A model generated the notes under the pieces. The model ran no database searches, had not been told where the DNA came from, and worked only from the letters and a program-made list of their open reading frames with translations. Shown here in pieces: positions 1 through 64,000 of a stretch of 64,000 bases of DNA (position 1 is its first letter; each line of letters begins with the position of its first letter). Origin of the DNA: Candidatus Zhuqueibacterota bacterium (GTDB taxonomy: Bacteria; Zhuqueibacterota; Zhuqueibacteria; Oceanimicrobiales; Oceanimicrobiaceae). The stretch covers positions 1 to 64,000 of the forward strand of contig JAJDAD010000039.1 of the NCBI GenBank assembly GCA_029262055.1, in the 5' to 3' direction. Made by a program: the position numbers and the translations under genes.

Positions 1-282
1 GGTGAACCGGTGAAAGACGCCGCGATGATTCTGCTCAACAGCAACCTGATCCACTTTGTCGGCAGTGACGGTCACAATACCCGGCGGCGTCCGATGAAGC
101 TGCAGGCAGCTTTCGACAAAATCTCTGAAACCTGGGGCTCCGAGCGTGCCCAGGCTTTGTTTTATGACAATGCCGCTAAAATGCTGGCCGGGGAACACGT
201 TTCGGTACCGGACCCTTCGCCCGTGCAACCCTTGCGGCGCGGGCTTTGGGGCTCTCTCAAGAAGGCCTTCAGCTCGTCTTGA
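1..282 (+). CDS. PHP-type tyrosine-protein phosphatase, CpsB/YwqE-like (C-terminal fragment)
   Basis: This is the 3' end of a gene that enters from the left edge; the frame is open from base 1, so the start is missing. The visible 93 residues include a VGSDGHNTRRRP segment, which matches the last metal-binding part of the PHP domain in CpsB/YwqE phosphatases (SD.H with following Arg residues). A helix and the 'NAAKMLAGE' ending typical of this family follow. Family members dephosphorylate tyrosine-autokinases (Wzc/BY-kinases) that control capsule and exopolysaccharide export, so a polysaccharide locus probably lies to the left. The last 30 residues (PDPSPVQPLRRG...) form a short basic tail. 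The family call rests on a short fragment. Confidence 0.7.
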   Translation, partial: GEPVKDAAMILLNSNLIHFVGSDGHNTRRRPMKLQAAFDKISETWGSERAQALFYDNAAKMLAGEHVSVPDPSPVQPLRRGLWGSLKKAFSSS

Positions 283-304
283 ATAGCGAGTCTGCTAATC
301 CTAC

Positions 305-2410
305 ATGCTGACGTTTCTCAATTCTATCGTCCTCTTTGGTCTGGCTGCTGCTGCGATTCCATTCCTGATTCATCTGTTTACCAGACAGAAAACCAAAGTG
401 CTGCTATTCAGCAGTCTGCAGTTCTTGCGTGAGTTGCAACAGCAAAAAATCAGACGCCTGAAAATAAGACAGATTCTGTTGCTGATTCTCAGAACGTTGC
501 TCGTTCTGGCCCTGGTGTTTGCTTTTGCCAGACCGACTCTGCGCAGCTCCGGCTCTGCCGGTGCGCACACAGACGCACCGGTGACAGCAGTTATTATTCT
601 GGATAATACGTTGAGCATGGGGTTGCGCTCCGGCGGCCGCCGGTTGCTGGATGAAGCCAAGGAGCGGGCGACCACGATCCTGAGTACCCTGAAGCAGGGT
701 GATGCGATGCACCTGCTCTATCCACATGGTGCGCCGGTGCCGGCGGTCACGGAACCCAGGTTTAGCCCAGAGACAATGAACGAGCTTGTGGCTGCGACTG
801 ACCTGGCTTTTAGCACAACGGACTATCTGTCGGCGCTGAGCGCTTCCAATCAAATCCTGGATAAGAGTTCAAATCTTAATAAAGAGATCTACTTAATCGG
901 TGACCTGCGTGCCAATGGCTTCAACGTCGGCAAGCGCGGCGAGCAGCCCCATGCTCTGCTGGGCGATGATGTCAAGCTCTATGTCGTGCCGGTTACCGGA
1001 GATGGGCCCAACAATCTGACGATTACGACAGTCCGTCTCACGAATCAGATTTTGGAGGAGGGCAAAGTTGCCGAGGTTAGCGCCCAGGTCAGAAATGATT
1101 CCGAGGCCCGGGTCTCCGGGAAACTCGCGCATTTGTTTGTCAATGGCAAACGCGTGGCGCAACAGGTCTTTGACGTGGAGGCGAAGGCATTTGCGACCAT
1201 CCTGTTTCGCATGGTGCCGGACCGGACCGGGTTCCAGTCCGGCTATGTGCTGCTGGAAGATGATGATCTCAATGAAGACAACCGCCGCCACTTCGGGTTC
1301 AACATCGCAGACGAGATTCGCGTTCTTTTGGTTGGACATAGCGCCGATGATGTTTTTCATTTGAATCTGGCTCTGCATCCGGGTGATGACGTTGCCTCTT
1401 ATCTCAAAACCACCAGTATTACGGCCGACGCTTTTGAAGCCCACCAGGTCGCGGGATATGATGTCATAATTCTGTCCAATCTTCCGCGCCTGTCAAATCA
1501 AAGTGCCCTGAAAATTCAGAATTTCCTGAGAAATGGCGGTGGCCTGCTGGTCTTTCCCGGTGCTGACGCGGACTTGCGAAATTACAATGAAACCCTGCAC
1601 AAGAAACTCAAGTTGCCCGCGTTAACCCAAACGGTGAGACGAAATTCCAAACAGTTCCTGTCGTTGGGCAGATTTGACTTCAACCACCCGATTTTCAAAG
1701 GCGTATTCGATGGTGATGAAAAGGTCGGATCCCCGCACGTTCAATTTGCGTTAAATGTAGAACCGGGCACAAGCTACCAAAAGGTGATCGAGTATAGCAA
1801 CGGCTCCCCCTTTCTGTTCGAAAGTCAATACGGCAGTGGCAATGTTCTGTACGTGACTACCGGGGTGTCCAGCGACTGGTCTGACCTCGCTTTCCGCGGG
1901 TTGTTTGTGCCGCTGGTCAATCGCAGCATTTTTTACCTGGCCGGCGCGGCATCAACGGAAAGTCAACAAATAATTGTCGGTCAGGAAGCGACTTTTGCTT
2001 CCGACAGGATCGACACCAGAACGGATCTCGAGATAGAGAAGCCGGATGGATCGAGGGCGCTGATGCGCCGGCAGGCTTCGAAAGGGCAAACGCTCACGCA
2101 ATTTACAGACACGGGCCGCCCCGGTACTTATCGGCTGCTCAGGGGGGATGAAGTGCAAGAGCAGTGGGCGGTTAATTACAGTGCCACAGAGTTGGAAGGC
2201 GATTACTGGGATGTGGCCACGCTGCAGGCGGAATTGGGCCAGGATCGGTCCATCTATGAACTTGGCAAAGATGATGATCTTACACAAGAGTTGCAGGAGT
2301 CACGGTTTGGACGTGAATTCTGGAAGGTCCTGTTATTTGTCGCGCTGGCCCTTCTGGTGCTGGAGGCCCTGTTGGCGCGTGAAAAGGCAATCGTAGATGC
2401 ATCCGGATAG
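305..2410 (+). CDS. BatA-like membrane protein with VWA-like and class I glutamine-amidotransferase-like domains
   Basis: This 701-residue protein starts with the double-transmembrane BatA N-terminal module: one helix at about residues 5-23 and a second at about 57-75 after a basic RRLKIRQ stretch. A von Willebrand A-like region follows from about residue 95. Its metal site is DNTLSM, with Thr for the usual Ser of DxSxS. Residues 340-420 look like the GATase-like fold found in this family (FLRNGGGLLVFPG). A final transmembrane helix sits near 675-692, so most of the protein is probably periplasmic. Relatives are common in Bacteroidota and related phyla, next to MoxR/Bat operons, but no MoxR gene is visible here. 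The function of the family is poorly known. The ATG at 305 fits the family N-terminus. Confidence 0.75.
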   Translation: MLTFLNSIVLFGLAAAAIPFLIHLFTRQKTKVLLFSSLQFLRELQQQKIRRLKIRQILLLILRTLLVLALVFAFARPTLRSSGSAGAHTDAPVTAVIILDNTLSMGLRSGGRRLLDEAKERATTILSTLKQGDAMHLLYPHGAPVPAVTEPRFSPETMNELVAATDLAFSTTDYLSALSASNQILDKSSNLNKEIYLIGDLRANGFNVGKRGEQPHALLGDDVKLYVVPVTGDGPNNLTITTVRLTNQILEEGKVAEVSAQVRNDSEARVSGKLAHLFVNGKRVAQQVFDVEAKAFATILFRMVPDRTGFQSGYVLLEDDDLNEDNRRHFGFNIADEIRVLLVGHSADDVFHLNLALHPGDDVASYLKTTSITADAFEAHQVAGYDVIILSNLPRLSNQSALKIQNFLRNGGGLLVFPGADADLRNYNETLHKKLKLPALTQTVRRNSKQFLSLGRFDFNHPIFKGVFDGDEKVGSPHVQFALNVEPGTSYQKVIEYSNGSPFLFESQYGSGNVLYVTTGVSSDWSDLAFRGLFVPLVNRSIFYLAGAASTESQQIIVGQEATFASDRIDTRTDLEIEKPDGSRALMRRQASKGQTLTQFTDTGRPGTYRLLRGDEVQEQWAVNYSATELEGDYWDVATLQAELGQDRSIYELGKDDDLTQELQESRFGREFWKVLLFVALALLVLEALLAREKAIVDASG

Positions 2411-2419
2411 GAAGCTATT

Positions 2420-3709
2420 TTGCACGAGATAACGGAAACCAAAAAAGAGCGCGCCATTTTGGTGGGCGTCAGTAGAAACGGGGACCTCTGGCAGACAGAG
2501 GATCATCTGGACGAGCTTGCTCTGCTTGCGGACACCTGTGGCGCGGTGGTTGTCGATCAGATAATTCAGGAGCGACAACGCATCGATGCTGCCTACTTTG
2601 TCGGCAAGGGCAAGGCTGAGAAACTAGCCCGGCAGGTCGAAGAGATGGATGCCAACCTGTTGATTTTCGACGATGACCTGAGTCCTGCCCAGACACGCAA
2701 CCTGGAGAAGCTGGTTAACCGGAAAGTGCTGGACCGCAGCGGTGTTATTCTGGATATTTTTGCCCGGCGGGCCAAGACCCGGGAAGCCAAAACTCAAGTT
2801 GAGCTGGCGCAATTGAATTACTTATTGCCACGCCTGACTCGACAGTGGACCCACCTTTCCAGGCAAGTCGGAGGTATCGGAACCAGGGGACCTGGCGAAA
2901 CCCAGCTCGAAGTCGATCGTCGCCTGATTCGCCAGAGGATTGCGGCATTGACCCGGGCGCTGGAAAAGATAAAAAAGCAGCGCACCGTTCGCCGCCAGGG
3001 CCGGCGTGATTTCTATCAAGTCGCTCTGGTCGGGTACACCAATGCCGGCAAATCGACCCTGCTGAACGCTTTGACATCCTCAGACGTGTTCGTTGAAGAT
3101 CGCCTGTTCGCAACTCTGGATGCCACTATCCGCCGCATGAAGATCGCGAACTTCAAAGATTTGTTGCTGATTGATACGGTTGGGTTTATCCGCAAGCTGC
3201 CGCACAATCTGGTGGCTTCCTTTATGAGCACACTCGAAGAGGCGGCGGCCGCGGACCTGCTCTTGCATGTGGTTGACGTTACGCACCCGCACTATCGCGA
3301 GCACATCGGGGTTGTAAACGGTGTTTTGCAGGAGTTGCACATCGAAACAAAACCGACCATTTTTGTCTTTAATAAAATCGACCAGTTGCAGCATAAAAAA
3401 CTGCTGACGGCGTTGGAACAGGAGTTTCAGCCGTCCGTGTCCATTTCTGCGGCCAGACAATTGTTTCTGGGGGACCTGCAGGATAAAGTCCGCGCGGTTG
3501 CCAGCCTGTCCGTCTCCGAACTGGAACTGCTCATTCCACACGAGAATTCACATGTGGTCGCCCGGATATACGACATCGCAGATGTTGTTTCTGTCACGTA
3601 TGGTGAACATCAGGTTGAGATGAAGGTGAGAATACCCAATGAGTGCATGCAAGCGATCTCACAGATGTTGACTGACAAGTTAATGTGCGTTTCCCCGGCC
3701 TCTCCATGA
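2420..3709 (+). CDS. hflX: GTPase HflX
   Basis: This is a ribosome-associated GTPase that rescues or splits stalled ribosomes, especially under heat or antibiotic stress. The 429 residues show the HflX N-terminal domain and the conserved family segment with GIGTRGPGETQLE near residue 155. The GTPase domain then has G1 GYTNAGKS (about 204-211), G3 DTVGF (about 252) and G4 NKID (about 317). Length is normal for the family. The start is a TTG (MHEITETK) ten bases after the preceding stop. The gene ends in an ATGA overlap with the next gene, which suggests translational coupling, although the two products have no obvious functional link. Confidence 0.95.
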   Translation: MHEITETKKERAILVGVSRNGDLWQTEDHLDELALLADTCGAVVVDQIIQERQRIDAAYFVGKGKAEKLARQVEEMDANLLIFDDDLSPAQTRNLEKLVNRKVLDRSGVILDIFARRAKTREAKTQVELAQLNYLLPRLTRQWTHLSRQVGGIGTRGPGETQLEVDRRLIRQRIAALTRALEKIKKQRTVRRQGRRDFYQVALVGYTNAGKSTLLNALTSSDVFVEDRLFATLDATIRRMKIANFKDLLLIDTVGFIRKLPHNLVASFMSTLEEAAAADLLLHVVDVTHPHYREHIGVVNGVLQELHIETKPTIFVFNKIDQLQHKKLLTALEQEFQPSVSISAARQLFLGDLQDKVRAVASLSVSELELLIPHENSHVVARIYDIADVVSVTYGEHQVEMKVRIPNECMQAISQMLTDKLMCVSPASP

Positions 3710-5424
3710 GATGCCGTACAATACAGGAGATTGTGCGGGTCCGAACAATCCTGGTTACATTGCTGGCTCTGCAGGTTTGGCCGGGCAATGAAAGCTCGGC
3801 CCAGGTTCCTTTTGTGCGTCAACGCGAGACCAACCCGAGCTACACGGAGGGCGATTGGGTAAGCTACTCCGTGGCGCGCTACGTCACCAGCATCGCGGTC
3901 GGCCGTGAATTCATTTACTTTGGTACGGCAAATTCAGGTATCACAAGATTTCATCAGTACCGCGAAGAGTGGGACTATCCCTGGACCACCAGCAACGGTC
4001 TGACGGACAACGAAGTGTCGACTGTTGCTTTCGACGCGGACACGGACTTTCTTTGGTGTGCGACCAGGCATGCCATCAGTTACTACCAGAGCAGCACGCA
4101 GCGTTGGCGCAATGCGTTCAAAGAGGATTTTGGCCTACCGGAAAACGATCAGATAGTCTCCATCGGAATCGGGACCGAAAGCATCTTTTTTGAGGCAAGT
4201 TCAGGACGTATCCTCGAAGCATCAAAGTACGGCGGCATCCTGCTGGTAAGTAACAGCCGGTCGCCGGATGCCGGCGCGGCCCATGCCGTTCGCTGGTTTG
4301 GCCGGCGCGCGCCGCGCCCGCGCAATTTTCCCCATTTTTTTATGACGTCCGGTTACCTCTTCGATGTGAGCGGCGTTGTCGAGGATCCCAACTTCAGGCG
4401 CGCGGAAGTCGTCACGGCGGTCGAAGACAAATGGGGCAGTATGTGGATCGGTACATGGGGGCTGGGCGCAGGCCGCGGCGACATGCGCTCGCTACGGCTG
4501 GACATGTTGGAGTTTGGCCTCGGCAGTCTTTCGGTGGATGCCATGATTTTTAACGGGGACGTCCTGTGGGCCGGGTCCGCACAAGTGGCCGAGGGCAATC
4601 ACGGCATCACCGCGTGGGACACCCACCGCGCCGTCTGGCAACGGTATGAACAACGGCATGTGACGAATCTTCTGAGCGACCAGGTTTACTCGATCACGGC
4701 TGATCCGGAGAATCTTTGGTTTTCTACGGGATACGGGCTTTCACGTTTTACGCCGGGCCGGGGAGAGTGGTATACCTTCGACCGCTTTTCCGGTCTTTCC
4801 GACAACCTGGTTTTCGATGTGGCTGCAAACGACTCTCTGGTTCTGGTCGGAACCGACAACGGCATAGATCGCATTGTCAGAAAAACACTGGCGCACAAGG
4901 ATAGTGTGGAGATAGAGCCAATCAGCCCCGGCAATCTGGCGTTGACAGCGGTGCGCGATCTCGAGCTGATGGGAAATCTGCTCTGGGCCGCAACCAACCG
5001 GGGCATTTATGTCTACGATCTTTCGAAAAGAGTCGGAGGGTTCAGCGACGAATATCAGGGCCCGTTCACGGATGCCATGACCTCGGTTTCACGTTACCGG
5101 AATGAGCTCTGGTTTGGCAGTGTTCGCGGCATTGATGTGTTCGATACCGAGTCGCGTGAATGGCTCGGCAGCCAGGCCGGCAGGCGCTTTGACGGTGTCC
5201 GGATCAATCAGGTTCTGGCAGCGAAGGAGGCCGTTTGGGCGGCAACGGATGCCGGGTTGATGAAATTTAATCGCAAGAGCAAGTCGTGGCGCACCTTCAC
5301 CACGGCGGATGGTCTTATTTCCGACCGCGTGCTCGCCCTCCTTTTGGACGGTGACTACATCTGGTGTGGCACCGATGCGGGGCTGACCCAGTTCTTTTGG
5401 AACGCGGGGGATAGGATTGATTGA
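3706..5424 (+). CDS. Secreted two-component-regulator-propeller protein (no signalling domain)
   Basis: This protein of about 572 residues has an N-terminal hydrophobic signal region (RTILVTLLALQVW, then ...ESSAQ) and then repeated propeller blades. Reg_prop motifs are visible as NGLTDNEVS...LWCAT, LLSDQVYSI...LWFSTGYGLSRF, SGLSDNLVF...LVGTDNGI and DGLISDRV...IWCGTDAGL. In large hybrid sensor kinases such blades form the periplasmic ligand-sensing part. Here the protein stops after the last blade, with no YYY domain, kinase or sorting tail, so it is probably a periplasmic or surface-exposed propeller. The ATG at 3706 overlaps the hflX stop as ATGA. An in-frame ATG at 3685 is possible but would give a longer pre-signal segment. 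The function is unknown. Confidence 0.75.
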   Translation: MRCRTIQEIVRVRTILVTLLALQVWPGNESSAQVPFVRQRETNPSYTEGDWVSYSVARYVTSIAVGREFIYFGTANSGITRFHQYREEWDYPWTTSNGLTDNEVSTVAFDADTDFLWCATRHAISYYQSSTQRWRNAFKEDFGLPENDQIVSIGIGTESIFFEASSGRILEASKYGGILLVSNSRSPDAGAAHAVRWFGRRAPRPRNFPHFFMTSGYLFDVSGVVEDPNFRRAEVVTAVEDKWGSMWIGTWGLGAGRGDMRSLRLDMLEFGLGSLSVDAMIFNGDVLWAGSAQVAEGNHGITAWDTHRAVWQRYEQRHVTNLLSDQVYSITADPENLWFSTGYGLSRFTPGRGEWYTFDRFSGLSDNLVFDVAANDSLVLVGTDNGIDRIVRKTLAHKDSVEIEPISPGNLALTAVRDLELMGNLLWAATNRGIYVYDLSKRVGGFSDEYQGPFTDAMTSVSRYRNELWFGSVRGIDVFDTESREWLGSQAGRRFDGVRINQVLAAKEAVWAATDAGLMKFNRKSKSWRTFTTADGLISDRVLALLLDGDYIWCGTDAGLTQFFWNAGDRID

Positions 5425-5490
5425 CGACTTCACTATGTGTTCGCGATGAATCTGAGCACCCCTGAAGACGATGGATAACGACAAATAGAA

Positions 5491-6825
5491 ATGGACCTCT
5501 TCGAAGACCAAGCCCGGGAGAACCGGCAGCGTGCAGCGCCCCTCGCTGATCGCATGCGCCCCAGAAAGCTTAGCGATCTCGTGGGGCAGGAGCATCTCGT
5601 TGGGGAGGGCAAGGTGGTAAGTCGCGCAATTGCCCGTGATGAGTTGATGTCTATGATTTTCTGGGGGCCGCCCGGAGTCGGTAAAACCACGCTGGCCAAA
5701 ATTATCGCCGCTGAAACCAGCTCCGACTTCTTCGAGATGAGTGCGGTGACGGCCGGCGTAGCCGATATTCGGAAGACTCTGGAAAAGGCCAGGGTCAACC
5801 TGAGGCTGGGCAAGCGCACGATTTTGTTCATCGATGAAATCCATCGTTTTAACAAAGCGCAACAGGACGCGCTCCTGCACAGCGTGGAAGATGGCACGGT
5901 GCTGCTCATCGGCGCAACGACAGAAAACCCGTCTTTCGAGGTGAACAGCCCGTTGTTGTCCCGGTGCAGAGTGTACAAGCTGAATTCTCTTGCAAGCGAG
6001 CACATATCGGCTGTTTTGCAGCGTGCATTAAAGCAGGACCCGATCTTGTCCAGGTTGCAGATTGACTTTGCAGAGGGCAGTCTGGACCTGTTGCTCAATT
6101 TGTCCGGAGGTGATGCCCGCAGCGCGCTAAACGCTCTGGAACTGGTTGTGCACACTTCCCAGTCTTCTGAATCAGAAGCAGTCAAAATAAACCGGGAAAC
6201 GATCAAAGAGGCTTTACAGGCGAGAACAACCCTCTATGACAAAAAAGGCGAGAATCACTACGATGTCATCTCGGCTTTCATCAAGAGCGTTCGCGGCTCC
6301 GATCCGAACGCGGCGGTCTACTGGCTTGCACGCATGCTCGAAGCCGGTGAGGATCCCAAGTTCATTGCGCGCAGATTGATTATTCTATCCTCTGAGGATA
6401 TTGGCAATGCGGATCCGCAGGCGCTGGTTGTCGCCACCTCGGCGTTTACGGCAGTCACCTATGTCGGCTTACCGGAAGGCAGGTTGATTCTGGCGCAAAC
6501 GGCAACTTATCTCGCCTGCGCCCCGAAAAGCAATGCCGCCTATCTGGCTATCGATGCGGCACAGGCAGAGATCCGGTCCGAGGGGGAGCGACCGGTTCCG
6601 CTGCATTTGCGTAACGCCCCAACAAAGCTGATGCGGGATGAGGGCTATGGCCGGGAGTATGCCTACCCACACGACAGCGAAGGCAGCTTTGCGACTCAGG
6701 ACTACCTGCCGCAAGGCCTGGAAGAAAGGATATACTACCGCCCTACTGAAAATGGTCAGGAAAAGGAGATCGGGAAGAGGCTGCAGGCCTGGTGGTCAAA
6801 GTACCGTTCGGGCAAAGTCTCCTGA
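5491..6825 (+). CDS. rarA: Replication-associated recombination protein A (RarA/MgsA), AAA+ ATPase
   Basis: RarA is a clamp-loader-like AAA+ ATPase that acts at stalled replication forks. The 444-residue protein has Walker A GPPGVGKT at residues 59-66, Walker B with DEIH at 115-118, sensor 1 GATTENPSF, and an arginine-finger SRC motif. The C-terminal tetramerisation region includes EDIGNADP and the HDSEG / GRE-YAYPHD segments typical of RarA. The N-terminus DLFE...PLADRMRP also matches the family. The length is normal. The gene lies 66 bases after the propeller gene and about 170 bases before the LptD-like gene. Confidence 0.95.
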   Translation: MDLFEDQARENRQRAAPLADRMRPRKLSDLVGQEHLVGEGKVVSRAIARDELMSMIFWGPPGVGKTTLAKIIAAETSSDFFEMSAVTAGVADIRKTLEKARVNLRLGKRTILFIDEIHRFNKAQQDALLHSVEDGTVLLIGATTENPSFEVNSPLLSRCRVYKLNSLASEHISAVLQRALKQDPILSRLQIDFAEGSLDLLLNLSGGDARSALNALELVVHTSQSSESEAVKINRETIKEALQARTTLYDKKGENHYDVISAFIKSVRGSDPNAAVYWLARMLEAGEDPKFIARRLIILSSEDIGNADPQALVVATSAFTAVTYVGLPEGRLILAQTATYLACAPKSNAAYLAIDAAQAEIRSEGERPVPLHLRNAPTKLMRDEGYGREYAYPHDSEGSFATQDYLPQGLEERIYYRPTENGQEKEIGKRLQAWWSKYRSGKVS

Positions 6826-6997
6826 CGCTTCCGTCCGGATTCACTGCCTCCGCGACTCTCAGCCGGGTCGACCGTATAGCATGTCCGTTGCTGTGGAATA
6901 AATCACTCATTCACCAGTGTTAAACCTATGTCCTGCAAGTCCTTTATCTTTGATATATTAACCCCAATTCACCAACCGTAGTAAACACGCCGACACA

Positions 6998-9589
6998 ATG
7001 ACCAGGCATATCGCACTCGCACCAATCTTTTACTGTTTACTGGTCTTTGTGCCGGGTACCGTGGCGGCTCAATTCAAAGCGGCCACCGTTGATACCGGCT
7101 CGGGCTTGTCTGCCGGCGGCGCCGGCGGGCTTGCATCCCCTCAGGCCAGGCCTGCCTCTACCGCGACAAGCACCGGGGTTGACGCGGTCGTCAGCTATTC
7201 GGCCGAGAGCATCGATAGCCGGAAGGCGGAGGGTGTTATTTACTTGCTGGGCCGCGCCCAGGTCCAGTACAAGGATGTGACAATCAAGGCAGGAAGGATC
7301 ACCATCAAATGGAACGAGAATCTCCTTATTGCCGAGGGTGTCCCGGACACTGTTTTGGCTGATTCTGTCACGGCTACAGATTCCCTGCAAAGCAAGTTGA
7401 AGGATTATCCCGTCTTCTCTGACGGCAATGAGACAATGGTCGGTGAGCGCATGGAGTACAACTTCAAGTCCGAGAAGGGGCGCATCGTGCGTGGCCGCAC
7501 TGAATTTCAAAAAGGGTACTATTTTGGCGATGCGGTCAAGCGCGTGGATCCTACCGTCTTCAACGTGGCGAATGGCGCCTACTCTACCTGCGATCGCGAG
7601 GACCCACATTTTCATTTTCGCGGCAAAAAAATGAAAGTCATGGTTGATGACAAAGTTGTGGCTAAACCAATCGTCTTCTATTTGGGGAAAATTCCGTTGG
7701 CGATTTTCCCATTTGCCATGTTTTCAGCGCAGGAGGACGGTCGTCAGTCCGGGATCATTTTGCCGCAATTTGGCACCAGTCCAGTCGAAGGGCGCTATCT
7801 GCGCAACCTCGGCTACTACTGGGCGACCAACGACTACATGGATATGCGTTTCACCCTTGACTTCTTCGAGAAAACCGGCATCCTGTTCCGGAGTCACGTC
7901 AACTACGCGCTGCGCTACAAGTTCAGCGGCTCGGTAAGTGGCTCTTTTACACGGAAGAACTTTGAGACCAGGAGCGAGCGGCGGTGGAATCTACGAATGC
8001 AGCATAGCCAGACCATCGACGCCAACACGAACCTGTCCGTCAATGCCAGCTTCCAGAGCAATAATAACTTCTTTCGGGAGTTTAGCAATAATCGCGACCA
8101 ACGCCTGAACCGGCAAATCGTTTCGAATGCGACTCTTACCCGGCGCTGGGGAGAAGGCAGGAATAACATATCGGTGAATCTATCACAAACGAGGGACATC
8201 GAAAGCGGAAGTAAGAATACCGTGCTTCCGCAGATCCGTTACACCCGCAACCGTGGTGCCATCATTCCTGTGCGCGAAGATAAGAGCGGTAGAACCAGGC
8301 CGGTGCCGAAATGGTTCAACCTGATTCAATACAACTACTCGGGCTTTTTGACCAACAGTGTGCGCAGCGACACCACAGACCGCCCTGACGATATCGATCG
8401 AAGAGTCCAGCACGATATCGCTCTGTCTTACACAAATCCGAACAAACTGTTTGGCTGGCTAAGCTGGGGCCAGTCCTTCACTTACGACGAAGACTGGTTC
8501 GACCGCAGGAATGAGGATTTCAGGTTTGAAACCGACTCCACCAGCACGATCATTTCCGATGAAAACAAAGGCTTCTTTGCGCGCCGGCTTTTTAACTACT
8601 CAACCAATGCCAGCACAAACATCTACGGTACGTTCTCTCCAAACGTCTTCGGGATTACCGCCCTTCGTCACCGCATGAGCCCAAGCATTTCTTTTTCATA
8701 TCGCCCTGATTTTTCGGCTCCGCGCTGGGGATATTATGAGACCTTGTTCAATGCAGACAGCGTCGCGGTGCGCAGAGACCGTTTCAGTGGGACGCCCGCC
8801 GGCCGCTCCATGAGCATGAACTACAGTGTGAATAATCTGTTTCAGATGAAGGTCGGTAATGGAGAGAAAGAAAAGAAAATAGATCTGTTTAATCTGAATT
8901 TTTCCGGTGGGTATAATTTTGCCGCGGATAGCTTGAGAATGAGCAAACTGAGCAGCTCTTTCCGGGCCAGCCCGCGTCGCAACCTGAGCGTCAGCATGAA
9001 CATGCGGCATAGTTTCTACAGGTTCAACCGCACGCTTCTCAGAGAGGTAGATTCGTTTATCCTCCCGCGGTTGACCTCGCTGAGATTCGACGCACGCTGG
9101 AGTCTGGGGGGAAAGCAAACCACGAGCTCTGCAAGTCAGCCGCGCGACTCCGGTTTGCCTGCCGGTCCTCTCGGCGATGTGGGTGCACGTGCAGGGGGCG
9201 ATTACGCCAGCGACTTTGATCCGGAGAGCGCATTCTCGGCCCTGTCGATTCCGTGGCGGGCGAGTCTTTCGTTCTCTTATAACATAACCAGGTCGAACCC
9301 GCTGAACACATTTAAAAGCGCCTATGTTGACCTGCGCAATGTGGAGCTGCAACTGACCAGGAATTGGCGCCTCGGCTACCGCATGCGTTATGATCTGGAA
9401 AGAACCGAAATCGTCGACCAGCGCCTGTCTTTTTATCGGGATCTGCACTGCTGGGAAGCCAGGTTTGACTGGAATGTATCCGGGATCGGTAAGGGTTACT
9501 ATTTTATTGTGAACATAAAAGCTTCACATCTGCGGCAGGTAAAAGTCGAACGACGAGGTGGCACTTCTTCCGTCTTCAGTCCTTTCTAG
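6998..9589 (+). CDS. lptD: LptD-like outer-membrane LPS-assembly protein
   Basis: LptD inserts lipopolysaccharide, or an equivalent glycolipid, into the outer leaflet of the outer membrane. This 863-residue protein has a signal peptide (residues 1 to about 25, ending VAAQ) and a linker. An OstA/LptA-like beta-jellyroll follows at about 65-230 with YSAESI...GVIYLLGRAQVQYKD, IKWNENLLIAEG and an FHFRGKKMKV segment. A long barrel region then ends with aromatic-rich strands (C-terminal ...SVFSPF). The sequence is divergent from proteobacterial LptD and resembles the large FCB-type proteins. Two cysteines near 'YSTCDRED' and 'LHCWEARF' could form a disulfide, but the usual paired Cys pattern is not evident. 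A TATATT at 6954-6959 lies upstream without a convincing -35 box. Confidence 0.8.
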   Translation: MTRHIALAPIFYCLLVFVPGTVAAQFKAATVDTGSGLSAGGAGGLASPQARPASTATSTGVDAVVSYSAESIDSRKAEGVIYLLGRAQVQYKDVTIKAGRITIKWNENLLIAEGVPDTVLADSVTATDSLQSKLKDYPVFSDGNETMVGERMEYNFKSEKGRIVRGRTEFQKGYYFGDAVKRVDPTVFNVANGAYSTCDREDPHFHFRGKKMKVMVDDKVVAKPIVFYLGKIPLAIFPFAMFSAQEDGRQSGIILPQFGTSPVEGRYLRNLGYYWATNDYMDMRFTLDFFEKTGILFRSHVNYALRYKFSGSVSGSFTRKNFETRSERRWNLRMQHSQTIDANTNLSVNASFQSNNNFFREFSNNRDQRLNRQIVSNATLTRRWGEGRNNISVNLSQTRDIESGSKNTVLPQIRYTRNRGAIIPVREDKSGRTRPVPKWFNLIQYNYSGFLTNSVRSDTTDRPDDIDRRVQHDIALSYTNPNKLFGWLSWGQSFTYDEDWFDRRNEDFRFETDSTSTIISDENKGFFARRLFNYSTNASTNIYGTFSPNVFGITALRHRMSPSISFSYRPDFSAPRWGYYETLFNADSVAVRRDRFSGTPAGRSMSMNYSVNNLFQMKVGNGEKEKKIDLFNLNFSGGYNFAADSLRMSKLSSSFRASPRRNLSVSMNMRHSFYRFNRTLLREVDSFILPRLTSLRFDARWSLGGKQTTSSASQPRDSGLPAGPLGDVGARAGGDYASDFDPESAFSALSIPWRASLSFSYNITRSNPLNTFKSAYVDLRNVELQLTRNWRLGYRMRYDLERTEIVDQRLSFYRDLHCWEARFDWNVSGIGKGYYFIVNIKASHLRQVKVERRGGTSSVFSPF

Positions 9590-9692
9590 GGTGCGAAAAC
9601 TCTGTTGCAGGGAGAGGCGTTTTTGGAAAAATTCATAGAAATCCCTGCTCAAAATGACCTGAAACGCAAGTTGTTGCGACGCTCTTTTTAGC

Positions 9693-9721
9693 TTGCTTTT
9701 GCGCTGCACATCAACTATATT
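9693..9721 (+). promoter_or_regulatory. Sigma70-type promoter for the parAB-M23 group
   Basis: TTGCTT (9693-9698), a 17-base spacer and TATATT (9716-9721) lie 26 bases before the parA start. The same TTGnnn-N17-TATATT layout recurs at 20056 and 53704 in this window. The 158-base gap after lptD contains nothing else I could identify; no parS-like palindrome was seen in it. Confidence 0.55.
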
Positions 9722-9747
9722 CATAAGTTTAACCAGAATATCAAACC

Positions 9748-10521
9748 ATGCCGAAAATGCCACGCATTATTGCTATCGCAAATCAAAAAGGCGGTGTCGG
9801 AAAGACGACCACTGCGGTTAATCTTGCAGCTTGCCTGGCGGTTGCGGAGCATTCGACCCTCCTCATAGACATGGACCCGCAGGCCAATTCTTCAAGTGGT
9901 CTCGGGATTGACTCAAAGAGCGTAGACAAAAGCATTTACGAGGTCCTTATTGAAGGGCTCGACCTTCCCGGCGCAATCCTGAAAACCAATCTGAAATACC
10001 TCGATTTGGTGCCTTCGCATGTGCGCTTGGCCGGTGCGGAGGTTGAGTTGGTAAACACTTTGTCGCGCGAAAAAAAGCTGAGCGCCGCGGCGGAGTCACT
10101 CGACAGTGATTACGACTATGTTTTTGTCGACTGTCCGCCTTCTCTCGGGTTGTTGACGATCAACGCTTTGACCGCCGCTCACTCCGTCCTGATTCCGATT
10201 CAATGCGAGTACTACGCGCTGGAGGGGTTAGGTCAACTTTTGAATACCATTCGTCTCGTCCAGAAGCACCTCAACTCCAACCTCGTGATCGAGGGCGTGC
10301 TTTTAACCATGTTTGACGGCCGTTTGAATTTGTCGAGACAGGTTGCCGAGGATGTGAAGCGCTACTTCGATGACAAAGTCTTCAACACAATTATCGATCG
10401 CAATGTGCGTCTGAGTGAAGCCCCTAGCCACGGCAAGCCCATTATTCTCTACGATGCTATCTCTCGCGGCTCCGAGAGCTACATGAATCTAGCGGAGGAG
10501 TTGCTTGGCAATGGCCGTTAA
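9748..10521 (+). CDS. parA: Chromosome-partitioning ATPase ParA (Soj)
   Basis: This is a 257-residue deviant Walker A ATPase that binds DNA non-specifically as an ATP dimer and moves ParB-parS complexes. The deviant P-loop KGGVGKTT sits at residues 14-21. Walker A' has [11 protein letters not shown], Walker B is [11 protein letters not shown], and the C-terminal [13 protein letters not shown] segment is typical of chromosomal Soj proteins. The ATG at 9748 is used; a second in-frame ATG lies at 9757. It overlaps parB by 11 bases, the usual arrangement. Confidence 0.95.
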
Positions 10522-11386
10522 GAGATTGGGCAAGGGCCTTGGCGCATTAATCCCCGACTTGAGTTCGGGCGCAGCCGAAGGGGCGCCTGCTGAGCGACTT
10601 TTTGAAATAGAGGTCGCAAGCGTACGTGCCAATCCGTTTCAACCCCGCATGTCCTTTGATCCGACCGCTCTCGAGGAACTTAAGCAATCAATATCTGAAA
10701 ATGGCGTGATTCAGCCGATTACGGTGCGAAATGCTGGTTCCGGTTATGAGTTGATCGCCGGCGAGCGGCGCTTGCGTGCCGTGTCGGAGTTGGGTCGTAA
10801 CAAGATTCCGGCCTATGTGTTGGACGTGACCACCGATCAGGAGATGATCGAGCTTTCTCTGATCGAGAATATCCAGCGGGAAAACCTCAATCCGATAGAC
10901 GAGGCCAACGGCTACCGCACTCTCATTGCGGAGTGCGACATGACTCAGGATGAGGTGGCCCGGCAGGTGGGTAAGGACCGGTCTACCATCACAAACTTTT
11001 TGCGCTTGCTGAAGTTGCCACAGCAGATTCAGGAGAGTGTCGCCGCCGAGGAGTTGACCCAGGGTCATGCGCGCGCGCTATTGGCTGTCGAGGATAGAGG
11101 GGAGCAAATCTCGCTTTGGAAGAAAGCGCTAAAACACAAGTACTCGGTTAGGAAGCTCGAGAGTACTATTAAGGGTTTGGACAAAAAAGCCACCAAGCCA
11201 AAGAAGGCTACGGAGGTCGTGACTGTTTCACCGTATGTGGCCAATCTGGAGGGGAAGTTCAGGGACGCATTTGGAACACAAGTTCGAATCCATGAAGTGC
11301 AAAATAGCGGGACGGGTAAGATCGAGATTGAGTTTTATGCCACAGCCGACCTGGAGCGGTTCAGTGACCTTTTGGATGCTCTGTAG
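10511..11386 (+). CDS. parB: Chromosome-partitioning protein ParB (Spo0J)
   Basis: This is a 291-residue CTP-dependent sliding clamp that loads at parS sites. The N-terminal NPFQPR motif and the GERRLRA box form the CTP-binding ParB domain. [14 protein letters not shown] and the helix-turn-helix ([21 protein letters not shown]) form the parS-binding domain. A basic linker rich in KATKPKKAT leads to the C-terminal dimer domain, which ends [19 protein letters not shown]. The N-terminus [12 protein letters not shown] is the conserved segment that stimulates ParA. The ATG at 10511 inside the end of parA fits this N-terminus; an in-frame TTG lies 6 bases earlier. Confidence 0.95.
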
Positions 11387-11505
11387 CGTGTATTAAGTGT
11401 TTGTTATCTTGAAAAAGCTCTTGATTTTTTGTTGCCCCGGTGTTAAGTTCGTGTCTGTATTTTTGAGAAACCGGATTGATTGGTAGCTTTTGTTCTGAGT
11501 AAGGC

Positions 11506-12384
11506 ATGCCCCGTAGAAACAAACATGTGACGATACTTGTTGTCCCGGGCGACAATGTTGAGCCGCACAGCATCCGAGTAAGGACGGGGACGCTGAGAGT
11601 TCTTTATGTTGTCGCTTTCGCGTTGTTTGCGCATATGGTTGTCGGCGGTTATTATTACTGGAAGTACGCAGAGCTTGAGAGGGATAATCTTCAGACTCTT
11701 GACGAAAACCGGCAACTGCGCAAAGATAACCAGCGTGTGATTGCTCTCGCAGATCAGTTTTATGCGCTGGAGGGCGAGTATCAGAAAGTGCGCAGCCTGT
11801 TGGGTGTTGAGCCCGAACAAGTTGCGGGCGTCGGAGCGATTAACTCTACGAACAAGCCGACGCAACTGGTGGACAATATTGTGCCGGCAGTCCAAACCAA
11901 CAGTCGATTGGTTTTCAAGGGATTTGAGCGTAGGGATGGCTATTTGTTGACGCCGCGCAAAGACGAGCTTTATGCGTATTCGGAGAACATGCCGACTCTT
12001 TTGCCTGTTAAGGGCGTTCTTACGCAAGATTTTCAAAAAGAGGAGTGGTTTGGTCCACGCAGGCATGGTGGCATCGACATCGTAGCGAAGCAGGGTAGCG
12101 TGATTCGCGCTGCCGGGGCGGGCACCATCGTGTTCGCGAACTGGACGCACGATCTTGGGAATCTGATAATCGTTAACCATGGCGGAGGAATTTTGTCGTA
12201 TTACGGACACAATCAGAGGCTGTTGAAGTCGGAAAAGCGTTATGTCAAAAAAGGTGAGCCGGTTGCGCTGCTGGGAAGTTCCGGCCGCAGCTCTGGTCCG
12301 CACCTGCATTTTGAGATTCGCCAGAACGGGCAGCCGGTTGATCCGAAAGAATTTGTCGTTGCCTTTCAAGAGAATAATGAATAG
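11506..12384 (+). CDS. Membrane-anchored M23 (LytM-type) metallopeptidase
   Basis: This 292-residue envelope protein has a single transmembrane anchor at about residues 32-51, a short coiled coil (about 55-80) and a C-terminal M23 domain. The zinc ligands are all visible: HGGID (His187, Asp191) and HLHFE (His268), with a His in the NHGGG region, so the enzyme is probably catalytically active. Such proteins cut peptidoglycan cross-bridges or activate amidases. It sits between parB and a bactofilin; M23 peptidase/bactofilin pairs are a known conserved neighbourhood, in which the bactofilin scaffold localises cell-wall remodelling. TTGATT-N17-TAAGTT at 11421-11449 is a weak candidate promoter. 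Confidence 0.9.
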   Translation: MPRRNKHVTILVVPGDNVEPHSIRVRTGTLRVLYVVAFALFAHMVVGGYYYWKYAELERDNLQTLDENRQLRKDNQRVIALADQFYALEGEYQKVRSLLGVEPEQVAGVGAINSTNKPTQLVDNIVPAVQTNSRLVFKGFERRDGYLLTPRKDELYAYSENMPTLLPVKGVLTQDFQKEEWFGPRRHGGIDIVAKQGSVIRAAGAGTIVFANWTHDLGNLIIVNHGGGILSYYGHNQRLLKSEKRYVKKGEPVALLGSSGRSSGPHLHFEIRQNGQPVDPKEFVVAFQENNE

Positions 12385-12417
12385 TACTACTGTTTTAGCA
12401 TTTTGGCGGGGAACGCT

Positions 12418-12864
12418 ATGTTAGGAAAAAAAGAACTTGATGACATGGGTACGGGTAATCTCAATACCATAATCGGCAAAGGGTCCTCGCTTGAAGGCAA
12501 GCTGGTGGTGCAAAGTACTCTTCGTGTGGATGGGAAAATAAAGGGCACGGTTACCACGAGTGAATCTCTCGTTGTCGGCAAGGAGGGTGTGGTCGACGGA
12601 GAGGTTCAGGTGCGTAACGCCATTGTCGGCGGCAAGCTGAAAGGCAAGCTAACTGCATCCGGAAAAGTCGTGCTGGAGGCCAGCTCTCAGTTCAGCGGTG
12701 AGTTGAAAACGAGCAAGTTGGTCATAGATGAGGGTGCCTCATTCGAAGGGAACTGCTGCATGGGGGCGCCGGAAGTAAAGAAGAATGACCTTGGCGGTAG
12801 CGTCTCGGCCATTTTTGAAAAGAAAGATGAGAACAGGCCGGCGGAGGTTAAGGACGGTAAGTAG
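12418..12864 (+). CDS. Bactofilin
   Basis: This is a 148-residue bactofilin (DUF583), a self-polymerising beta-helical cytoskeletal protein. The body is a series of short beta-rungs: LNTIIGKGSSLEGKL, LRVDGKIKGTV, VVGKEGVVDGEV, AIVGGKLKGKL, VVLEASSQFSGEL and LVIDEGASFEG. Short charged tails flank the core, as usual. The ATG at 12418 is chosen because a GGCGGGG sequence precedes it by about 8 bases; an in-frame TTG at 12403 would add five residues. It lies directly behind the M23 peptidase gene, with which it probably works in cell-shape control. Its end overlaps the first ATP synthase accessory gene. Confidence 0.92.
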   Translation: MLGKKELDDMGTGNLNTIIGKGSSLEGKLVVQSTLRVDGKIKGTVTTSESLVVGKEGVVDGEVQVRNAIVGGKLKGKLTASGKVVLEASSQFSGELKTSKLVIDEGASFEGNCCMGAPEVKKNDLGGSVSAIFEKKDENRPAEVKDGK

Positions 12865-13114
12865 TCCTGCCGATAAGCCCGGTCCGGGTAAGCTTGGCCC
12901 GGCAGGTGCTTATGCCGACCTTGGGTTAAGGTTTGCCCTGGCAATTCTTATCTCGGCAGGCGGTGGGTATTGGGTTGATAGCAAAGTAGGAACGCTACCC
13001 TTGTTTACGATTGTTGGTGTCGCATTGGGTTCAGCTTCCGGACTTTTGACCATTTATCGAGCAGTTTATCCTACAGAAAAGAAAGACTTGACAAAAGGTG
13101 AGGGAGAACCTTAA
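12827..13114 (+). CDS. AtpZ/AtpI-like small membrane protein
   Basis: This is a small protein with two hydrophobic helices (LGLRFALAILISAGGG and FTIVGVALGSASGLLTIY), separated by the YWVDSKVG turn typical of the AtpZ/AtpI family (F0F1-ATPase assembly or Mg2+/Ca2+ import). It sits first in the ATP synthase operon, overlapping the bactofilin gene in another frame. The start is uncertain: an in-frame ATG at 12785 also exists; 12827 is preferred because it gives less overlap. The stop overlaps the following GTG-started gene. Confidence 0.7.
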   Translation: MRTGRRRLRTVSSPADKPGPGKLGPAGAYADLGLRFALAILISAGGGYWVDSKVGTLPLFTIVGVALGSASGLLTIYRAVYPTEKKDLTKGEGEP

Positions 13115-13490
13115 GTTTCTGATACAGATATGCGGCATTACTTCCGTGATGCTGCTGATCGCGATTCTGGCCGTAGTTAAATTTGGAACGCCGCAATTAG
13201 CCTGGAGTGTTTTTTATGGCTATTTGGTGAGCTTGGTCAACATCCTGTTTGCTTTCTACTCGATCAAGTGGGCGTTTGATAAACCCAATAACACATTCTT
13301 TGCAGTAGTACTAGGCGGTATGGGGATACGGTTTGTGTTTCTCCTGGCTGCCCTTTTTTTTGTGTGGGAGTATGACCTGGTCCCGGTTTCAGGTTTCATA
13401 GTGTCTTTAATCGGGTTCTATCTGACCCTGCAAGTGTTTGAGGTCAGGTATATTCAAAAAGAACTCAACCTAAGAAAGGTCGGTAGCTAA
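13098..13490 (+). CDS. AtpI-like ATP synthase subunit I family protein
   Basis: This 130-residue protein has four predicted transmembrane helices (about residues 8-26, 36-54, 67-87 and 95-112) and the layout of ATP synthase I (UncI) proteins, which help assemble the c-ring. It starts with GTG (MRENLK) inside the end of the preceding gene and stops 2 bases before the atpB GTG, so the three are co-translated. Family assignment comes from size, topology and position rather than a diagnostic motif. Confidence 0.65.
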   Translation: MRENLKFLIQICGITSVMLLIAILAVVKFGTPQLAWSVFYGYLVSLVNILFAFYSIKWAFDKPNNTFFAVVLGGMGIRFVFLLAALFFVWEYDLVPVSGFIVSLIGFYLTLQVFEVRYIQKELNLRKVGS

Positions 13491-13492
13491 TA

Positions 13493-14284
13493 GTGACTGC
13501 TTTCGAGAGCGCTGCTGGAGGAGAGGCCGGACACGAGGCTCTGGGTGCGGATTTCATAATGCAACACATCCTGGATCATCCCATTATTCACCTGCATTTC
13601 ATGGGCTTTGATCTTTCCATTACCAAGCACGTGGTGATGTTGTGGATTGCCTCAGCTATCCTGGTAGCGACGTTGACTGTTGCCTTCAGGAGACCGAAAC
13701 TGGTGCCCAAAGGCCTCTCTAACTTTTTCGAGTCGATCATACTCTACCTTGAATCAGAAGTGATGCGCCCGTACCTGGGTAGCGATAGTCGCAAGTATGC
13801 CCCTTACTTGCTGACCGCGTTCTTTTTTATTCTGGTTTGCAATCTGTTAGGTCTGGTTCCGGGCTCTGCGACAGCCACGGGGGATATTAGCGTTACCATC
13901 GCGATGGCGACCCTGACGTTTATCGTCGTGCAGTTGGCGGGCATCAGGAACAATGGATTTTTCGGCTACATAAAGGGTTTGATTCCGCCCGGACTTCCGG
14001 TTTTCATCCTGCCGATCATGGTGCCGGTTGAGATCATCGGGCTTTTTACCAAGCATGTTGCTCTCGCGATTCGTCTTTTTGCGAACATGGTCGCCGGGCA
14101 CGTGGTGATTTTTGCGCTTCTTCTCATTATTTTTACTTTCAAAAGTTGGCTCGTCGGCGGCATCACTCTGGCGGGCATTCTTTTTGTCAGTTTGCTGGAA
14201 ATTCTGATCGGGCTGATTCAGGCCTATATTTTTACGATCTTATCATCTGTATTTATTGGTATGGCAGTACATCAGGACCACTAA
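13493..14284 (+). CDS. atpB: ATP synthase F0 subunit a
   Basis: Subunit a forms the half-channels for ions next to the c-ring. The 263-residue sequence has the essential arginine in LAIRLFANMVAG (Arg194) and the conserved late helix with LLEILIGLIQAYIFTILSSVFI. A long N-terminal segment carries several His residues. The GTG at 13493 gives a short upstream gap of 2 bases. It is the third gene of the atp operon, in the usual order before subunit c. Confidence 0.95.
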   Translation: MTAFESAAGGEAGHEALGADFIMQHILDHPIIHLHFMGFDLSITKHVVMLWIASAILVATLTVAFRRPKLVPKGLSNFFESIILYLESEVMRPYLGSDSRKYAPYLLTAFFFILVCNLLGLVPGSATATGDISVTIAMATLTFIVVQLAGIRNNGFFGYIKGLIPPGLPVFILPIMVPVEIIGLFTKHVALAIRLFANMVAGHVVIFALLLIIFTFKSWLVGGITLAGILFVSLLEILIGLIQAYIFTILSSVFIGMAVHQDH

Positions 14285-14323
14285 CGGGTTTGTGATTTAT
14301 AACAACTATCTCTAGGAGGATTC

Positions 14324-14554
14324 ATGTCAGATTTAGCTTATGCGTTTTTAGCTGCCGGTTTTGGAGCTGGCATTTCAGTAATCGGTGGTGCGTTTGGTGT
14401 AAGCAAGTGTGCCAGTGCAGCGATGGATGGCATCGCAAGACAGCCTGAGGCTGCGGGCGATATTCGCGGCGCCATGATTATTACGGCAGCCATGATCGAG
14501 GGCGCGGCTCTGCTGGGCCTGGTTATTTGTTTTCTTCTCGCCGTAAAAGCTTAA
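14324..14554 (+). CDS. atpE: ATP synthase F0 subunit c
   Basis: This 76-residue two-helix protein forms the rotor ring. Helix 1 contains the GAGISVIGGAFG glycine pattern, the polar loop is ARQPEA, and helix 2 carries the ion-binding carboxylate Glu59 in MIEGAALLG. Residues that bind Na+ in Na+-type rings (Gln in helix 1; Ser/Thr right after the Glu; Tyr four on) are replaced by Val26, Gly60/Ala61 and Leu64, so proton coupling is inferred. A strong AGGAGG ribosome site precedes the ATG, in keeping with the many copies needed per complex. Confidence 0.97.
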   Translation: MSDLAYAFLAAGFGAGISVIGGAFGVSKCASAAMDGIARQPEAAGDIRGAMIITAAMIEGAALLGLVICFLLAVKA

Positions 14555-14573
14555 ATCTCAGGGTGCTTAACCT

Positions 14574-15068
14574 ATGGAATTATTAAGCCCGGCACTGGGC
14601 ACAATATTTTGGACGGCACTTACCTTTGTTCTGCTTCTGGTTATCCTGCGCAAGCTGGCATGGGGGCCTTTGCTCGCCATGCTGGACGAACGGGAAACCA
14701 AGATCCGAGAATCGCTGGAGAAAGCTGATGCTGCTCAGAAGGAAACCGAGCAGGCTCTGGCAAGGAATCAGGAAATGGTAGAGCAGGCCAAGAAAGAGGC
14801 GCAGGAGTTGTTGAGCAAGAGTCGAAAGGCTGCCGAGGCCAGCAAGGAAGAGATCGTTCAGAAAGCGCATGCTGAAGCAACCAAGATGATTGACAAGGCC
14901 AAGAAAGAGATCGACGGCGAACGCGAGAAGGCCGTCGAAGAAATCCGCAGTCAGACCGCGGAGTTATCCGTCATGATCGCTTCGAAGTTGATCGGAAAAT
15001 CGCTATCGGCTGAAGATCATAAAGACATCATCGACAGCTCGCTGAAAAAAATGGTAGGGACCAATTGA
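14574..15068 (+). CDS. atpF: ATP synthase F0 subunit b
   Basis: This 164-residue peripheral-stalk subunit has an N-terminal membrane helix (about residues 9-27), the conserved 'LAWGPLLAMLDERE' junction, and a long charged coiled coil rich in Lys, Glu and Ala up to about residue 130. Its C-terminus contacts subunit delta. It ends in a TTGA overlap with atpH. Confidence 0.95.
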   Translation: MELLSPALGTIFWTALTFVLLLVILRKLAWGPLLAMLDERETKIRESLEKADAAQKETEQALARNQEMVEQAKKEAQELLSKSRKAAEASKEEIVQKAHAEATKMIDKAKKEIDGEREKAVEEIRSQTAELSVMIASKLIGKSLSAEDHKDIIDSSLKKMVGTN

Positions 15069-15619
15069 AAGATATTGTACTTGCCAGGCGATATGCCGGC
15101 GCACTTTTTGAAATCGCCAAAGAACGCAACATCCTCGACACCGTACAAAACGAGATTATTTCCTTTGGGCAGAATCTTGAGTCGCATTCCGGATTTCGTC
15201 TTTTTCTGTATTCTCAAGGCCTGAGCCAGAAGGAGAAGATCGCCAAAGTTGAAGAGAGGCTGCAAGATAGCGTGTCGAGCGTCTTCTACAACTTTCTGCT
15301 CGTCTTGCTTCGGAAAAAGCGCGAGGCTGTATTCCCGACCATCGCCAAGGAATTCCAAAGGCTGGTGGACCAGGAGAACAAGCGGATTTGGGCGACAACC
15401 ACAAGTGCGGTGGCGCTGGACGAGCAGTCTTTAGCTCAGATAAAATCGTTGCTTGACCAGGCCTTCAAGTCAGACGTACGGATCAACAACCGAATCGATG
15501 AGAGCATTCTGGGTGGAATCATCGTTAGCGTTGATGGAAAGTTGCTGGATGGCAGCCTGAAAAGCCAATTGGACAAACTACAGAGCCAGTTGGCTACAAA
15601 CAAGAACGGACGCACCTGA
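15065..15619 (+). CDS. atpH: ATP synthase F1 subunit delta
   Basis: This 184-residue OSCP/delta subunit connects the stator b dimer to the F1 head. The N-terminal 'LARRYAGALFEIAKE' and the C-terminal 'DESILGGIIVSVDGKLLDGSLKSQLDKL' regions are diagnostic. Translation starts at a TTG that overlaps the atpF stop codon (TTGA), an efficient re-initiation arrangement. The 54-base gap to atpA contains the atpA ribosome site. Confidence 0.95.
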   Translation: MKDIVLARRYAGALFEIAKERNILDTVQNEIISFGQNLESHSGFRLFLYSQGLSQKEKIAKVEERLQDSVSSVFYNFLLVLLRKKREAVFPTIAKEFQRLVDQENKRIWATTTSAVALDEQSLAQIKSLLDQAFKSDVRINNRIDESILGGIIVSVDGKLLDGSLKSQLDKLQSQLATNKNGRT

Positions 15620-15673
15620 ATCCGTATCCTTGGCAAGTGTACATAAATTTAACCGCGGAGGTTTTTTATAAGG

Positions 15674-17185
15674 ATGGAAATACGTCCTGACGAGATCACT
15701 TCGATAATCAAGAAGCAGATAGAGGGTTTTGATGCTTCTGTTGAACTTGAAGAAGTTGGCGAGGTCGTGCAAGTGGGCGACGGCATCGCAAGAGTCTATG
15801 GCCTGGAAAAGATCATGGCTGGTGAGCTGGTCGAGTTTCCGGGCGGCCTGTCCGGCATGGCCCTCAACCTTGAAGAAGACAATGTTGGCTGCGTTCTGTT
15901 TGGAGAAGACACCGGCGTAAAGGAGGGTGACACTGCCAAAAGGACCGGCAAGATTACGCAAATTCCGGTCGGCGAGGAAATGCTCGGCAGAGTCGTCGAT
16001 CCACTAGGCAAACCTGTCGACGGTAAGGGACCGATCAAGACCAGTAGCTTCCAGGAGATTGAGCGAAAAGCCTTGGGGATTGTACAACGACAGCCTGTGA
16101 AAGAGCCCTTGCAAACCGGTCTCAAGGCAATCGACTCCATGATTCCTATCGGCCGTGGCCAGCGCGAGCTCATTATCGGTGATCGCCAGACCGGTAAGAC
16201 CGCCGTTGGCATTGATGCTATCATCAACCAAAAAGGCACGGATGTTTACTGCATCTATGTTGCGATCGGGCAAAAGGCTTCCAGTGTGGCCAGAGTAGTG
16301 AAAACACTGGAGGAACACGGCGCAATGGATTACACAATCGTTGTGTTAGCCTCAGCCAGCGACCCGGCCCCGTTGCAGTATATCGCACCTTACAGTGGCG
16401 CCGCTATCGGAGAGTTCTTCCGCGATAACGGCAAACATGCGTTGATTATTTATGATGATTTGTCCAAGCATGCCTGGGCCTACCGCGAGTTGTCTCTGTT
16501 ACTACGCCGGCCTCCCGGCCGCGAGGCATATCCGGGTGATGTGTTTTATCTGCATTCGCGCTTGCTGGAGCGTGCTGCCAAGCTGAGTGACGAACTTGGC
16601 GGTGGTTCTTTAACCGCACTGCCGATTATCGAAACGCAGGCAGGCGACGTTTCCGCTTACATACCAACCAACGTCATTTCCATCACCGACGGTCAGATAT
16701 ATCTGGAATCGGATTTGTTCTACGCGGGTATTCGACCGGCAATCAACGTGGGGCTTTCGGTCTCGAGAGTTGGTGGCAACGCGCAAATCAAGGCCATGAA
16801 GCAGGTGGCTGGAAGCTTGCGATTGGACCTGGCACAGTTCCGCGAGTTGGAGGCTTTTGCAAAATTTGGATCAGACCTGGACAAGGCGACGCTTGCACAA
16901 ATCACGCGCGGGCAGCGTATGGTTGAGATCCTGAAACAGAATCAGTACATCCCGCTCACGGTTGAGAGGCAAGTTGCGGTCATTTTTCTCGGCGTCAATG
17001 GCTATCTCGACGAGGTTCCGGTGGATCAGATAACCCGACTTGAGACGGAGTTTCGTCAGTTTCTCGATTCGAGTCACGATGGATTGCTCAAAGAGATAGC
17101 CGAGAAGATGAACCTTGATGATGATCTACGAAAGAAGCTAGCGTCAGCTTGTGAAGATTTCATGAAGATGTTTTCAGTCGAATAA
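15674..17185 (+). CDS. atpA: ATP synthase F1 subunit alpha
   Basis: This is the 503-residue non-catalytic nucleotide-binding subunit. The P-loop GDRQTGKT lies at about 170-177. The alpha-specific [20 protein letters not shown] stretch, the [10 protein letters not shown] segment and the C-terminal helical domain are present. Length is normal. AGGTTTTTTATAAGG precedes the ATG. There is no truncation or frameshift. Confidence 0.97.
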
Positions 17186-17200
17186 CCAGGTTAGAGTCTA

Positions 17201-19536
<2,336 letters not shown>

Positions 19537-19556
19537 ATGCGTAACAGGAAAGCAAC

Positions 19557-19961
19557 ATGATTCCGGATAAAATCAAGTTAGAGATTTATACACCAGACCG
19601 TAAAGTTTTTTCTGAAGAGATAGATTCGGTGCGATTGCCGGGGGCAGACGGGTATTTTGGCGTTTTCCCCGGACATACCCCCTATATTTCCGTTCTGGGC
19701 ATTGGCGAGATCAAGGTTGAGACCGCAGGAGAGAGCAGGTCATTCGCAACCACCGGTGGTCTGGCGGAAGTCCTGCCCTCGGGCATTGCGGTGTTGGCAG
19801 AGAGCTGCGAAGTCGCTTCTGACATTGACGTTGAGCGTGCCCAGTCAGCTGAAGAAAGGGCGCGCACACGGTTGCAGGAAGGCCGCAAAACCTGGGATGT
19901 GCAGCGTGCACATGTTGCACTTGCCAAAGCTATTAATCGAATGAAAATCGCGTCCCTCTAA
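19557..19961 (+). CDS. atpC: ATP synthase F1 subunit epsilon
   Basis: This 134-residue subunit couples rotor and catalytic head and can inhibit ATP hydrolysis. The N-terminal beta-sandwich has KLEIYTPDRKVFSEEID, LPGADGYFGVFPGHTPYIS and GGLAEVL; the C-terminal two-helix domain (RAQSAEERARTRL...) is complete. It is the last gene of the atp operon. I saw no strong hairpin terminator in the next 100 bases. Confidence 0.95.
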   Translation: MIPDKIKLEIYTPDRKVFSEEIDSVRLPGADGYFGVFPGHTPYISVLGIGEIKVETAGESRSFATTGGLAEVLPSGIAVLAESCEVASDIDVERAQSAEERARTRLQEGRKTWDVQRAHVALAKAINRMKIASL

Positions 19962-20055
19962 AGATTTCTACGCTGTTCTTACTCACCGCATCTCCCCTTT
20001 TCCAAAAACTCTCCTAACCAGAAAGTGGTCCTGCTTTTGTCCTGAGGTTCGACGT

Positions 20056-20096
20056 TTGCAATTCCTTACTGGTGCGTGTATATTACACAAGTGTAA
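20056..20096 (+). promoter_or_regulatory. Promoter with overlapping operator-like palindrome
   Basis: TTGCAA (20056-20061), a 17-base spacer and TATATT (20079-20084) form a good sigma70-type promoter 50 bases before the next gene. The 14-base inverted repeat TTACAC-AA-GTGTAA (20083-20096) overlaps the end of the -10 box and covers the expected start point. That is the usual place for a repressor dimer. The regulator is unknown. Confidence 0.5.
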
Positions 20097-20133
20097 CAGA
20101 CCGTAGCCATAAAAACGAATTGCTAAAAACGTC

Positions 20134-20673
20134 ATGAATGAACCCAATAATGATGCCGATGTTTTCGGCGCCCTGCGCATCCACGCAATATGCCTGGATT
20201 TGAGACTTCCCAGTTCGGATGCGAGACTTTTCACCTATATTTTTGCCAAAGCCTCTAACAGCGAAGTGGGCTGCGACTATTTTCGTCAACCGCAAGAGGC
20301 GGATGTGGCCGCACTGCAGCTCTTGTTGGCCGACGCCGGCGGTGAAGCCATTATCAGTGAACTCGCCCCAAAGTACTCTTCTGTTGCCGGACAATTGCAG
20401 CAGGTGCTGATCGGCCGGGAATTGGCTCGCATCGACCAAAAAGCGAAGAGTGATTTCGGCCTTGAGTTTCCTTTGCGCTACGAATTGGAGAACAGACTAC
20501 GTTTACATAAGGATGCGGCCTTCCGTGAGATCAAGCTGCGTACGTTCGAGTCCTGGATTGAGCCTCAGGTTACAGAGTACGATACCGAGCGAGTAAAGTC
20601 TGCGTTTCGCAAAGAGCGTAAAAGAAATAAACAGCTTAAGCAGCAGTTAGATAGGCTGGCAAAGCCGAAATAA
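20134..20673 (+). CDS. Hypothetical protein, charged C-terminal helix
   Basis: I do not recognise this 179-residue protein. It has no signal peptide and no membrane segment. The middle looks mostly helical. The last 30 residues are strongly basic and probably coiled (KSAFRKERKRNKQLKQQLDRL). The gene has its own promoter, with a palindrome over the -10 box, and lies alone between the atp operon and the chemotaxis cluster. The nearby cheA leader contains no other gene. The ATG at 20134 gives a plausible soluble N-terminus (MNEPNNDADVFG). Codon use looks like that of the neighbours. Confidence 0.7.
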   Translation: MNEPNNDADVFGALRIHAICLDLRLPSSDARLFTYIFAKASNSEVGCDYFRQPQEADVAALQLLLADAGGEAIISELAPKYSSVAGQLQQVLIGRELARIDQKAKSDFGLEFPLRYELENRLRLHKDAAFREIKLRTFESWIEPQVTEYDTERVKSAFRKERKRNKQLKQQLDRLAKPK

Positions 20674-20798
20674 ACGTGCTGTTCCGCATTGTTCCAGTCC
20701 GTCCGGGTTTTCCTTCTACCAGTGCCGACCTTCCGGTGTTTTGACGAGAAGACATGTCTCTGGTCTGGCCCCTAACCCTGCAACACTTCCTGAATTTG

Positions 20799-20879
20799 AA
20801 ACCTCCGTCAAAAGCCTTGAGGTTTGTCAGCTTCGTGACGACCTAGTTCTGGCGATCCCCCACGGAATTCTCCGTGGGG
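20799..20879 (+). other. Two consecutive hairpins in the cheA leader
   Basis: The 274-base gap upstream of cheA holds two inverted repeats in series. The first is AAACCTC (20799-20805) with GAGGTTT (20819-20825). The second is CCCCACGGA (20858-20866) with TCCGTGGGG (20871-20879), a 9-bp stem with a 4-base loop. No T-run follows the second stem, so it is not a standard intrinsic terminator; it could stabilise the mRNA or bind a regulator. No clear promoter was identified in the gap. Confidence 0.4.
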
Positions 20880-20947
20880 AAATACCTCCCAGCGTTCATT
20901 CGCCCAGGGAATCTTGGTAATTATCTAAGCTTGCCGAGGAAGGTCAC

Positions 20948-23716
20948 ATGTCACAACGGGATGATCTCATCCAGATTTTCATTGCTGAGACCAATGAACT
21001 CATCGAGGAACTGGATCAGAGCTTTGTACGCATGGAAAGTGAGCCGGACGACCAGGAGCTGGTTGCCGCCATATTTCGCGCCACACATACTTTGAAAGGT
21101 AACTCGGGCCTGGTTGGGATGACTAACTTCGAGAGGATAGCCCACAAGACCGAAGAGGTCTTGACGGAAATCCGCGATGGCAAGAGGAAGATCGAGCCGG
21201 ACGTGGTCAACTTCCTGCTGGATTCTCTCGATCAGCTCAAAGTCCTGTTTGCCACTATTCAGGAGTCAGGCCACGACCAGGTTGACTTGCCAGAAATCCC
21301 TGTTCCCGGGGAGGTGGCCGTCAAAGACAGCGCCGGCAAGAAAGCGGCGGGAAAGACCAGTAAAAGAAAGGCCGCCCGGAGAACCAAGGCCAAAGGCGGT
21401 CCTGCCCGTAAGACTTCCGTTCGCAAGAAGAAGCAACCTGCCGCCGCCGGTGATGGGGCAAGTGTTGAAACAGCCTGGGAGGTATTCCCCGAAGATACCG
21501 CAGACGCGCCGGCAGAGGCCGTAGCTGAGGATGAGAGCTGGGGTTTGTTTGATGAAAGCCTCTCCGACGACAGCAGCAGCGAGGCGGTTCAGGAGATTGA
21601 AGCAGAAACTAAATGCGCTGAGCCTTCCGCCATACAATCTGCCACCACCTCCCCACCGGTCGAGCGGGCAGATACGACCATTCGAGTGGATGTTACCCTT
21701 CTCGACGGCCTAATGAATATGGTGGGCGAGTTGGTTTTGGCTCGCAACCAAATTCTGCAGTTCACCAAGGAAGTTGAGAACAGTCATTTTCAAGCGGCTA
21801 GCCAGCGTCTGGATTTGTGCACCAGTGAATTGCAGGAACGAATCATGCAGACGCGACTGCAGCCGATCAGCAATGTCTTTAATCGCTTCCCGCGTGTGGT
21901 CCACGATATTACCCGGGTCAACAACAAGGATGTCAAACTTACGCTTGAAGGTGCGGAAACAGAGCTTGACAAGACCATCATCGAGGGAATCAGAGACCCG
22001 TTGACCCACCTGGTTCGCAATGCCATCGATCACGGCATCGAGGATGAAGACACCCGGCAAGCGGCCGGGAAAAGCACCGTGGGAGCGCTGACTCTTCGCG
22101 CATTCCACGAAGGCGGGCAGGTAAATATAGAGGTCATTGACGACGGCTCCGGCATTGACCCCGGGAAGGTCAAAGCAAAAGCGGTCGAAAAGGGCGTCAT
22201 GACTCAACAGCAGGTGGGCGCACTTTCTGATCGAGAGGCCATCGCGCTGATTTTTAAGCCCGGTTTTTCTACCGCGGAGAAAGTGACTAAACTCTCAGGG
22301 CGAGGCGTCGGCATGGACGTCGTGAAGACCAACATAGAAAAAGTCGGCGGCAATATAGAAATCGCCAGTGAGTTGGGTCAGGGCACGACTATAAAGATTA
22401 AGATCCCCTTGACTTTGGCCATCATCCCGGCTCTGGTTATTAGCTCAGGCGGGCAGAAGTTTTTCATTCCGCAGGTGAATCTGCTGGAGCTGGTTCGTCT
22501 CGAGGGCGAGGCTGTCAAACAGATTGAGGAAGTCGGCGATGCGGAGATTTACCGTTTGCGTGGTAAGTTGTTGCCAATCTTGCGCTTGAGCAAAGTACTA
22601 AACTTGTCCTCGGAAGCGGCGGCGAAAGACGATGTCAATATCGTGGTGCTGGCTGCAGGGGAAACAAAGTTTGGCCTGATCGTCGACAAGATTCACGACA
22701 CGGAAGAGATAGTGGTAAAGCCCCTGAGTAAGTACCTAACGGAGGTGCAGGCGTTTGCCGGGGCGACGGTGATGGGCGATGGCAAGGCAGCTTTGATCCT
22801 GGATGTGGTTGGGTTAGCAGGTCTTGTGGAGATACCCTTGAATGAACCATCGGACATGACAGGAAAGACCGGGACCGATGAGAAACGGGCTGTCAATCAA
22901 ACCTATCTGCTCTTCTCGGTAAGTGACCGGGAGCAATTGGCTCTGCCGCTGGCCCTGGTCTCTCGACTGGAAAGAACCGACTACTCGGCGTTGCAAAAGG
23001 CCGGCAAGCAAGACGTTATCCAATATCACGGTAAAATTTTACCCCTATTGCGCGTCGAGCAGTTCATCGACATTGCGCCCCCGGCAGCGAAGGAAACAGC
23101 GGCAGTCATCGTCTTTTCCGTCGAAAAGAACGAAGTCGGCTTCTTGGTGTCACACATCATCGGCATTGAGGACTGCGATGCAAAACTTGACACGTCGTCA
23201 TCGCAACAACCGGGCATTCTCGGCTCCCTGATTGTCGATGGAAAGATTACACTTGTGGTCGATGCCTTCGCTTTGATCCAGTCGCAATTCCCGGAATGGT
23301 TTCGTCGCAGATCCGATTTTGTCAAAACCAAACAGAGCGAATCCGTCTCACGAATATTGGTGGTCGACGATTCTCCCTTTATCCGCGCCATCGAGCGCTC
23401 TTACCTCGAGTCGGCAGGCTTTACCGTGGTCGAAGCCAATGACGGCGAAGAGGCGCTTGCGCGAATGACCACCGAAAGTGTGGACATGATTATCACCGAC
23501 CTAGAGATGCCAAAAATGGACGGGTTGGAGCTCACCCGGACCATTCGTGCCAACGAGAGCCTAAAAGAGCTTCCAATAGTGGCGGTCACCAGCCCTGGCA
23601 GCAGTGCCGATGACCTTAAGCGCGGTCTGGAAGCAGGTGTGGACGCGTTTCTAAACAAGGTCGACCGGGAGGAACTTATCTCAACGCTGGAACAGGTCAT
23701 AGATTCGTCAAACTGA
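20948..23716 (+). CDS. cheA: Hybrid chemotaxis kinase: CheA with two CheW-like domains and C-terminal receiver
   Basis: This 922-residue histidine kinase has an N-terminal Hpt (P1) domain with the phospho-His in RATHTLKGNSG (His47). A low-complexity linker follows: residues 129-163 are strongly basic (Lys/Arg/Ala), then 177-230 strongly acidic. The dimerisation domain starts near 243 with VDVTLLDGLMNMVGELV. The HATPase has HLVRNAIDHGIE, DDGSGIDP and GRGVGMDVVK boxes. Two CheW-like domains come next (about 485-625 and 650-785). A receiver at about 800-920 has DDSPF and TDLEMPKMDG with its phospho-Asp. This CheA-REC architecture matches FrzE of Myxococcus more than enteric CheA. No separate P2 domain is evident. 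It is the first gene of the che cluster. Confidence 0.9.
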   Translation: MSQRDDLIQIFIAETNELIEELDQSFVRMESEPDDQELVAAIFRATHTLKGNSGLVGMTNFERIAHKTEEVLTEIRDGKRKIEPDVVNFLLDSLDQLKVLFATIQESGHDQVDLPEIPVPGEVAVKDSAGKKAAGKTSKRKAARRTKAKGGPARKTSVRKKKQPAAAGDGASVETAWEVFPEDTADAPAEAVAEDESWGLFDESLSDDSSSEAVQEIEAETKCAEPSAIQSATTSPPVERADTTIRVDVTLLDGLMNMVGELVLARNQILQFTKEVENSHFQAASQRLDLCTSELQERIMQTRLQPISNVFNRFPRVVHDITRVNNKDVKLTLEGAETELDKTIIEGIRDPLTHLVRNAIDHGIEDEDTRQAAGKSTVGALTLRAFHEGGQVNIEVIDDGSGIDPGKVKAKAVEKGVMTQQQVGALSDREAIALIFKPGFSTAEKVTKLSGRGVGMDVVKTNIEKVGGNIEIASELGQGTTIKIKIPLTLAIIPALVISSGGQKFFIPQVNLLELVRLEGEAVKQIEEVGDAEIYRLRGKLLPILRLSKVLNLSSEAAAKDDVNIVVLAAGETKFGLIVDKIHDTEEIVVKPLSKYLTEVQAFAGATVMGDGKAALILDVVGLAGLVEIPLNEPSDMTGKTGTDEKRAVNQTYLLFSVSDREQLALPLALVSRLERTDYSALQKAGKQDVIQYHGKILPLLRVEQFIDIAPPAAKETAAVIVFSVEKNEVGFLVSHIIGIEDCDAKLDTSSSQQPGILGSLIVDGKITLVVDAFALIQSQFPEWFRRRSDFVKTKQSESVSRILVVDDSPFIRAIERSYLESAGFTVVEANDGEEALARMTTESVDMIITDLEMPKMDGLELTRTIRANESLKELPIVAVTSPGSSADDLKRGLEAGVDAFLNKVDREELISTLEQVIDSSN

Positions 23717-23731
23717 CTAGGCGAGGCATCA

Positions 23732-24208
23732 ATGGCTAATACAATAGAAAGCTCTGAAGCGATTCACCTGGTGGATGCAGAAACCCAGTATGCGACCTTT
23801 AAGTTGGACCAGGATTATTTCGGTGTTGAGGTCTTGCGGGTTCAGGAGATCCTACGAAGGCAAGAGATGACGCATGTGCCTTTGGCACCTCCCTATGTGT
23901 CGGGCTTGATCAATCTGCGGGGCCAGATTGTGACAGCCATCGACCTGGGCGCGCTGCTGACGGGCCGTGCTGGGCCGGCAAGGCCAGACAGCATGAACGT
24001 GGTGGTCAACAACGGCGACGATGTAGTCAGTCTCCTCGTCGATGAGATTGGAGATGTCGTTGCTGTACAAAAGAGCCTGCTGGAGCCGGCTCCAGCTACC
24101 TTAACCGCTATTCCGCGGAGCTATCTTAAGGGGGTTTGTCAGCTTGCCAAGGCTGTGCTAATGGTTTTGGACCTCGGTGAAATTTTGGAAATAGAATCGA
24201 ACAAATGA
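23732..24208 (+). CDS. cheW: CheW-type scaffold protein
   Basis: This 158-residue SH3-like adaptor links receptors to CheA. Typical features are YATFKLDQDYFGVEVLRVQEIL, the PYVSGLINLRGQIVTAIDLG core and VDEIGDVV near residue 105. It starts 15 bases after cheA, so it is co-transcribed. It sits between the kinase and the receptor and has no receiver domain, so it is CheW rather than CheV. Confidence 0.93.
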   Translation: MANTIESSEAIHLVDAETQYATFKLDQDYFGVEVLRVQEILRRQEMTHVPLAPPYVSGLINLRGQIVTAIDLGALLTGRAGPARPDSMNVVVNNGDDVVSLLVDEIGDVVAVQKSLLEPAPATLTAIPRSYLKGVCQLAKAVLMVLDLGEILEIESNK

Positions 24209-24288
24209 ACATAGGGTGCTGCCAGGCATTTCATGCAGCAAGGGAATGAGAGCAAGGGGAGGGAAAACTCATAGATGGAGGCAAAGTT

Positions 24289-25905
24289 ATGGCAAGTAAG
24301 AAAAAGGCCAAATCGGTAATCCGCAAGCAAGCCGATGTAGATGAGCGGATTAGTGAAATCGAGCAAACCACTGGGTTGTCAAAGGCTGCGCTTGACGCGT
24401 TGCAAACCAATGTGTTCATCGCTGACCGGGATTTCAATCTCGTTTACATGAACAAGCGGGCTGCGGAGACGCTAAAAGTGGCCGCTCCGGAGATTAAGCG
24501 AATCTTTGATTTAGACATTGAGGAACTACTACATGGTTCAATCCACCGCTTCCATCGTGATCCTGCGGCAGTAGAGAAGATTCTGAACAACCCGGGCGCG
24601 TTGCCGCATAAGGCGACATTCCATTTTGGCAATGTCTATCTGGAAACCAACATCAACGCCATCTACAATGAGGCGGGCGTGTATGTCGGCAATGTTGTTA
24701 ATTGGGAAGAAGTCTCTGAGCACCGCAGGCAGGTAGAACAGGCCGCACGGCTGCTGTCTGCAATTGAGAGTTCCGGGACAGCGACGATGATGGTTGATCG
24801 CGATCTGGTTATTACCTATGTCAACGCAGCGACCGTCAGCATGTTTCACCAACATCTGGCTACCTTTGAAGCGCAATTCCCAGGGTTTGATTTAAGCAAA
24901 CTTGTTGGGACCTGCGTCGATGTCTTTCATGAGAGCCCCGGGCACCAGCGTCAAATACTGTCCGACAGGGGCAATCTGCCCTACACAACCAACATCAAAA
25001 TCGCCGACCTTACATTCAAGGTGAATGTCTCGGCTATGCTCGACGCTGGAGGTGACTACATCGGCAACTCGATGGAGTGGGCCAACATTACGGACCGGAT
25101 CGACATACGTGAAGCGACCAAAGCTGCTGCCGAAGACTTGAGCAAATCTTCAGGGGAATTGGTGGCTATTAGTAACCAAATGGCTGGCAGCGCGGAAGAG
25201 ACTTCCGTGCAATCAAACAATGTCTCCGGTGCCAGCGAAGAGGTGAGTCGCAACATTGGCAGTGTCGCAACGGCCATTGAGGAAATGAACACAACGATAA
25301 AAGAAGTCGCGGACCGCGCTGCAGAAGCCGCAGGCGTGGCTGACCAGGCTGTAGAACTTGCCAACGAAGCAAACAATGTCATTTCAAATCTCGGTAACAG
25401 TTCGCAAGAAATCAGCAAGGTCACAAAGGTGATTACTTCCATTGCTGAACAGACCAATCTCCTTGCTCTAAACGCTACCATCGAGGCGGCGCGGGCAGGA
25501 GAAGCCGGAAAGGGGTTTGCCGTGGTCGCCCATGAAGTCAAGGAACTAGCCAGGGAAACAGCAAAAGCCACCGAGGATATCTCGTTCAAGATTGAGCAGA
25601 TACAGTCTGATAGTAGCGGCTCAGTTGAGTCGATCAAATCCGTGTCTGACATCATCAACAAGATCAATCAGATTGCCAGCACTATTGCCTCAGCCGTAGA
25701 GGAACAGGCAGCTACCTCCAATGAGATTGCGCGCAATGTTTCCGAGGCGGCCAGCGGTGCGGACTCAATTGTAGAAAACATATCTCAAGTCGCGCAGGCA
25801 GCTGGTGAAACCGCGGCCGGCGCCGAAACAACTAAACAAAATGCGGAAGGTTTGACTGAGCTCGCTGGGCAGTTGCAAGAACTGGTTACGCAACTCGAGA
25901 TATGA
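24289..25905 (+). CDS. Soluble methyl-accepting chemotaxis protein with two PAS domains
   Basis: This 538-residue receptor has no transmembrane helix. Two related PAS-like domains (about residues 25-145 and 150-270) each carry an Ile/Val-x-x-FH-x-x-P-x-x-x-x-x-IL type motif ([14 protein letters not shown] and [14 protein letters not shown]), which suggests an internal duplication. A Met-accepting signalling domain follows, with the hairpin tip [19 protein letters not shown] near residue 387. The lack of a membrane span makes it a cytoplasmic sensor, as FrzCD is. PAS domains may bind haem, flavin or a metabolite; the ligand cannot be told. No clear C-terminal CheR-docking pentapeptide is visible (the end is TQLEI). 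Confidence 0.9.
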
Positions 25906-26066
25906 GAGTCGTAACGCATTTTTCGCACTGTGGTTTTACCCGCCGCGTGAAATCCCGGCCGAGCAGCAGAAACTACATGCGTCATGCGCACGCGCCCTAT
26001 GCACCATCAGGTGCCCATAATGCAGGTTGATTCAGTGATCCCGAGAGCGGGTACGGAGCAGGCTGC

Positions 26067-27116
26067 ATGACCGAGCCTTTAAAAATCATGGTCATCGATG
26101 ATTCCGCGCTCTACCGCGTGGCCATTACCAGGGTGCTGCAGCCTGACCGGAGCCTCGATGTTGTTGCGACTGCACCTAATGGAAAGATCGCGCTCATGAA
26201 GATGAGGCAAGCGGCTCCTGATGTAATCACTCTGGATATGGAAATGCCAGAGATGGACGGCCTAGCCACGCTCAAGGAGTTGGCAAGCCAATATCCGGAC
26301 ATCAAGACCATCGTGTTTAGCCAGCACTCCACGAGAGGCGCCAAGATCACTCTCGAAGCACTGGAACTCGGCGCCGTGGATTTCGTGACGAAGCCGGCGT
26401 CCTCCGCTTCGCTCGACTCGAACATCGCAGATATCCGTGAGGCGTTATTACCAAAGATGAGGGAGCTCGCCCGTCAGTGCGGTACGGCAGAGACGGATCG
26501 GTTGGTCCCTGTTACGTCGTGCAGTAAATCCCGGATCAGGGCGCTGCCGCGTGATGTCATCGCCATCGGTGTCAGCACTGGCGGGCCCAGCAGTCTTGCA
26601 ACACTGTTCCGGCAATTGCCCAAATCCATGAAGCAGGCCATTCTTATTGTGCAACACATGCCGGCCATATTTACGAAACAATTGGCTAAACAACTCGCAA
26701 GGATTGGGACAATACCGGTCTCGGAAGCGGTCGACGGAGAACCGATCCGGGCGGGACACGCATACGTTGCACCGGGCAATTTTCACCTCGAAGTTGCCCT
26801 AAACGGTGAGTGTAAAGTGCTCAGAACTCACCAGGGCCGACAGGAGAACTACTGCCGGCCTGCGGTAGATGTGCTGTTTCGTTCTATAGCCAAGGTGTAC
26901 AAGCAGCGCTGTATCGGCGTTGTGATGACGGGAATGGGCAAAGACGGCCTTGCCGGCTCGAAGGCCATGAAATCCGCCGGTGCCGCCATTGTTGCGCAAG
27001 ACAAGGCATCCAGCGTGGTGTGGGGAATGCCCCGACTTGTCATTGAGAACAATTTTGCCGATAGTGTCGCACCATTGGACCGGATGTACGAGTCTATCAA
27101 AGAGTTTCTTCTGTGA
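26067..27116 (+). CDS. cheB: Chemotaxis glutamate methylesterase CheB
   Basis: This 349-residue protein has an N-terminal receiver (DDSALYR; phospho-Asp57 in LDMEMPEMDG) and a C-terminal methylesterase/deamidase domain. The catalytic triad is visible: Ser170 in GVSTGGPSS, His197 in VQHMP and Asp in MTGMGKDG. It removes methyl groups from the receptor upstream. No cheR methyltransferase lies in this cluster, so the partner must be encoded elsewhere or be absent. A 161-base gap separates it from the receptor gene; the ATG at 26067 is supported by alignment of the N-terminus with the family. Confidence 0.93.
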   Translation: MTEPLKIMVIDDSALYRVAITRVLQPDRSLDVVATAPNGKIALMKMRQAAPDVITLDMEMPEMDGLATLKELASQYPDIKTIVFSQHSTRGAKITLEALELGAVDFVTKPASSASLDSNIADIREALLPKMRELARQCGTAETDRLVPVTSCSKSRIRALPRDVIAIGVSTGGPSSLATLFRQLPKSMKQAILIVQHMPAIFTKQLAKQLARIGTIPVSEAVDGEPIRAGHAYVAPGNFHLEVALNGECKVLRTHQGRQENYCRPAVDVLFRSIAKVYKQRCIGVVMTGMGKDGLAGSKAMKSAGAAIVAQDKASSVVWGMPRLVIENNFADSVAPLDRMYESIKEFLL

Positions 27117-27591
27117 CGTCTTGGGGAGCCGGGGTGAGCCGCCACCAAGGACACGACGGCGCTCCACGGCTCTGACCGGGATTATGCCTGTCCGACCTTG
27201 CTGACTATTCAAAGCCAGCATTCCATTTGTCAATAGGTGTGCCCTACTAAGCCGTGGAAGCTCCGGGCGGCGGTTTCAGGTGGTATATGACGTGAGTTTT
27301 GCACCTGTCACTTGGCTCGAATCGGACCAGAATCCCCAGCCTCGATAGCTCGAGTTTTACACCCCTGAAGCAGGAATAGCAATGGGGCCGGGACTGCCGG
27401 TGAAATTGCCAGCCTCCAAGTACGTTTTCTGCTCAAGAATCCTGATTCAAGACCGAATTATTATGATAATTGGAGACTATTGCCCCGGATAACAACCCGA
27501 TACCTCAATATTCTCCTACCAGGGAAGGTGTCTCCAGTATTCCGAAACTGATATACTAAGGTTTATCAACTACTAAGCCCCAGAAGAATTC
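27117..27591 (+). promoter_or_regulatory. 475-base intergenic region with extended -10 promoter for the TPR/Exb operon
   Basis: No gene is convincing here. The inverted repeat TCCACGGCT (27163-27171) and AGCCGTGGA (27250-27258) could form a stem around a loop of about 78 bases. Near the right end TG-A-TATACT (27549-27557) is an extended -10 promoter element with no good -35 box; it would start transcription about 30 bases before the TPR gene. The rest shows nothing I can name. Confidence 0.4.
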
Positions 27592-30399
27592 ATGCGAAAA
27601 AGTAGAATCAACTACCTGTCTGCGTTAGTGGTCCTCGCCGTTCTGTTTTCGTTTTCACCCTTGAAGCCGCAAGAGACCGCATCCGACGAAACCAGTACGA
27701 CAGGTGTAATTGACTTCAAAGACCAGACCTCTCTCCAGCTAGATTTGGAAGGTCATCCGTTTTTTAGGGACATGGCCCGAAGAGAGTATGTGCTTCTGTC
27801 TCTGTATCGCAATCTTCGCACGGAGCTGGATAAGCGCGGCCCCGCAGCATTGCATCGTCCGGGCACACCATTTCAGGCCATCTATGATATCCCGGTCGAG
27901 CAGGCGCAAAGCGAAAGACAGCAAGGGCAGGCGTTGTCACGTATCGCCAGAGGTATTGCATCTGTACGGGCACTTGTTGAGCAGGGACCACAGGTAGTAG
28001 ACCTCTCCGATGCTCTGCGGCGCCTGGAGACGCGCATATACGTATTTCTGAAGCGACAACCCGAGCCCTCGTTCACCAACATGGACCTGGCGACTTCAGC
28101 GGTTCTGGCGAAATACGATGCAGAAGTGAAGGCTCTGATCGCATCGTATGAAAAGCTGCATTCGATAGAGCGGGACAATTCTGAATACGGGAACAACGAA
28201 ATAGCCTCCCGGCTCCGGGAGCAGCGCCAGGCGCTTGACGTTCTCCTGGATGAACCCGTTCTGAATAGTCCTGTCCCCGCGAATGCCCAAAAGCCGCTGC
28301 ACGACATCGTGGCCACAGTTGAAGATCTGGGAAAGACCGTTTCCGCCCCTGGCACCCAGCGTCAGCAAGCGGCTTTGCTTCAGAAACTGGAATCTCAGGT
28401 CGCATCCGTTATCGGTCCCGTCGCAACTTCGAAAAATGCCGACGTCTTCAGCCTCTTCGGTGAATGGCGTGCACAGACTTATGCCGAATATCAGGCCGCC
28501 TTTGTCCGTCAGCGGATCATTAAAAAGTATCTTTTGACTTCGGGCTCAGAGAAAGAAAGAGAGCGCATGTTGCAAGCGGATCTCAGCGACGCCGTCGGCT
28601 CCTTTAATGTCAGACAATTCGATCTGGCTGCGGACCTGTTCACACGGATTTTGCATGATTATTCACCGGTCTATCAGGATCTGACAAGCGTTCGCTTTCT
28701 TAGAGCGGAGTGTTTCTATCAACAAAACCTGCTGGATCGGGCCCGGAATGACTATGCGAAACTCCTGAGCGAACAGCCTTCGTCTGCACACGGCGGTGAT
28801 GCGCTTCTGCGGGTCCTGCAGATTGCCGTCAAGCAACAGGACTGGCATGCCTTCGACCAGGCATATAGCCGGATCAACCGCGCGGGACAATTTGTTTCTG
28901 CAGAGACTGAGGGCAAATGCCGCTATCTGGCCGGCGTGGCTTATTTGCAGAATTCACGCTATGTCGAGGCAGAGCGAGCGCTTGCGGCAGTGACGAAGTC
29001 ATCACCTTACTCACGGCAAGCTCGTTTCCTGCTCGGGTTAGCCAAGCTCGGGATGAATGACACTGCCTCGGGTACTGCGATATTGCAGGAGTTCGCCGGC
29101 CGCAAGCAGTTCTTTCGCTTTAGTTCGGAAATTGCCTACCTGCGGAGCCAGGCTCTCTTGAAACTCGGCTACCTGCACTACAATCGCGGCGAGCATGACA
29201 AGGCGCTGGCGCTTTTTTTAGGAATCCCGGCCGATTTTGAGCTGCATGACAAAGTAATGCTGGGATCAGCATGGGCCAACTTCAGGCTGGGACGCCACGA
29301 ACAGGCCCTTGCGTTGGCAGATTTTCTCACTGAGAGATATCCATATTCCGAAAACCTTTATGAGGCGCGTGTATTAGCCGGACATTGTAGAAGTCTGCTC
29401 GGCGAGGAGGACCCGGCGCTGGAGCGATTGCGCTATGTCACCAATGCCAGGGCGGTCTTGATGCAGTCGGCCCAGATCAGTGAGGAACGCAGACGGCTGC
29501 TAAAGACACTCAATGAATCTGAGAGCCTGGAGCAGCAGGCCGTTAGAGCGAATAATCGCGAGGTCTATGAGGCAGCCGCAATCAGAAGTCAAAAGCTATA
29601 TGGCCTGCTCGCAGATTTACGCTACCGTGGCAGCGCCCGTGGAACCCTGGTTGCAGACTTTGCCCGCGAACGCAACGCAATACTGGACCAGCTTGATGAA
29701 CTCGACGAAATCGCAGCAAGCGCCGAAGCGGCTGAGAATGAGAAATTGCTCAACGAAATAGATTCGCAGCGTCACCGCCTTGCCCGGGCACTGGAAGTCT
29801 ATCAGTCAGATCTGGCTCTCTCAGATAAGAGTTTCTTCGTTGACTACCCGCTCACGACCAGTGAGGCCGTAAGCAGTTATCGCGCCCAGACCCATAACAG
29901 AGTCCTGCGCGAGCTTGCCGACGAACAGGCGAAGCTAAGCGCCAATGTCAGACAGATTCAGAGCCTTCTCGCAAACAGCAGAGACAGTCGGAAAGCTGAA
30001 CTCGGCCTCGTTCAGAGAGATTTTGCTCAGCTTGGCGTGAACGCCGAGCTTCTGCGCAACCGGATGCTACAACACCCTGTGGTCAAGGAAAACACCGATT
30101 ATGCATTTTGGGCTTCCGTTTCCGGCCTGGCGGTTAGCGACATTGTATTCAACAGAATGAGGCAGCGGGATACGGCCGTCGCCGATCTTGCCAGAAATGT
30201 GCGCGCCGTGGATGCGATTATTGAAAAGCGTCGAGACGTCCTGGAACAACGGCTGCTCGAGTATGACGCAGTTATCGCGCAGATCGAACGCGAAATTGAA
30301 TCGGATGCTTCTGTCAGGGCTGAGAAGCAAAAAGAAGAGTATTTTAAAGATTCCTACTTCGATAAGTCGGAGAAAGAAGAAAAAGTGAGCAATGACTAG
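27592..30399 (+). CDS. Secreted TPR-repeat protein, 935 aa
   Basis: This protein has an N-terminal signal peptide (about residues 1-25, hydrophobic LSALVVLAVLFSF) and is probably periplasmic. TPR-like helical pairs run through roughly residues 340-620 (for example DLAADLFTRIL, LLDRARNDYAKLL, YVEAERALAAV, EHDKALALFLGI and RHEQALALADFL). The N-terminal third and the C-terminal 300 residues look like long charged helices or coiled coil. It resembles the large TPR proteins (PglI/AglT class) next to ExbB/ExbD/AgmX genes in myxobacteria; that is inference from architecture and context. It overlaps or abuts the next TPR gene, so the two are co-translated. Confidence 0.75.
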   Translation: MRKSRINYLSALVVLAVLFSFSPLKPQETASDETSTTGVIDFKDQTSLQLDLEGHPFFRDMARREYVLLSLYRNLRTELDKRGPAALHRPGTPFQAIYDIPVEQAQSERQQGQALSRIARGIASVRALVEQGPQVVDLSDALRRLETRIYVFLKRQPEPSFTNMDLATSAVLAKYDAEVKALIASYEKLHSIERDNSEYGNNEIASRLREQRQALDVLLDEPVLNSPVPANAQKPLHDIVATVEDLGKTVSAPGTQRQQAALLQKLESQVASVIGPVATSKNADVFSLFGEWRAQTYAEYQAAFVRQRIIKKYLLTSGSEKERERMLQADLSDAVGSFNVRQFDLAADLFTRILHDYSPVYQDLTSVRFLRAECFYQQNLLDRARNDYAKLLSEQPSSAHGGDALLRVLQIAVKQQDWHAFDQAYSRINRAGQFVSAETEGKCRYLAGVAYLQNSRYVEAERALAAVTKSSPYSRQARFLLGLAKLGMNDTASGTAILQEFAGRKQFFRFSSEIAYLRSQALLKLGYLHYNRGEHDKALALFLGIPADFELHDKVMLGSAWANFRLGRHEQALALADFLTERYPYSENLYEARVLAGHCRSLLGEEDPALERLRYVTNARAVLMQSAQISEERRRLLKTLNESESLEQQAVRANNREVYEAAAIRSQKLYGLLADLRYRGSARGTLVADFARERNAILDQLDELDEIAASAEAAENEKLLNEIDSQRHRLARALEVYQSDLALSDKSFFVDYPLTTSEAVSSYRAQTHNRVLRELADEQAKLSANVRQIQSLLANSRDSRKAELGLVQRDFAQLGVNAELLRNRMLQHPVVKENTDYAFWASVSGLAVSDIVFNRMRQRDTAVADLARNVRAVDAIIEKRRDVLEQRLLEYDAVIAQIEREIESDASVRAEKQKEEYFKDSYFDKSEKEEKVSND

Positions 30400-30424
30400 T
30401 CATCTTGCATTCAGGAAGCGATCC

Positions 30425-33400
30425 ATGAAGCCGTTTGTCATGAAAACTTTGGTTATTTGTTGCTGGGTGTTCGCCGTGATTTCTCCGGGCCCCGCGCAAG
30501 CGCAGCAGCAAAACCCCACTCCATCGACGGATGCCGTTAACGATTCACTGTTACTGGATTTTTCTGTCGAGGAGCTTCTCAAAATTCGAACCTCCTATCA
30601 GGCTGAGACTGAACGTCTTCTCAGTGAGAAAGACCTGTTGCGCGGCGAGGCCATCGAAGAGATTCGTTACATGCTGGGATTTGACTGGGAGATTCCCGGG
30701 CTGGACAGAGTCCTTTTGCAGTTGGCCGAGCTGGAATATGAGGAGGCTGTGCGCATCTATGGCAAAGCTATGGATGAATACAGCGAGGCCCTCACCCGCT
30801 TTGAAGCTGGTGAACTGAGTGAAGAGCCTGCAGAACCGGCGGTGGATTACGAACGCGCGCTTAAACTCTACCAGCGAATTCTGAATGAATTTTCCCAGGG
30901 GGAGTTTGCGGCAGCGGCACATTACAACAAAGCCTTCCTGCTGGAAGACAGTGGCCAGGGGAAATCAGCCTTTCGTAGCTTTCTCGCGTTTCTGCAGAAT
31001 CACCCACGGAGTCGCTTCGTTCCGGACGCACTGATGCGGGTTGCCGAGTATTACTTTGCACCGCCACGCTGGGAAATTGAAAAGGCGATCACCTACTACG
31101 AACGTGTCCTGGACCACAGAGACACGCCGCAGTACGATGCAGCGCTTTATCGTTTGGGTTGGTGTTACTACAAGCTCAGTGATTATCCCGCCGCTATTTC
31201 GTACTTCACCGTTCTTGCCGACGACGTACAGCGCATGAAGAAACTTGATCCGGAAGTGAAGTACCATCTGCCGGTCGTGCGTGATGAGGCGGTTGAATAT
31301 ATCGGTATCGGCTTCCTCGATTTCGGTGGAGCTGAGGATGCGGCCAGATATTTTGATGAAATCGGTGGCCGGGGTTACGGCATGATGGTCTTTAAAAAAA
31401 TTGCCGACGCGTTGATGGATTCCAAGGAAGAATATCTTGATGCCATTCAGGCGTATGAGTTTCTTCTCGCCATGTATCCGGAGACTCCGCAGGGACCGTA
31501 CATCCAAACGCGTATAGCCAGCGCCTATGAGAAATTAGAAGACAAGAGGATGGCGCGGCTTACGTTGGCGGATCTTTCGCGCAGATTCGGAACGGACAGT
31601 GGCTGGTGGCAGAGGCTGGCACCGAATGAGCGCAAGCTCGCCGGGCGCAGCATCGAAAAAAGTACGCGCGAGAGTATTAACGCCTTGTTGAAGGAGGCTG
31701 AAGAGCAGCAGGACATGCAACTCTACGACCAGGCCATTTCCGATAGCCGCAGCTACCTTAAATCGTTTCCGACGGATAGTCATGCGGTGCAGGTGCACTG
31801 GAACATGGCTCTGGCGCTCGACTCAAAGGTGAATCGGCCCGAAGAGGCTTTTACCGAGTATCTGAGTATCAGCGGTTCGTACAGTGGTTCAGAGTATCAG
31901 AAGCAGGCTGCGGCCAATGCTATTGCCCTGGCAGATATGTGGGTTCGTCGGGACAGCCTGGGCTTGGCAACGTCAGCCGCGGGCACAGAGGGTGAGGTCA
32001 TCGGCCTGACTGAGTCGGAAGAGCGCCTGATCCTGGCAGCTAACAACTTCTTGAAGAACTTTCCTGACGAAGAGGAATCCGCAAAAATTCTGGTTCGTGC
32101 GGGTGACCTCTACTATAAGAAGAAAGACTTCAAAAGCGCCATCCAGTACTTCAAGACGCTTGCCAAGCACTTCCCGGAATCGCAGGAGATGGATTATGCC
32201 CGCTATCTGATCATGGAAAGCTATTTTGGCAAAGGGGACTATGAAAGCACGGAGCTGGTTGCCGGCCGGATCAAGAACATAGACTCCGAGTACGCTGCCA
32301 AGGCAGGTGCGCGCGTTGCCGAATCGGTCTTCCTGCAGGCGGAAACCCTGTCAGGCTCCGAAAGTCATGAGCAGGCCGCCCATGAGTATTTACGGTTACT
32401 CGACGTTGCACCCGACGCTGAGTTCGCAGACCTTGCGCTGTACAATGCCGGTGTTGAGTTTGAAAAAAGCAGTGATTTTAACAATGCGATTGCAGCATAC
32501 GAGAAGCTGATCAGCGACTTTCCGCAATCGCAGCATTTTATCAACTCGATGAATAATCTGGCTTTTGATTACCGGGAGATTGAAGACTACGCCAACGCGG
32601 GGCGCACGTATGAAAAGTTAGTTACGCATGCGACCGGGGACAGCATGGCGCAAACCGCACTCTTCAATGCCAGTGTTTCTTACGTGCAGGCAGAGAAGTG
32701 GTCGCGAGCTATTTCTATCAACAACGCCTACGCTGAGCGTTTCCCCCGCGCGCCGGATGCCGCTGACTTGTTGTTTGACAACGCCCGGTATCATTTGAAG
32801 CTCGATGAGGTTGACAGCGCAAACGCAATCTACGCACAATTCTCAGCAAAATACCCTGATTCGCCCAAGGTTATAGAAGCGCATTATCGCCGTGGTCAGT
32901 ATTACCAGGAGGGCGACAACGCTGCGGCAGCGCGGGCAGAGTTTCACACAGTTCTGCAGAAATACGAAACCTTCCAGTCAAGAAAGCTCGAAACGGATGA
33001 CTTCATCGTTGCCGAGGCGCAATTCGAGTTGACCCGGTTTAAGTTTGATGAATTCGCCGCAATTGAGTTGACTTTGCCGGAGAGCAACCTGGAAGCAGCC
33101 AAATCACGAAAGAAAGAGCTGCTGGTGCAACTGACAGAAGACTACACGAAGGTTGCCGGTTTTGGCACTCACCGCCTTTATGAAGCTACTTTCAAGATGG
33201 GGCAGGTTTACGAGATTTTTGCTCGCGCGTGGGCCGAGCAGGAATTGGCCGCTACGGATGAAACGCAAAGAATCGTTGCCAAGAAGGATATAAATCGTGG
33301 CGCCGCTGATCTGTACCAACAGGCGGTCCAGGCGTACAAAGATGGCGCAACCGCATTACAGGAGTTTTCTATAAAGCGTTCGCAAGAAACTCCGGCCCAT

Positions 33401-34849
33401 GTAGAAGGTGAACTCGACAAGCTATCACTCGAGGACTCTACACTTGCTGCCGGCAAGGCCTGGATTGTGAAATGCCAGGGGAAAGTCTCTGAAAGCCTTT
33501 ACCTGATGGCCGAACTGAATACCGAATCCTTGCAGCTCTTGCGCGAATCTCCGTTGCCGGAAGGTCTGTCGAGTCTGGAGCAGTTGATTTACCGCAAGGA
33601 GATATTGCATAAGGCTGTTGCGCCATTGGCTCAGGAAATCGTTGCAGCGCATACTCACAACATCCAGGAAAGCGCGCAGCTAGGACTGGAAAATGAGTGG
33701 GTCGATTTTTCTCGAAAGAATGTGTTAAAAATCGGCAACATTGTGCCGATTGAGACAGAAAGGCTAGGAACAAAGGCCCTGAAATCCTATTCCGACATGC
33801 TTGTATCGTATGAACAACTTATTGCAACTGATGATGAACAAGCCGTCGATGTTGCTGAGCAAATGACGGCCTTGTTGGAGTTCAGTTCAACCTCAGCCCA
33901 GGCCAGCGCCCGTATTTTTGAGCAGATTTGGCCGGCCCTGCAGACTCAGGCGGCCAACGCGATGGCCTCTGTGGAACACGAAGAATTGCTGTTTTCCGAG
34001 TTGTATGCCTACTCCGTGCTTGCTGATTCGCTTGCCGAGCAGGCCTATCAAAAGCGGAAACATTACGAAGCGAGGTTTGCCGAGGCCGAGCAGATCAATT
34101 TTGAGGATGCATTTTTCACTTTTGACGATTTGCATTTTACCTTGAACGATGGCTCCGAGAAAGTGCTGACAGCAACGTACCAAATAAGTTCTGACCCGGC
34201 CGTCCCAAACAGTTGGCGCCGCCGGATCGGGCTGGCACTTGCCAAACGCAATCCGGCAGAGTACGCGGAGGAAATGGGGTTAGCCATGGAAGAACTGGTT
34301 ATCCCTTCCGGGTCAGACTGGGTGGTTTCTTCTGACTCGACTGGCGGATGGTACCAGACAGACTTTGCGGATGAGCAGTGGAGCAACGCGTACAACGAAG
34401 GCCTCGCGGCCAATATGAACGGCAGTGCACAACAGATTTGGCTTCTGGATATTGATTCCGGCATGCTGGCGGCGGTTGATTCCAGCGCGCAATTTACGCC
34501 GGCAGCAGCGATGGATGGCGCGCAGCAGACGGCCCTGTTGGGAGCTGTGGAGAGACCCCAAACAGTCTATTTCCGCAAGTCCTTTGAGCTTGACGGGCCA
34601 GCGGCTTCCGGGCAATTGCAGATCGCAACCGACGATTCTTACACAGTCTACGTGAATGGCGAGCAAGTTGTGCAAGCCGTGTCTACAGGTGCGGCGCAGA
34701 GCCATGACTTGACCGGGCAACTCAAGCTAGGTCGGAACACCCTGGCAATAAAAGTTGTGGACGCGGACCAGTCACATGGCAGTTTGGAAGCAATCGTCAG
34801 TGTGAGGACTATTACTGACTGGTCGCAGCAGGCTGCAGGCACAGATTGA
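30425..34849 (+). CDS. Very large secreted TPR protein with C-terminal jelly-roll domain
   Basis: This protein of about 1474 residues has a signal peptide (MKPFVMKTLVICCWVFAVIS, then ...PAQAQ). Many TPR or TPR-like repeats lie between about 140 and 850, such as ALKLYQRILNEFSQGEFAAAAHYNKA read as helical pairs. A helical middle leads to a last segment of about 150 residues that looks like a galactose-binding or jelly-roll fold (VYFRKSFEL...GQLQIATDDSYTVYVNGE, then LGRNTLAIKVVD). That fold often binds carbohydrate. The start at 30425 has an AGGAAG site; an in-frame ATG at 30392 overlaps the previous gene by 8 bases. It precedes the Exb genes in one operon, suggesting a periplasmic scaffold for an energised envelope complex. 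Confidence 0.75.
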   Translation: MKPFVMKTLVICCWVFAVISPGPAQAQQQNPTPSTDAVNDSLLLDFSVEELLKIRTSYQAETERLLSEKDLLRGEAIEEIRYMLGFDWEIPGLDRVLLQLAELEYEEAVRIYGKAMDEYSEALTRFEAGELSEEPAEPAVDYERALKLYQRILNEFSQGEFAAAAHYNKAFLLEDSGQGKSAFRSFLAFLQNHPRSRFVPDALMRVAEYYFAPPRWEIEKAITYYERVLDHRDTPQYDAALYRLGWCYYKLSDYPAAISYFTVLADDVQRMKKLDPEVKYHLPVVRDEAVEYIGIGFLDFGGAEDAARYFDEIGGRGYGMMVFKKIADALMDSKEEYLDAIQAYEFLLAMYPETPQGPYIQTRIASAYEKLEDKRMARLTLADLSRRFGTDSGWWQRLAPNERKLAGRSIEKSTRESINALLKEAEEQQDMQLYDQAISDSRSYLKSFPTDSHAVQVHWNMALALDSKVNRPEEAFTEYLSISGSYSGSEYQKQAAANAIALADMWVRRDSLGLATSAAGTEGEVIGLTESEERLILAANNFLKNFPDEEESAKILVRAGDLYYKKKDFKSAIQYFKTLAKHFPESQEMDYARYLIMESYFGKGDYESTELVAGRIKNIDSEYAAKAGARVAESVFLQAETLSGSESHEQAAHEYLRLLDVAPDAEFADLALYNAGVEFEKSSDFNNAIAAYEKLISDFPQSQHFINSMNNLAFDYREIEDYANAGRTYEKLVTHATGDSMAQTALFNASVSYVQAEKWSRAISINNAYAERFPRAPDAADLLFDNARYHLKLDEVDSANAIYAQFSAKYPDSPKVIEAHYRRGQYYQEGDNAAAARAEFHTVLQKYETFQSRKLETDDFIVAEAQFELTRFKFDEFAAIELTLPESNLEAAKSRKKELLVQLTEDYTKVAGFGTHRLYEATFKMGQVYEIFARAWAEQELAATDETQRIVAKKDINRGAADLYQQAVQAYKDGATALQEFSIKRSQETPAHVEGELDKLSLEDSTLAAGKAWIVKCQGKVSESLYLMAELNTESLQLLRESPLPEGLSSLEQLIYRKEILHKAVAPLAQEIVAAHTHNIQESAQLGLENEWVDFSRKNVLKIGNIVPIETERLGTKALKSYSDMLVSYEQLIATDDEQAVDVAEQMTALLEFSSTSAQASARIFEQIWPALQTQAANAMASVEHEELLFSELYAYSVLADSLAEQAYQKRKHYEARFAEAEQINFEDAFFTFDDLHFTLNDGSEKVLTATYQISSDPAVPNSWRRRIGLALAKRNPAEYAEEMGLAMEELVIPSGSDWVVSSDSTGGWYQTDFADEQWSNAYNEGLAANMNGSAQQIWLLDIDSGMLAAVDSSAQFTPAAAMDGAQQTALLGAVERPQTVYFRKSFELDGPAASGQLQIATDDSYTVYVNGEQVVQAVSTGAAQSHDLTGQLKLGRNTLAIKVVDADQSHGSLEAIVSVRTITDWSQQAAGTD

Positions 34850-34907
34850 ACCTCGGCAGTTTGTATGACAATGATTGGGAACAAGAGAAATACTCAGGAG
34901 TAGGCAG

Positions 34908-35276
34908 ATGCTTCGTCCAATAATGTTGATTCTTTGCTTTGCCGCAGCAGTTGTTCTGTTTTGGGGGGAATCCCTGAAGGCCCAGGACAGCTCGGCTGTG
35001 AATACTGACAATCGCGCCGAAGAACAGGTGACAGCACGCGACGAAATCGTGTTTGACGAAATCCAGATAGAGGGCGTGATCGATAAACCGAATGTCTCCA
35101 TTCTGCCGACGCGCACCAAGCCGGAGTTTGACAAGCTTGAGTTTGTTGGAAGATCTTTTGATTCGGAGATAAAGGCTTTGCCCCCTCATGATTTTCTGTT
35201 CGACATTGAATTCGATGCAGGTCAGCAGCAAGTCAGAGTGGGCGATATTTTATCACAGATAACCAAGAAAAAATAA
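34908..35276 (+). CDS. Small secreted protein of unknown function in the TPR/Exb operon
   Basis: This 122-residue protein has a clear signal peptide (RPIMLILCFAAAVVLFW, cleavage near SLKAQ) and an acidic, probably beta-rich mature part (EIVFDEIQIEGVIDKP). The C-terminus ends ILSQITKKK. The ATG at 34908 is preceded by CAGGAGTAGGCAG. I recognise no family. Its place between the TPR proteins and ExbB makes it a candidate periplasmic or outer-membrane part of the same machine. It is worth a remote-homology search. Confidence 0.7.
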   Translation: MLRPIMLILCFAAAVVLFWGESLKAQDSSAVNTDNRAEEQVTARDEIVFDEIQIEGVIDKPNVSILPTRTKPEFDKLEFVGRSFDSEIKALPPHDFLFDIEFDAGQQQVRVGDILSQITKKK

Positions 35277-35317
35277 CCTCGAGCGCAAACCACCAACATT
35301 TACTTAGGAGTAGTATT

Positions 35318-35965
35318 ATGGATATCTTTGAGTCTTTTCGTCCCGGTGCATCTGGCTGGCAATTCATGTGGGCGCTTCTCTTTGTTGGAGCTTTCATGAT
35401 TGCCATCGCCTTTGAGCGCGGTTATTACATTTGGGTGAAGGCGAACTTGAATACCAGAAGCTTTATGACCGAAATAAAGAAATTGGTGCGGGCTGGTAAG
35501 TTTAGCCAGGCTGTCGAACTGTGCGACTCTCTGGGTGACAAGGCGCTTCCCAAGGTTGTGAAAGCCGGACTTTCCCTGGTGGCAAGAAACCAGAATGTAG
35601 ACTTTCGCGCCATCCAAAACTCTGTAGACGAAGGCACACTTGAAGTGATCCCAAAACTGCAGGAGCGAACCGGCTTTTTGGCGCTGATCGGCAATGTTGC
35701 AACGCTGATCGGCCTGATGGGAACCATTTACGGCCTGATACTCGCATTTAACGCTGTCGGTGAGGCCGGATATGACGCTGCGCAGAAATCCGCTTTTTTG
35801 GCAGCAGGTATTTCGGCTGCAATGAATACGACCCTGATGGGTTTGGCAGTTGCGGTGCCGGCCATTACCATCTATACGTTCATTCATACGAAGACGGTTC
35901 GGCTTATCGATGAGATTGATGAGCATACAGTAAAACTGATTAACATTTTAACGGGGAACCAATAG
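35318..35965 (+). CDS. MotA/TolQ/ExbB proton-channel family protein
   Basis: This 215-residue inner-membrane protein has three transmembrane helices (about residues 14-33, 105-130 and 160-185). The conserved GLMGTIYGLILAF and 'AISAAMNTTLMGLAVAVPAI' type channel segments are present, together with the cytoplasmic region after helix 1. Such pentamers couple proton flow to conformational change in ExbD/TolR and TonB-like proteins. A GGAGTAG site precedes the ATG. It is followed 3 bases later by an ExbD gene. Whether it serves TonB-dependent import, Tol-Pal or a motility motor cannot be told from this gene alone. Confidence 0.9.
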   Translation: MDIFESFRPGASGWQFMWALLFVGAFMIAIAFERGYYIWVKANLNTRSFMTEIKKLVRAGKFSQAVELCDSLGDKALPKVVKAGLSLVARNQNVDFRAIQNSVDEGTLEVIPKLQERTGFLALIGNVATLIGLMGTIYGLILAFNAVGEAGYDAAQKSAFLAAGISAAMNTTLMGLAVAVPAITIYTFIHTKTVRLIDEIDEHTVKLINILTGNQ

Positions 35966-35968
35966 GCC

Positions 35969-36490
35969 ATGGCGTACAGACCCTCACGACGTCAGACCCG
36001 GAAGGCCAACGAGGCGTTGGAGCCGAATATGACGCCGATCATGAATTTGATGGTGGTTCTTATTCCCTTACTTTTGTCTTCGGTCGAGCTCATCAAGATG
36101 AGCGTCATCGAACTGAATCTGCCACCCAATGTGCCAAATCAGTTGACCAGCACTGAAGAGCCCGAGTTACTTGACCTCGCTCTTACAATTACTGACGAGG
36201 GGTTCTATATTTCCAGTGCTGCCGCGATTTTGGCTTCTGACGATGGCAAGCCTTCGATACCGAAGAAAGATGGTGAATACGACTATGAGTTGCTGGCTGA
36301 GAAACTCTATGAGATCAAGGGTAAGGCCGGGAACCGGTTTGAGGACTCAACCTCAATAACCATCCAGGCGGAGCCCAAAATCAACTACCAGACGTTGGTT
36401 AGTACCATGGACGCTGCTCGTTCGATACGTCTGGATGGGCAGGACGTTATGCTGTTTCCGCACGCTTCGGTCAGCGCGGGCATACTTTAG
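35969..36490 (+). CDS. ExbD/TolR-like protein 1
   Basis: This 173-residue protein has a short basic cytoplasmic N-terminus (MAYRPSRRQTRK) and one transmembrane helix (about residues 27-46) that starts after EPNMTPIMNLMV. The Asp that is essential in ExbD (typically in the 'TPxxDVxx' segment) is not seen at the usual place: the sequence reads MTPIMNLMVVLIP, with Asn where Asp is expected. The periplasmic domain ends with an INYQTLVSTMDAAR segment typical of the family. A second ExbD gene follows. Two different ExbD-like subunits with one ExbB is the layout of the AglRQS-type motors. Confidence 0.82.
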   Translation: MAYRPSRRQTRKANEALEPNMTPIMNLMVVLIPLLLSSVELIKMSVIELNLPPNVPNQLTSTEEPELLDLALTITDEGFYISSAAAILASDDGKPSIPKKDGEYDYELLAEKLYEIKGKAGNRFEDSTSITIQAEPKINYQTLVSTMDAARSIRLDGQDVMLFPHASVSAGIL

Positions 36491-36539
36491 TCGGGAAAGT
36501 CGCACAACCTATCGCTAAATAAAGTGAACGAGTATTTCT

Positions 36540-37034
36540 ATGGCTTACGTACCTTCTAGACGAAAGAAACATGACACATTTGTAAGCGGGGTGAAGTTAA
36601 ACCTGACTTCGATGATGGACATGTTTACCATCATCCTGGTTTTTCTTTTGAAGACATACACCTCCGAAGGTCAGATGATACAGCCTTCCGAGTCTCTGAC
36701 CTTGCCAAAATCGTCGGCTACCGCTCCGCACGAAGTGGCCCTTGAACTGGTGGTTTCCAAGGAGATGGTCATGCTCAACGATAAGGCTATCGTCTCAATG
36801 GCTGAAGTGAAGCAACAAAGCGGGTTTGTAATTGAGCCACTCAGGGAAGAGTTGGCACGTCATGCCGATGAGGCCAAGGCCATGGAGAAAGAACTCGACA
36901 TTGCTTTTTCGGGAAAAGTCGTGATTCAAGGAGACAAGACAATAGAATATCGCGACCTGGTAAAGGTGATGGCAACTTGCGGTATGGCAGAGTACCCCAA
37001 TATGCGCTTGGTTGTTTACAAAAACATAAACTGA
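36540..37034 (+). CDS. ExbD/TolR-like protein 2
   Basis: This 164-residue protein has a basic N-terminus (MAYVPSRRKKHD) and one membrane helix that carries the Asp in LTSMMDMFTIILVFLL, the position expected for the proton-binding Asp of ExbD/TolR. The periplasmic part has GDKTIEYRDLVKVMATCG, typical of the family. It differs from the upstream copy in that the Asp is present, so the pair may form a hetero-dimer of one competent and one altered subunit. It lies 49 bases after the first copy. Confidence 0.88.
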   Translation: MAYVPSRRKKHDTFVSGVKLNLTSMMDMFTIILVFLLKTYTSEGQMIQPSESLTLPKSSATAPHEVALELVVSKEMVMLNDKAIVSMAEVKQQSGFVIEPLREELARHADEAKAMEKELDIAFSGKVVIQGDKTIEYRDLVKVMATCGMAEYPNMRLVVYKNIN

Positions 37035-37087
37035 GAAGATAGTTTCCGCAACCCAGGGATCTTCATCCTGAGAATGAAAGGTGAGTA

Positions 37088-38188
37088 ATGAGTAATCGGG
37101 AAAAAAGAGAGCATCAAGATTCCAATAGTTCTTCGACCATGGACTGGCCGAAGAAAGAATCGCGAGGGAGACATCGCGCCCCCAACGACTTCAGCAGATC
37201 TTTTTCTGATCTGTTTGACCGGGACTTCATGGGCTTCCTGGCTGGTTCGTTTGTCTTGCATGCTGCTTTGGTGGTATATTTTCTGTTCAATCCGGTCTCG
37301 TCTGAAACCATGTCAAAACAAATTGCTGACATGCAGCGCCGGATAGCACAAACGATCAAGGAACGGGAGAAGGCGCGTGAAGAGCAGTTTGTGCAGTTTA
37401 AATTTGAAGAGAAGGTTCCCGAAGTTGAGGAGGTCGCAGAGGTGCCGGAAATCAAGCCGGCGGATGCTACGAAGAAAGTAGCCAAGGCGGAAGCCGTGCC
37501 GGAAAAGAAACCACGGGCCCGCCGACCCCGGAAGAAGATATCACAGGATCAGATTGCTAAGAATGTCAGCAACAAGGGTGTCCTTGCGCTCCTGGCAAGC
37601 AATAGCAGTACGGCATCGGGCCGGGAGGTCTCCATGATCCTGAGCAATGCGAGTTCATCCATGGGCGACCTCGATGCCACCCTTTCCAAGATATCCGGGC
37701 TCAAGAGCAGTGGCAAGTCTGATATGGCAAAAGGGGCAGGGGACATCAAGGGCAGCCGCGACGGTGGCGGTGCCGGCATCGACGCTCTCGTCGGTGATTT
37801 AGGCTCGGCAAACGAACAGTCTTTTGAGCGTAGCGGCGATCTTGTTATCGCGTCAGGGTCACCGGAAGTTGAAGAGGGCGGAGTCGGAGTTGCCGGCCGG
37901 CAGCCGGAGGATCTGCAGGAGGTGGTGGTTACACATAATAAATCGATACAATACTGCTATGAGCGTCAGCTAAAAAGAAACCCAAACCTGAAGGGCAAGA
38001 TCAGTGTTCGATTCACGATTGCACCCGACGGGACAGTTAGCAATGTTGAGCTGATATCTTCGACTTTGAACAACCAGGCCGTCGAAAGATGTGTCGTCAG
38101 CCGCATTCGCCGGTGGAATGATTTCGGGGTCATCGATACTTCTCACGGCAATACCACTATCCGCCAGACCTACGCATTCGGCTACTAG
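37088..38188 (+). CDS. TonB/AgmX-like energy transducer
   Basis: This 366-residue protein has a charged cytoplasmic N-terminus, one membrane helix at about residues 48-70 (FMGFLAGSFVLHAALVVYFL), and a long charged region rich in Glu/Lys/Pro (about 75-150: EEVAEVPEIKP, KKPRARRPRKK). A Ser/Gly-rich linker leads to a C-terminal domain of the AgmX/PglI type (IQYCYERQLKRNPNLKGKI, then FTIAPDGTVSNVE, ...RRW). Two Cys lie in that domain. This domain occurs in TonB-like proteins and in myxobacterial gliding proteins. The gene closes the operon; a hairpin terminator lies about 115 bases later. Confidence 0.85.
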   Translation: MSNREKREHQDSNSSSTMDWPKKESRGRHRAPNDFSRSFSDLFDRDFMGFLAGSFVLHAALVVYFLFNPVSSETMSKQIADMQRRIAQTIKEREKAREEQFVQFKFEEKVPEVEEVAEVPEIKPADATKKVAKAEAVPEKKPRARRPRKKISQDQIAKNVSNKGVLALLASNSSTASGREVSMILSNASSSMGDLDATLSKISGLKSSGKSDMAKGAGDIKGSRDGGGAGIDALVGDLGSANEQSFERSGDLVIASGSPEVEEGGVGVAGRQPEDLQEVVVTHNKSIQYCYERQLKRNPNLKGKISVRFTIAPDGTVSNVELISSTLNNQAVERCVVSRIRRWNDFGVIDTSHGNTTIRQTYAFGY

Positions 38189-38302
38189 CTATACGAGGGG
38201 GGGAACTCTCGCTGTCTGCCAGCGTTTAGGCCATTTAAAATTTTACCAGATTTAGATGGCGAAACATAGGTTTTTTCTTATATTTTGTTTATTATAGAAA
38301 TT

Positions 38303-38337
38303 CCCAAGGGAGCGACTGCCCTTGGGTTTCTTATTTT
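38303..38337 (+). terminator. Intrinsic terminator after the TPR/Exb operon
   Basis: CCCAAGGG (38303-38310), an 8-base loop and CCCTTGGG (38319-38326) are followed by TTTCTTATTTT. The element lies only about 25 bases before the aspS start, leaving no room for a promoter downstream. aspS must therefore be reached by read-through or from a promoter upstream of the hairpin (a TATTAT lies at 38290-38295). Confidence 0.65.
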
Positions 38338-38361
38338 GGTTTTCGAAGGAGGAGCGTCATT

Positions 38362-40134
38362 TTGGAACAACTGGAGGGATGGAAAAGAACCCACACCTGC
38401 GGAGAGCTAAGTTCTCAGGATGCAGAGAGAACAGTTACATTGATGGGGTGGGTCCACCGGCGCAGGGATCACGGGGGCTTGATCTTTATTGACCTGCGTG
38501 ACCGCTATGGCTTGACGCAGGTTGTTTTCGATCCGAACTTGCTAGTTGAGGGTTTCCCAAAGTCCAAGGGCCTGCGCGGGGAGTTTGTGATTGCGATCCG
38601 GGGCCAAGTCCGCAAGCGCCCGGACGGTATGGTGAATCCTAACCTGCAAACGGGTGAGATCGAGGTGGCTGCTGTCGATCTTAAGATTCTTAATCCCGCC
38701 AAAACACCGCCATTCGAAATCGACGAAAACATAGACGTATCAGAAGAAACCCGGCTCAAATATCGCTACATCGACCTGCGCAACAGCAGCATGAAAAAGA
38801 ATCTTCTGCTACGGCACAATTGTTACCAACTCGTTCGCAGTTACTTCAACGACAATCGTTTTGTGGAAGTAGAAACTCCCATTCTGATGCGCAGTACTCC
38901 GGAGGGTGCACGGGATTACCTGGTTCCCAGTCGGATCAACAAGGGCCAATTTTACGCGCTGCCGCAAAGTCCGCAAACCTATAAACAGATCCTCATGGTG
39001 GCCGGCATGGACCGTTACTATCAAATTGTCCGTTGTTTCCGGGACGAGGACCTGCGAGCAGACCGGCAGCCGGAGTTCACCCAGATCGATGTCGAAATGT
39101 CGTTTGTTGAACGCGACGATGTTTTGCAGCTTGTCGAGGAGCTGATGGTGCGGATTTTCCGTGAGATACTTGGTGTCAAGATCGAGACACCGATTCAACG
39201 GCTGACTTACGAGCAAGCTCTTAATCAATACGGTTCCGACAAGCCGGATCTCAGGTATGGTCTTGAGCTTGTCAACATTAGCCGGATGGTCGGCAGTTGT
39301 GACTTTAAGGTCTTTTCTCAATGTGTGAAGGACGGCGGCACTGTGTGTGGTCTGCGGGTCGAGGGCGGCTCATCCTATTCACGAAAGCAAGTCGACGACC
39401 TGACTGCTGAGATGAAAGTGGAAGGGGCTCAGGGCCTGGTCGCCATCAAGGTCGGCGAGCAGGGTTGGGATTCTCCCTTGTCAAAGTTCTTTTCAGAAGA
39501 TGAAATTGCCGGCATTACCAGGGCTTTCGGCGCCTCGGCAGGCGACCTGCTTCTCATTGTCGCAGACCGGGCACAGGAAGCATTGGAGCTTGCCGGTAGC
39601 CTGCGCCAGAAAATAGCCAAACGTGAAAACCTGATTCCGGAAGGTGTTTACAAGCTAGCGTGGGTTGTTGATTTTCCCTTGCTGGAATTTGACGATCAAG
39701 AGCAAAGGTATGTAGCGAGACACCACCCCTTCACCTGCCCCATGGATGAGGATCTTCAGTTTATGGATGAACGTCCGGGCGATGTGCGCGCCAAGGCTTA
39801 CGACCTTGTTTTGAACGGTTATGAAATCGCAGGTGGCAGCATCAGGATTCATAGCAGGGCGTTACAGGATCACATGTTCAGGCTGCTCGGTATCTCTGAG
39901 CAGGAGGCACGTGACAAATTTGGCTTTTTGCTGGACGCCTTTGAGTACGGCGCACCACCACACGGTGGGATCGCTTTTGGTTTTGATCGGATGGTCATGA
40001 TTCTCGCCGGTGAAACCTCGCTGCGCAACGTGATTGCCTTTCCGAAAACCAACAGCGCGATGTCACTGATGGATGGCGCTCCGTCCACGGTTAGTGCACG
40101 ACAACTCAAGGAGTTAGGCTTGCGGGTGGTCTGA
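38362..40134 (+). CDS. aspS: Aspartyl-tRNA synthetase
   Basis: This 590-residue bacterial-type class II synthetase charges tRNA-Asp. It shows the N-terminal OB-fold anticodon domain (GWVHRRRDHGGLIFIDLRDR) and motif 2 around RCFRDEDLRADRQPEFTQID. The bacterial GAD insert and motif 3 with GIAFGFDRMVM also mark the family. Length is normal. The start is a TTG (MEQLEGWKRTHTCG) behind a strong AAGGAGGAG site. Whether it is discriminating or also charges tRNA-Asn cannot be decided here. Confidence 0.97.
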   Translation: MEQLEGWKRTHTCGELSSQDAERTVTLMGWVHRRRDHGGLIFIDLRDRYGLTQVVFDPNLLVEGFPKSKGLRGEFVIAIRGQVRKRPDGMVNPNLQTGEIEVAAVDLKILNPAKTPPFEIDENIDVSEETRLKYRYIDLRNSSMKKNLLLRHNCYQLVRSYFNDNRFVEVETPILMRSTPEGARDYLVPSRINKGQFYALPQSPQTYKQILMVAGMDRYYQIVRCFRDEDLRADRQPEFTQIDVEMSFVERDDVLQLVEELMVRIFREILGVKIETPIQRLTYEQALNQYGSDKPDLRYGLELVNISRMVGSCDFKVFSQCVKDGGTVCGLRVEGGSSYSRKQVDDLTAEMKVEGAQGLVAIKVGEQGWDSPLSKFFSEDEIAGITRAFGASAGDLLLIVADRAQEALELAGSLRQKIAKRENLIPEGVYKLAWVVDFPLLEFDDQEQRYVARHHPFTCPMDEDLQFMDERPGDVRAKAYDLVLNGYEIAGGSIRIHSRALQDHMFRLLGISEQEARDKFGFLLDAFEYGAPPHGGIAFGFDRMVMILAGETSLRNVIAFPKTNSAMSLMDGAPSTVSARQLKELGLRVV

Positions 40135-40142
40135 GTTTTTGC

Positions 40143-40171
40143 TTGACAATGGGTGTTTTTATTGCTATTAT
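40143..40171 (+). promoter_or_regulatory. Consensus sigma70 promoter for lipoprotein-LysM pair
   Basis: TTGACA (40143-40148), exactly 17 bases, TATTAT (40166-40171). The -35 box is a perfect match and the promoter starts 9 bases after aspS, giving a 5' leader of about 145 bases. A second candidate, TTGACA (40265-40270) with TTAAAA (40288-40293), also has a 17-base spacer. Strong promoters suit abundant envelope proteins. Confidence 0.65.
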
Positions 40172-40322
40172 TCACTCCAATATCTATGTAAAATCTACCC
40201 TTAAAAACACTCTTGAAATATTCCGCAAGCGCTTCAGTGATTTTTTACATGAATGCGAATTGCTTTGACAGAGGGTAAAATCAACAGTTAAAAATAACAA
40301 GGCAGGAAGGAGGTGTCCCATT

Positions 40323-40592
40323 ATGAGGAAACTCTACCGTACGGTGTCTACACTACTTGTCGCTCTTTTTGCCGTGTCAATGTTCAGCTTCATTGGATGT
40401 ACAAAGTACGCCAATGAGCAGGAGCTTCTGGCACTTGAAGAGCAAAAGCAGGCCGCTGTTGCAGCGGAGAAGACCGTCGAGGAGCGAAAGAAGGAAAAAG
40501 CCAAGTTGGAAAGCGAGCTCTTACAAAAGAAGAAGGAACTTCAGGATGCTAAGAAGGAACTTGAGAATGTTAAGAGAAGGCTCGCTGAATAG
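40323..40592 (+). CDS. Small coiled-coil lipoprotein
   Basis: This 89-residue protein has a basic N-terminus, a hydrophobic stretch (TLLVALFAVSMFSFIGC) and a candidate lipid-carrying Cys26; the residue at -3 is Phe, so the lipobox is imperfect. The rest is a nearly uninterrupted, Lys/Glu/Gln-rich heptad coiled coil ending KKELENVKRRLAE. It resembles Lpp-like murein lipoproteins in size and design, though there is no C-terminal Lys motif exactly like Lpp. The AAGGAGG site and the consensus promoter upstream predict high expression. It lies 28 bases before the LysM gene and probably shares its transcript. Confidence 0.75.
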   Translation: MRKLYRTVSTLLVALFAVSMFSFIGCTKYANEQELLALEEQKQAAVAAEKTVEERKKEKAKLESELLQKKKELQDAKKELENVKRRLAE

Positions 40593-40620
40593 AACTTACC
40601 ATCGTATAGGAGGGTTGAAC

Positions 40621-41472
40621 ATGAAAGCTGTTGCAAAGGCTCTCTTCATCAGCTCATTGGCGGTTATGCTAACCATGACTTTTGTTGCCGGCGCTGCCGC
40701 ACAAGAGAAAATGAAGATGGAGGAATATCGCCTCCAGCTCAAGTCATGGGCTGACAAAGAAAGTGCAGCCAAAGCAGAGATTGCTGACTGCGACGCAAAA
40801 ATTGCTGCGTTAACGTCTGAGAAGTCTGATGTTGTAGGTCAGATAGCCGGTACATGGTCAGAGATTTACGCTGCCATCGGAGTTAGTGAAAGCGACGTCA
40901 ATGCTTACCGGCAAGAGTTGAATGCGCTGGACCAGGAATTGAACGCTCTGGCCGCGCTGTCGCCCGAAGACCTTTTCAAGCGCCGCAAAGAGATCGATGA
41001 GATCGAAGCCAAACTTGAGGAGATGAAGGGCAATCGAATCTATGCCTTGACCGAGATGCGCAACAAAGTTGCGGGAATGGAAGGCAAGATTGCTCAGTTA
41101 AGGGCAAAAATGCCGAAAGGCATGTATGATGAGTATACCGTAACTCGCGGGGATTATCTTTGGAGAATCGCCAGGAAGTCTGATGTTTATGGCGATCCGT
41201 TCCAATGGGTCCGGATTTACTCGATGAATACGGATCAAATCACAGATCCTGACTTGATCTACCCTGACCAAATCTTCAAGATTCATCGTGAGAGCGGCCC
41301 GCATCAGTATTTGGTGGGCAGAGGCGACAATCTTTCCAAGATCGTCGGCAGCATGGAAATGATGGGCGATCCGACCAAATGGCAGGACTTGTACGAGGCA
41401 AACAAAGACGTTATCGGCGATGAGCCAAGCCTCATTTATCCATACCAGGTATTGAAGATTCCGGGTAACTAG
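40621..41472 (+). CDS. Secreted coiled-coil protein with two LysM domains
   Basis: This 283-residue protein has a signal peptide (KALFISSLAVMLTMTFVAGA, then ...AAQ), a helical coiled-coil middle (about residues 30-165) and two LysM domains: YTVTRGDYLWRIA...(about 173-225) and YLVGRGDNLSKIV...(about 230-283). LysM domains bind the GlcNAc backbone of peptidoglycan. It therefore probably anchors to the wall, perhaps together with the small coiled-coil lipoprotein encoded just upstream. The ATG at 40621 follows GGAGGGTTGAAC; longer in-frame starts would remove the signal peptide. A strong terminator lies about 100 bases downstream. Confidence 0.88.
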   Translation: MKAVAKALFISSLAVMLTMTFVAGAAAQEKMKMEEYRLQLKSWADKESAAKAEIADCDAKIAALTSEKSDVVGQIAGTWSEIYAAIGVSESDVNAYRQELNALDQELNALAALSPEDLFKRRKEIDEIEAKLEEMKGNRIYALTEMRNKVAGMEGKIAQLRAKMPKGMYDEYTVTRGDYLWRIARKSDVYGDPFQWVRIYSMNTDQITDPDLIYPDQIFKIHRESGPHQYLVGRGDNLSKIVGSMEMMGDPTKWQDLYEANKDVIGDEPSLIYPYQVLKIPGN

Positions 41473-41487
41473 TGGGAGGAGGATTGT

Positions 41488-41529
41488 TTGAACGAGCAAC
41501 CTTCGTTTGAACTACTCTTTATTGTCTAG
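41488..41529 (+). CDS. Possible 13-codon small ORF with strong ribosome site
   Basis: GGAGGAGG (41475-41482) is followed at normal spacing by TTG and 12 further codons, ending in TAG (41527-41529). The peptide would be hydrophobic at its C-terminus (MNEQPSFELLFIV). It sits between the LysM gene and the strong terminator. It could be a real small protein, a leader, or a chance Shine-Dalgarno. Only the ribosome site supports it. Confidence 0.2.
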   Translation: MNEQPSFELLFIV

Positions 41530-41569
41530 TTGAAAATAAGCTTCTCCATTTAGGATTATCAATTTGTAA

Positions 41570-41616
41570 GCTCTTGGCTCGTCCCGGCATTTGCGGGACG
41601 AGCAAGAGCTTTTTTT
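41570..41616 (+). terminator. Strong intrinsic terminator
   Basis: A near-perfect stem of 16 pairs (GCTCTTG plus CTCGTCCCG with CGGGACGAG plus CAAGAGC, with one bulged G at 41577) has a 7-base loop and is followed by seven T residues. It ends the lipoprotein-LysM transcript and precedes phoH by about 40 bases, so phoH needs its own promoter or read-through. Confidence 0.85.
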
Positions 41617-41654
41617 GTTTCGATGTCTTCTAAGCCAAAAACCACAAGAGAGAT

Positions 41655-42647
41655 TTGACCGAGACAGATATTTTGCGCAAAGGACTTTCCATCAAAGGAG
41701 TTGACCAGTTACAACTCCTGGGTCTGCAGGATAGAAACCTGAAAGTGATCGCGGAGAAAATACCAGTCAAGATTGTTGTGCGCGGGCACGAGCTAATGCT
41801 GACGGGCAACAAGGCTGCGATTGAGAGTGCGGAAAAGGTGCTGGCGGAACTTATCGCCATGATATCCCGTGGACAGAGCTTCAACGAAACAGACCTGGAA
41901 ACGATTGTTGAACTTGTTTCTCAGAACGGAAGCTATGCGCAATCGTCAGAGGGATCGAATGAGGTCGTTCTCTACAAGAAGAATGGCTTCATCAAGCCTA
42001 AGAACAAAGGACAAGGAGCCCTTTTTCGTGCCTGCTCTGATAATGACGTGGTTTTCGTTGTTGGTCCTGCTGGGACGGGCAAAACCTTCATGGCGGTAGC
42101 AATCGCAGTGGCTGCCTTACGCGACCGCGTCATCGACCGGATTGTGCTTACACGGCCGGCCGTTGAGGCAGGGGAGCGCCTGGGCTATTTGCCCGGTGAC
42201 TTCAGAGAGAAAGTCGATCCCTACCTGCGACCGCTGTACGATGCTTTGCACGAGATGATCCCAGCCGACAAGCTGAAGAAATACCTGGAGTCCGGGATTG
42301 TGGAGATCGTGCCTCTGGCGTACATGAGAGGGCGCACTTTGAATAATGCCTTCGCCATTCTCGATGAGGCGCAGAATACGACCTTCAACCAAATGAAGAT
42401 GTTCCTTACAAGATTGGGGACAAATTCTAGAGCAATTATTACCGGCGATATTACTCAGGTGGATATTCCTGACAGCGAGTCCTCAGGACTGATCCAGGTG
42501 CAGTCGATACTCCAAAATATTGAAGGTATCCAGTTTGTCTACATGACTGGCGAAGATGTGGTGCGACACAAGCTCGTTCGCGACATCATACAGGCGTACG
42601 ACCAATATCTGCAGAAGCCCCCGAAGGGGGCCAAGACCAAACAGTAG
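41655..42647 (+). CDS. phoH: PhoH-like ATPase
   Basis: This 330-residue protein has a KH-like N-terminal part (about residues 20-90) and a PhoH helicase-like ATPase domain. Walker A is GPAGTGKTF (about 138-146). LTRPAVEAGERLGYLPGDF, AYMRGRTLNNAFAILDEAQNTT and LTRLGTNSRAIITGD are diagnostic. PhoH proteins are linked to RNA metabolism and to YbeY. The start is a TTG at 41655. It leads the phoH-HD-ybeY-corC block that is conserved across many bacteria. Confidence 0.92.
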   Translation: MTETDILRKGLSIKGVDQLQLLGLQDRNLKVIAEKIPVKIVVRGHELMLTGNKAAIESAEKVLAELIAMISRGQSFNETDLETIVELVSQNGSYAQSSEGSNEVVLYKKNGFIKPKNKGQGALFRACSDNDVVFVVGPAGTGKTFMAVAIAVAALRDRVIDRIVLTRPAVEAGERLGYLPGDFREKVDPYLRPLYDALHEMIPADKLKKYLESGIVEIVPLAYMRGRTLNNAFAILDEAQNTTFNQMKMFLTRLGTNSRAIITGDITQVDIPDSESSGLIQVQSILQNIEGIQFVYMTGEDVVRHKLVRDIIQAYDQYLQKPPKGAKTKQ

Positions 42648-42656
42648 AGCGGACTA

Positions 42657-44972
42657 GTGGCACGTAACAACAGCACAATTACAAAACTTGTCAAGCGAAC
42701 AGAGGAACGGCTTGAGGCCTTGCAAGAAAACCGCTCTGTACGCAATGCTCTGCTCGCTGTGCTTCTACTTTTTCTTATTGTTTCCACTGTCGTAATGTTT
42801 CCTTCCAGGCAATCTACCCAGTTCTCGAACCTAAAGGCCGGCAACGTCTACACCGGGAAAGAGATTATCGCTCCTTTCACCTTTTTCATCAAGAAGGCCA
42901 CAGAAGTGTTGGAGGAGGACCGCAAGCGTGCTGCAGAGCAGATTCCGATCGTGTTTGTGAGAAATGATAGCATCGAACAAGCTTCCTTCAAAGAGTTTGA
43001 TGATTTTTTTCAGAGCCTTGCGTCTATACGGGGCATGATCGGCGACGATTCATTGAAAGCACTTCGGATCCAGGATTTACTCAACAATGATGGCATCATT
43101 ATTGAAGCCGGCAACATCCGAATGTTCTTGAGTCAGGCTGATGGCGCCAAACCGCCAGCGGGGGATTCCGGCATGCAGCCGGTTACCTTCCCCGAGTTAC
43201 AAAAGAATGTCCGCCGTATTCTGGTGGACCTGTTTGCCATTGGCGTCTTGAACCAGAACTCGGACAACATTCCGCCCTACGTTAGGAAGATCACTGCGAT
43301 CTCAGAAGCCGGTGAGGTGCTGCAGAGCCTGGATGACTTCCACAAGCTTGACGACTACAAGGGCGTGGTATTAGACAAACTGCGCCAAAGTTTCCCCGAT
43401 CAAAATGACCTGGTAAAGGTGGGGTATCCCATTGTAACTGCATTTCTGCAGCCGAATTTGATATTCGATGAAAAGGTTACTCAGGACCGCATAGAACAGG
43501 CCGTGGCCAATGTCCCGCTTTCCAAGGGGATTGTGCTGGAGAATGAACGCATTGTCAATAAGCATGAACTTATCACTCCTGAAATCCTTGAAAAGCTGAA
43601 TTCGCTTGCGGAAACAAGGGCTGAAAAAGAGAAATATGAGGGCGGCACGAAATTGGTATTGCCTATCGTCGGACGGCTACTCACGGTCGTGCTTGCGCTT
43701 TCTTTTACCGTGATGTTTGTGGGCTTGTCGCGCAGGCCATTTCTTTTCGACCTGAAACGTGTGACTATGATGGTTGTCATCTTTGTCTTGACAATCGGGA
43801 CAGCGTTTTTTCTCATTAAACTTGGCGTCACGGCCCATCCTGAGTTTCTGGTTCCCATATCTGTCGCCTCGATACTGATCACAATATTTTTCGATGTGCG
43901 AACTGCTTTTATCAGCGTGGTGACCCTGAGCATTATCATTGCTGCTATGTTCGGCAATGATTTTGGTTTGGCTGTCGTTCTGCTGTTTGTCGGGACCATG
44001 TCGACTTTTTCCGTTAAGCAAATCCAGGCCCGGTCATGGACCCTCAAGGGGATGTTGTATGTGTCGGGCGCCTACATGTTTGCAATCGCTGCTGTAGAAC
44101 TCCTGAAGCACACGGAGTTTAGTGAGCTTTGGGATATGTGGTTGCTGGGCCTGCTCAATGGCACTTTTTCGCCCTTTCTCGCCTATGGGTTTATGGTTAT
44201 TTTTGAGTATGTTTTTCGGATGACTACCAACTCAACATTGCTGGAACTTTCCGACCTGAATAAGCCGCTGTTGCGTGAGCTTGCGATTCGGGCACCGGGG
44301 ACCTATCATCACAGCATTATGGTCGGGAACCTTTCGGAAGCTGCTGCCGAGGCGATCGGCGCAAATGCTCTTCTGACCAGAGTAGCCTCCTATTATCACG
44401 ATGTCGGAAAAATGGAGAAAGCCGAGTATTTTGTGGAGAATCAAAAGGGGGGCAAGAATCCGCACGAAAAACTCGCCCCCAGTATGAGCTGTCTGATTCT
44501 GATAAACCACGTGAAGAAAGGACTGGAAATTGCGGAAGAGTATAATTTGCCGGTAGAGATTCGAGACTTTATTGCTCAGCACCATGGCACGAACATTATC
44601 CGCTTTTTTTACCAGAAGGCGTTGGAGTCCAGCGAGAACGGCGAAGTGAGTGAGTCTGACTTTCGCTATCCCGGGCCGCGCCCACAGACTAAGGAAGCCG
44701 GCATCGTTATGCTGGCGGACGCCATCGAAGCAGGGTCGCGTACTTTGAAGGATCCGTCCACGTCGCGGCTGCGTAGCATGGTGCGAACGTTTATTCAGGA
44801 GCGGCTGACCGAATCTGAGCTGGATGAATGCCCTCTGACCATCAGTGATTTGAATTTGATAAAAGAGAGCTTCGTCAATACCCTGACCGGTATGTTTCAC
44901 GGTCGTATCGACTATCCCAAGCAGGAGAGTCGCCCGGTTCGTAAACAGGCAGCAAAGACAATTGAAGTTTAA
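42657..44972 (+). CDS. 7TM-HD phosphodiesterase (PgpH/YqfF family)
   Basis: This 771-residue protein has an N-terminal membrane helix (about residues 26-45), a large extracytoplasmic 7TMR-HDED domain, and seven clustered transmembrane helices (about 340-520). A C-terminal HD domain carries HHSIMVGNLSEAA and YYHDVGK (about residue 581). PgpH hydrolyses cyclic di-AMP in Firmicutes; the nucleotide hydrolysed in this lineage is not known from sequence alone. The start is GTG, 10 bases after phoH. Its end overlaps ybeY by 11 bases, the usual arrangement. Confidence 0.9.
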   Translation: MARNNSTITKLVKRTEERLEALQENRSVRNALLAVLLLFLIVSTVVMFPSRQSTQFSNLKAGNVYTGKEIIAPFTFFIKKATEVLEEDRKRAAEQIPIVFVRNDSIEQASFKEFDDFFQSLASIRGMIGDDSLKALRIQDLLNNDGIIIEAGNIRMFLSQADGAKPPAGDSGMQPVTFPELQKNVRRILVDLFAIGVLNQNSDNIPPYVRKITAISEAGEVLQSLDDFHKLDDYKGVVLDKLRQSFPDQNDLVKVGYPIVTAFLQPNLIFDEKVTQDRIEQAVANVPLSKGIVLENERIVNKHELITPEILEKLNSLAETRAEKEKYEGGTKLVLPIVGRLLTVVLALSFTVMFVGLSRRPFLFDLKRVTMMVVIFVLTIGTAFFLIKLGVTAHPEFLVPISVASILITIFFDVRTAFISVVTLSIIIAAMFGNDFGLAVVLLFVGTMSTFSVKQIQARSWTLKGMLYVSGAYMFAIAAVELLKHTEFSELWDMWLLGLLNGTFSPFLAYGFMVIFEYVFRMTTNSTLLELSDLNKPLLRELAIRAPGTYHHSIMVGNLSEAAAEAIGANALLTRVASYYHDVGKMEKAEYFVENQKGGKNPHEKLAPSMSCLILINHVKKGLEIAEEYNLPVEIRDFIAQHHGTNIIRFFYQKALESSENGEVSESDFRYPGPRPQTKEAGIVMLADAIEAGSRTLKDPSTSRLRSMVRTFIQERLTESELDECPLTISDLNLIKESFVNTLTGMFHGRIDYPKQESRPVRKQAAKTIEV

Positions 44973-45399
44973 CATCGAAATCGTCAACACACAAAGTCAA
45001 CTGGTTGACATCGACGATTTGAGGGGGTTGGCGCAGCTGATATGGCAAAGCGAAGGCAAAACCAACTGCGATATTAGAGCCATTATCACTGACGACAAGC
45101 AGCTCCGCGATCTCAACAGACAATTCAAACAACGCGAATATGACACAGATATTCTCAGTTTCAGGCTTTCGGATGAACCGGGTTCTCTGTTTGAAGGAGA
45201 AATCTATATCAGCGCTGAGCGCGTGCGGGAGAACGCTGTTCTGTTTAAGGTGACTGAAGCGGAGGAATTTCGGCGTATCCTGGCCCACGGTCTGCTTCAC
45301 TTCCTTGGTTATGATGACTTGACAGAGGCCGACAAGGCGGAGATGACTGAGCGAGAGAACTTTTACCTGGCGCGAACGTTATCGGACATACCTGATTGA
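44962..45399 (+). CDS. ybeY: rRNA maturation endoribonuclease YbeY
   Basis: This 145-residue metallo-RNase of the YbeY/UPF0054 family acts in 16S rRNA 3' maturation and ribosome quality control. The domain has DTDILSFRL, GEIYIS and the metal site HGLLHFLGYDD. The first two His are kept and the third ligand position is Asp rather than His, a change also seen in FCB-type proteins. TTG start at 44962 within the end of the HD-domain gene; stop overlaps the next gene as TTGA. Confidence 0.93.
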   Translation: MKFNIEIVNTQSQLVDIDDLRGLAQLIWQSEGKTNCDIRAIITDDKQLRDLNRQFKQREYDTDILSFRLSDEPGSLFEGEIYISAERVRENAVLFKVTEAEEFRRILAHGLLHFLGYDDLTEADKAEMTERENFYLARTLSDIPD

Positions 45400-46694
45400 T
45401 TCCACAATTCTACATTATCTGGGCGGGCCTGCTGCTCTTAGTGATCGTGCTTCTGCTCTTTTTCGCGAGTGTTGAAAGCGCGTTTTCGTCTCTGGCGCAA
45501 AGCGAATTTGTCGACGTCAGGAGGCGGAAAATGAAAGCCTCGGAGCGTCTGGAAGAGATGCTGGCTCATGCGCAGTCCTTTTTGTTGTCGATTCGGGTTG
45601 CGCGCCTCAGCCTGGGTATCCTCTTAACGGGCGGTTTGACTGTGTTTGCCTGCTATTGGGGAATCCGGGAAGCGCCCGGCCTGGTACCCAGCCTGCTGGT
45701 TGCCGGCTTCATTGCCACAGTTATTCTGGTTGCGATTCATGAAGTTTGGACCGCCCGATACGTTTCGAACAGAAGCCTGGCCTTTGCCGAAAGAGTCGCT
45801 CTGCCGGTCTGGTATTATTTCAAAATTGTGCAAACACCGGCTCGGATTTTGAGCAATCTTATCGACAGCATGGCGACCGGCGATAGCGAAGACGCAGGCT
45901 CACCACATCAGACCATTATGACGGTCGTGCGCGATCCCGATCACAGCAAGCTGAAGGAAGCCGGCCGCGAGATGATTCACTCCATTGTTGAATTCAGCGA
46001 CACGGACGTTCGCGAGATTATGGTCCCGCGTACCGACATGGTCTGTATCAATGAGACCGACAGTTTGGCCACTCTTAGAAGACTGGTCAAGGAAAAGGGT
46101 CACTCCAGGATTCCACTCTTTCGGGAGGACATCGACAATGTATTAGGTCTTATTCACGTAAAGGACCTCTTGAATTATGATGCCAAGGGCAAAGGTGGGG
46201 AGCCCAAACTGAACGACCTGGCCCGGCCTGCCTATTTTGTCCCCGAAAGTAAGCAGTTACCCGACCTGCTAAAAGAGTTTAAGAAAGAAAAGTACCACAT
46301 GGCGATTGTCCTGGATGAATACGGTGGCACCGCCGGCCTCGTGACCCTGGAAGATGTTATTGAGGAAATAGTCGGTGATATCCAGGACGAATATGACCGC
46401 GAGGCACCTCTCATTCGCAAGATCGATGAGCGTCATTTCGCCATAAATGCAAAAATAGATCTGCATGAGCTTAACGAGTCTCTGCAGATTGACCTGCCAA
46501 CCGAGGGTGATTATGAGACGCTCGGCGGATTTATTCTCAGCCTCACCGGATACGTCCCCGAGGAAAAGGAAACAGTACCATTCGCGAATTACCGGTTTAC
46601 CGTGGAAAAGCTTGACCGCAACCGGATTGTAAATGTCAGGCTTTCCGTCGACAGCATGCCTGTGGGCGATCCGCACTCGGAAAACGGTGCATAA
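45396..46694 (+). CDS. HlyC/CorC family transporter or CBS-domain membrane protein
   Basis: This 432-residue protein has a DUF21/CNNM membrane domain with about three or four helices in residues 1-145, a CBS pair (IMVPRTDMVCINETDSL, then VLGLIHVKDLL and DEYGGTAGLVTLEDVIEEIVGDIQDEYD), and a C-terminal CorC_HlyC domain (about 340-425). Relatives mediate or regulate magnesium and cobalt efflux. The TTG at 45396 overlaps the ybeY stop, so the two are translationally coupled. This is the usual neighbour of ybeY. Confidence 0.92.
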   Translation: MIPQFYIIWAGLLLLVIVLLLFFASVESAFSSLAQSEFVDVRRRKMKASERLEEMLAHAQSFLLSIRVARLSLGILLTGGLTVFACYWGIREAPGLVPSLLVAGFIATVILVAIHEVWTARYVSNRSLAFAERVALPVWYYFKIVQTPARILSNLIDSMATGDSEDAGSPHQTIMTVVRDPDHSKLKEAGREMIHSIVEFSDTDVREIMVPRTDMVCINETDSLATLRRLVKEKGHSRIPLFREDIDNVLGLIHVKDLLNYDAKGKGGEPKLNDLARPAYFVPESKQLPDLLKEFKKEKYHMAIVLDEYGGTAGLVTLEDVIEEIVGDIQDEYDREAPLIRKIDERHFAINAKIDLHELNESLQIDLPTEGDYETLGGFILSLTGYVPEEKETVPFANYRFTVEKLDRNRIVNVRLSVDSMPVGDPHSENGA

Positions 46695-46707
46695 CTGGGA
46701 ACGAGCC

Positions 46708-47745
46708 ATGACGAACAATCAATTCCGTAGAAACCCCATTACCGGAGAGTGGTCGATCATCCTCGAGGAGGAGTACAACGTTAAGGAGCTATTGGGGCGA
46801 ACCCAGCCCAGGGAAAACACCTATTACGGCCAGCCTACCAGGTACGTTTCGGGTTCTGAAGCCGAGACCCTTCCAGAGATCTTTTCCATCAGGGACGACG
46901 ATTCCCAGCCCAATGAGCCTGGATGGAACGTGCGGGTTTTGCCCATGGAGCAGCCGTTTCTGCAGATTTATGGTGACTTGAACAGCCGCGGTGTCGGCCT
47001 CTACGATGTTCTCGACGGTATAGGCGCCCATGAACTGGTTATTGAGTCCGATCAGGTCAACCTGCAAATCTACGACATGGACCTTACACAGGTCCAGAAC
47101 ATCCTGAGGTGCTATCGGGAACGGATTCTCGACTTGAAGCGTGATAATCGTTTCCGGTATGTTATGGTGCACAAGCATCACGGTGAGGGCGACGGCCAGC
47201 TACGCTGGCACTCTCATTCTCATATCCTCGCAACACCCATCGCGCCTGCCCGGCTCAGGGGTGAACTGGTCAATACACTCGAGCATTATCGCTATAAGGA
47301 ACGCTGTCTGTTTTGCGACATAATTTCGCAGGAACTGTCGGATGGTGAACGGGTCATCTACCAAAACGAGAAATTCGTCGCGCTTTCGCCATTTGCTTCC
47401 CGCGTACCGTTTTCCGTCTGGATTCTGCCCATAAAACATGAGACTTTCTTCGAATGGAATACCGAGTTTGGCAAACTCGCGGCCCTGCTCAAGAGTATTT
47501 TGGTCAAGTTTAAGACGATACTAGGTGATCCGAATTTTGTGATGGTGCTACACACCGGGCCAAACCTTGCAACCGGCAAGGAGCGCGGCTATTGGAAAAC
47601 ACTAGAAAAAGACTACCATTGGTACATCGAGATCACGCCTCGCTTCCGGACTTTTACAAGCTTCGAAGTCGGTTCCGGTTTTCAGGTAAACGTTGTTTCT
47701 CCGGAACGAGCGACCAAGATTTTGAAGACCGGTGAGTTGCAATGA
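46708..47745 (+). CDS. GalT-like nucleotidyltransferase (HIT superfamily) with altered active site
   Basis: This 345-residue protein belongs to the galactose-1-phosphate uridylyltransferase/ADP-glucose phosphorylase group: FRRNPITGEWSII at the start and WHSHSHILATPIAP in the middle match the family. The usual HxHxQ active site reads HSHSH: the catalytic second His is kept, but the Gln is His. The N-terminal zinc Cys pair is absent; a CLFCDI motif sits instead at the start of the second half (about residue 196), as in HIT proteins. It may use another nucleotide sugar or act as a hydrolase or phosphorylase. ATG at 46708; it lies between corC and glyS. Confidence 0.8.
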   Translation: MTNNQFRRNPITGEWSIILEEEYNVKELLGRTQPRENTYYGQPTRYVSGSEAETLPEIFSIRDDDSQPNEPGWNVRVLPMEQPFLQIYGDLNSRGVGLYDVLDGIGAHELVIESDQVNLQIYDMDLTQVQNILRCYRERILDLKRDNRFRYVMVHKHHGEGDGQLRWHSHSHILATPIAPARLRGELVNTLEHYRYKERCLFCDIISQELSDGERVIYQNEKFVALSPFASRVPFSVWILPIKHETFFEWNTEFGKLAALLKSILVKFKTILGDPNFVMVLHTGPNLATGKERGYWKTLEKDYHWYIEITPRFRTFTSFEVGSGFQVNVVSPERATKILKTGELQ

Positions 47746-47830
47746 TCGATAGGGCCACAAACTGGTCCTGGCGTATTCGTTTTTTGGTAAGGCCAAAAGG
47801 CGAGCACTCATGGATTAATAAGGAGGATGA

Positions 47831-49165
47831 ATGAGTCAGAAATCTGCCGATAGCACAATGAGCAAGATCGTTTCGCTATGCAAACGGCGCGGATATATTT
47901 TTCAATCGAGCGAAATTTATGGCGGGCTCGACAGTTGCTATGATTATGGTCCCATGGGTGTGGAACTAAAGAAGAACATCAAGGAATTCTGGTGGAAGAG
48001 CATGGTCCGGCTGCGGGAGGACATCGTGGGACTGGACTCGTCCATCCTAATGCACCCGCGCATTTGGGAGGCATCGGGCCACGTAGCGGGATTTGTCGAC
48101 CCATTGGTTGATTGTAAAACCTGCAAAGGCCGCTTCCGGGCAGACCAGCTTGAGTCGATGCCATGCCCGCGCAAGCCCAGCAAGATGGTCACCGAATGTG
48201 GCGGCGAACTGACGGAAGTCCGGGAGTTCAACCTGATGTTCAGAACGCACATGGGGCCGGTGGCAGAAGACGCAGCAGTAGTCTATCTGCGCCCTGAAAC
48301 TGCCCAGGGTATTTATGTCAACTACAACAACGTGCTGCAGTCATCGCGGCAGAAGGTGCCGTTTGGCATCGCACAGATCGGCAAAGCTTTTCGTAACGAG
48401 ATTACGCCGCGCAACTTCATCTTTCGCACCCGGGAGTTCGAGCAAATGGAAATGCAGTTCTTCGTCAAGCCCGGGACGGACACGGAGTGGTTCGAGTACT
48501 GGAAAGAGCAGAGGATTCAGTGGTATGATAAGATGGGGATTCGCAAAGCCAATCTGCGCTTTCACCAGCACGGTGACGGGGAGCTGGCACACTATGCTGC
48601 CGCTGCTTTTGATGTGGAGTACAACTTTCCGTTCGGCTGGAAGGAGTTGGAGGGAATTCACAATCGTACGGACTTTGATCTGCAACGGCACCAGGAGTAT
48701 TCAGGTAAAGATCTGCAGTATTTTGAGGAAGCGACCCGCGAGAGATTCATCCCGTTCATCATCGAAACATCTGCCGGCTGTGACCGCACACTGCTGACCG
48801 TTTTGGTCGATGCCTATGAAGAGGAAGAGCTGGAGAAGGACACCAGAACGGTTTTGCACCTGGCCCCGCAGTTAGCGCCGGTCAAGGCCGGGATTTTCCC
48901 GCTGGTCAAGCGCGATGGTATGCCGGAGATGGCACACAAAATCCACGATGAGCTGAAAAAGCACATGATGGTTTATTACGATGAAGGCGGCGCAGTGGGT
49001 CGCCGCTACCGGCGCCAGGATGAAGCCGGAACGCCCTTCTGCATTACGGTGGATTCGCAGTCCCTTGAGGACCAAACGGTTACGGTGCGGGAGCGAGATT
49101 CGATGCAGCAGGAGCGTATTGCAGTCGATGGTTTATTCGAATATCTTCGCTCACGGATTGATTAG
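47831..49165 (+). CDS. glyS: Glycyl-tRNA synthetase (dimeric, eukaryote/archaea-like type)
   Basis: This 444-residue class II synthetase of the alpha2 type charges tRNA-Gly. Motif 2 region QIGKAFRNEITPRNFIFRTREF, EMEMQFF segment and motif 3 SAGCDRTLLTVLVDAY are clear. A Cys-x-x-Cys site (DCKTCKGRFRAD and a second Cys in SMPCPRK) may bind zinc. Length is slightly shorter than many relatives. The strong AAGGAGG site precedes the ATG. It is the last plus-strand gene before a minus-strand operon; only 32 bases separate the two stops. Confidence 0.96.
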   Translation: MSQKSADSTMSKIVSLCKRRGYIFQSSEIYGGLDSCYDYGPMGVELKKNIKEFWWKSMVRLREDIVGLDSSILMHPRIWEASGHVAGFVDPLVDCKTCKGRFRADQLESMPCPRKPSKMVTECGGELTEVREFNLMFRTHMGPVAEDAAVVYLRPETAQGIYVNYNNVLQSSRQKVPFGIAQIGKAFRNEITPRNFIFRTREFEQMEMQFFVKPGTDTEWFEYWKEQRIQWYDKMGIRKANLRFHQHGDGELAHYAAAAFDVEYNFPFGWKELEGIHNRTDFDLQRHQEYSGKDLQYFEEATRERFIPFIIETSAGCDRTLLTVLVDAYEEEELEKDTRTVLHLAPQLAPVKAGIFPLVKRDGMPEMAHKIHDELKKHMMVYYDEGGAVGRRYRRQDEAGTPFCITVDSQSLEDQTVTVRERDSMQQERIAVDGLFEYLRSRID

Positions 49166-49197
49166 GGCGACCCGGGAATACCGTTTTCGTCAGGCAT

Positions 49198-50028
49198 CTA
49201 TTTTTTCCGAATGTAGATGTTTCCATTCCACGTGGAGAAGTGGTAATCGGGGCCACCGCCGTTGATATTTCCTGTCATGGTGCTTTCGACGGAGAGCTTG
49301 AATCGCCCACCCTTTGCGCGGGAGTCCTCTTGCATAATCTGCGAAGAGTTTTGGCTGAAGTCTATGTCAAAATCGCTGTACACATCGCCGTTTTCCGGCT
49401 TGACCCTGAGCGTGGCCTGCGTATTCGCTGGCAAGGTCACGTCAACGTCGCCGTTAAATGAGACAAATGACATCGCTTTGTCACCCTTCACTTTTTCGAA
49501 GGTCACCACAACTTTTCCGTTCGTAGTATTGGCCAAAACGGAACCTGAAACGTTGTGTGCTGTGACCTCCCCGTTAACATTGTGCAGATCGATTTCCCCC
49601 GTGACATTCTCTACCTTTATGTGACCACCATTTACAGTGTTGAGTTGCAACGATGTTTTGCGCGGAACTTGTATGTTCAGGTCCACGGCCCGTGTGAGAG
49701 TTGCCGCTTCAACAGCCATGACATTATCTTTCTCCGTGACGCTGAGACCGGTCGCCTTGGTAGACAGGCGGCGCATGCCGCTTAATTCTGTAGTTGTCTC
49801 ATCTTCCTCGCTGTCTGACCGGGTTTTTGCAACGATAATCACTTCTGCCCCATCAGAGCCTTCGACGACGATCGAGCCGTGAATCAGGTCGACCTGCAAC
49901 AGGCCGGAGCTGCCGGGATGGCTAAAGGCAACATTGACTCGATCCTCGCCCGCGGTTTGCGCGGAAAGGGTAGAGAAGCCAAAGAGTGAAAAGATGACCG
50001 TCGTACAGATTGTTCGAAGTATGTTCAT
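49198..50028 (-). CDS. DUF4097-family secreted beta-strand protein B
   Basis: This 276-residue protein has a signal peptide (MNILRTICTTVIFSLFGFSTLSA) and repeated short beta-rungs of the DUF4097 type: LNTVNGGHIKVENVTGEID, LHNVNGEVTAHNVSG, ANTTNGKVVVTFEKV and KPENGDVYSDFDIDF. These right-handed solenoid-like proteins are found behind ECF sigma/anti-sigma pairs in FCB bacteria and may be adhesins or envelope sensors. The ATGA overlap with the upstream DUF4097 gene shows translational coupling. Ends 32 bases from glyS. Confidence 0.85.
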   Translation of the reverse strand: MNILRTICTTVIFSLFGFSTLSAQTAGEDRVNVAFSHPGSSGLLQVDLIHGSIVVEGSDGAEVIIVAKTRSDSEEDETTTELSGMRRLSTKATGLSVTEKDNVMAVEAATLTRAVDLNIQVPRKTSLQLNTVNGGHIKVENVTGEIDLHNVNGEVTAHNVSGSVLANTTNGKVVVTFEKVKGDKAMSFVSFNGDVDVTLPANTQATLRVKPENGDVYSDFDIDFSQNSSQIMQEDSRAKGGRFKLSVESTMTGNINGGGPDYHFSTWNGNIYIRKK

Positions 50029-50894
50029 TTTATTTCACCTGCTTTTGTTACGTGGATATCACCATTGAAAGCATCAAAATGAAACTCAGGCCCGCCCTTG
50101 CCTACTCGTGCGCCGAAAAAATCGTCTGCTTTGTAGACAAACCTGCCGTCTTTGTGCTGTTTTGTGGCTGCACGTGACTGAAGATGGGTTACGGGGAAAT
50201 CCGTGTACACATCGCCGTTGAAAGTTTTAAAACGAAAGTCAGCCGCCAAATCATCTTTGAAGCTGACTTCGACTTCTCCATTGAGTGAACCAAATGAGCA
50301 ACTGGCGGTCGGGTTGCGGGCGAATTCTACCCGGACGTCCCCGTTCAAAGCATAGACTTCACCTGAACCTGCTACGCCCTTGAGCATAATTCCGCCATTG
50401 ATATTCTTGAGTTTGAAATCCCCGTGCACATTGTGTATGACTATCTCGCCGTCGTTGATCGTCTTGAGGTTCAGAGATGTTTGAACCGGCACTTGAATCT
50501 TGAAATCAAATTTGGCCTCGTATCCGTAGTCGTCCCAACCCCGATGATTGGTCGACCCATCACGGCATCGATAGGGGGCATCAACAAAGAGAACGACAGC
50601 GTTTCCATGCTCCGAAATATCAAGCTTTGTCTCTTCCCGGGCAGTTTCGAACAGGTTTTCGGAATTGGCGCGAATTTTTTGCTTACACGTCATTTGTACT
50701 GTGTCACCGTCATATCCCGTAATTTCAATTGAGCCGTGAATGTTGTCTACCGTCAATCTGGCATTTGATAGATCTGAAAACCGGAAAGTCCGTTGGATAG
50801 TTTCGGTTTTCTCTATTGGCGAAGAAAGTGGAGAAATCCCCGTAAAGAGCAACAGAATCCCGGGTGCAGCCAAAAGAAAACTAGTCTGTTTCAT
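50025..50894 (-). CDS. DUF4097-family secreted beta-strand protein A
   Basis: This 289-residue protein has a signal peptide (FLLAAPGILLLFTGIS) and the same rung pattern as its neighbour: NIHGSIEITGYDGD, LKTINDGEIVIHNVHGDFKLKN read as consecutive rungs, LNGEVEVSF and FKTFNGDVYTDF. The two DUF4097 proteins are homologous but clearly diverged, consistent with an old tandem duplication. It starts 47 bases after the anti-sigma-like gene on the same strand, so all four genes are one operon. Confidence 0.85.
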   Translation of the reverse strand: MKQTSFLLAAPGILLLFTGISPLSSPIEKTETIQRTFRFSDLSNARLTVDNIHGSIEITGYDGDTVQMTCKQKIRANSENLFETAREETKLDISEHGNAVVLFVDAPYRCRDGSTNHRGWDDYGYEAKFDFKIQVPVQTSLNLKTINDGEIVIHNVHGDFKLKNINGGIMLKGVAGSGEVYALNGDVRVEFARNPTASCSFGSLNGEVEVSFKDDLAADFRFKTFNGDVYTDFPVTHLQSRAATKQHKDGRFVYKADDFFGARVGKGGPEFHFDAFNGDIHVTKAGEIK

Positions 50895-50941
50895 CGTAAC
50901 CTTCCTTTATGGTTAAATACAGTAAGGCCCTGTTTTCTTAT

Positions 50942-51754
50942 CTATTCCAAACGTTCGATGGCCGCGCCGGCCCGTTCTTTCACCAATGCCTCTACATCCT
51001 GGTTGCTGACCAGATCCCTGAGCGCTGCAAGGGAGCGCTGGTCCTGCTTTTTTTCCAGGATCCCGATAAGTGCGATCTGCAGCATCGGTGAAGTCTGTCT
51101 TTGCAAAGACTCTATCAACCGCCAACTCGACTTCTCCTGATCGTAGACCAGGGACAAAGCGTCTGCTGCCGCCAGCCGGACATTCAGATTGGGGTCATGG
51201 TCCAGTATATCTAGCAACATACGCAGAGTCTCCTCAGTCGGTCCTGTCGATTTGTAGCCGTAGGAGACGCCCCGCAGGCGGTCGCTTGGTGAACGGCTTT
51301 GCAGAAGAGATGCAGTAACCAGTTGTTGCAGTCCGTTGACTTCACTGCGCAGGGCGGTAATGCTATCCGTCCTCGAGTCGGGAATTCCCCAGCGTCCAAG
51401 CACAAAACCGATCAGTACGAGAATTGCGCCGAATGAAAACTGTCCCACAGGCATGCGCGGCAACGCGTTCTTTAGCCACTCAACGACGGCGTGCTGACTT
51501 CTGCTATGGGCTTGAGACTGACCCGCCTTGTATGACTCAAGCATTGTGTGGAACTGGCTTGACAGTGCCTGGCTCGGCTCAGCCTGAGGGAGCGCCGCAA
51601 ACAACAGCCATGATTCTTTTAGCTGTGCGAGGTTTTCTTCACCCGCGACTTTGCAGAATTCAGTTTCAAAAGCCTCTGCTTCTTCTTCCGCCATTTCATC
51701 GTTGAGATAGGCAGGTAAACGGTCCATCAGCCGGTCAAACTTTTTGCTGCTCAT
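50942..51754 (-). CDS. Anti-sigma-factor-like membrane protein with C-terminal HEAT repeats
   Basis: This 270-residue protein has a cytoplasmic N-terminal region of about 100 residues (DRLPAYLNDEMAEEEAEAF is the typical anti-sigma opening), one transmembrane helix at about 105-122 (FSFGAILVLIGFVLGRWG), and a C-terminal part with HEAT-like repeats (PNLNVRLAAADALSLVYD, QIALIGILEKKQDQRSLAAL). The zinc-binding HxxxCxxC motif of ZAS anti-sigma factors is not seen. It overlaps the sigma factor gene as ATGA, the classic ECF sigma/anti-sigma pair. The HEAT domain would face the periplasm and may sense a protein partner such as the DUF4097 products. The anti-sigma role is inferred from position and topology. 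Confidence 0.75.
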   Translation of the reverse strand: MSSKKFDRLMDRLPAYLNDEMAEEEAEAFETEFCKVAGEENLAQLKESWLLFAALPQAEPSQALSSQFHTMLESYKAGQSQAHSRSQHAVVEWLKNALPRMPVGQFSFGAILVLIGFVLGRWGIPDSRTDSITALRSEVNGLQQLVTASLLQSRSPSDRLRGVSYGYKSTGPTEETLRMLLDILDHDPNLNVRLAAADALSLVYDQEKSSWRLIESLQRQTSPMLQIALIGILEKKQDQRSLAALRDLVSNQDVEALVKERAGAAIERLE

Positions 51755-52296
51755 GTTGACTCTCCTGAAAGTTCAAAAAAAGCCACTCTAAGCCTGCCCA
51801 TGGCCCGATGCACGCGTGCCTTAATTGTGCCCTCCCGGCATCGCATGATCTTGGCGAGATCCTTGTACTTCATATTTTGAAAGCGAGTGAGCAAAAGAAC
51901 CTCGCGATCTTCTTCATCGAGCCTTAGCAGAGATGCATGAATAAGTTCTGATGCCTGATGTTTTTCGTAGTTTTCTTCAACTGGATCGCTCGCCTCAAGT
52001 GCCTCAATCTGCACGTCTGTCGCTACGGGCTCGCGTTGCCTCTTGCGATGGTAGTCGAATCTGGCGTTGCGCGCGATGCAAAACATCCAGGTCGTAAAAC
52101 GACTTTTCCCTTGGTAGGTAGACCGGTATCTCAGCATCCGCAGGAAGACTTCCTGGACTAGATCCTCGCTGGCCGGCACGGTGCCGGTTAGCGCCAGGAA
52201 GAAGTTGTACAGGGTTTTGTGGTGGCGTTGGAACAAAATGCCGAGCTTATCCAGGTCGCCATCACGTACCCGGAACATCAGTTCTCTGTCAGTCAA
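51751..52296 (-). CDS. ECF RNA polymerase sigma factor
   Basis: This 181-residue sigma-70 family protein has region 2 (EDLVQEVFLRML and FTTWMFCIARNARFDYHRKRQ, which binds the -10 and core) and region 4 (YKDLAKIMRCREGTIKARVHRAMGRLR, the helix-turn-helix for -35). Regions 1 and 3 are missing, as usual for ECF sigma factors. It heads a four-gene operon with an anti-sigma-like gene and two DUF4097 genes. A TATAGT lies upstream on this strand, but no classic -35. Auto-regulation would need an ECF-type promoter, which I could not identify. Confidence 0.93.
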   Translation of the reverse strand: MTDRELMFRVRDGDLDKLGILFQRHHKTLYNFFLALTGTVPASEDLVQEVFLRMLRYRSTYQGKSRFTTWMFCIARNARFDYHRKRQREPVATDVQIEALEASDPVEENYEKHQASELIHASLLRLDEEDREVLLLTRFQNMKYKDLAKIMRCREGTIKARVHRAMGRLRVAFFELSGEST

Positions 52297-52452
52297 TTGC
52301 CAATCGCTTCCAGCGTTGTTCAGGTTTCATAACTATACACTTATGCCAGACCAAAAGGTTAGCTGCAAGTTAGAAAAAATGTCGTATTGAACAGCTTAAA
52401 AAGGATGGATGGGGGATTGCCTTACAGCTAAGAGTCGTGTAAATGCTGAGGT

Positions 52453-53337
52453 CTACTCGGCCCTGGCAGAACTGGAGGAACGAGGGTGGTGTAAAGGGGT
52501 GGTGCGAGTGCGCAATGTGGGTAATTCGTCGGTTATCTGCTGCAGGTCTGCAATAAAGTCTTTCAGGTTTTGATAGCGTTCCTCTGGGTTGCGGGCGATG
52601 GATTTTTCAAGAAGTCGTTCGATGAGTGCCGAGTTGCGCGGAAAAATACGCTTGACTTGGGGAATCAAGTTGAACAAGCGGCTGTGTTGAAAAGAAATCT
52701 TCATTTCGCCATTGGACATCAATTCATCTGACAGCATGTTTAGGAAAATAACCCCAAGCGAGTAAATGTCCGCCCGGCCGTCGATCGAGTTGGTTTGAAA
52801 GAAAACTTCAGGAGACATGTAGTTTGATAAATGACTAGCCTCAGCGGTGCCGTTCTTTAGCAGGTCTGCCACAATCCAGGTGTAGCCGAGGTCATCTATT
52901 TTGATGGCGCCTTGTGCGTGATAAACACTGGACGGATTTAGCAGGCCATGAACGACCCCTTGCAAGTGTATCTCACGAAGCGTCTGGGCGATCGCCAAGA
53001 CAAGACCTGCGGCCCTACCGAGAGACAGCGGGGATTCTTCCTGGAGCAGAAGGCTAAGTGGTTTTACGCCCGTTGGCTCGGAAACGATGAAGTAGTGACC
53101 GCCACTGCTACCAAAGCTGTGGACTTTGCAAATCCGATCATTGTCGAGGAGTTTTGCAAGGCGCGCACCATTCAGAAAATTGAAGACATTGGTTTCATCC
53201 GAAGCGAGTCTGGGGTCCAGTACTTTGACAAAAACATCTTTGCCGTCAAGGTCGTTTTCGGCTTTGTAAAGATCAAAGCAAAGTTTGTGGCAAACGCTCA
53301 GTCTGATGTTATAGTTTTGTATGTGCGGTAGCGTCAT
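52453..53337 (-). CDS. Protein kinase-like protein, predicted pseudokinase
   Basis: This 294-residue protein has the eukaryotic-like Ser/Thr kinase fold but lacks key residues. The ATP-binding Lys is present (VFVKVLD, Lys38), DFG reads DLG (149-151), APE reads SPE, and the helix-F Asp is in DGRADIYSLGVI. The catalytic loop is HGLLNPSSV (130-138) where HRDLKPxN is expected: the catalytic Asp, Lys and Asn are all replaced. The Gly-rich loop is also missing. It is therefore probably an inactive, scaffold-like or ligand-binding kinase. It has no membrane helix. The start ATG at 53337 gives a family-like N-terminus. It precedes the ECF operon on the same strand, 156 bases away, so a link to it is possible. 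Confidence 0.85.
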   Translation of the reverse strand: MTLPHIQNYNIRLSVCHKLCFDLYKAENDLDGKDVFVKVLDPRLASDETNVFNFLNGARLAKLLDNDRICKVHSFGSSGGHYFIVSEPTGVKPLSLLLQEESPLSLGRAAGLVLAIAQTLREIHLQGVVHGLLNPSSVYHAQGAIKIDDLGYTWIVADLLKNGTAEASHLSNYMSPEVFFQTNSIDGRADIYSLGVIFLNMLSDELMSNGEMKISFQHSRLFNLIPQVKRIFPRNSALIERLLEKSIARNPEERYQNLKDFIADLQQITDELPTLRTRTTPLHHPRSSSSARAE

Positions 53338-53452
53338 GCTCGTTTCTTAGGCTAGGGATGTTACAGTACCATACTATTTATCGCTTGGTTTGCAGGAAGA
53401 CTTTAAGCGTATTTTGCACTATCGGCAAAAAGCCTTCCAGAAGACAGCCCAC

Positions 53453-53491
53453 AAAAAAAATGGAACCGCCGGAGGGTTCCTGACGGTTCCA
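53453..53491 (-). terminator. Orphan intrinsic terminator on the minus strand
   Basis: Read on the minus strand, TGGAACCG, a 15-base loop and CGGTTCCA are followed by eight T residues (the A-run at 53453-53460 on the plus strand). No minus-strand gene lies upstream until the REC-PP2C gene that ends at 55660, over 2 kb away and beyond a plus-strand gene. It would terminate a transcript starting in 53500-53830. Confidence 0.65.
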
Positions 53492-53703
53492 AGCTTCGAA
53501 GGACCAGTGTACTTGAGTTATCGACGAATCTGTATCGGGCTTGCCCTTTTTTGTGCGAAAGTCCTGATGTGTGGTTGCTAACCGTGAATATGCCGAATGG
53601 TCCCAGGCTGTCCCGGCCCAGGATAAGGGCAAGTCTTTGGGACGAAGAGTGGCAGATAGTCCCGGCCAGGCTGAGGTGCCGATAGGGGTGCTCTTCTTTT
53701 TAT

Positions 53704-53732
53704 TTGACTCTGTTGGCTCGTAACCCTATATT
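53704..53732 (+). promoter_or_regulatory. Sigma70-type promoter for the type-IX-type secreted protein
   Basis: TTGACT (53704-53709), 17-base spacer, TATATT (53727-53732). It predicts a start near 53739 and a 5' leader of about 95 bases, ending at the AAGGAGGAG ribosome site of the next gene. Confidence 0.6.
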
Positions 53733-53833
53733 TTGAGTTAATCCAGGTCTGATCCCACTAGCTGTGGACCACCTGTCCTGGGTGGCGCCGGCACACAACC
53801 CGAATCATTTTCATTCAAACCTAAGGAGGAGAG

Positions 53834-55522
53834 ATGAAAAAGCTGATTTGTGCGTCCGTTTTCATGCTTTTGGTCGTATGCTTGCTCATTGTACCGGTAC
53901 AAGTGTATGCGAACGTTTATGCTGCTCAGCTCAAAGCGAGCAATCCGGACGGCTCCGACTTTGACGGCAATTTTTCGGATGGCACCGGCGCGTTGCTGTC
54001 ATTCATTCTGAACGATGCGGCAACCGCGGTCAGTGTTTCCGTCAGGGATTTGGAAACGGGCACAGAAGTCGCGAGCATTACGGCCGGCGCTTTGAGCCGC
54101 GGGAGTAATTCCGTCGAATGGGACGGCACGGGCAGTGCAGCGGGCAGGAGTTATTTTTTTGAGGTGACCGCTGAGCAAGCAAACGCCTCTATCACGGAGT
54201 GGACCGTCTTTTTTGACTCGGGCGACATCGAAATTTTTACGCGCGGGGTCGATGTCGTGCGTGACCAGAGTAGTTCATTGTTCGGGTTGATCTATGCTCC
54301 GAATACTGGAGGTGCGCTGGAAAAAGGGATTACAATTTACAATCCCGATGGTTCCTTTCATGATCCGTTTCTAGTAGCAGCCGATATTTCTGCCGGCGGG
54401 TCCATTGACTGGGGTGGGGGAGCAGATCCCATGTTTGGAGGCGTGCTCGATGATGAAGAACGTTTTTATGTTTCTGCCATCGAAGCGGGTGAGGTCAGGC
54501 GTTTGAACACGGATAATTCGTTAACCACGGTAATCAGCGGACTGGTCAATCCGAAAGGACTGTACATGGTGGGAACCGGTGCAGATCGGGTTCTTTATGT
54601 CTGCGACGATACAACGGTGGTACGGGCAGCCATTGGTAACGATGAGGTGTTCTCCGGAACGGTCGAGTTGATCGGCACTTTCAGCGATGGTTTTCCGAGG
54701 AACATAGCACTTGATGACGAAGGTTCGATGTACGTATCATTTCGAGAAAATAACCAGCTCAACAGCGAGCCCGTCAGTTTGAACAAATACGAGATTTCAG
54801 GCGCTCTTCCTGTCACCGACAATGATGCCTTTTGGTTCATCAATCCAGCACAATCATTTAGGGTTGCCGACCTTTGGGTTGACCACGGCGATCCTGGAGA
54901 TTTACTTGATGATATCTTGTACTATTCCACGCGGGCCGGTGAGGGCACCTTTGACGATGGTGTTTGGAGGGTAGACGATCTCAGTTCTTTTTTTCCAACC
55001 GTGACAAATCTTATCGATGAACGGGATCTATATGGGAATGACGACGGCGCAAACATCCAAGATCGCGCGGCAATAGCCCAGGATGCCGCCGGTAATATCA
55101 TATTGATGGAGAATGCAAACGAGCACGTATTCTTCCTCTCGCCACCCGGCGAAGGAGCCACCAACAGCTTTACGACCAGCAGCCCGGACACCATGACGGT
55201 TGGTCCACCGGTGAGCGTTGGGGATAGGTCCGGCCTGGTACCTGATGGCTTTCGTTTAGGGGCGAATTACCCGAATCCGTTCAACCCGAGCACGACGGTC
55301 ATCTACACTCTGGATGAATCCCGGCAGACGACGCTAACCGTTTTTAACGTTATTGGTGAAGAAATAAGGGGACTTGTGGACGGCGTACAGGTGGCCGGTG
55401 AGCATTCAGTTGTTTGGGATGGAAAAGACAACTTTGGTAATGTGGTCTCTTCCGGTGTTTATCTCCTGGTGCTGAAGTCGGGAGAATTCTCGCAATCGCG
55501 CCGCATGACCTTACTGAAATAG
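53834..55522 (+). CDS. Secreted beta-propeller-like protein with FlgD-like/type IX sorting domain
   Basis: This 562-residue protein has a signal peptide (FMLLVVCLLIVPVQVYA), an N-terminal FlgD-like Ig segment (about 30-115), a long beta-rich region (about 120-460) with NHL/SMP-like features (VNPKGLYMVG, NIALDDEGSMYVSF), and a C-terminal domain of about 85 residues with NYPNPFNPSTTVIYTL, TVFNVIGEEI and SSGVYLLVL. That terminal domain is typical of proteins secreted by the type IX or a related FCB system, or of FlgD-type Ig proteins in these phyla. It has its own promoter and a strong AAGGAGG site. Function unknown; an extracellular or surface location is inferred. Confidence 0.85.
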   Translation: MKKLICASVFMLLVVCLLIVPVQVYANVYAAQLKASNPDGSDFDGNFSDGTGALLSFILNDAATAVSVSVRDLETGTEVASITAGALSRGSNSVEWDGTGSAAGRSYFFEVTAEQANASITEWTVFFDSGDIEIFTRGVDVVRDQSSSLFGLIYAPNTGGALEKGITIYNPDGSFHDPFLVAADISAGGSIDWGGGADPMFGGVLDDEERFYVSAIEAGEVRRLNTDNSLTTVISGLVNPKGLYMVGTGADRVLYVCDDTTVVRAAIGNDEVFSGTVELIGTFSDGFPRNIALDDEGSMYVSFRENNQLNSEPVSLNKYEISGALPVTDNDAFWFINPAQSFRVADLWVDHGDPGDLLDDILYYSTRAGEGTFDDGVWRVDDLSSFFPTVTNLIDERDLYGNDDGANIQDRAAIAQDAAGNIILMENANEHVFFLSPPGEGATNSFTTSSPDTMTVGPPVSVGDRSGLVPDGFRLGANYPNPFNPSTTVIYTLDESRQTTLTVFNVIGEEIRGLVDGVQVAGEHSVVWDGKDNFGNVVSSGVYLLVLKSGEFSQSRRMTLLK

Positions 55523-55532
55523 AGACAAATGC

Positions 55533-55569
55533 GGGGGCTGCGTCAGCACAGGCATTTGACGCAGTCCCC
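55533..55569. terminator. Shared hairpin between convergent genes
   Basis: GGGGGCTGCGTCA (55533-55545) pairs with TGACGCAGTCCCC (55557-55569), a 13-pair stem with one G-U and an 11-base loop, placed between the ends of the secreted protein gene and the REC-PP2C gene. T-runs on both sides are weak. Confidence 0.55.
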
Positions 55570-55659
55570 ATATTACATTAGGCAAAGATTTCATTTGAGT
55601 TTAGGCCTGGCTACGAGGAAATGTCAAAAGTGTAAAGCGCAGACATTGTTGTCGCCGGG

Positions 55660-56880
55660 TCAGGCTTTCGTTTCCATTCCCAACACGGTCACATCATCCC
55701 ACTTGTGTTTCGTACAACTAAACTTTTTTGCCGACTGGGTTAAATGGTGCAGTATAGATACGCAGGACCTGGTATTGACCTCTGTGAGGGCCGCCATGAT
55801 ATGCCCGTCAAAACGCTCACCATCCTTGTTTTCAACTTCGCTGATGCCGTCAGTAAAGAATAGCAGCTTGTCGCCACGGGCCAGAGTTAGGCTTATTTCC
55901 TCGCCCGGTTTAAATTGTACATCATCGGTTATTCCGAGTAGCAATCCATTGGCGGCGATTCGCTCCACATCACCGGAACAAGCCCTGACTGCGAATGGGT
56001 GGGGAACGCCCGCATTGGCCAACCGGCACTGTCCTGATACTGAGTCAATGACAGCAACCAGCGCAGCGACATATAGATTTGCCGGCAGTACTTTGTAGAC
56101 CAGGCCGTTGATTTTGCGCAAGATCTCACCAGGCGTGCATTCGCTGTCTTTAAATGAAAGAATGGCAGATTTGAGCAAACTTGTGATCAGGGCAGCCTGG
56201 ATGCCATGACCGGTAACGTCCGCGATCATAACTGCGAAAGACGAACCGGCCAGTGGTACGACGTCATAGAAATCTCCCCCGATCTCCAGAGCCGGGAGAT
56301 ATTCCGCGTGAATCGAAAAACGACCAACCGATGGCAGAGAGGTCGGCAACAAGCTCTGCTGTACGTTTTTGGCCAACTGCAGCTCTTCATGCAACATTTC
56401 GTTGTGGGCCATCAGCTTATCGCGCTCCAGTAGCAACATGTCGAGCTCGCGCACCTTATCCTCCAGAACGTCCCTCAATATCTTGTTTTGCAAGGCATTG
56501 CGGACGACCAGCAGAAGGTGTCGATTGTCCCAGGGTTTTTCCACATACTGAAACAAACTCACCTGATTGATGGCCTTTATGGCGCTTTCTTTGTCGGCGT
56601 ACCCGGTCAGTAAGATCGATGGCATTTGCGGAAAGAGCTTCTGCACTTCGCTCAGGAACTCAAGGCCATCCATTTCCGGCATCAGAAAATCTGTAATGAC
56701 CAGATCTACCGGCCCCTTGCACAGCCGGGCCAGAGCGTCATGGGGCGACTGGTAGCATTCGATCACATAATCCGTTTCAAGCTGAAAGTGGGCGCTGAGG
56801 GCTGTTGTGATAATCTCCTCATCGTCCAGGACCAGGATAACCGGCTGAGCCCTCCTTGACAAATCGGTGGAATCATTCAC
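55660..56880 (-). CDS. Response regulator with PP2C-type (RsbU/SpoIIE) phosphatase domain
   Basis: This 406-residue protein has an N-terminal receiver (VLDDEEIITTAL; phospho-Asp in ITDFLMPEMDG), a short coiled-coil linker (about 135-175) and a SpoIIE/RsbU-type Ser phosphatase domain (LPALEIGGDFYDV, MIADVTGHGIQAAL, DKLLFFTDGISEVEN). Metal-binding Asp residues (GGDFYD, ADVTGHG, TDGISE) are intact. Such proteins dephosphorylate anti-sigma-antagonists in partner-switching networks; no RsbV/RsbW pair is seen nearby. It follows enolase by 67 bases on the same strand. Confidence 0.93.
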   Translation of the reverse strand: MNDSTDLSRRAQPVILVLDDEEIITTALSAHFQLETDYVIECYQSPHDALARLCKGPVDLVITDFLMPEMDGLEFLSEVQKLFPQMPSILLTGYADKESAIKAINQVSLFQYVEKPWDNRHLLLVVRNALQNKILRDVLEDKVRELDMLLLERDKLMAHNEMLHEELQLAKNVQQSLLPTSLPSVGRFSIHAEYLPALEIGGDFYDVVPLAGSSFAVMIADVTGHGIQAALITSLLKSAILSFKDSECTPGEILRKINGLVYKVLPANLYVAALVAVIDSVSGQCRLANAGVPHPFAVRACSGDVERIAANGLLLGITDDVQFKPGEEISLTLARGDKLLFFTDGISEVENKDGERFDGHIMAALTEVNTRSCVSILHHLTQSAKKFSCTKHKWDDVTVLGMETKA

Positions 56881-56947
56881 GATAGGATTGCCTCACCAGC
56901 TGTGGGTGACAGACCGCCTGGCCGTACTCTGCAGACTGCTGCAAGTC

Positions 56948-58390
<1,443 letters not shown>

Positions 58391-58577
58391 CTAACGTCTG
58401 GCCCGGTTTTGGGAGTTCCATTCAAGAAGAGGTCAAAATAGGTTGCTTCTCTGAGATATGTTGTTTAATTTGGTTGGCAAGAGTCCATTTACCCAAAAAA
58501 GCTCGCCATTTACCCACCACTTAATTTCAAATCTAAAATCTTTATTTCTCAACACTACAAGAAAACCGGAGGTCCTT

Positions 58578-59591
58578 GTGGAAGTAGAAAGCATAAGTAC
58601 TTTAGCAGATAGTCGTTTGAGGGTCAAAACCTCTCTTAAAGATAGTTCGGTACAACAATTTGAGACTGATGTATTCTACGGTTTGACATCAAAGCCCAAG
58701 CGACTATCGCCGAAGTACTTTTATGATGAGGAGGGGTCAAAGCTGTTTGAGGAGATCTGTGACCTGCCGGAATACTATCCGACTCGCACCGAACATTCAA
58801 TCATTGAAGCACGTACCCCGGACATTGCCGAACTGGCTGGCCCTGAAGCTGTCCTGATCGAGTTTGGCAGCGGTAGCTCGACGAAGACACGGGCGATAAT
58901 CGAGGCCTTTCTGGCCCGCTTTGGACGTTTGCACTACATCCCGGTTGACATTTCCAAAACAATGCTTACCGACAGTGCCCATGCTCTGTTGCGCAACTAT
59001 GAAAACCTGCGCGTAACCGGCGTGGTTTCCGACTATGTCACTGCTCTGCAGTTGCTCAATGACCAGAAGATAAAGAACAGGTTCATTATTTTTCTTGGTT
59101 CAAGCATCGGCAACTTCACAAAGAATGAAGCCCGGGATTTTCTCAGACGGGTCAGGGACACGATGCAGCCGAATGATCACTTCCTGCTCGGAATGGACAT
59201 GGTTAAGTCCGAAGAGACGCTGCTTGCTGCCTACGATGATGTCCAGGGAGTAACCGCGGCATTCAACATGAACCTGCTGACACGCATCAACAGAGAGTTG
59301 GGCGGCAGTTTTGACCTGACAAAGTTTCGCCACAAGATCCTGTTCAATCCTGAGGAGAGCAGAATTGAAATGCACCTGGAAAGCACGGTTAAGCAGGAAG
59401 TGGCTATCCATGGCATCAGCCGTACGATCAATTTTGAGCAGGGCGAAACCATCCATACCGAAAACTCTTACAAGTTCTCGAAGGAGCAAATTCGTACGAT
59501 GGTGCAGGCGTCCGGTTTCGAGTTGGAAAAAACATGGTATGATCAAAACGAATGGTTTAGCCTGAATGTGATGAAACCAGCTCCGCGCTGA
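58578..59591 (+). CDS. egtD: L-histidine N-alpha-methyltransferase (EgtD)
   Basis: EgtD trimethylates histidine with S-adenosylmethionine to give hercynine (histidine betaine), the first step of ergothioneine synthesis. The 337-residue protein matches the family: YGLTSKPKRLSPKYFYDEEG, DLPEYYPTRTEHSIIE, the SAM-binding IEFGSGSSTKTR, LGSSIGNF and the substrate-side RIEMHLES segment. The start is GTG at 58578 because GGAGG lies 5 bases upstream; a longer in-frame ATG at 58458 adds a 40-residue extension that is not family-like. No egtB-type sulfoxide synthase is seen in the window. The stop overlaps the following ABC gene (TGATG), so it is coupled to a betaine-type importer. Confidence 0.9.
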   Translation: MEVESISTLADSRLRVKTSLKDSSVQQFETDVFYGLTSKPKRLSPKYFYDEEGSKLFEEICDLPEYYPTRTEHSIIEARTPDIAELAGPEAVLIEFGSGSSTKTRAIIEAFLARFGRLHYIPVDISKTMLTDSAHALLRNYENLRVTGVVSDYVTALQLLNDQKIKNRFIIFLGSSIGNFTKNEARDFLRRVRDTMQPNDHFLLGMDMVKSEETLLAAYDDVQGVTAAFNMNLLTRINRELGGSFDLTKFRHKILFNPEESRIEMHLESTVKQEVAIHGISRTINFEQGETIHTENSYKFSKEQIRTMVQASGFELEKTWYDQNEWFSLNVMKPAPR

Positions 59592-60343
59592 TGAATCCCA
59601 TCGAATTCAACGAGGTTGCAAAGTCCTACCGGCAACATCAGGCGTTAAAAAACATCTCTTTATCGATCCCACCGGACTCGACCACGGCCATTATCGGCCC
59701 CAGCGGCAGCGGCAAATCAACCTGCCTGCAACTCATAAACGGACTTGTCAGGCCCGACCACGGAGAGGTCCAAGTCTTTCAGGAACGTATCGATTATGCA
59801 CAATTGCCAAAATTACGAAGGCGGATTGGGTACGCCGTGCAGGGCACCGGACTTTTCCCGCATCTGACTGTAGCCGGTAACATCTCGCTGCTGGCACAAA
59901 TGGAGGCATGGCCGGTTCCTGTAATCTCTGAGCGGGTGGCGGCCCTGATGGATTTGGTTGACCTGCCGGCGGCCTTTACCGGCAAATATCCGCACGAGTT
60001 GAGCGGCGGCGAGCAACAGCGGGTCGGACTGTGCCGGGCAATGATGCTGGACCCGCCCATCTTTTTGCTCGATGAACCGTTTGGTGCGCTCGACCCCATC
60101 ACGCGTGCTGAAATCCATATGGAATTTGAAAAATTGCAAAAAGCAGCATCCCGGACCATCGTGCTGGTGACGCATGACCTGCGGGAGGCGCTGAAACTTG
60201 CCGACCTGTTGGTGATCCTGAATCGTGGGGAAGTCGCGCAAATCGGAACACCGAAAGATATTCTGCGCGCGCCGGCGAGCGATTTCGTAGGAAAATTCAC
60301 TCACCTGCACCTGGCTGATGACGTTACCGGTCATGATTCGTAA
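59591..60343 (+). CDS. ABC transporter ATP-binding protein, osmoprotectant/betaine type
   Basis: This 250-residue ATPase has Walker A GPSGSGKST, Q-loop, signature LSGGEQQR, Walker B IFLLDEPFGALDP and the H-loop VTHD. Sequence style matches the OpuBA/OpuCA (ProV-like) group, but the C-terminal CBS domains of those proteins are lacking, as in many short OpuA-type ATPases. The ATG overlaps the egtD stop codon. It is followed by a gene for a fused binding protein-permease, so the three form a complete import module. Confidence 0.93.
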   Translation: MNPIEFNEVAKSYRQHQALKNISLSIPPDSTTAIIGPSGSGKSTCLQLINGLVRPDHGEVQVFQERIDYAQLPKLRRRIGYAVQGTGLFPHLTVAGNISLLAQMEAWPVPVISERVAALMDLVDLPAAFTGKYPHELSGGEQQRVGLCRAMMLDPPIFLLDEPFGALDPITRAEIHMEFEKLQKAASRTIVLVTHDLREALKLADLLVILNRGEVAQIGTPKDILRAPASDFVGKFTHLHLADDVTGHDS

Positions 60344-61841
60344 AATAGCCAACCTATTTGTGCTCGGCTGCTGTCTCTGTAACCTGACCGTTGCTTCTGC
60401 CCAGTCGGGGACAATACCCGCCGTTCGGATCGGTTGCAAGCACTTCAACGAAAACTATATCCTCGCCGAAATTATGGCCCAACTCCTGGAAGCGAGCGGG
60501 ATCGAGGTCGACCGCAAGTTTGGACTCGGTGGTACACTCATCTGCTACCAGGCGCTGGTCAACGCCGAAATCGACCTCTACCCGGAATACTCCGGAACCA
60601 TTGAGCAGGCAATCCTGAAGTTGCCGGAGAGGCTTTCCTTTGCGCAATTGCAGTCGAAGCTCGCCAGTGAGCACAATCTGGAGTTACTAGGGACCTTCGG
60701 TTTCAACAATACCTATGCCCTGACAACCCGGGCCCAGTTTGCCGCCGATGAAAATATCGGAAAGATCTCGGACCTGCGCACCAGAGCTGACGTCCGTTAC
60801 GGATTTAGCTACGAGTACATCGAGCGGGGTGACGGCTGGCGGGCCCTGGCAGGCGCCTATGGCCTCTCCGCGACCCCGGTCGGCATGGAGCACTCGCTGT
60901 CCTATCTGGCGCTCAACGATGGCAAAATCGATGTCATGGACGTTTACTCCACGGACGCGGAGATTCTCAAACACAATCTTGTCCTTCTGCAGGACGATTT
61001 GAATTTCTTCCCGATCTATCTGGCCGCGCCGCTAATGCGTGCGCAATTGCACCCCCGTGTCAGCGTGATTCTTGCGCAACTGGAAGACCTGATCGATGAG
61101 GCGGAGATGCAGCGGCTCAATGCTCTGGTTGTGATCGAGGGGAAATCCTTTGCCCAGGCTGCGGACCGCTTTCTGACCGAGCACGGCCTGAAGGATGAAA
61201 CCTCGCCAACATCGGAAAATCGTTGGCGAACGCTCGCGGCTAAGACTCTCACACATTTGATGCTGACCGGTGTTGCTCTTATCCTCGCTGTGCTGGTCGC
61301 CATTCCTGCGGGCATGTATATTTACAAACGCCCATCCATCTCAGGCCCGGTCATCTACATCGCCGGCTTGCTGCAAACCATTCCGTCACTTGCCCTGCTG
61401 GCGCTGATGATTCCTCTGCTGGGAATAGGTGTAAAACCCGCCCTGGTCGCGCTTTTCCTCTACGCGCTGCTGCCGATCTTGCGCAACACATTCACGGCCC
61501 TGATTTCACTCGACCCGGTTTTAAAAAAGGTGGCTGTCGGAATCGGGTTAACCGACTGGCAACGGTTGCGTTACATTGAGTTCCCGCTGGGACTGCCGAC
61601 TATTCTTGCGGGCGTCCGTACGGCTTCCGTGATTCTGATCGGGACGGCAACCATCGCCGCCTTTATCGGCGCCGGTGGACTTGGGGAGTACATCGTGACC
61701 GGGCTATCCCTGAATGATCCGTACTTGATCATGTGGGGAGCCATTCCCGCCGCCCTACTTGCCATTGTGGTGGAGCTGCTTTTTGAGCTGCTGGAACGCC
61801 TGGTTGTGCCGAAGCATCTGCTGCAAAACACGCCTTCCTGA
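60333..61841 (+). CDS. Fused substrate-binding protein and permease of a betaine-type ABC importer
   Basis: This protein of about 502 residues has an N-terminal signal peptide, then an OpuAC-like binding domain (about residues 25-285; RIGCKHFNENYILAE, GGTLICYQALVNAEIDLYPEY, DVMDVYSTDAEIL), and a C-terminal permease with about five or six helices (from residue 305) and an EAA loop (GIGLTDWQRLRYIEFPLGLPT). Fused permease-binding proteins of the Opu/EgtU class are known, usually permease first. Here the order is binding domain first. The short overlap with the ATPase gene and the coupling to egtD suggest that the substrate is a histidine-derived betaine or a related quaternary amine. The substrate is inferred. 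Confidence 0.88.
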   Translation: MIRKIANLFVLGCCLCNLTVASAQSGTIPAVRIGCKHFNENYILAEIMAQLLEASGIEVDRKFGLGGTLICYQALVNAEIDLYPEYSGTIEQAILKLPERLSFAQLQSKLASEHNLELLGTFGFNNTYALTTRAQFAADENIGKISDLRTRADVRYGFSYEYIERGDGWRALAGAYGLSATPVGMEHSLSYLALNDGKIDVMDVYSTDAEILKHNLVLLQDDLNFFPIYLAAPLMRAQLHPRVSVILAQLEDLIDEAEMQRLNALVVIEGKSFAQAADRFLTEHGLKDETSPTSENRWRTLAAKTLTHLMLTGVALILAVLVAIPAGMYIYKRPSISGPVIYIAGLLQTIPSLALLALMIPLLGIGVKPALVALFLYALLPILRNTFTALISLDPVLKKVAVGIGLTDWQRLRYIEFPLGLPTILAGVRTASVILIGTATIAAFIGAGGLGEYIVTGLSLNDPYLIMWGAIPAALLAIVVELLFELLERLVVPKHLLQNTPS

Positions 61842-62045
61842 TTCTACATCCTGGGGTTGCCCCTGATCGAACAACTTCTTCTCCCTGCCTTTATTTTCAC
61901 TGATTTCAGGTCGATGTAGTAGAGATAGAGAACCCACAAAATCACGAAGGTGTGGGCGGTACTAGACTGACGAAAGTCATATTCAGTTCAAGTGAAACTG
62001 CTATTCAGACAACCGGGCAGATACGGTCTGTCCCTGCTTTGCTTT
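61842..62045 (+). other. Intergenic region, no gene
   Basis: These 204 bases separate the ABC permease fusion from the propeller sensor gene. I see no clear promoter or terminator. An in-frame GTG at 61992 could be an alternative start of the next gene. Confidence 0.3.
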
Positions 62046-64000
62046 ATGAAGTCGACATTGGCTATCATGTTGCTGGCCACACTCGCCTCAATATGTCCCG
62101 CGCAAAACCTGCACTTTTCAAACTACTCCACCGGAGATGGGCTGCCGCAATCCCAGATTCATTCAATCATTCAGGACCGGGGTGGCTACCTTTGGTTTGG
62201 GACGGGCAGCGGCGCTGCGCGATTCGATGGCATAGAATTTGAGATTTTTGACCAATCCAATGGTTTGCCACAGTTAGATTTTGTCTATTCTATGTTGGAA
62301 GACCGGGACGGGAATATTTGGTTTGGGACCTTTGGTGCAGGGGTTGTCCGTTTCGATCCGCAGGCCCCTCCGGGCAAGCGCTACACTCATTACGACCGCA
62401 CACGCGGATTTGCAGGCGATCGGGTTTTCGCAATATGTCAGGACCAACAGGGAAGCCTCTGGTTTGGGACAGACAGTTCCCGGGTTATCAAGCTGCAACA
62501 TGGAAAATTCGAAGCCATGCAGCTTGAGCGGCAAGGCGTCACTCAGGAAAACTCGATTCGGGCGATCGCGCAAGGTGCTGCTGGCCATCTTTGGTTCAGT
62601 GTCTATGGCAAAGGGCTGTACAATTTGTCAGATGACAATCTGGTTAAGTATACTGTGGCGGACGGCCTGCCGCACGCGGAGATTTTTTCGGTCATTGTCG
62701 ACACCAAAGACGTGTTATGGCTTGGAAGTCGAAGCGGCCTCACATCTCTCAAGCGAACAGCGTCGGGCGATGTTCTCATCAGGACGTTCACTGTGCAGGA
62801 CGGATTGCCATCCAACACGGTCTACTCGATCGCGCTCGATGATAAGGGAACCATGTGGCTGGGGACCAGAAATGGCGTCAGCAGGTTTGATCAAAATGGT
62901 TTCAAGACCTATCGGGTGGAAAACGGACTGGTCAACAATCGCGTCATCAGTGTCATGGTAGACCGGGAAAACCTGCCGTGGCTGGGTACTGTCGGTGGAA
63001 TCAGCAAGTTGGCGCAGGAGAAGTTTGAGAACTTCACAATGAAGCACGGATTGCCTGAGAACTACATCTCCGCGGTCTATGAAGACTCTAAAGACGATAT
63101 ATGGTTCGGCACGATTGGGCGCGGTATTGGCATTTTGAGAAATGGTCGATTCATACATGATTCCGCCCTTGACAGGATAGAGCATGGAGCTGTTCGCGCA
63201 ATTCTTGAAGACAGTCACGGCAACCATTGGTTTGGCACCCGCTTCGGGTTGGTCAGGCGTTCTCAGAGCGGAGTTGCGGTCTACCGCAAGTCGGACGGAC
63301 TCCCCGGTGAATACATTAGAGACATAGCTCAGGACTCAGAAGGCCGGCTATGGCTTGCCACTGAACACGGTGTATGCTTTTTCAATCCCGGCATCGAGCA
63401 CCCACAGTTTGAAGTCTTTGGTACAACACAAGACATCGGCACGACCTCTGTTTGGGATGTTCTTGTTAGCAAAGACAACACGATTTGGTTTGCGACCAGC
63501 AGCAACGGGGTCTTTCGCCTTGACAGCGCCGGAGTTCGGCAGTTTACAGTGGCGAACGGACTCAGTGACAACAAGGTTTTCTGTGCGACGGAGGACGCTG
63601 GCGGCAATATTTGGTTTGGGACCAAGCGTGGGGCGACGCGCTTTGATGGGGCAGAGTTCACCGTATTGAGTAAAGACGACGGCCTGTCCGACAATTCTGT
63701 TTGGTCAATTCTGGCTGACAAAAAGGGTAACTTCTGGTTTGGCCACAATCGCGGCGTCGACCGATTCGATGGCCAGGCCTGGCAAAATTACAATTCGAAG
63801 AACGGGCTTGTTGGAGACGAGGCAAGCATCCATTCTATGTTGGTAGACCGAAACGATCATGTTTGGATCGGTACCAGCGCCGGTGTCACCAGATATGATC
63901 CGCAAAAAGAGCGTACCTCTACGGTTACTCCGATTGTGCACATAAACAAAATACACACAGCCTCATATACCGGCCCACCGCTGGACAGCCTTGAAATAGA
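62046..64000 (+). CDS. Two-component-regulator-propeller sensor protein (runs off the window)
   Basis: The frame is open from the ATG at 62046 to the end of the window (about 651 codons, no stop). The protein has a signal peptide (LAIMLLATLASICPAQ) and a run of about thirteen Reg_prop blades, each near 40 residues with the pattern DGLPxxxVxSIxxDxxGxxWxGTxxGVxRF (for example DGLPQSQIHSIIQD, NGLVNNRVISVMVD, DGLSDNSVWSILAD). The last residues (TPIVHINKIH) look like the join to a YYY domain. In this family a histidine kinase, or hybrid kinase, or a diguanylate cyclase often follows; its type is out of view. The start could also be the GTG at 61992. It is a larger relative of the propeller gene at 3706. 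Confidence 0.85.
   Translation, partial: MKSTLAIMLLATLASICPAQNLHFSNYSTGDGLPQSQIHSIIQDRGGYLWFGTGSGAARFDGIEFEIFDQSNGLPQLDFVYSMLEDRDGNIWFGTFGAGVVRFDPQAPPGKRYTHYDRTRGFAGDRVFAICQDQQGSLWFGTDSSRVIKLQHGKFEAMQLERQGVTQENSIRAIAQGAAGHLWFSVYGKGLYNLSDDNLVKYTVADGLPHAEIFSVIVDTKDVLWLGSRSGLTSLKRTASGDVLIRTFTVQDGLPSNTVYSIALDDKGTMWLGTRNGVSRFDQNGFKTYRVENGLVNNRVISVMVDRENLPWLGTVGGISKLAQEKFENFTMKHGLPENYISAVYEDSKDDIWFGTIGRGIGILRNGRFIHDSALDRIEHGAVRAILEDSHGNHWFGTRFGLVRRSQSGVAVYRKSDGLPGEYIRDIAQDSEGRLWLATEHGVCFFNPGIEHPQFEVFGTTQDIGTTSVWDVLVSKDNTIWFATSSNGVFRLDSAGVRQFTVANGLSDNKVFCATEDAGGNIWFGTKRGATRFDGAEFTVLSKDDGLSDNSVWSILADKKGNFWFGHNRGVDRFDGQAWQNYNSKNGLVGDEASIHSMLVDRNDHVWIGTSAGVTRYDPQKERTSTVTPIVHINKIHTASYTGPPLDSLEI

Follow-up and report, generated by a model that had tools for sequence, protein, structure and literature searches.

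An Agl/Glt-like envelope gene cluster beside an Aer2-like chemosensory module in a KSB1 genome: probably two independent modules

The Agl/Glt core complex is known from Myxococcus, some Proteobacteria and Fibrobacter. It unites AglR, AglQ and AglS with GltC, GltD, GltE and GltG (Luciano et al. 2011, PMC3169522); in its excerpted text, that paper describes the complex in several groups, non-gliders included, argues that it is insufficient for motility, gives its function outside Myxococcus as unknown, and does not have KSB1 or Calditrichota among the hosts named. A use of such a machine other than motility is documented for Agl-Nfs, by which polysaccharide is moved around the cell: AglR binds NfsG, eight nfs genes are involved and the motor is encoded apart (PMC3858216, from an excerpt). 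Within the open-licence literature we came across no report of Glt-type machinery from KSB1 or Calditrichota.

We analysed a window of 64,000 nucleotides, in which a sequence-only reading had listed chemosensory genes followed by TPR, ExbB, two ExbD and AgmX-like genes. This gene list was borne out: all the open reading frames are found on the + strand at the coordinates of Table 1, and Pfam and NCBIfam confirm their domains. We call cluster 1 the series TPRa-TPRb-F-R-Q-S-G (27592-38188). It is a real and tightly packed unit, with an 8-bp overlap followed by gaps of 3-53 bp; the spacing between CheB and TPRa is 475 bp.

Table 1. Features of the locus, in positions of the window.
Feature	Position	Strand	Content	Basis
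CheA-REC kinase, 922 aa	20948..23716	+	Hpt, dimerisation, HATPase, two CheW, receiver	
CheW	23732..24208	+		domain match
Soluble receptor, Aer2-like	24289..25905	+	PAS-PAS-MCP signalling domain	domain/profile match
CheB	26067..27116	+	receiver + methylesterase	domain match
TPRa, 935 aa	27592..30399	+	secreted TPR protein	domain match, hhalign
TPRb, 1485 aa	30392..34849	+	giant secreted TPR protein	domain match, hhalign
TPRb C-terminal region	33974..34846	+	residues 1195-1485	AlphaFold2, Foldseek
F	34875..35276	+	small secreted protein; likely start ATG 34908	conserved motif
R	35318..35965	+	ExbB/TolQ/AglR-type motor ring subunit	domain/profile match
Q	35969..36490	+	ExbD/TolR-type; Asn26 (codon 36044-36046) replaces proton-carrying Asp	domain match, residue check
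S	36540..37034	+	ExbD/TolR-type; Asp27 kept (codon 36618-36620)	domain match, residue check
G	37088..38188	+	TonB/GltG-like transducer; SxxxH TM motif, AgmX/PglI C-terminal domain	profiles

The order TPRa-TPRb-R-Q-S-G is kept in 29 of the 32 loci of relatives examined, so that this six-gene grouping is more than chance; the exceptions are two loci that stop at a contig end (L039 and L042) and one, L060, without a match to G. A long match to TPRb occurs in 43/60 genomes of the KSB1 lineage and in 36/40 genomes of Calditrichota; the envelope machine is ancient and widespread in two phyla. The neighbours of cluster 1 are ATP synthase, aspS, LysM and PhoH genes, and in relatives the TPR locus is often flanked by the ATP synthase genes on one side and by aspS on the other. 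Two single-contig Calditrichota genomes display the order atp, cluster 1, aspS, and within the cluster the same gene order except for F, to which nothing matched in these two genomes. Candidate division KSB1 thereby gains two paralogous forms of the core machine, and Calditrichota gains one or more. Calditrichota is a phylum with cultured members; therefore a knock-out becomes possible. For one of its species, Caldithrix abyssi, excerpts of PMC5317091 report genes for flagella and type IV pili, but no Bacteroidetes-type gliding genes.

Like the Agl/Glt core, cluster 1 combines one ExbB-type and two ExbD-type subunits with a GltG-like transducer and with TPR proteins that are secreted. It differs in that its TPR proteins number two, not three, and are longer, in the jelly roll on TPRb and in the lack of the N-terminal cytoplasmic (FHA) domain on G. 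This G scores 113.5 bits with the NCBIfam GltG model NF033760—far below the equivalog cut-off of 650—and 91.2 bits with the AgmX/PglI tail model NF033768, above its cut-off of 40; by comparison the TonB profile (34.7 bits, cut-off 265) and tonB_Cterm (26.9 bits, cut-off 27.1) do not reach their thresholds, and GltJ gives 49.7 bits for a cut-off of 450. The SxxxH motif of G keeps its Ser in 28 and its His in 27 of 30 proteins from the loci of relatives. R resembles TolQ/ExbB, and in a tree with these proteins the cluster-1 R proteins form one clade apart from them; in this tree the Vibrio R described below had been grouped with cluster 1 through the ending of its name, and own_L004 and C54_R2 are one and the same protein. 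The likeness to Agl/Glt is one of profiles and gene set. Searches of the sequences of solved structures with G and R gave, as relevant relatives, only TonB and TolQ/ExbB. The part of the sequence-only reading that had likened this unit to the Agl/Glt machinery thus stood, G matching the AgmX tail better, and GltG far better, than TonB and the gene set matching that of the core complex. The Frz-like label and the meaning given to the adjacency, discussed below, did not stand, and gliding is a possible role only, the core complex being present in non-gliders too.

TPRa reaches 34.3 bits with GltC (cut-off 450) over its TPR region only, which may be generic TPR similarity. The C-terminal region of TPRb is predicted as helices followed by a beta-sandwich (AlphaFold2 pLDDT 89.8), the latter similar to the jelly-roll fold by which GH2 enzymes bind sugar (Foldseek best E 5.0e-07). 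F carries a conserved motif, IEKPN..I.P.R....F..RSF..E, and its true start is probably ATG 34908 and not TTG 34875, which places a signal-like segment at the start of the protein. We considered F as GltF/CglF, a group-A gliding gene, and dropped it: this identity is not claimed because the CglF/GltF profile matched only 1 of 15 family members (18.2 bits, E 0.0019) and none of 18 counterparts from the second cluster.

This second cluster, in the same genome (C54, locus L074), is a part-by-part paralogue of cluster 1 with the same Asn/Asp pattern. TPRa is paralogous to its 450-aa TPR protein (hhalign 3.2e-39), TPRb to its 962-aa TPR protein (hhalign 1.8e-118) apart from an extra C-terminal part, which includes the jelly-roll end, and F is related to the protein found at the same position. 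The second cluster differs by its shorter TPR proteins, by a G whose membrane span is preceded by about 155 residues, and by a gene for an outer-membrane-like protein; no outer-membrane protein gene is present among the seven of cluster 1. Plasmid searches with TPRb and with G gave no match, and the matches of an ExbB search—a Vibrio plasmid cluster and a Pseudoalteromonas Ton cluster—were set aside. The former, on plasmid pMBL96 of Vibrio alginolyticus (L142), is comparable in its succession of genes, which runs from an outer-membrane protein and hypothetical secreted proteins through R-Q-S to a proline-rich transducer, its Q being without Asp (Ser instead) and its S keeping it; it differs by a transducer with no match to NCBIfam GltG or AgmX and by an R only 34% identical.

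The replacement at the proton site of Q is constant. In the KSB1 lineage, cluster-1 Q has Asn in 32/32 and S has Asp in 31/31 proteins, and in the second cluster Q2 has Asn in 19/19 and S2 Asp in 19/19, one Vibrio protein being left out of the Q tally and one of the S tally. Among the 12 ExbD-like proteins of the source genome, Asp is missing from two only, Q and Q2. In Myxococcus the change of Asp to Asn at this site stops AglQ. According to excerpts of a 2022 review (PMC9389320), both AglQ and AglS have the conserved aspartate, unlike the pair of cluster 1, and it is not known if their dimers are hetero- or homodimers. The Q/S pair is a natural experiment on this question, the proton site being lost in Q and kept in S in all the copies checked; we recognised no paper on an Asn-bearing ExbD pair in the open-licence literature. 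We tentatively propose, with a judgment that is nearly balanced but falls short of belief, that these proteins represent a natural, long-maintained class of Mot/Tol/Exb motors with an obligate heterodimer axle and a single proton-carrying Asp, the Asn of Q and the Asp of S being fixed across both phyla and both paralogous machines. If true, protons would cross such a motor at a single position of the axle, which would give it a built-in asymmetry or make it a half-stepping rotor.

Most likely, cluster 1 uses protons to apply force to the outer envelope or to a surface polymer, and a possible assembly, with its direction of force and its cargo, may be drawn from the homologies. The inner-membrane motor would consist of R and, as its axle, of Q paired with S, the axle being lopsided with the proton-conducting Asp on S and Asn on Q; G would dock on this motor via its TonB/TolA-like SxxxH helix and transmit the force through the periplasm, where TPRa, TPRb and F would act as scaffold or cargo adaptor, the sugar-binding-like end of TPRb contacting the wall glycan or a surface polymer. 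A narrower form of this explanation is a machine that positions a surface polymer, like Agl-Nfs, and does not serve motility. The motor-plus-transducer principle is shared with this spore-coat machine of Myxococcus, which offers the precedent, and the jelly roll of TPRb lies in the part that has no counterpart in the second cluster; a difference is that no sign of sporulation was seen for cluster 1. We lean somewhat against this possibility, as no exopolysaccharide genes adjoin cluster 1 and jelly-roll folds take many different ligands.

An ordinary Ton or Tol system, devoted to uptake by TonB-dependent receptors or to outer-membrane maintenance, would account for the resemblance of R to TolQ/ExbB (63 and 47 bits), for the distantly TonB-like C-terminus of G and for the TPR proteins, those of YbgF/CpoB type being companions of Tol-Pal. 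It is unlikely nevertheless: G prefers the GltG and AgmX tail models, the layout is wrong, with two ExbD genes, one of them without Asp, and two giant TPR genes, the same genome has separate ExbD-type sets with the normal Asp, and a scan of the genes around the cluster turned up neither a TonB-dependent receptor nor TolB or Pal.

The chemosensory genes had been called Frz-like, and their adjacency to the envelope unit had been taken as meaningful; neither view was upheld. They share with Frz a CheA-receiver fusion, a CheW, a cytoplasmic receptor and CheB. However CheA has here two CheW domains besides its C-terminal receiver, and the receptor, without membrane span, has two PAS domains before its signalling domain, whereas FrzCD, the receptor of Frz, has a DNA-binding tail and a di-HAMP and no sensor domain (PMC12077210, excerpt). 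One CheW gene stands here for the two CheW proteins of Frz (PMC6952110, excerpt), and the che cluster contains no CheR at all, whereas Frz has FrzF, whose TPR region is described in PMC2535941; in this genome, CheR genes were found on C93 alone. The PAS domains match the solved Aer2 PAS structures 3vol and 4hi4, as expected for an Aer2-type soluble oxygen receptor, but no HAMP domains were found and heme binding is putative here; the orthologous receptor in G005 carries a globin. The linker after the Hpt of CheA is very basic in the window, with 17 Lys/Arg per 45 residues. The idea of a nucleoid-bound Che array was given up as a common trait, since such a linker is absent from the majority of the 7 orthologues (13 and 14 Lys/Arg in two, 9-11 in five).

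The link between Che and motor fails because all 5 relatives that have both clusters carry them on separate contigs, and because a Che orthologue was found in none of the 32 cluster loci of relatives. In 4 of these 5 relatives ATP synthase lies directly upstream of the TPR genes, and the order atp, cluster 1, aspS of the two Calditrichota genomes points the same way. This suggests that only in this lineage does the Che module separate cluster 1 from the ATP synthase genes, as a chance neighbour; judged from its domains, it looks like an oxygen-sensing module inserted in this lineage. We therefore consider it probable that the locus holds two independent modules, a proton-driven envelope machine of Agl/Glt-core type and an Aer2-like, probably oxygen-sensing Che module. 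The single che insertion is supported by one contig of a draft genome, and no other locus seen shows this junction; that the junction is an assembly error, which would make the adjacency artefactual, is improbable, although the draft counts 114 contigs, for the junction lies within a contig of 112 kb, and GC and GC3 are similar between the che and the cluster-1 genes.

That an adjacent Frz-like pathway steers a machine for gliding or surface motility, as the CheA-REC fusion, the soluble receptor and the Agl/Glt-type motor and transducer could suggest, is the least credible reading and a very improbable one, given the linkage that is not conserved, the receptor type, the single CheW and missing CheR, the judgment in excerpts of PMC3169522 that the core complex alone is insufficient for Myxococcus motility, and the flagellum and type IV pili present as other outputs. 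With two independent modules, the target controlled by the Che module would more likely be this flagellum or these pili, whose genes are found elsewhere in the source genome.

The sequence-only reading had proposed that two neighbouring clusters of the window, a Frz-like chemosensory one and an Agl/Glt-like envelope machine, could be a gliding or surface-behaviour system. Its open reading frames were all recovered in place, on the + strand. Pfam finds Hpt, dimerisation, HATPase, two CheW and receiver domains in CheA (922 aa), a CheW domain in the CheW gene product, a PAS-PAS-MCP arrangement in the receptor (538 aa), and a methylesterase and a receiver in CheB; TPR repeats are present in TPRa (935 aa) and TPRb (1485 aa), a MotA/ExbB domain in R and an ExbD domain in both Q and S. 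The flanks are an ATP synthase set upstream and aspartyl-tRNA synthetase downstream. Within the envelope cluster TPRa runs 8 bp into TPRb and the later genes lie 3-53 bp apart, whereas 475 bp separate CheB from TPRa; this spacing suggests one transcription unit for the che genes and another for the envelope genes. The ORF that precedes CheA has no Pfam match and tblastn found it in none of the relatives' loci; for these reasons it may be part of an inserted stretch. Elsewhere in the window (58458-59591) a histidine-specific methyltransferase gene (PF10017, EgtD-like) lies near a glycine-betaine ABC transporter protein.

Features and their coordinates
Feature	Location	Remark
ParA, ParB, M23 peptidase and bactofilin genes in a row	window 9748-12864	directly ahead of the ATP synthase genes
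179-aa ORF, family unknown	window 20134-20673	between ATP synthase and CheA
Very basic, Histone-H1-like linker	CheA residues about 125-170 (window 20948-23716)	after the Hpt domain
Mixed globin/PAS chemoreceptor of relative G005	L069, 9039-11549	N-terminal globin plus PAS domains
Second Agl/Glt-like cluster	L074 (contig C54), 1639-10313	outer-membrane-like protein and large-N-terminus transducer

The proposed Frz connection is not supported by the relatives. Of 60 genomes, 43 carry a long-type TPRb; the window's own, a 5.74-Mb draft in 114 contigs, is counted among them. The CheA-REC orthologue (main match at least 49% identical; the count leaves out shorter N-terminal fragments in G001, G002 and G050, and a second one in G042) is found in this genome and in six relatives. 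Five of the six (G005, G021, G033, G042 and G048) also have TPRb, on a different contig every time; the sixth, G024, lacks a long TPRb match. In G021, G033, G042 and G048 an ATP synthase gene stands, among the genes searched for, directly ahead of TPRa, therefore with no che cluster between; the G005 contig reaches no further than 1.6 kb upstream of TPRa. No Che orthologue was found at any of the 32 relatives' TPRb loci examined (out of 42), nor at the 31 named loci, a set that shares many contigs with the first, save a match to the CheA query at 24% identity in L095. The ATP synthase beta gene precedes TPRa in 10 of the 24 loci having at least 4.5 kb upstream and not in the other 14: it is a common neighbour, not a universal one. 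AspS follows G in 14/32 relatives' loci, most of them ending shortly after G, and in 15/31 named loci. Two single-contig Calditrichota genomes (4,978,541 and 4,063,086 bp) have the order atp-TPRa-TPRb-R-Q-S-G-aspS, with no Che genes in this stretch, and the CheA matches listed in both are hundreds of kilobases from the cluster. On the simplest account the cluster would ancestrally have stood between atp and aspS, and the che genes would have entered between atp and the cluster in the lineage of the window.

As to the che cluster, "Frz-like" holds for the CheA-receiver fusion and the soluble receptor, which are common to both systems, but neither for the architecture of the receptor nor for the CheW and CheR content. 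FrzCD combines a DNA-binding tail with two HAMP domains and a signalling domain, and has no obvious sensor (PMC12077210); where it has the HAMP pair, the receptor of the window has two PAS domains. Among curated families these match Vibrio Aer2 best, with 311 bits against a cut-off of 1200, and they also match the solved Aer2 PAS domains 3vol and 4hi4. His- and Trp-containing stretches, at the positions typical of heme PAS domains, occur in the receptor and several orthologues, so that it may bind heme; the orthologue of G005 has a globin domain as well. The PAS domains of Aer2 bind heme via His and sense oxygen (PMC13401364). Frz works with two CheW proteins (PMC6952110). Scanning beyond CheB in the che clusters of two relatives (L069 and L072) showed CheR as the next gene; the window cluster has no CheR, and both CheR genes of its genome are on contig C93. 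Since this genome encodes FlhA and PilT, ordinary outputs exist for a chemosensory pathway. Of seven CheA orthologues, two have a moderately basic linker at this place and five do not.

The envelope machine, on the other hand, was rightly recognized. G scores 91.2 bits against the AgmX/PglI tail domain (cut-off 40), 113.5 bits against NCBIfam GltG (below the cut-off of 650), 49.7 against GltJ and 34.7 against TonB. Its membrane helix carries Ser-x3-His, the docking motif of TonB/TolA (Ser in 28/30 sequences, His in 27/30); in a 2025 study (PMC12204202) it is a conserved His that makes the contact with the motor. R is TolQ/ExbB-like, and in the tree the 32 R proteins of this cluster form one clade (98/100); E. 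coli TolQ and ExbB lie outside it, and the outgroup branches are long. In gene content the set matches the Agl/Glt core complex of Luciano et al. 2011 (PMC3169522): AglR, AglQ and AglS with GltC, GltD, GltE and GltG, of unknown function, with genes clustered in non-Deltaproteobacteria. The envelope machine is real and conserved, and is probably a variant form of the Agl/Glt core kind; it may or may not serve gliding. Whole-genome searches covered two phyla, the KSB1 lineage and Calditrichota, and TPRb is present in 36 of 40 Calditrichota genomes (E <= 1e-50).

At the axle residue, scored by alignment to E. coli ExbD Asp25, Q and S differ consistently: Asn in Q (32/32) and Asp in S (31/31) among KSB1-lineage sequences, and likewise Asn in Q2 and Asp in S2 (19/19 each) of the second cluster; several of these sequences are near copies. 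The overlapping set of named loci gives 28/28 and 27/27, and the two single-contig Calditrichota genomes have the same pair. Among the 12 ExbD-like proteins of the window's genome, only Q and Q2 lack the Asp. For Myxococcus, a review (PMC9389320) gives a conserved aspartate as predicted in both AglQ and AglS, hetero- or homodimer being not known, and the AglQ D28N mutant is reported to lose proton conductance, motility and sporulation (PMC3858216). A fixed Asn/Asp pair is what would be expected if Q and S obligately formed a heterodimer with a single proton site, which is the inference drawn here; selection would hardly account for a pair of homodimeric motors of which one is dead. In a cluster on a Vibrio alginolyticus plasmid, the residue is Ser in Q and Asp in S. 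This mobilisable plasmid, pMBL96, carries its core-complex-like motor cluster (L142, 4286-11472) near Ig-like-domain protein genes.

The second cluster, on contig C54, encodes in order an outer-membrane-like protein (our reading of its sequence; no family matched), TPR proteins of 450 and 962 aa, a small protein, R2, Q2, S2 and G2. The order TPR-TPR-F2-R2-Q2-S2-G2 recurs in 18 of 20 relatives' regions picked from the weaker TPRb hits, the exceptions being a short contig (L122) and a TPR protein only (L126); with the TPRb query no match of this kind was seen in the Calditrichota G060 and G061. Profile comparison pairs TPRa with the 450-aa protein (3.2e-39; more weakly with the 962-aa one, 7.1e-16), TPRb with the 962-aa protein (1.8e-118) and F with F2 (7.1e-9), so that the window cluster looks like an enlarged copy of the simpler C54 machine. 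Ahead of its span G2 carries about 155 residues, an N-terminal part that recalls GltG, with a weak match (E 0.0086) to an FHA-related domain; the Ser-x3-His motif is mostly absent.

From an alignment of 30 sequences, residues 1195-1485 at the end of TPRb are confidently modelled as helices plus a beta-sandwich (mean pLDDT 89.8). Foldseek matches the sandwich to GH2 glycosidases (best E 5.0e-07), with a query-normalised TM of 0.37 because the alignment covers only part of the model, and Pfam gives a sub-threshold match to a GH2 sugar-binding domain at the same site; a contact of this end with glycans would be plausible.

Follow-up and report, generated by a model that had tools for sequence, protein, structure and literature searches.

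In the window, a 64,000-nucleotide stretch of DNA from Candidatus Zhuqueibacterota bacterium (GCA_029262055.1 JAJDAD010000039.1:1-64000), the gene for the histidine methyltransferase EgtD lies in an operon with the two genes of an Opu-type ABC importer, and the unit which this importer forms with EgtD is real and conserved. The explanation that fits best, to which we give a probability of about 0.6, is that the operon ties the making of a betaine of the EgtD pathway to its uptake, ie that the importer is dedicated to such a compound in cells which also produce it. The most likely ligand would be what the pathway finally yields (ergothioneine, or, in the relatives with SenA, selenoneine), and the next most likely N-alpha-trimethylhistidine (hercynine, TMH).

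The known bacterial ergothioneine importers were presented as a host-scavenging route for non-producers (PMC9732360). The importer described here is of a related but distinct build and is wired to EgtD in producers over several phyla; the pairing spans different sulfur and selenium additions, one of them oxygen-independent, and the host belongs to a little-known, anaerobic bacterial lineage. The role of ergothioneine without oxygen, and that of ergothioneine or hercynine as a shared community metabolite, become a concrete question of binding and uptake. The egtD-linked importer could also serve as a marker for the re-annotation of some genes now named 'glycine betaine ABC transporter'.

The egtD operon

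The set consists of egtD, an Opu-type ATPase gene and a gene for a substrate-binding domain (SBD) fused to a permease, all on the plus strand, with the following features in the window:

58568-58573, plus strand: Shine-Dalgarno-like GGAGGT, 4 nt 5' of the egtD GTG start (from the sequence)
58578-59591, plus strand: egtD, L-histidine N-alpha-methyltransferase, 337 aa (TIGR03438, PF10017, PDB 4uy6, histidine-site residues)
59591-60343, plus strand: Opu/ProV-type ABC importer ATPase, 250 aa (PF00005; closest subfamily TIGR01186 proV)
60333-61841, plus strand: SBD-permease fusion, 502 aa, SBD first (PF04069 then PF00528)
60420-61193, plus strand: SBD of the fusion, residues ~30-287 (cage and ligand residues compared with EgtU)
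61221-61832, plus strand: permease domain of the fusion, residues ~297-500 (PF00528, hydropathy segments)

The egtD gene runs from a GTG at 58578 to a TGA stop ending at 59591. The ATG of the ATPase gene starts at the last base of that stop (TGATG, 59591), a 1-base overlap, and its TAA ends at 60343. The fusion starts at the ATG at 60333, or alternatively at an in-frame ATG at 60318, so that at least 11 bp are shared with the ATPase gene. The sequence-only reading had taken the overlapping genes to be one operon, and coordinates and gene families both agree with it; the same arrangement is kept in relatives, which rules out a chance arrangement. Co-transcription of the three genes is predicted from the overlaps. 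Promoter and terminator scans gave matches no more numerous than in shuffled sequence. The divergent gene 5' of egtD reads, from its sequence, as enolase. A two-component regulator propeller protein encoded on the same strand (61992-63998, cut at the window end) is probably a separate unit; since its gene does not begin until 150 bp 3' of the fusion, the operon appears to comprise three genes.

EgtD scored 396.9 bits with the equivalog model TIGR03438 (cut-off 290.9) and 388.5 with PF10017, and its best PDB match was M. smegmatis EgtD (4uy6, E=1.3e-65). The histidine-site residues Y67, N179, Y219, M265, E295 and S297 are every one conserved. Among them Y67, N179, Y219, E295 and S297 correspond to Tyr56, Asn166, Tyr206, Glu282 and Ser284, which hold histidine in EgtD structures (PMC8593015). 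With the cut-off passed and these residues present, the enzyme should yield TMH.

The chalcogen-inserting step

No egtB had been seen in the window, from which it was suggested that hercynine may be the last compound made. The lack of EgtB holds genome-wide (97% complete): the best match reached 120 bits against a cut-off of 360 and covered the FGE half only. The EgtB-like matches in this genome were rejected, being FGE domains in an NTPase or lipoproteins, without the DinB half. A halt at hercynine does not stand, because an MES-type ergothioneine synthase is encoded elsewhere in the genome, on contig C26 (G000:C26:30428-33850; L129:5429-8851), unlinked to egtD. MES of Caldithrix abyssi (CaMES) joins a molybdopterin (metallopterin) module and a cysteine desulfurase in one protein of ~1136 aa (Beliaeva and Seebeck 2022, PMC9516567). 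The C26 protein has PF04879, PF00384, PF01568 and PF00266 in 1140 aa, ie the same fusion. Its C19/C22/C26/C52, C157 and K956 match C14/C17/C21/C48, C153 and K952 of CaMES, and C1078, C1101 and C1139 match C1074, C1097 and C1135, all at an offset of +4 or +5, so that the Fe4S4 site with its four cysteines, the cysteine that binds the metal, the PLP lysine and the cysteines of the sulfur relay are complete. With all functional residues of MES present, the pathway in the window's genome very probably reaches ergothioneine. The combination resembles the anaerobic pathway of C. abyssi in its EgtD with an intact histidine site and its complete MES; it differs from that pathway as published (PMC9516567) in that egtD is in an operon with an ABC importer and MES is unlinked (the two are linked in G138). 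A term search of that paper found no ABC importer described.

MES was also found in G024, G025, G026, G027 and G073, and the importer carriers with MES include, besides these and the window's genome (G000), G138, G218, G256, G287 and G317. The MES of G025 is cut off by a contig end. That of G024 (L133) is split into two overlapping frames and that of G073 (L192) has one in-frame TAG, either through sequencing error or through decay. Carriers with EgtB are G079-G081, G109, G216, G253, G256, G273 and G296. SenA, scoring over the NF041186 cut-off, is present in carriers G028, G005, G112, G128, G153 and G218; in G029 it was assigned by close likeness to G028. These seven genomes resemble the selenoneine cluster egtD-senABC in that the importer accompanies egtD and SenA, unlike the window's genome, from which SenA is absent. 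Full-length 'EgtB' proteins of relatives which scored below the cut-off proved to be SenA in the NF041186 test (loci L106, L107, L108, L168, L171, L200 and L201). SenB adjoins SenA in G028 and G005, with SelD next in G028; since G028, with senA-senB-selD, is of the same family as the window's genome, a change from sulfur to selenium seems to have taken place among close relatives. None of MES, EgtB and SenA was found in carriers G023 (70% complete), G044 and G045.

The rhodaneses read in the window's genome were MoeB/ThiF-like, MBL-rhodanese, SseA-like and of another single-domain type; among those read no match to EanB was seen, which is not a full exclusion. MES homologues with all functional residues occur in G068 (L190:4609-8007), G069 (L191:4494-7892) and G067, three genomes in which egtD and the importer are both absent. 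In G068 and G069 the homologue is followed by a gene resembling an ATP-grasp enzyme, and the substrate of the three homologues may differ.

The importer and its binding pocket

The ATPase matched PF00005; its best subfamily was TIGR01186 (proV), under the cut-off, and a match to the CBS domain was absent. In the fusion, a hydrophobic N-terminal segment, seen by hydropathy, precedes the SBD (OpuAC, PF04069, residues 31-283), and the permease domain follows (BPD_transp_1, PF00528, residues 322-494). EgtUBC of S. pneumoniae has the order TMD-SBD (PMC9732360), so the domain order here is reversed, a difference from EgtU which the sequence-only reading had noted correctly. EgtU systems (EgtUA and EgtUBC in S. 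pneumoniae and other Firmicutes, EgtU/EgtV in H. pylori) likewise have a separate ATPase and an SBD-permease fusion, and the SBD shares with theirs the subcluster F-III. Their hosts in PMC9732360 are non-producers, whereas the carriers here would produce the betaine with an EgtD of their own.

The closest solved relatives of the SBD were EgtU domains, both by sequence and by model. An AlphaFold model of the fusion (four sequences) had a pLDDT of 63 overall, with a usable SBD and a poor permease, and for this reason no pocket volume was derived from it. The SBD has an aromatic cage of Y86/Y128/Y205/Y229 with N126, the carboxylate ligands K36/T89/R165 and, on the imidazole side, E161. In the alignment Y341, Y419, Y443 and N339 of SpEgtUC correspond to Y128, Y205, Y229 and N126, ie the betaine cage is kept, and K242, T296, R379 and E375 to K36, T89, R165 and E161, ie the carboxylate ligands and the imidazole glutamate are kept as well; the SpEgtUC row was pieced together from HMMER alignment output, and K242-I243-G244 were positioned from the text of PMC9732360. 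The likeness to the EgtU pocket ends at the specificity residues. Of the residue roles described in PMC9732360, those of G244, F293 and Y337 are to set the affinity or specificity for ergothioneine, and here these positions are F38, Y86 and F124; the thione-contact residues I243 and T274 are likewise not conserved. The F38/Y86/F124 pattern is common to nearly the whole importer clade, including a member in an operon with MES. It is the pattern of the glycine-betaine ProX of A. fulgidus, which binds glycine and proline betaine and shares the K-x-F motif as well as the Tyr and Phe that stand in place of F293 and Y337, as compared over the N-terminal part of AfProX. ProX is a free binding protein, unlike the fusion here.

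The change G244F alone costs SpEgtU ~100-fold (PMC9732360), and SpEgtUC binds ergothioneine ~10,000-fold tighter than TMH. The EgtU of H. pylori (PDB 8dp7) is also an ergothioneine binder; in the alignment two of its three specificity sites are occupied by Tyr and Phe and the third by Ser, so that F38 is what chiefly stands against an EgtU-like mode. The importer falls outside EgtU by the published residue criteria, so that the EgtU label is not justified, but it may well work like EgtU.

Distribution and probable function of the importer

The phylum was sampled with 82 genomes, 16 of which have egtD. A full-length, SBD-first importer was present in 15 of the 16 and in none of the 66 without egtD (Fisher 1.6e-15; the genomes are related and were counted as independent, so this and the following p-values overstate independence and are a guide only). 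When the window's own family was left out the counts were 7/8 and 0/66 (Fisher 4.4e-9). A further sample of 306 bacterial genomes from other phyla had egtD in 36, the importer in 16 and the two together in 12, ie the importer was found in 12/36 egtD genomes against 4/270 without egtD (p = 1.5e-9), and 12/16 of its carriers have egtD, compared with a background of 12%. The sixteenth egtD genome of the phylum, G041, has an importer match (L099:5051-6607) that is OpuA-like and permease-first, with the SBD halves swapped relative to the ProX type; it is not an orthologue and was therefore left out of the importer count. The distribution is patchy inside genera and families: egtD, the importer and MES all occur in G073 but not one of them in its congener G072, and similar differences separate g43 from g41 and g42, g47 from g46 and g48, and g19 and g20 from g21. 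This patchiness argues for joint gain or loss of the importer and egtD on several occasions.

A maximum-likelihood tree placed nearly all the egtD-associated importers in one clade of 26 (support 96/95). The importer of G253 lies outside it, and that of G361, a genome without egtD, inside. A homologue on a Comamonas plasmid, within the clade in a quick second tree, has no egtD neighbour within 6 kb. A match on a Synechocystis plasmid was permease-first and was set aside, as were the archaeal loci L019-L024, which are unfused Opu systems without egtD. The G361 importer (L188:4206-7052), of the egtD clade, has a single-domain rhodanese gene divergent from it.

Contiguous egtD-ABC-importer genes were found in eight phylum genomes (G000, G023, G024, G025, G026, G028, G029 and G073) and, in other phyla, in G128 and G153. 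The order is ABC-importer-egtD in G005 and divergent in G045, and in G027 egtD and ABC are together with the importer on a different contig. Other phyla also provide ABC-importer-egtD-MES (G138) and ABC-importer-egtD-senA (G218), and in G112 egtD, senA, ABC and the SBD part of the importer share one contig, which ends there. At least five other lineages have egtD and the importer side by side. The functional link between EgtD and the importer, put forward from the window alone, is borne out by this repeated adjacency and by the co-occurrence in several phyla. No report of an egtD-importer linkage was found in the open-access literature searched, nor was one found of linkage to egtD for ProX or OpuB/OpuC/OpuF systems.

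In the proposed scheme EgtD would trimethylate histidine to TMH, which would then be sulfurised to ergothioneine by the MES-type metallopterin/cysteine-desulfurase enzyme of contig C26. The SBD, N-terminal to the permease, would catch a betaine of this pathway outside the membrane, and the Opu-type ABC system would pump it inward with ATP, import being its predicted direction; the cell would thereby both produce and recover the betaine. The importer accompanies egtD whether the chalcogen step is MES, EgtB or SenA, and because EgtD is the constant partner the ligand is likely to be TMH or a product of TMH. It travels with egtD in many producers, and these are therefore likely to take up the compound, or its precursor, as well as make it. 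Three points go against this explanation, namely the ProX-like F/Y/F residues, the unlinked MES in this genome and the 24/36 egtD genomes outside the phylum which have no SBD-first importer.

The first of these points speaks for the main rival, a general importer of osmoprotectants (glycine betaine, proline betaine, choline), in which case hercynine would be a further compatible solute and the operon would serve osmoadaptation. F38, Y86 and F124 match the A. fulgidus glycine-betaine ProX (PMC9732360), the OpuF proteins of Bacillus, which like the importer here fuse SBD and permease, take up compatible solutes (PMC8060640), and some members of the clade, such as that on the Comamonas plasmid, have no egtD neighbour. 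Such an importer should not track egtD, yet none of the 66 phylum genomes that lack egtD has it, and the presence of MES, EgtB or SenA in most carriers makes hercynine an intermediate and not an end point; we regard a general role as a minority possibility. It is very improbable that the genes adjoin by chance or hitchhiking and are functionally unrelated. The importer and egtD are indeed unlinked in G044, in G079-G081 and in several genomes of other phyla, but the co-occurrence holds even there, the adjacency recurs in different gene orders and phyla, and the reading frames overlap.

Within the preferred explanation, a dedicated importer of an EgtD-pathway betaine, the imported compound could be TMH itself, fed from outside to MES, EgtB or SenA as a supplement to EgtD. 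TMH is the sole metabolite common to all three routes found beside the importer, egtD adjoins the importer more often than the chalcogen enzymes do, and the residues of EgtU that contact the thione (I243, T274), together with G244, are not conserved. E. coli with CaMES also made more ergothioneine from supplied TMH than via its own EgtD (PMC9516567). If this were so, makers of ergothioneine or selenoneine would share or scavenge a trimethylated precursor for three unrelated routes; the open-access literature searched yielded no TMH transporter. We consider a TMH importer doubtful. In G361 and G224 the importer is present but EgtD, MES, EgtB and SenA are all missing, so that TMH would serve no obvious purpose there; this fits uptake of a finished product better. 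The egtD-less MES genomes G067-G069, whose need for TMH would be greatest, lack the importer.

A pair of lipoprotein-like genes, for an FGE-sulfatase-domain protein and a 284-aa protein without a Pfam match, flanks egtD or the importer in G026, G025 and G081, with the FGE part only in G023 (lipoprotein-like gene loci L016:1012-3511, L087:8086-10392, L085:4875-5757, L105:6943-9318 and L197:5478-7868). In G000 the two genes are together elsewhere, away from egtD.
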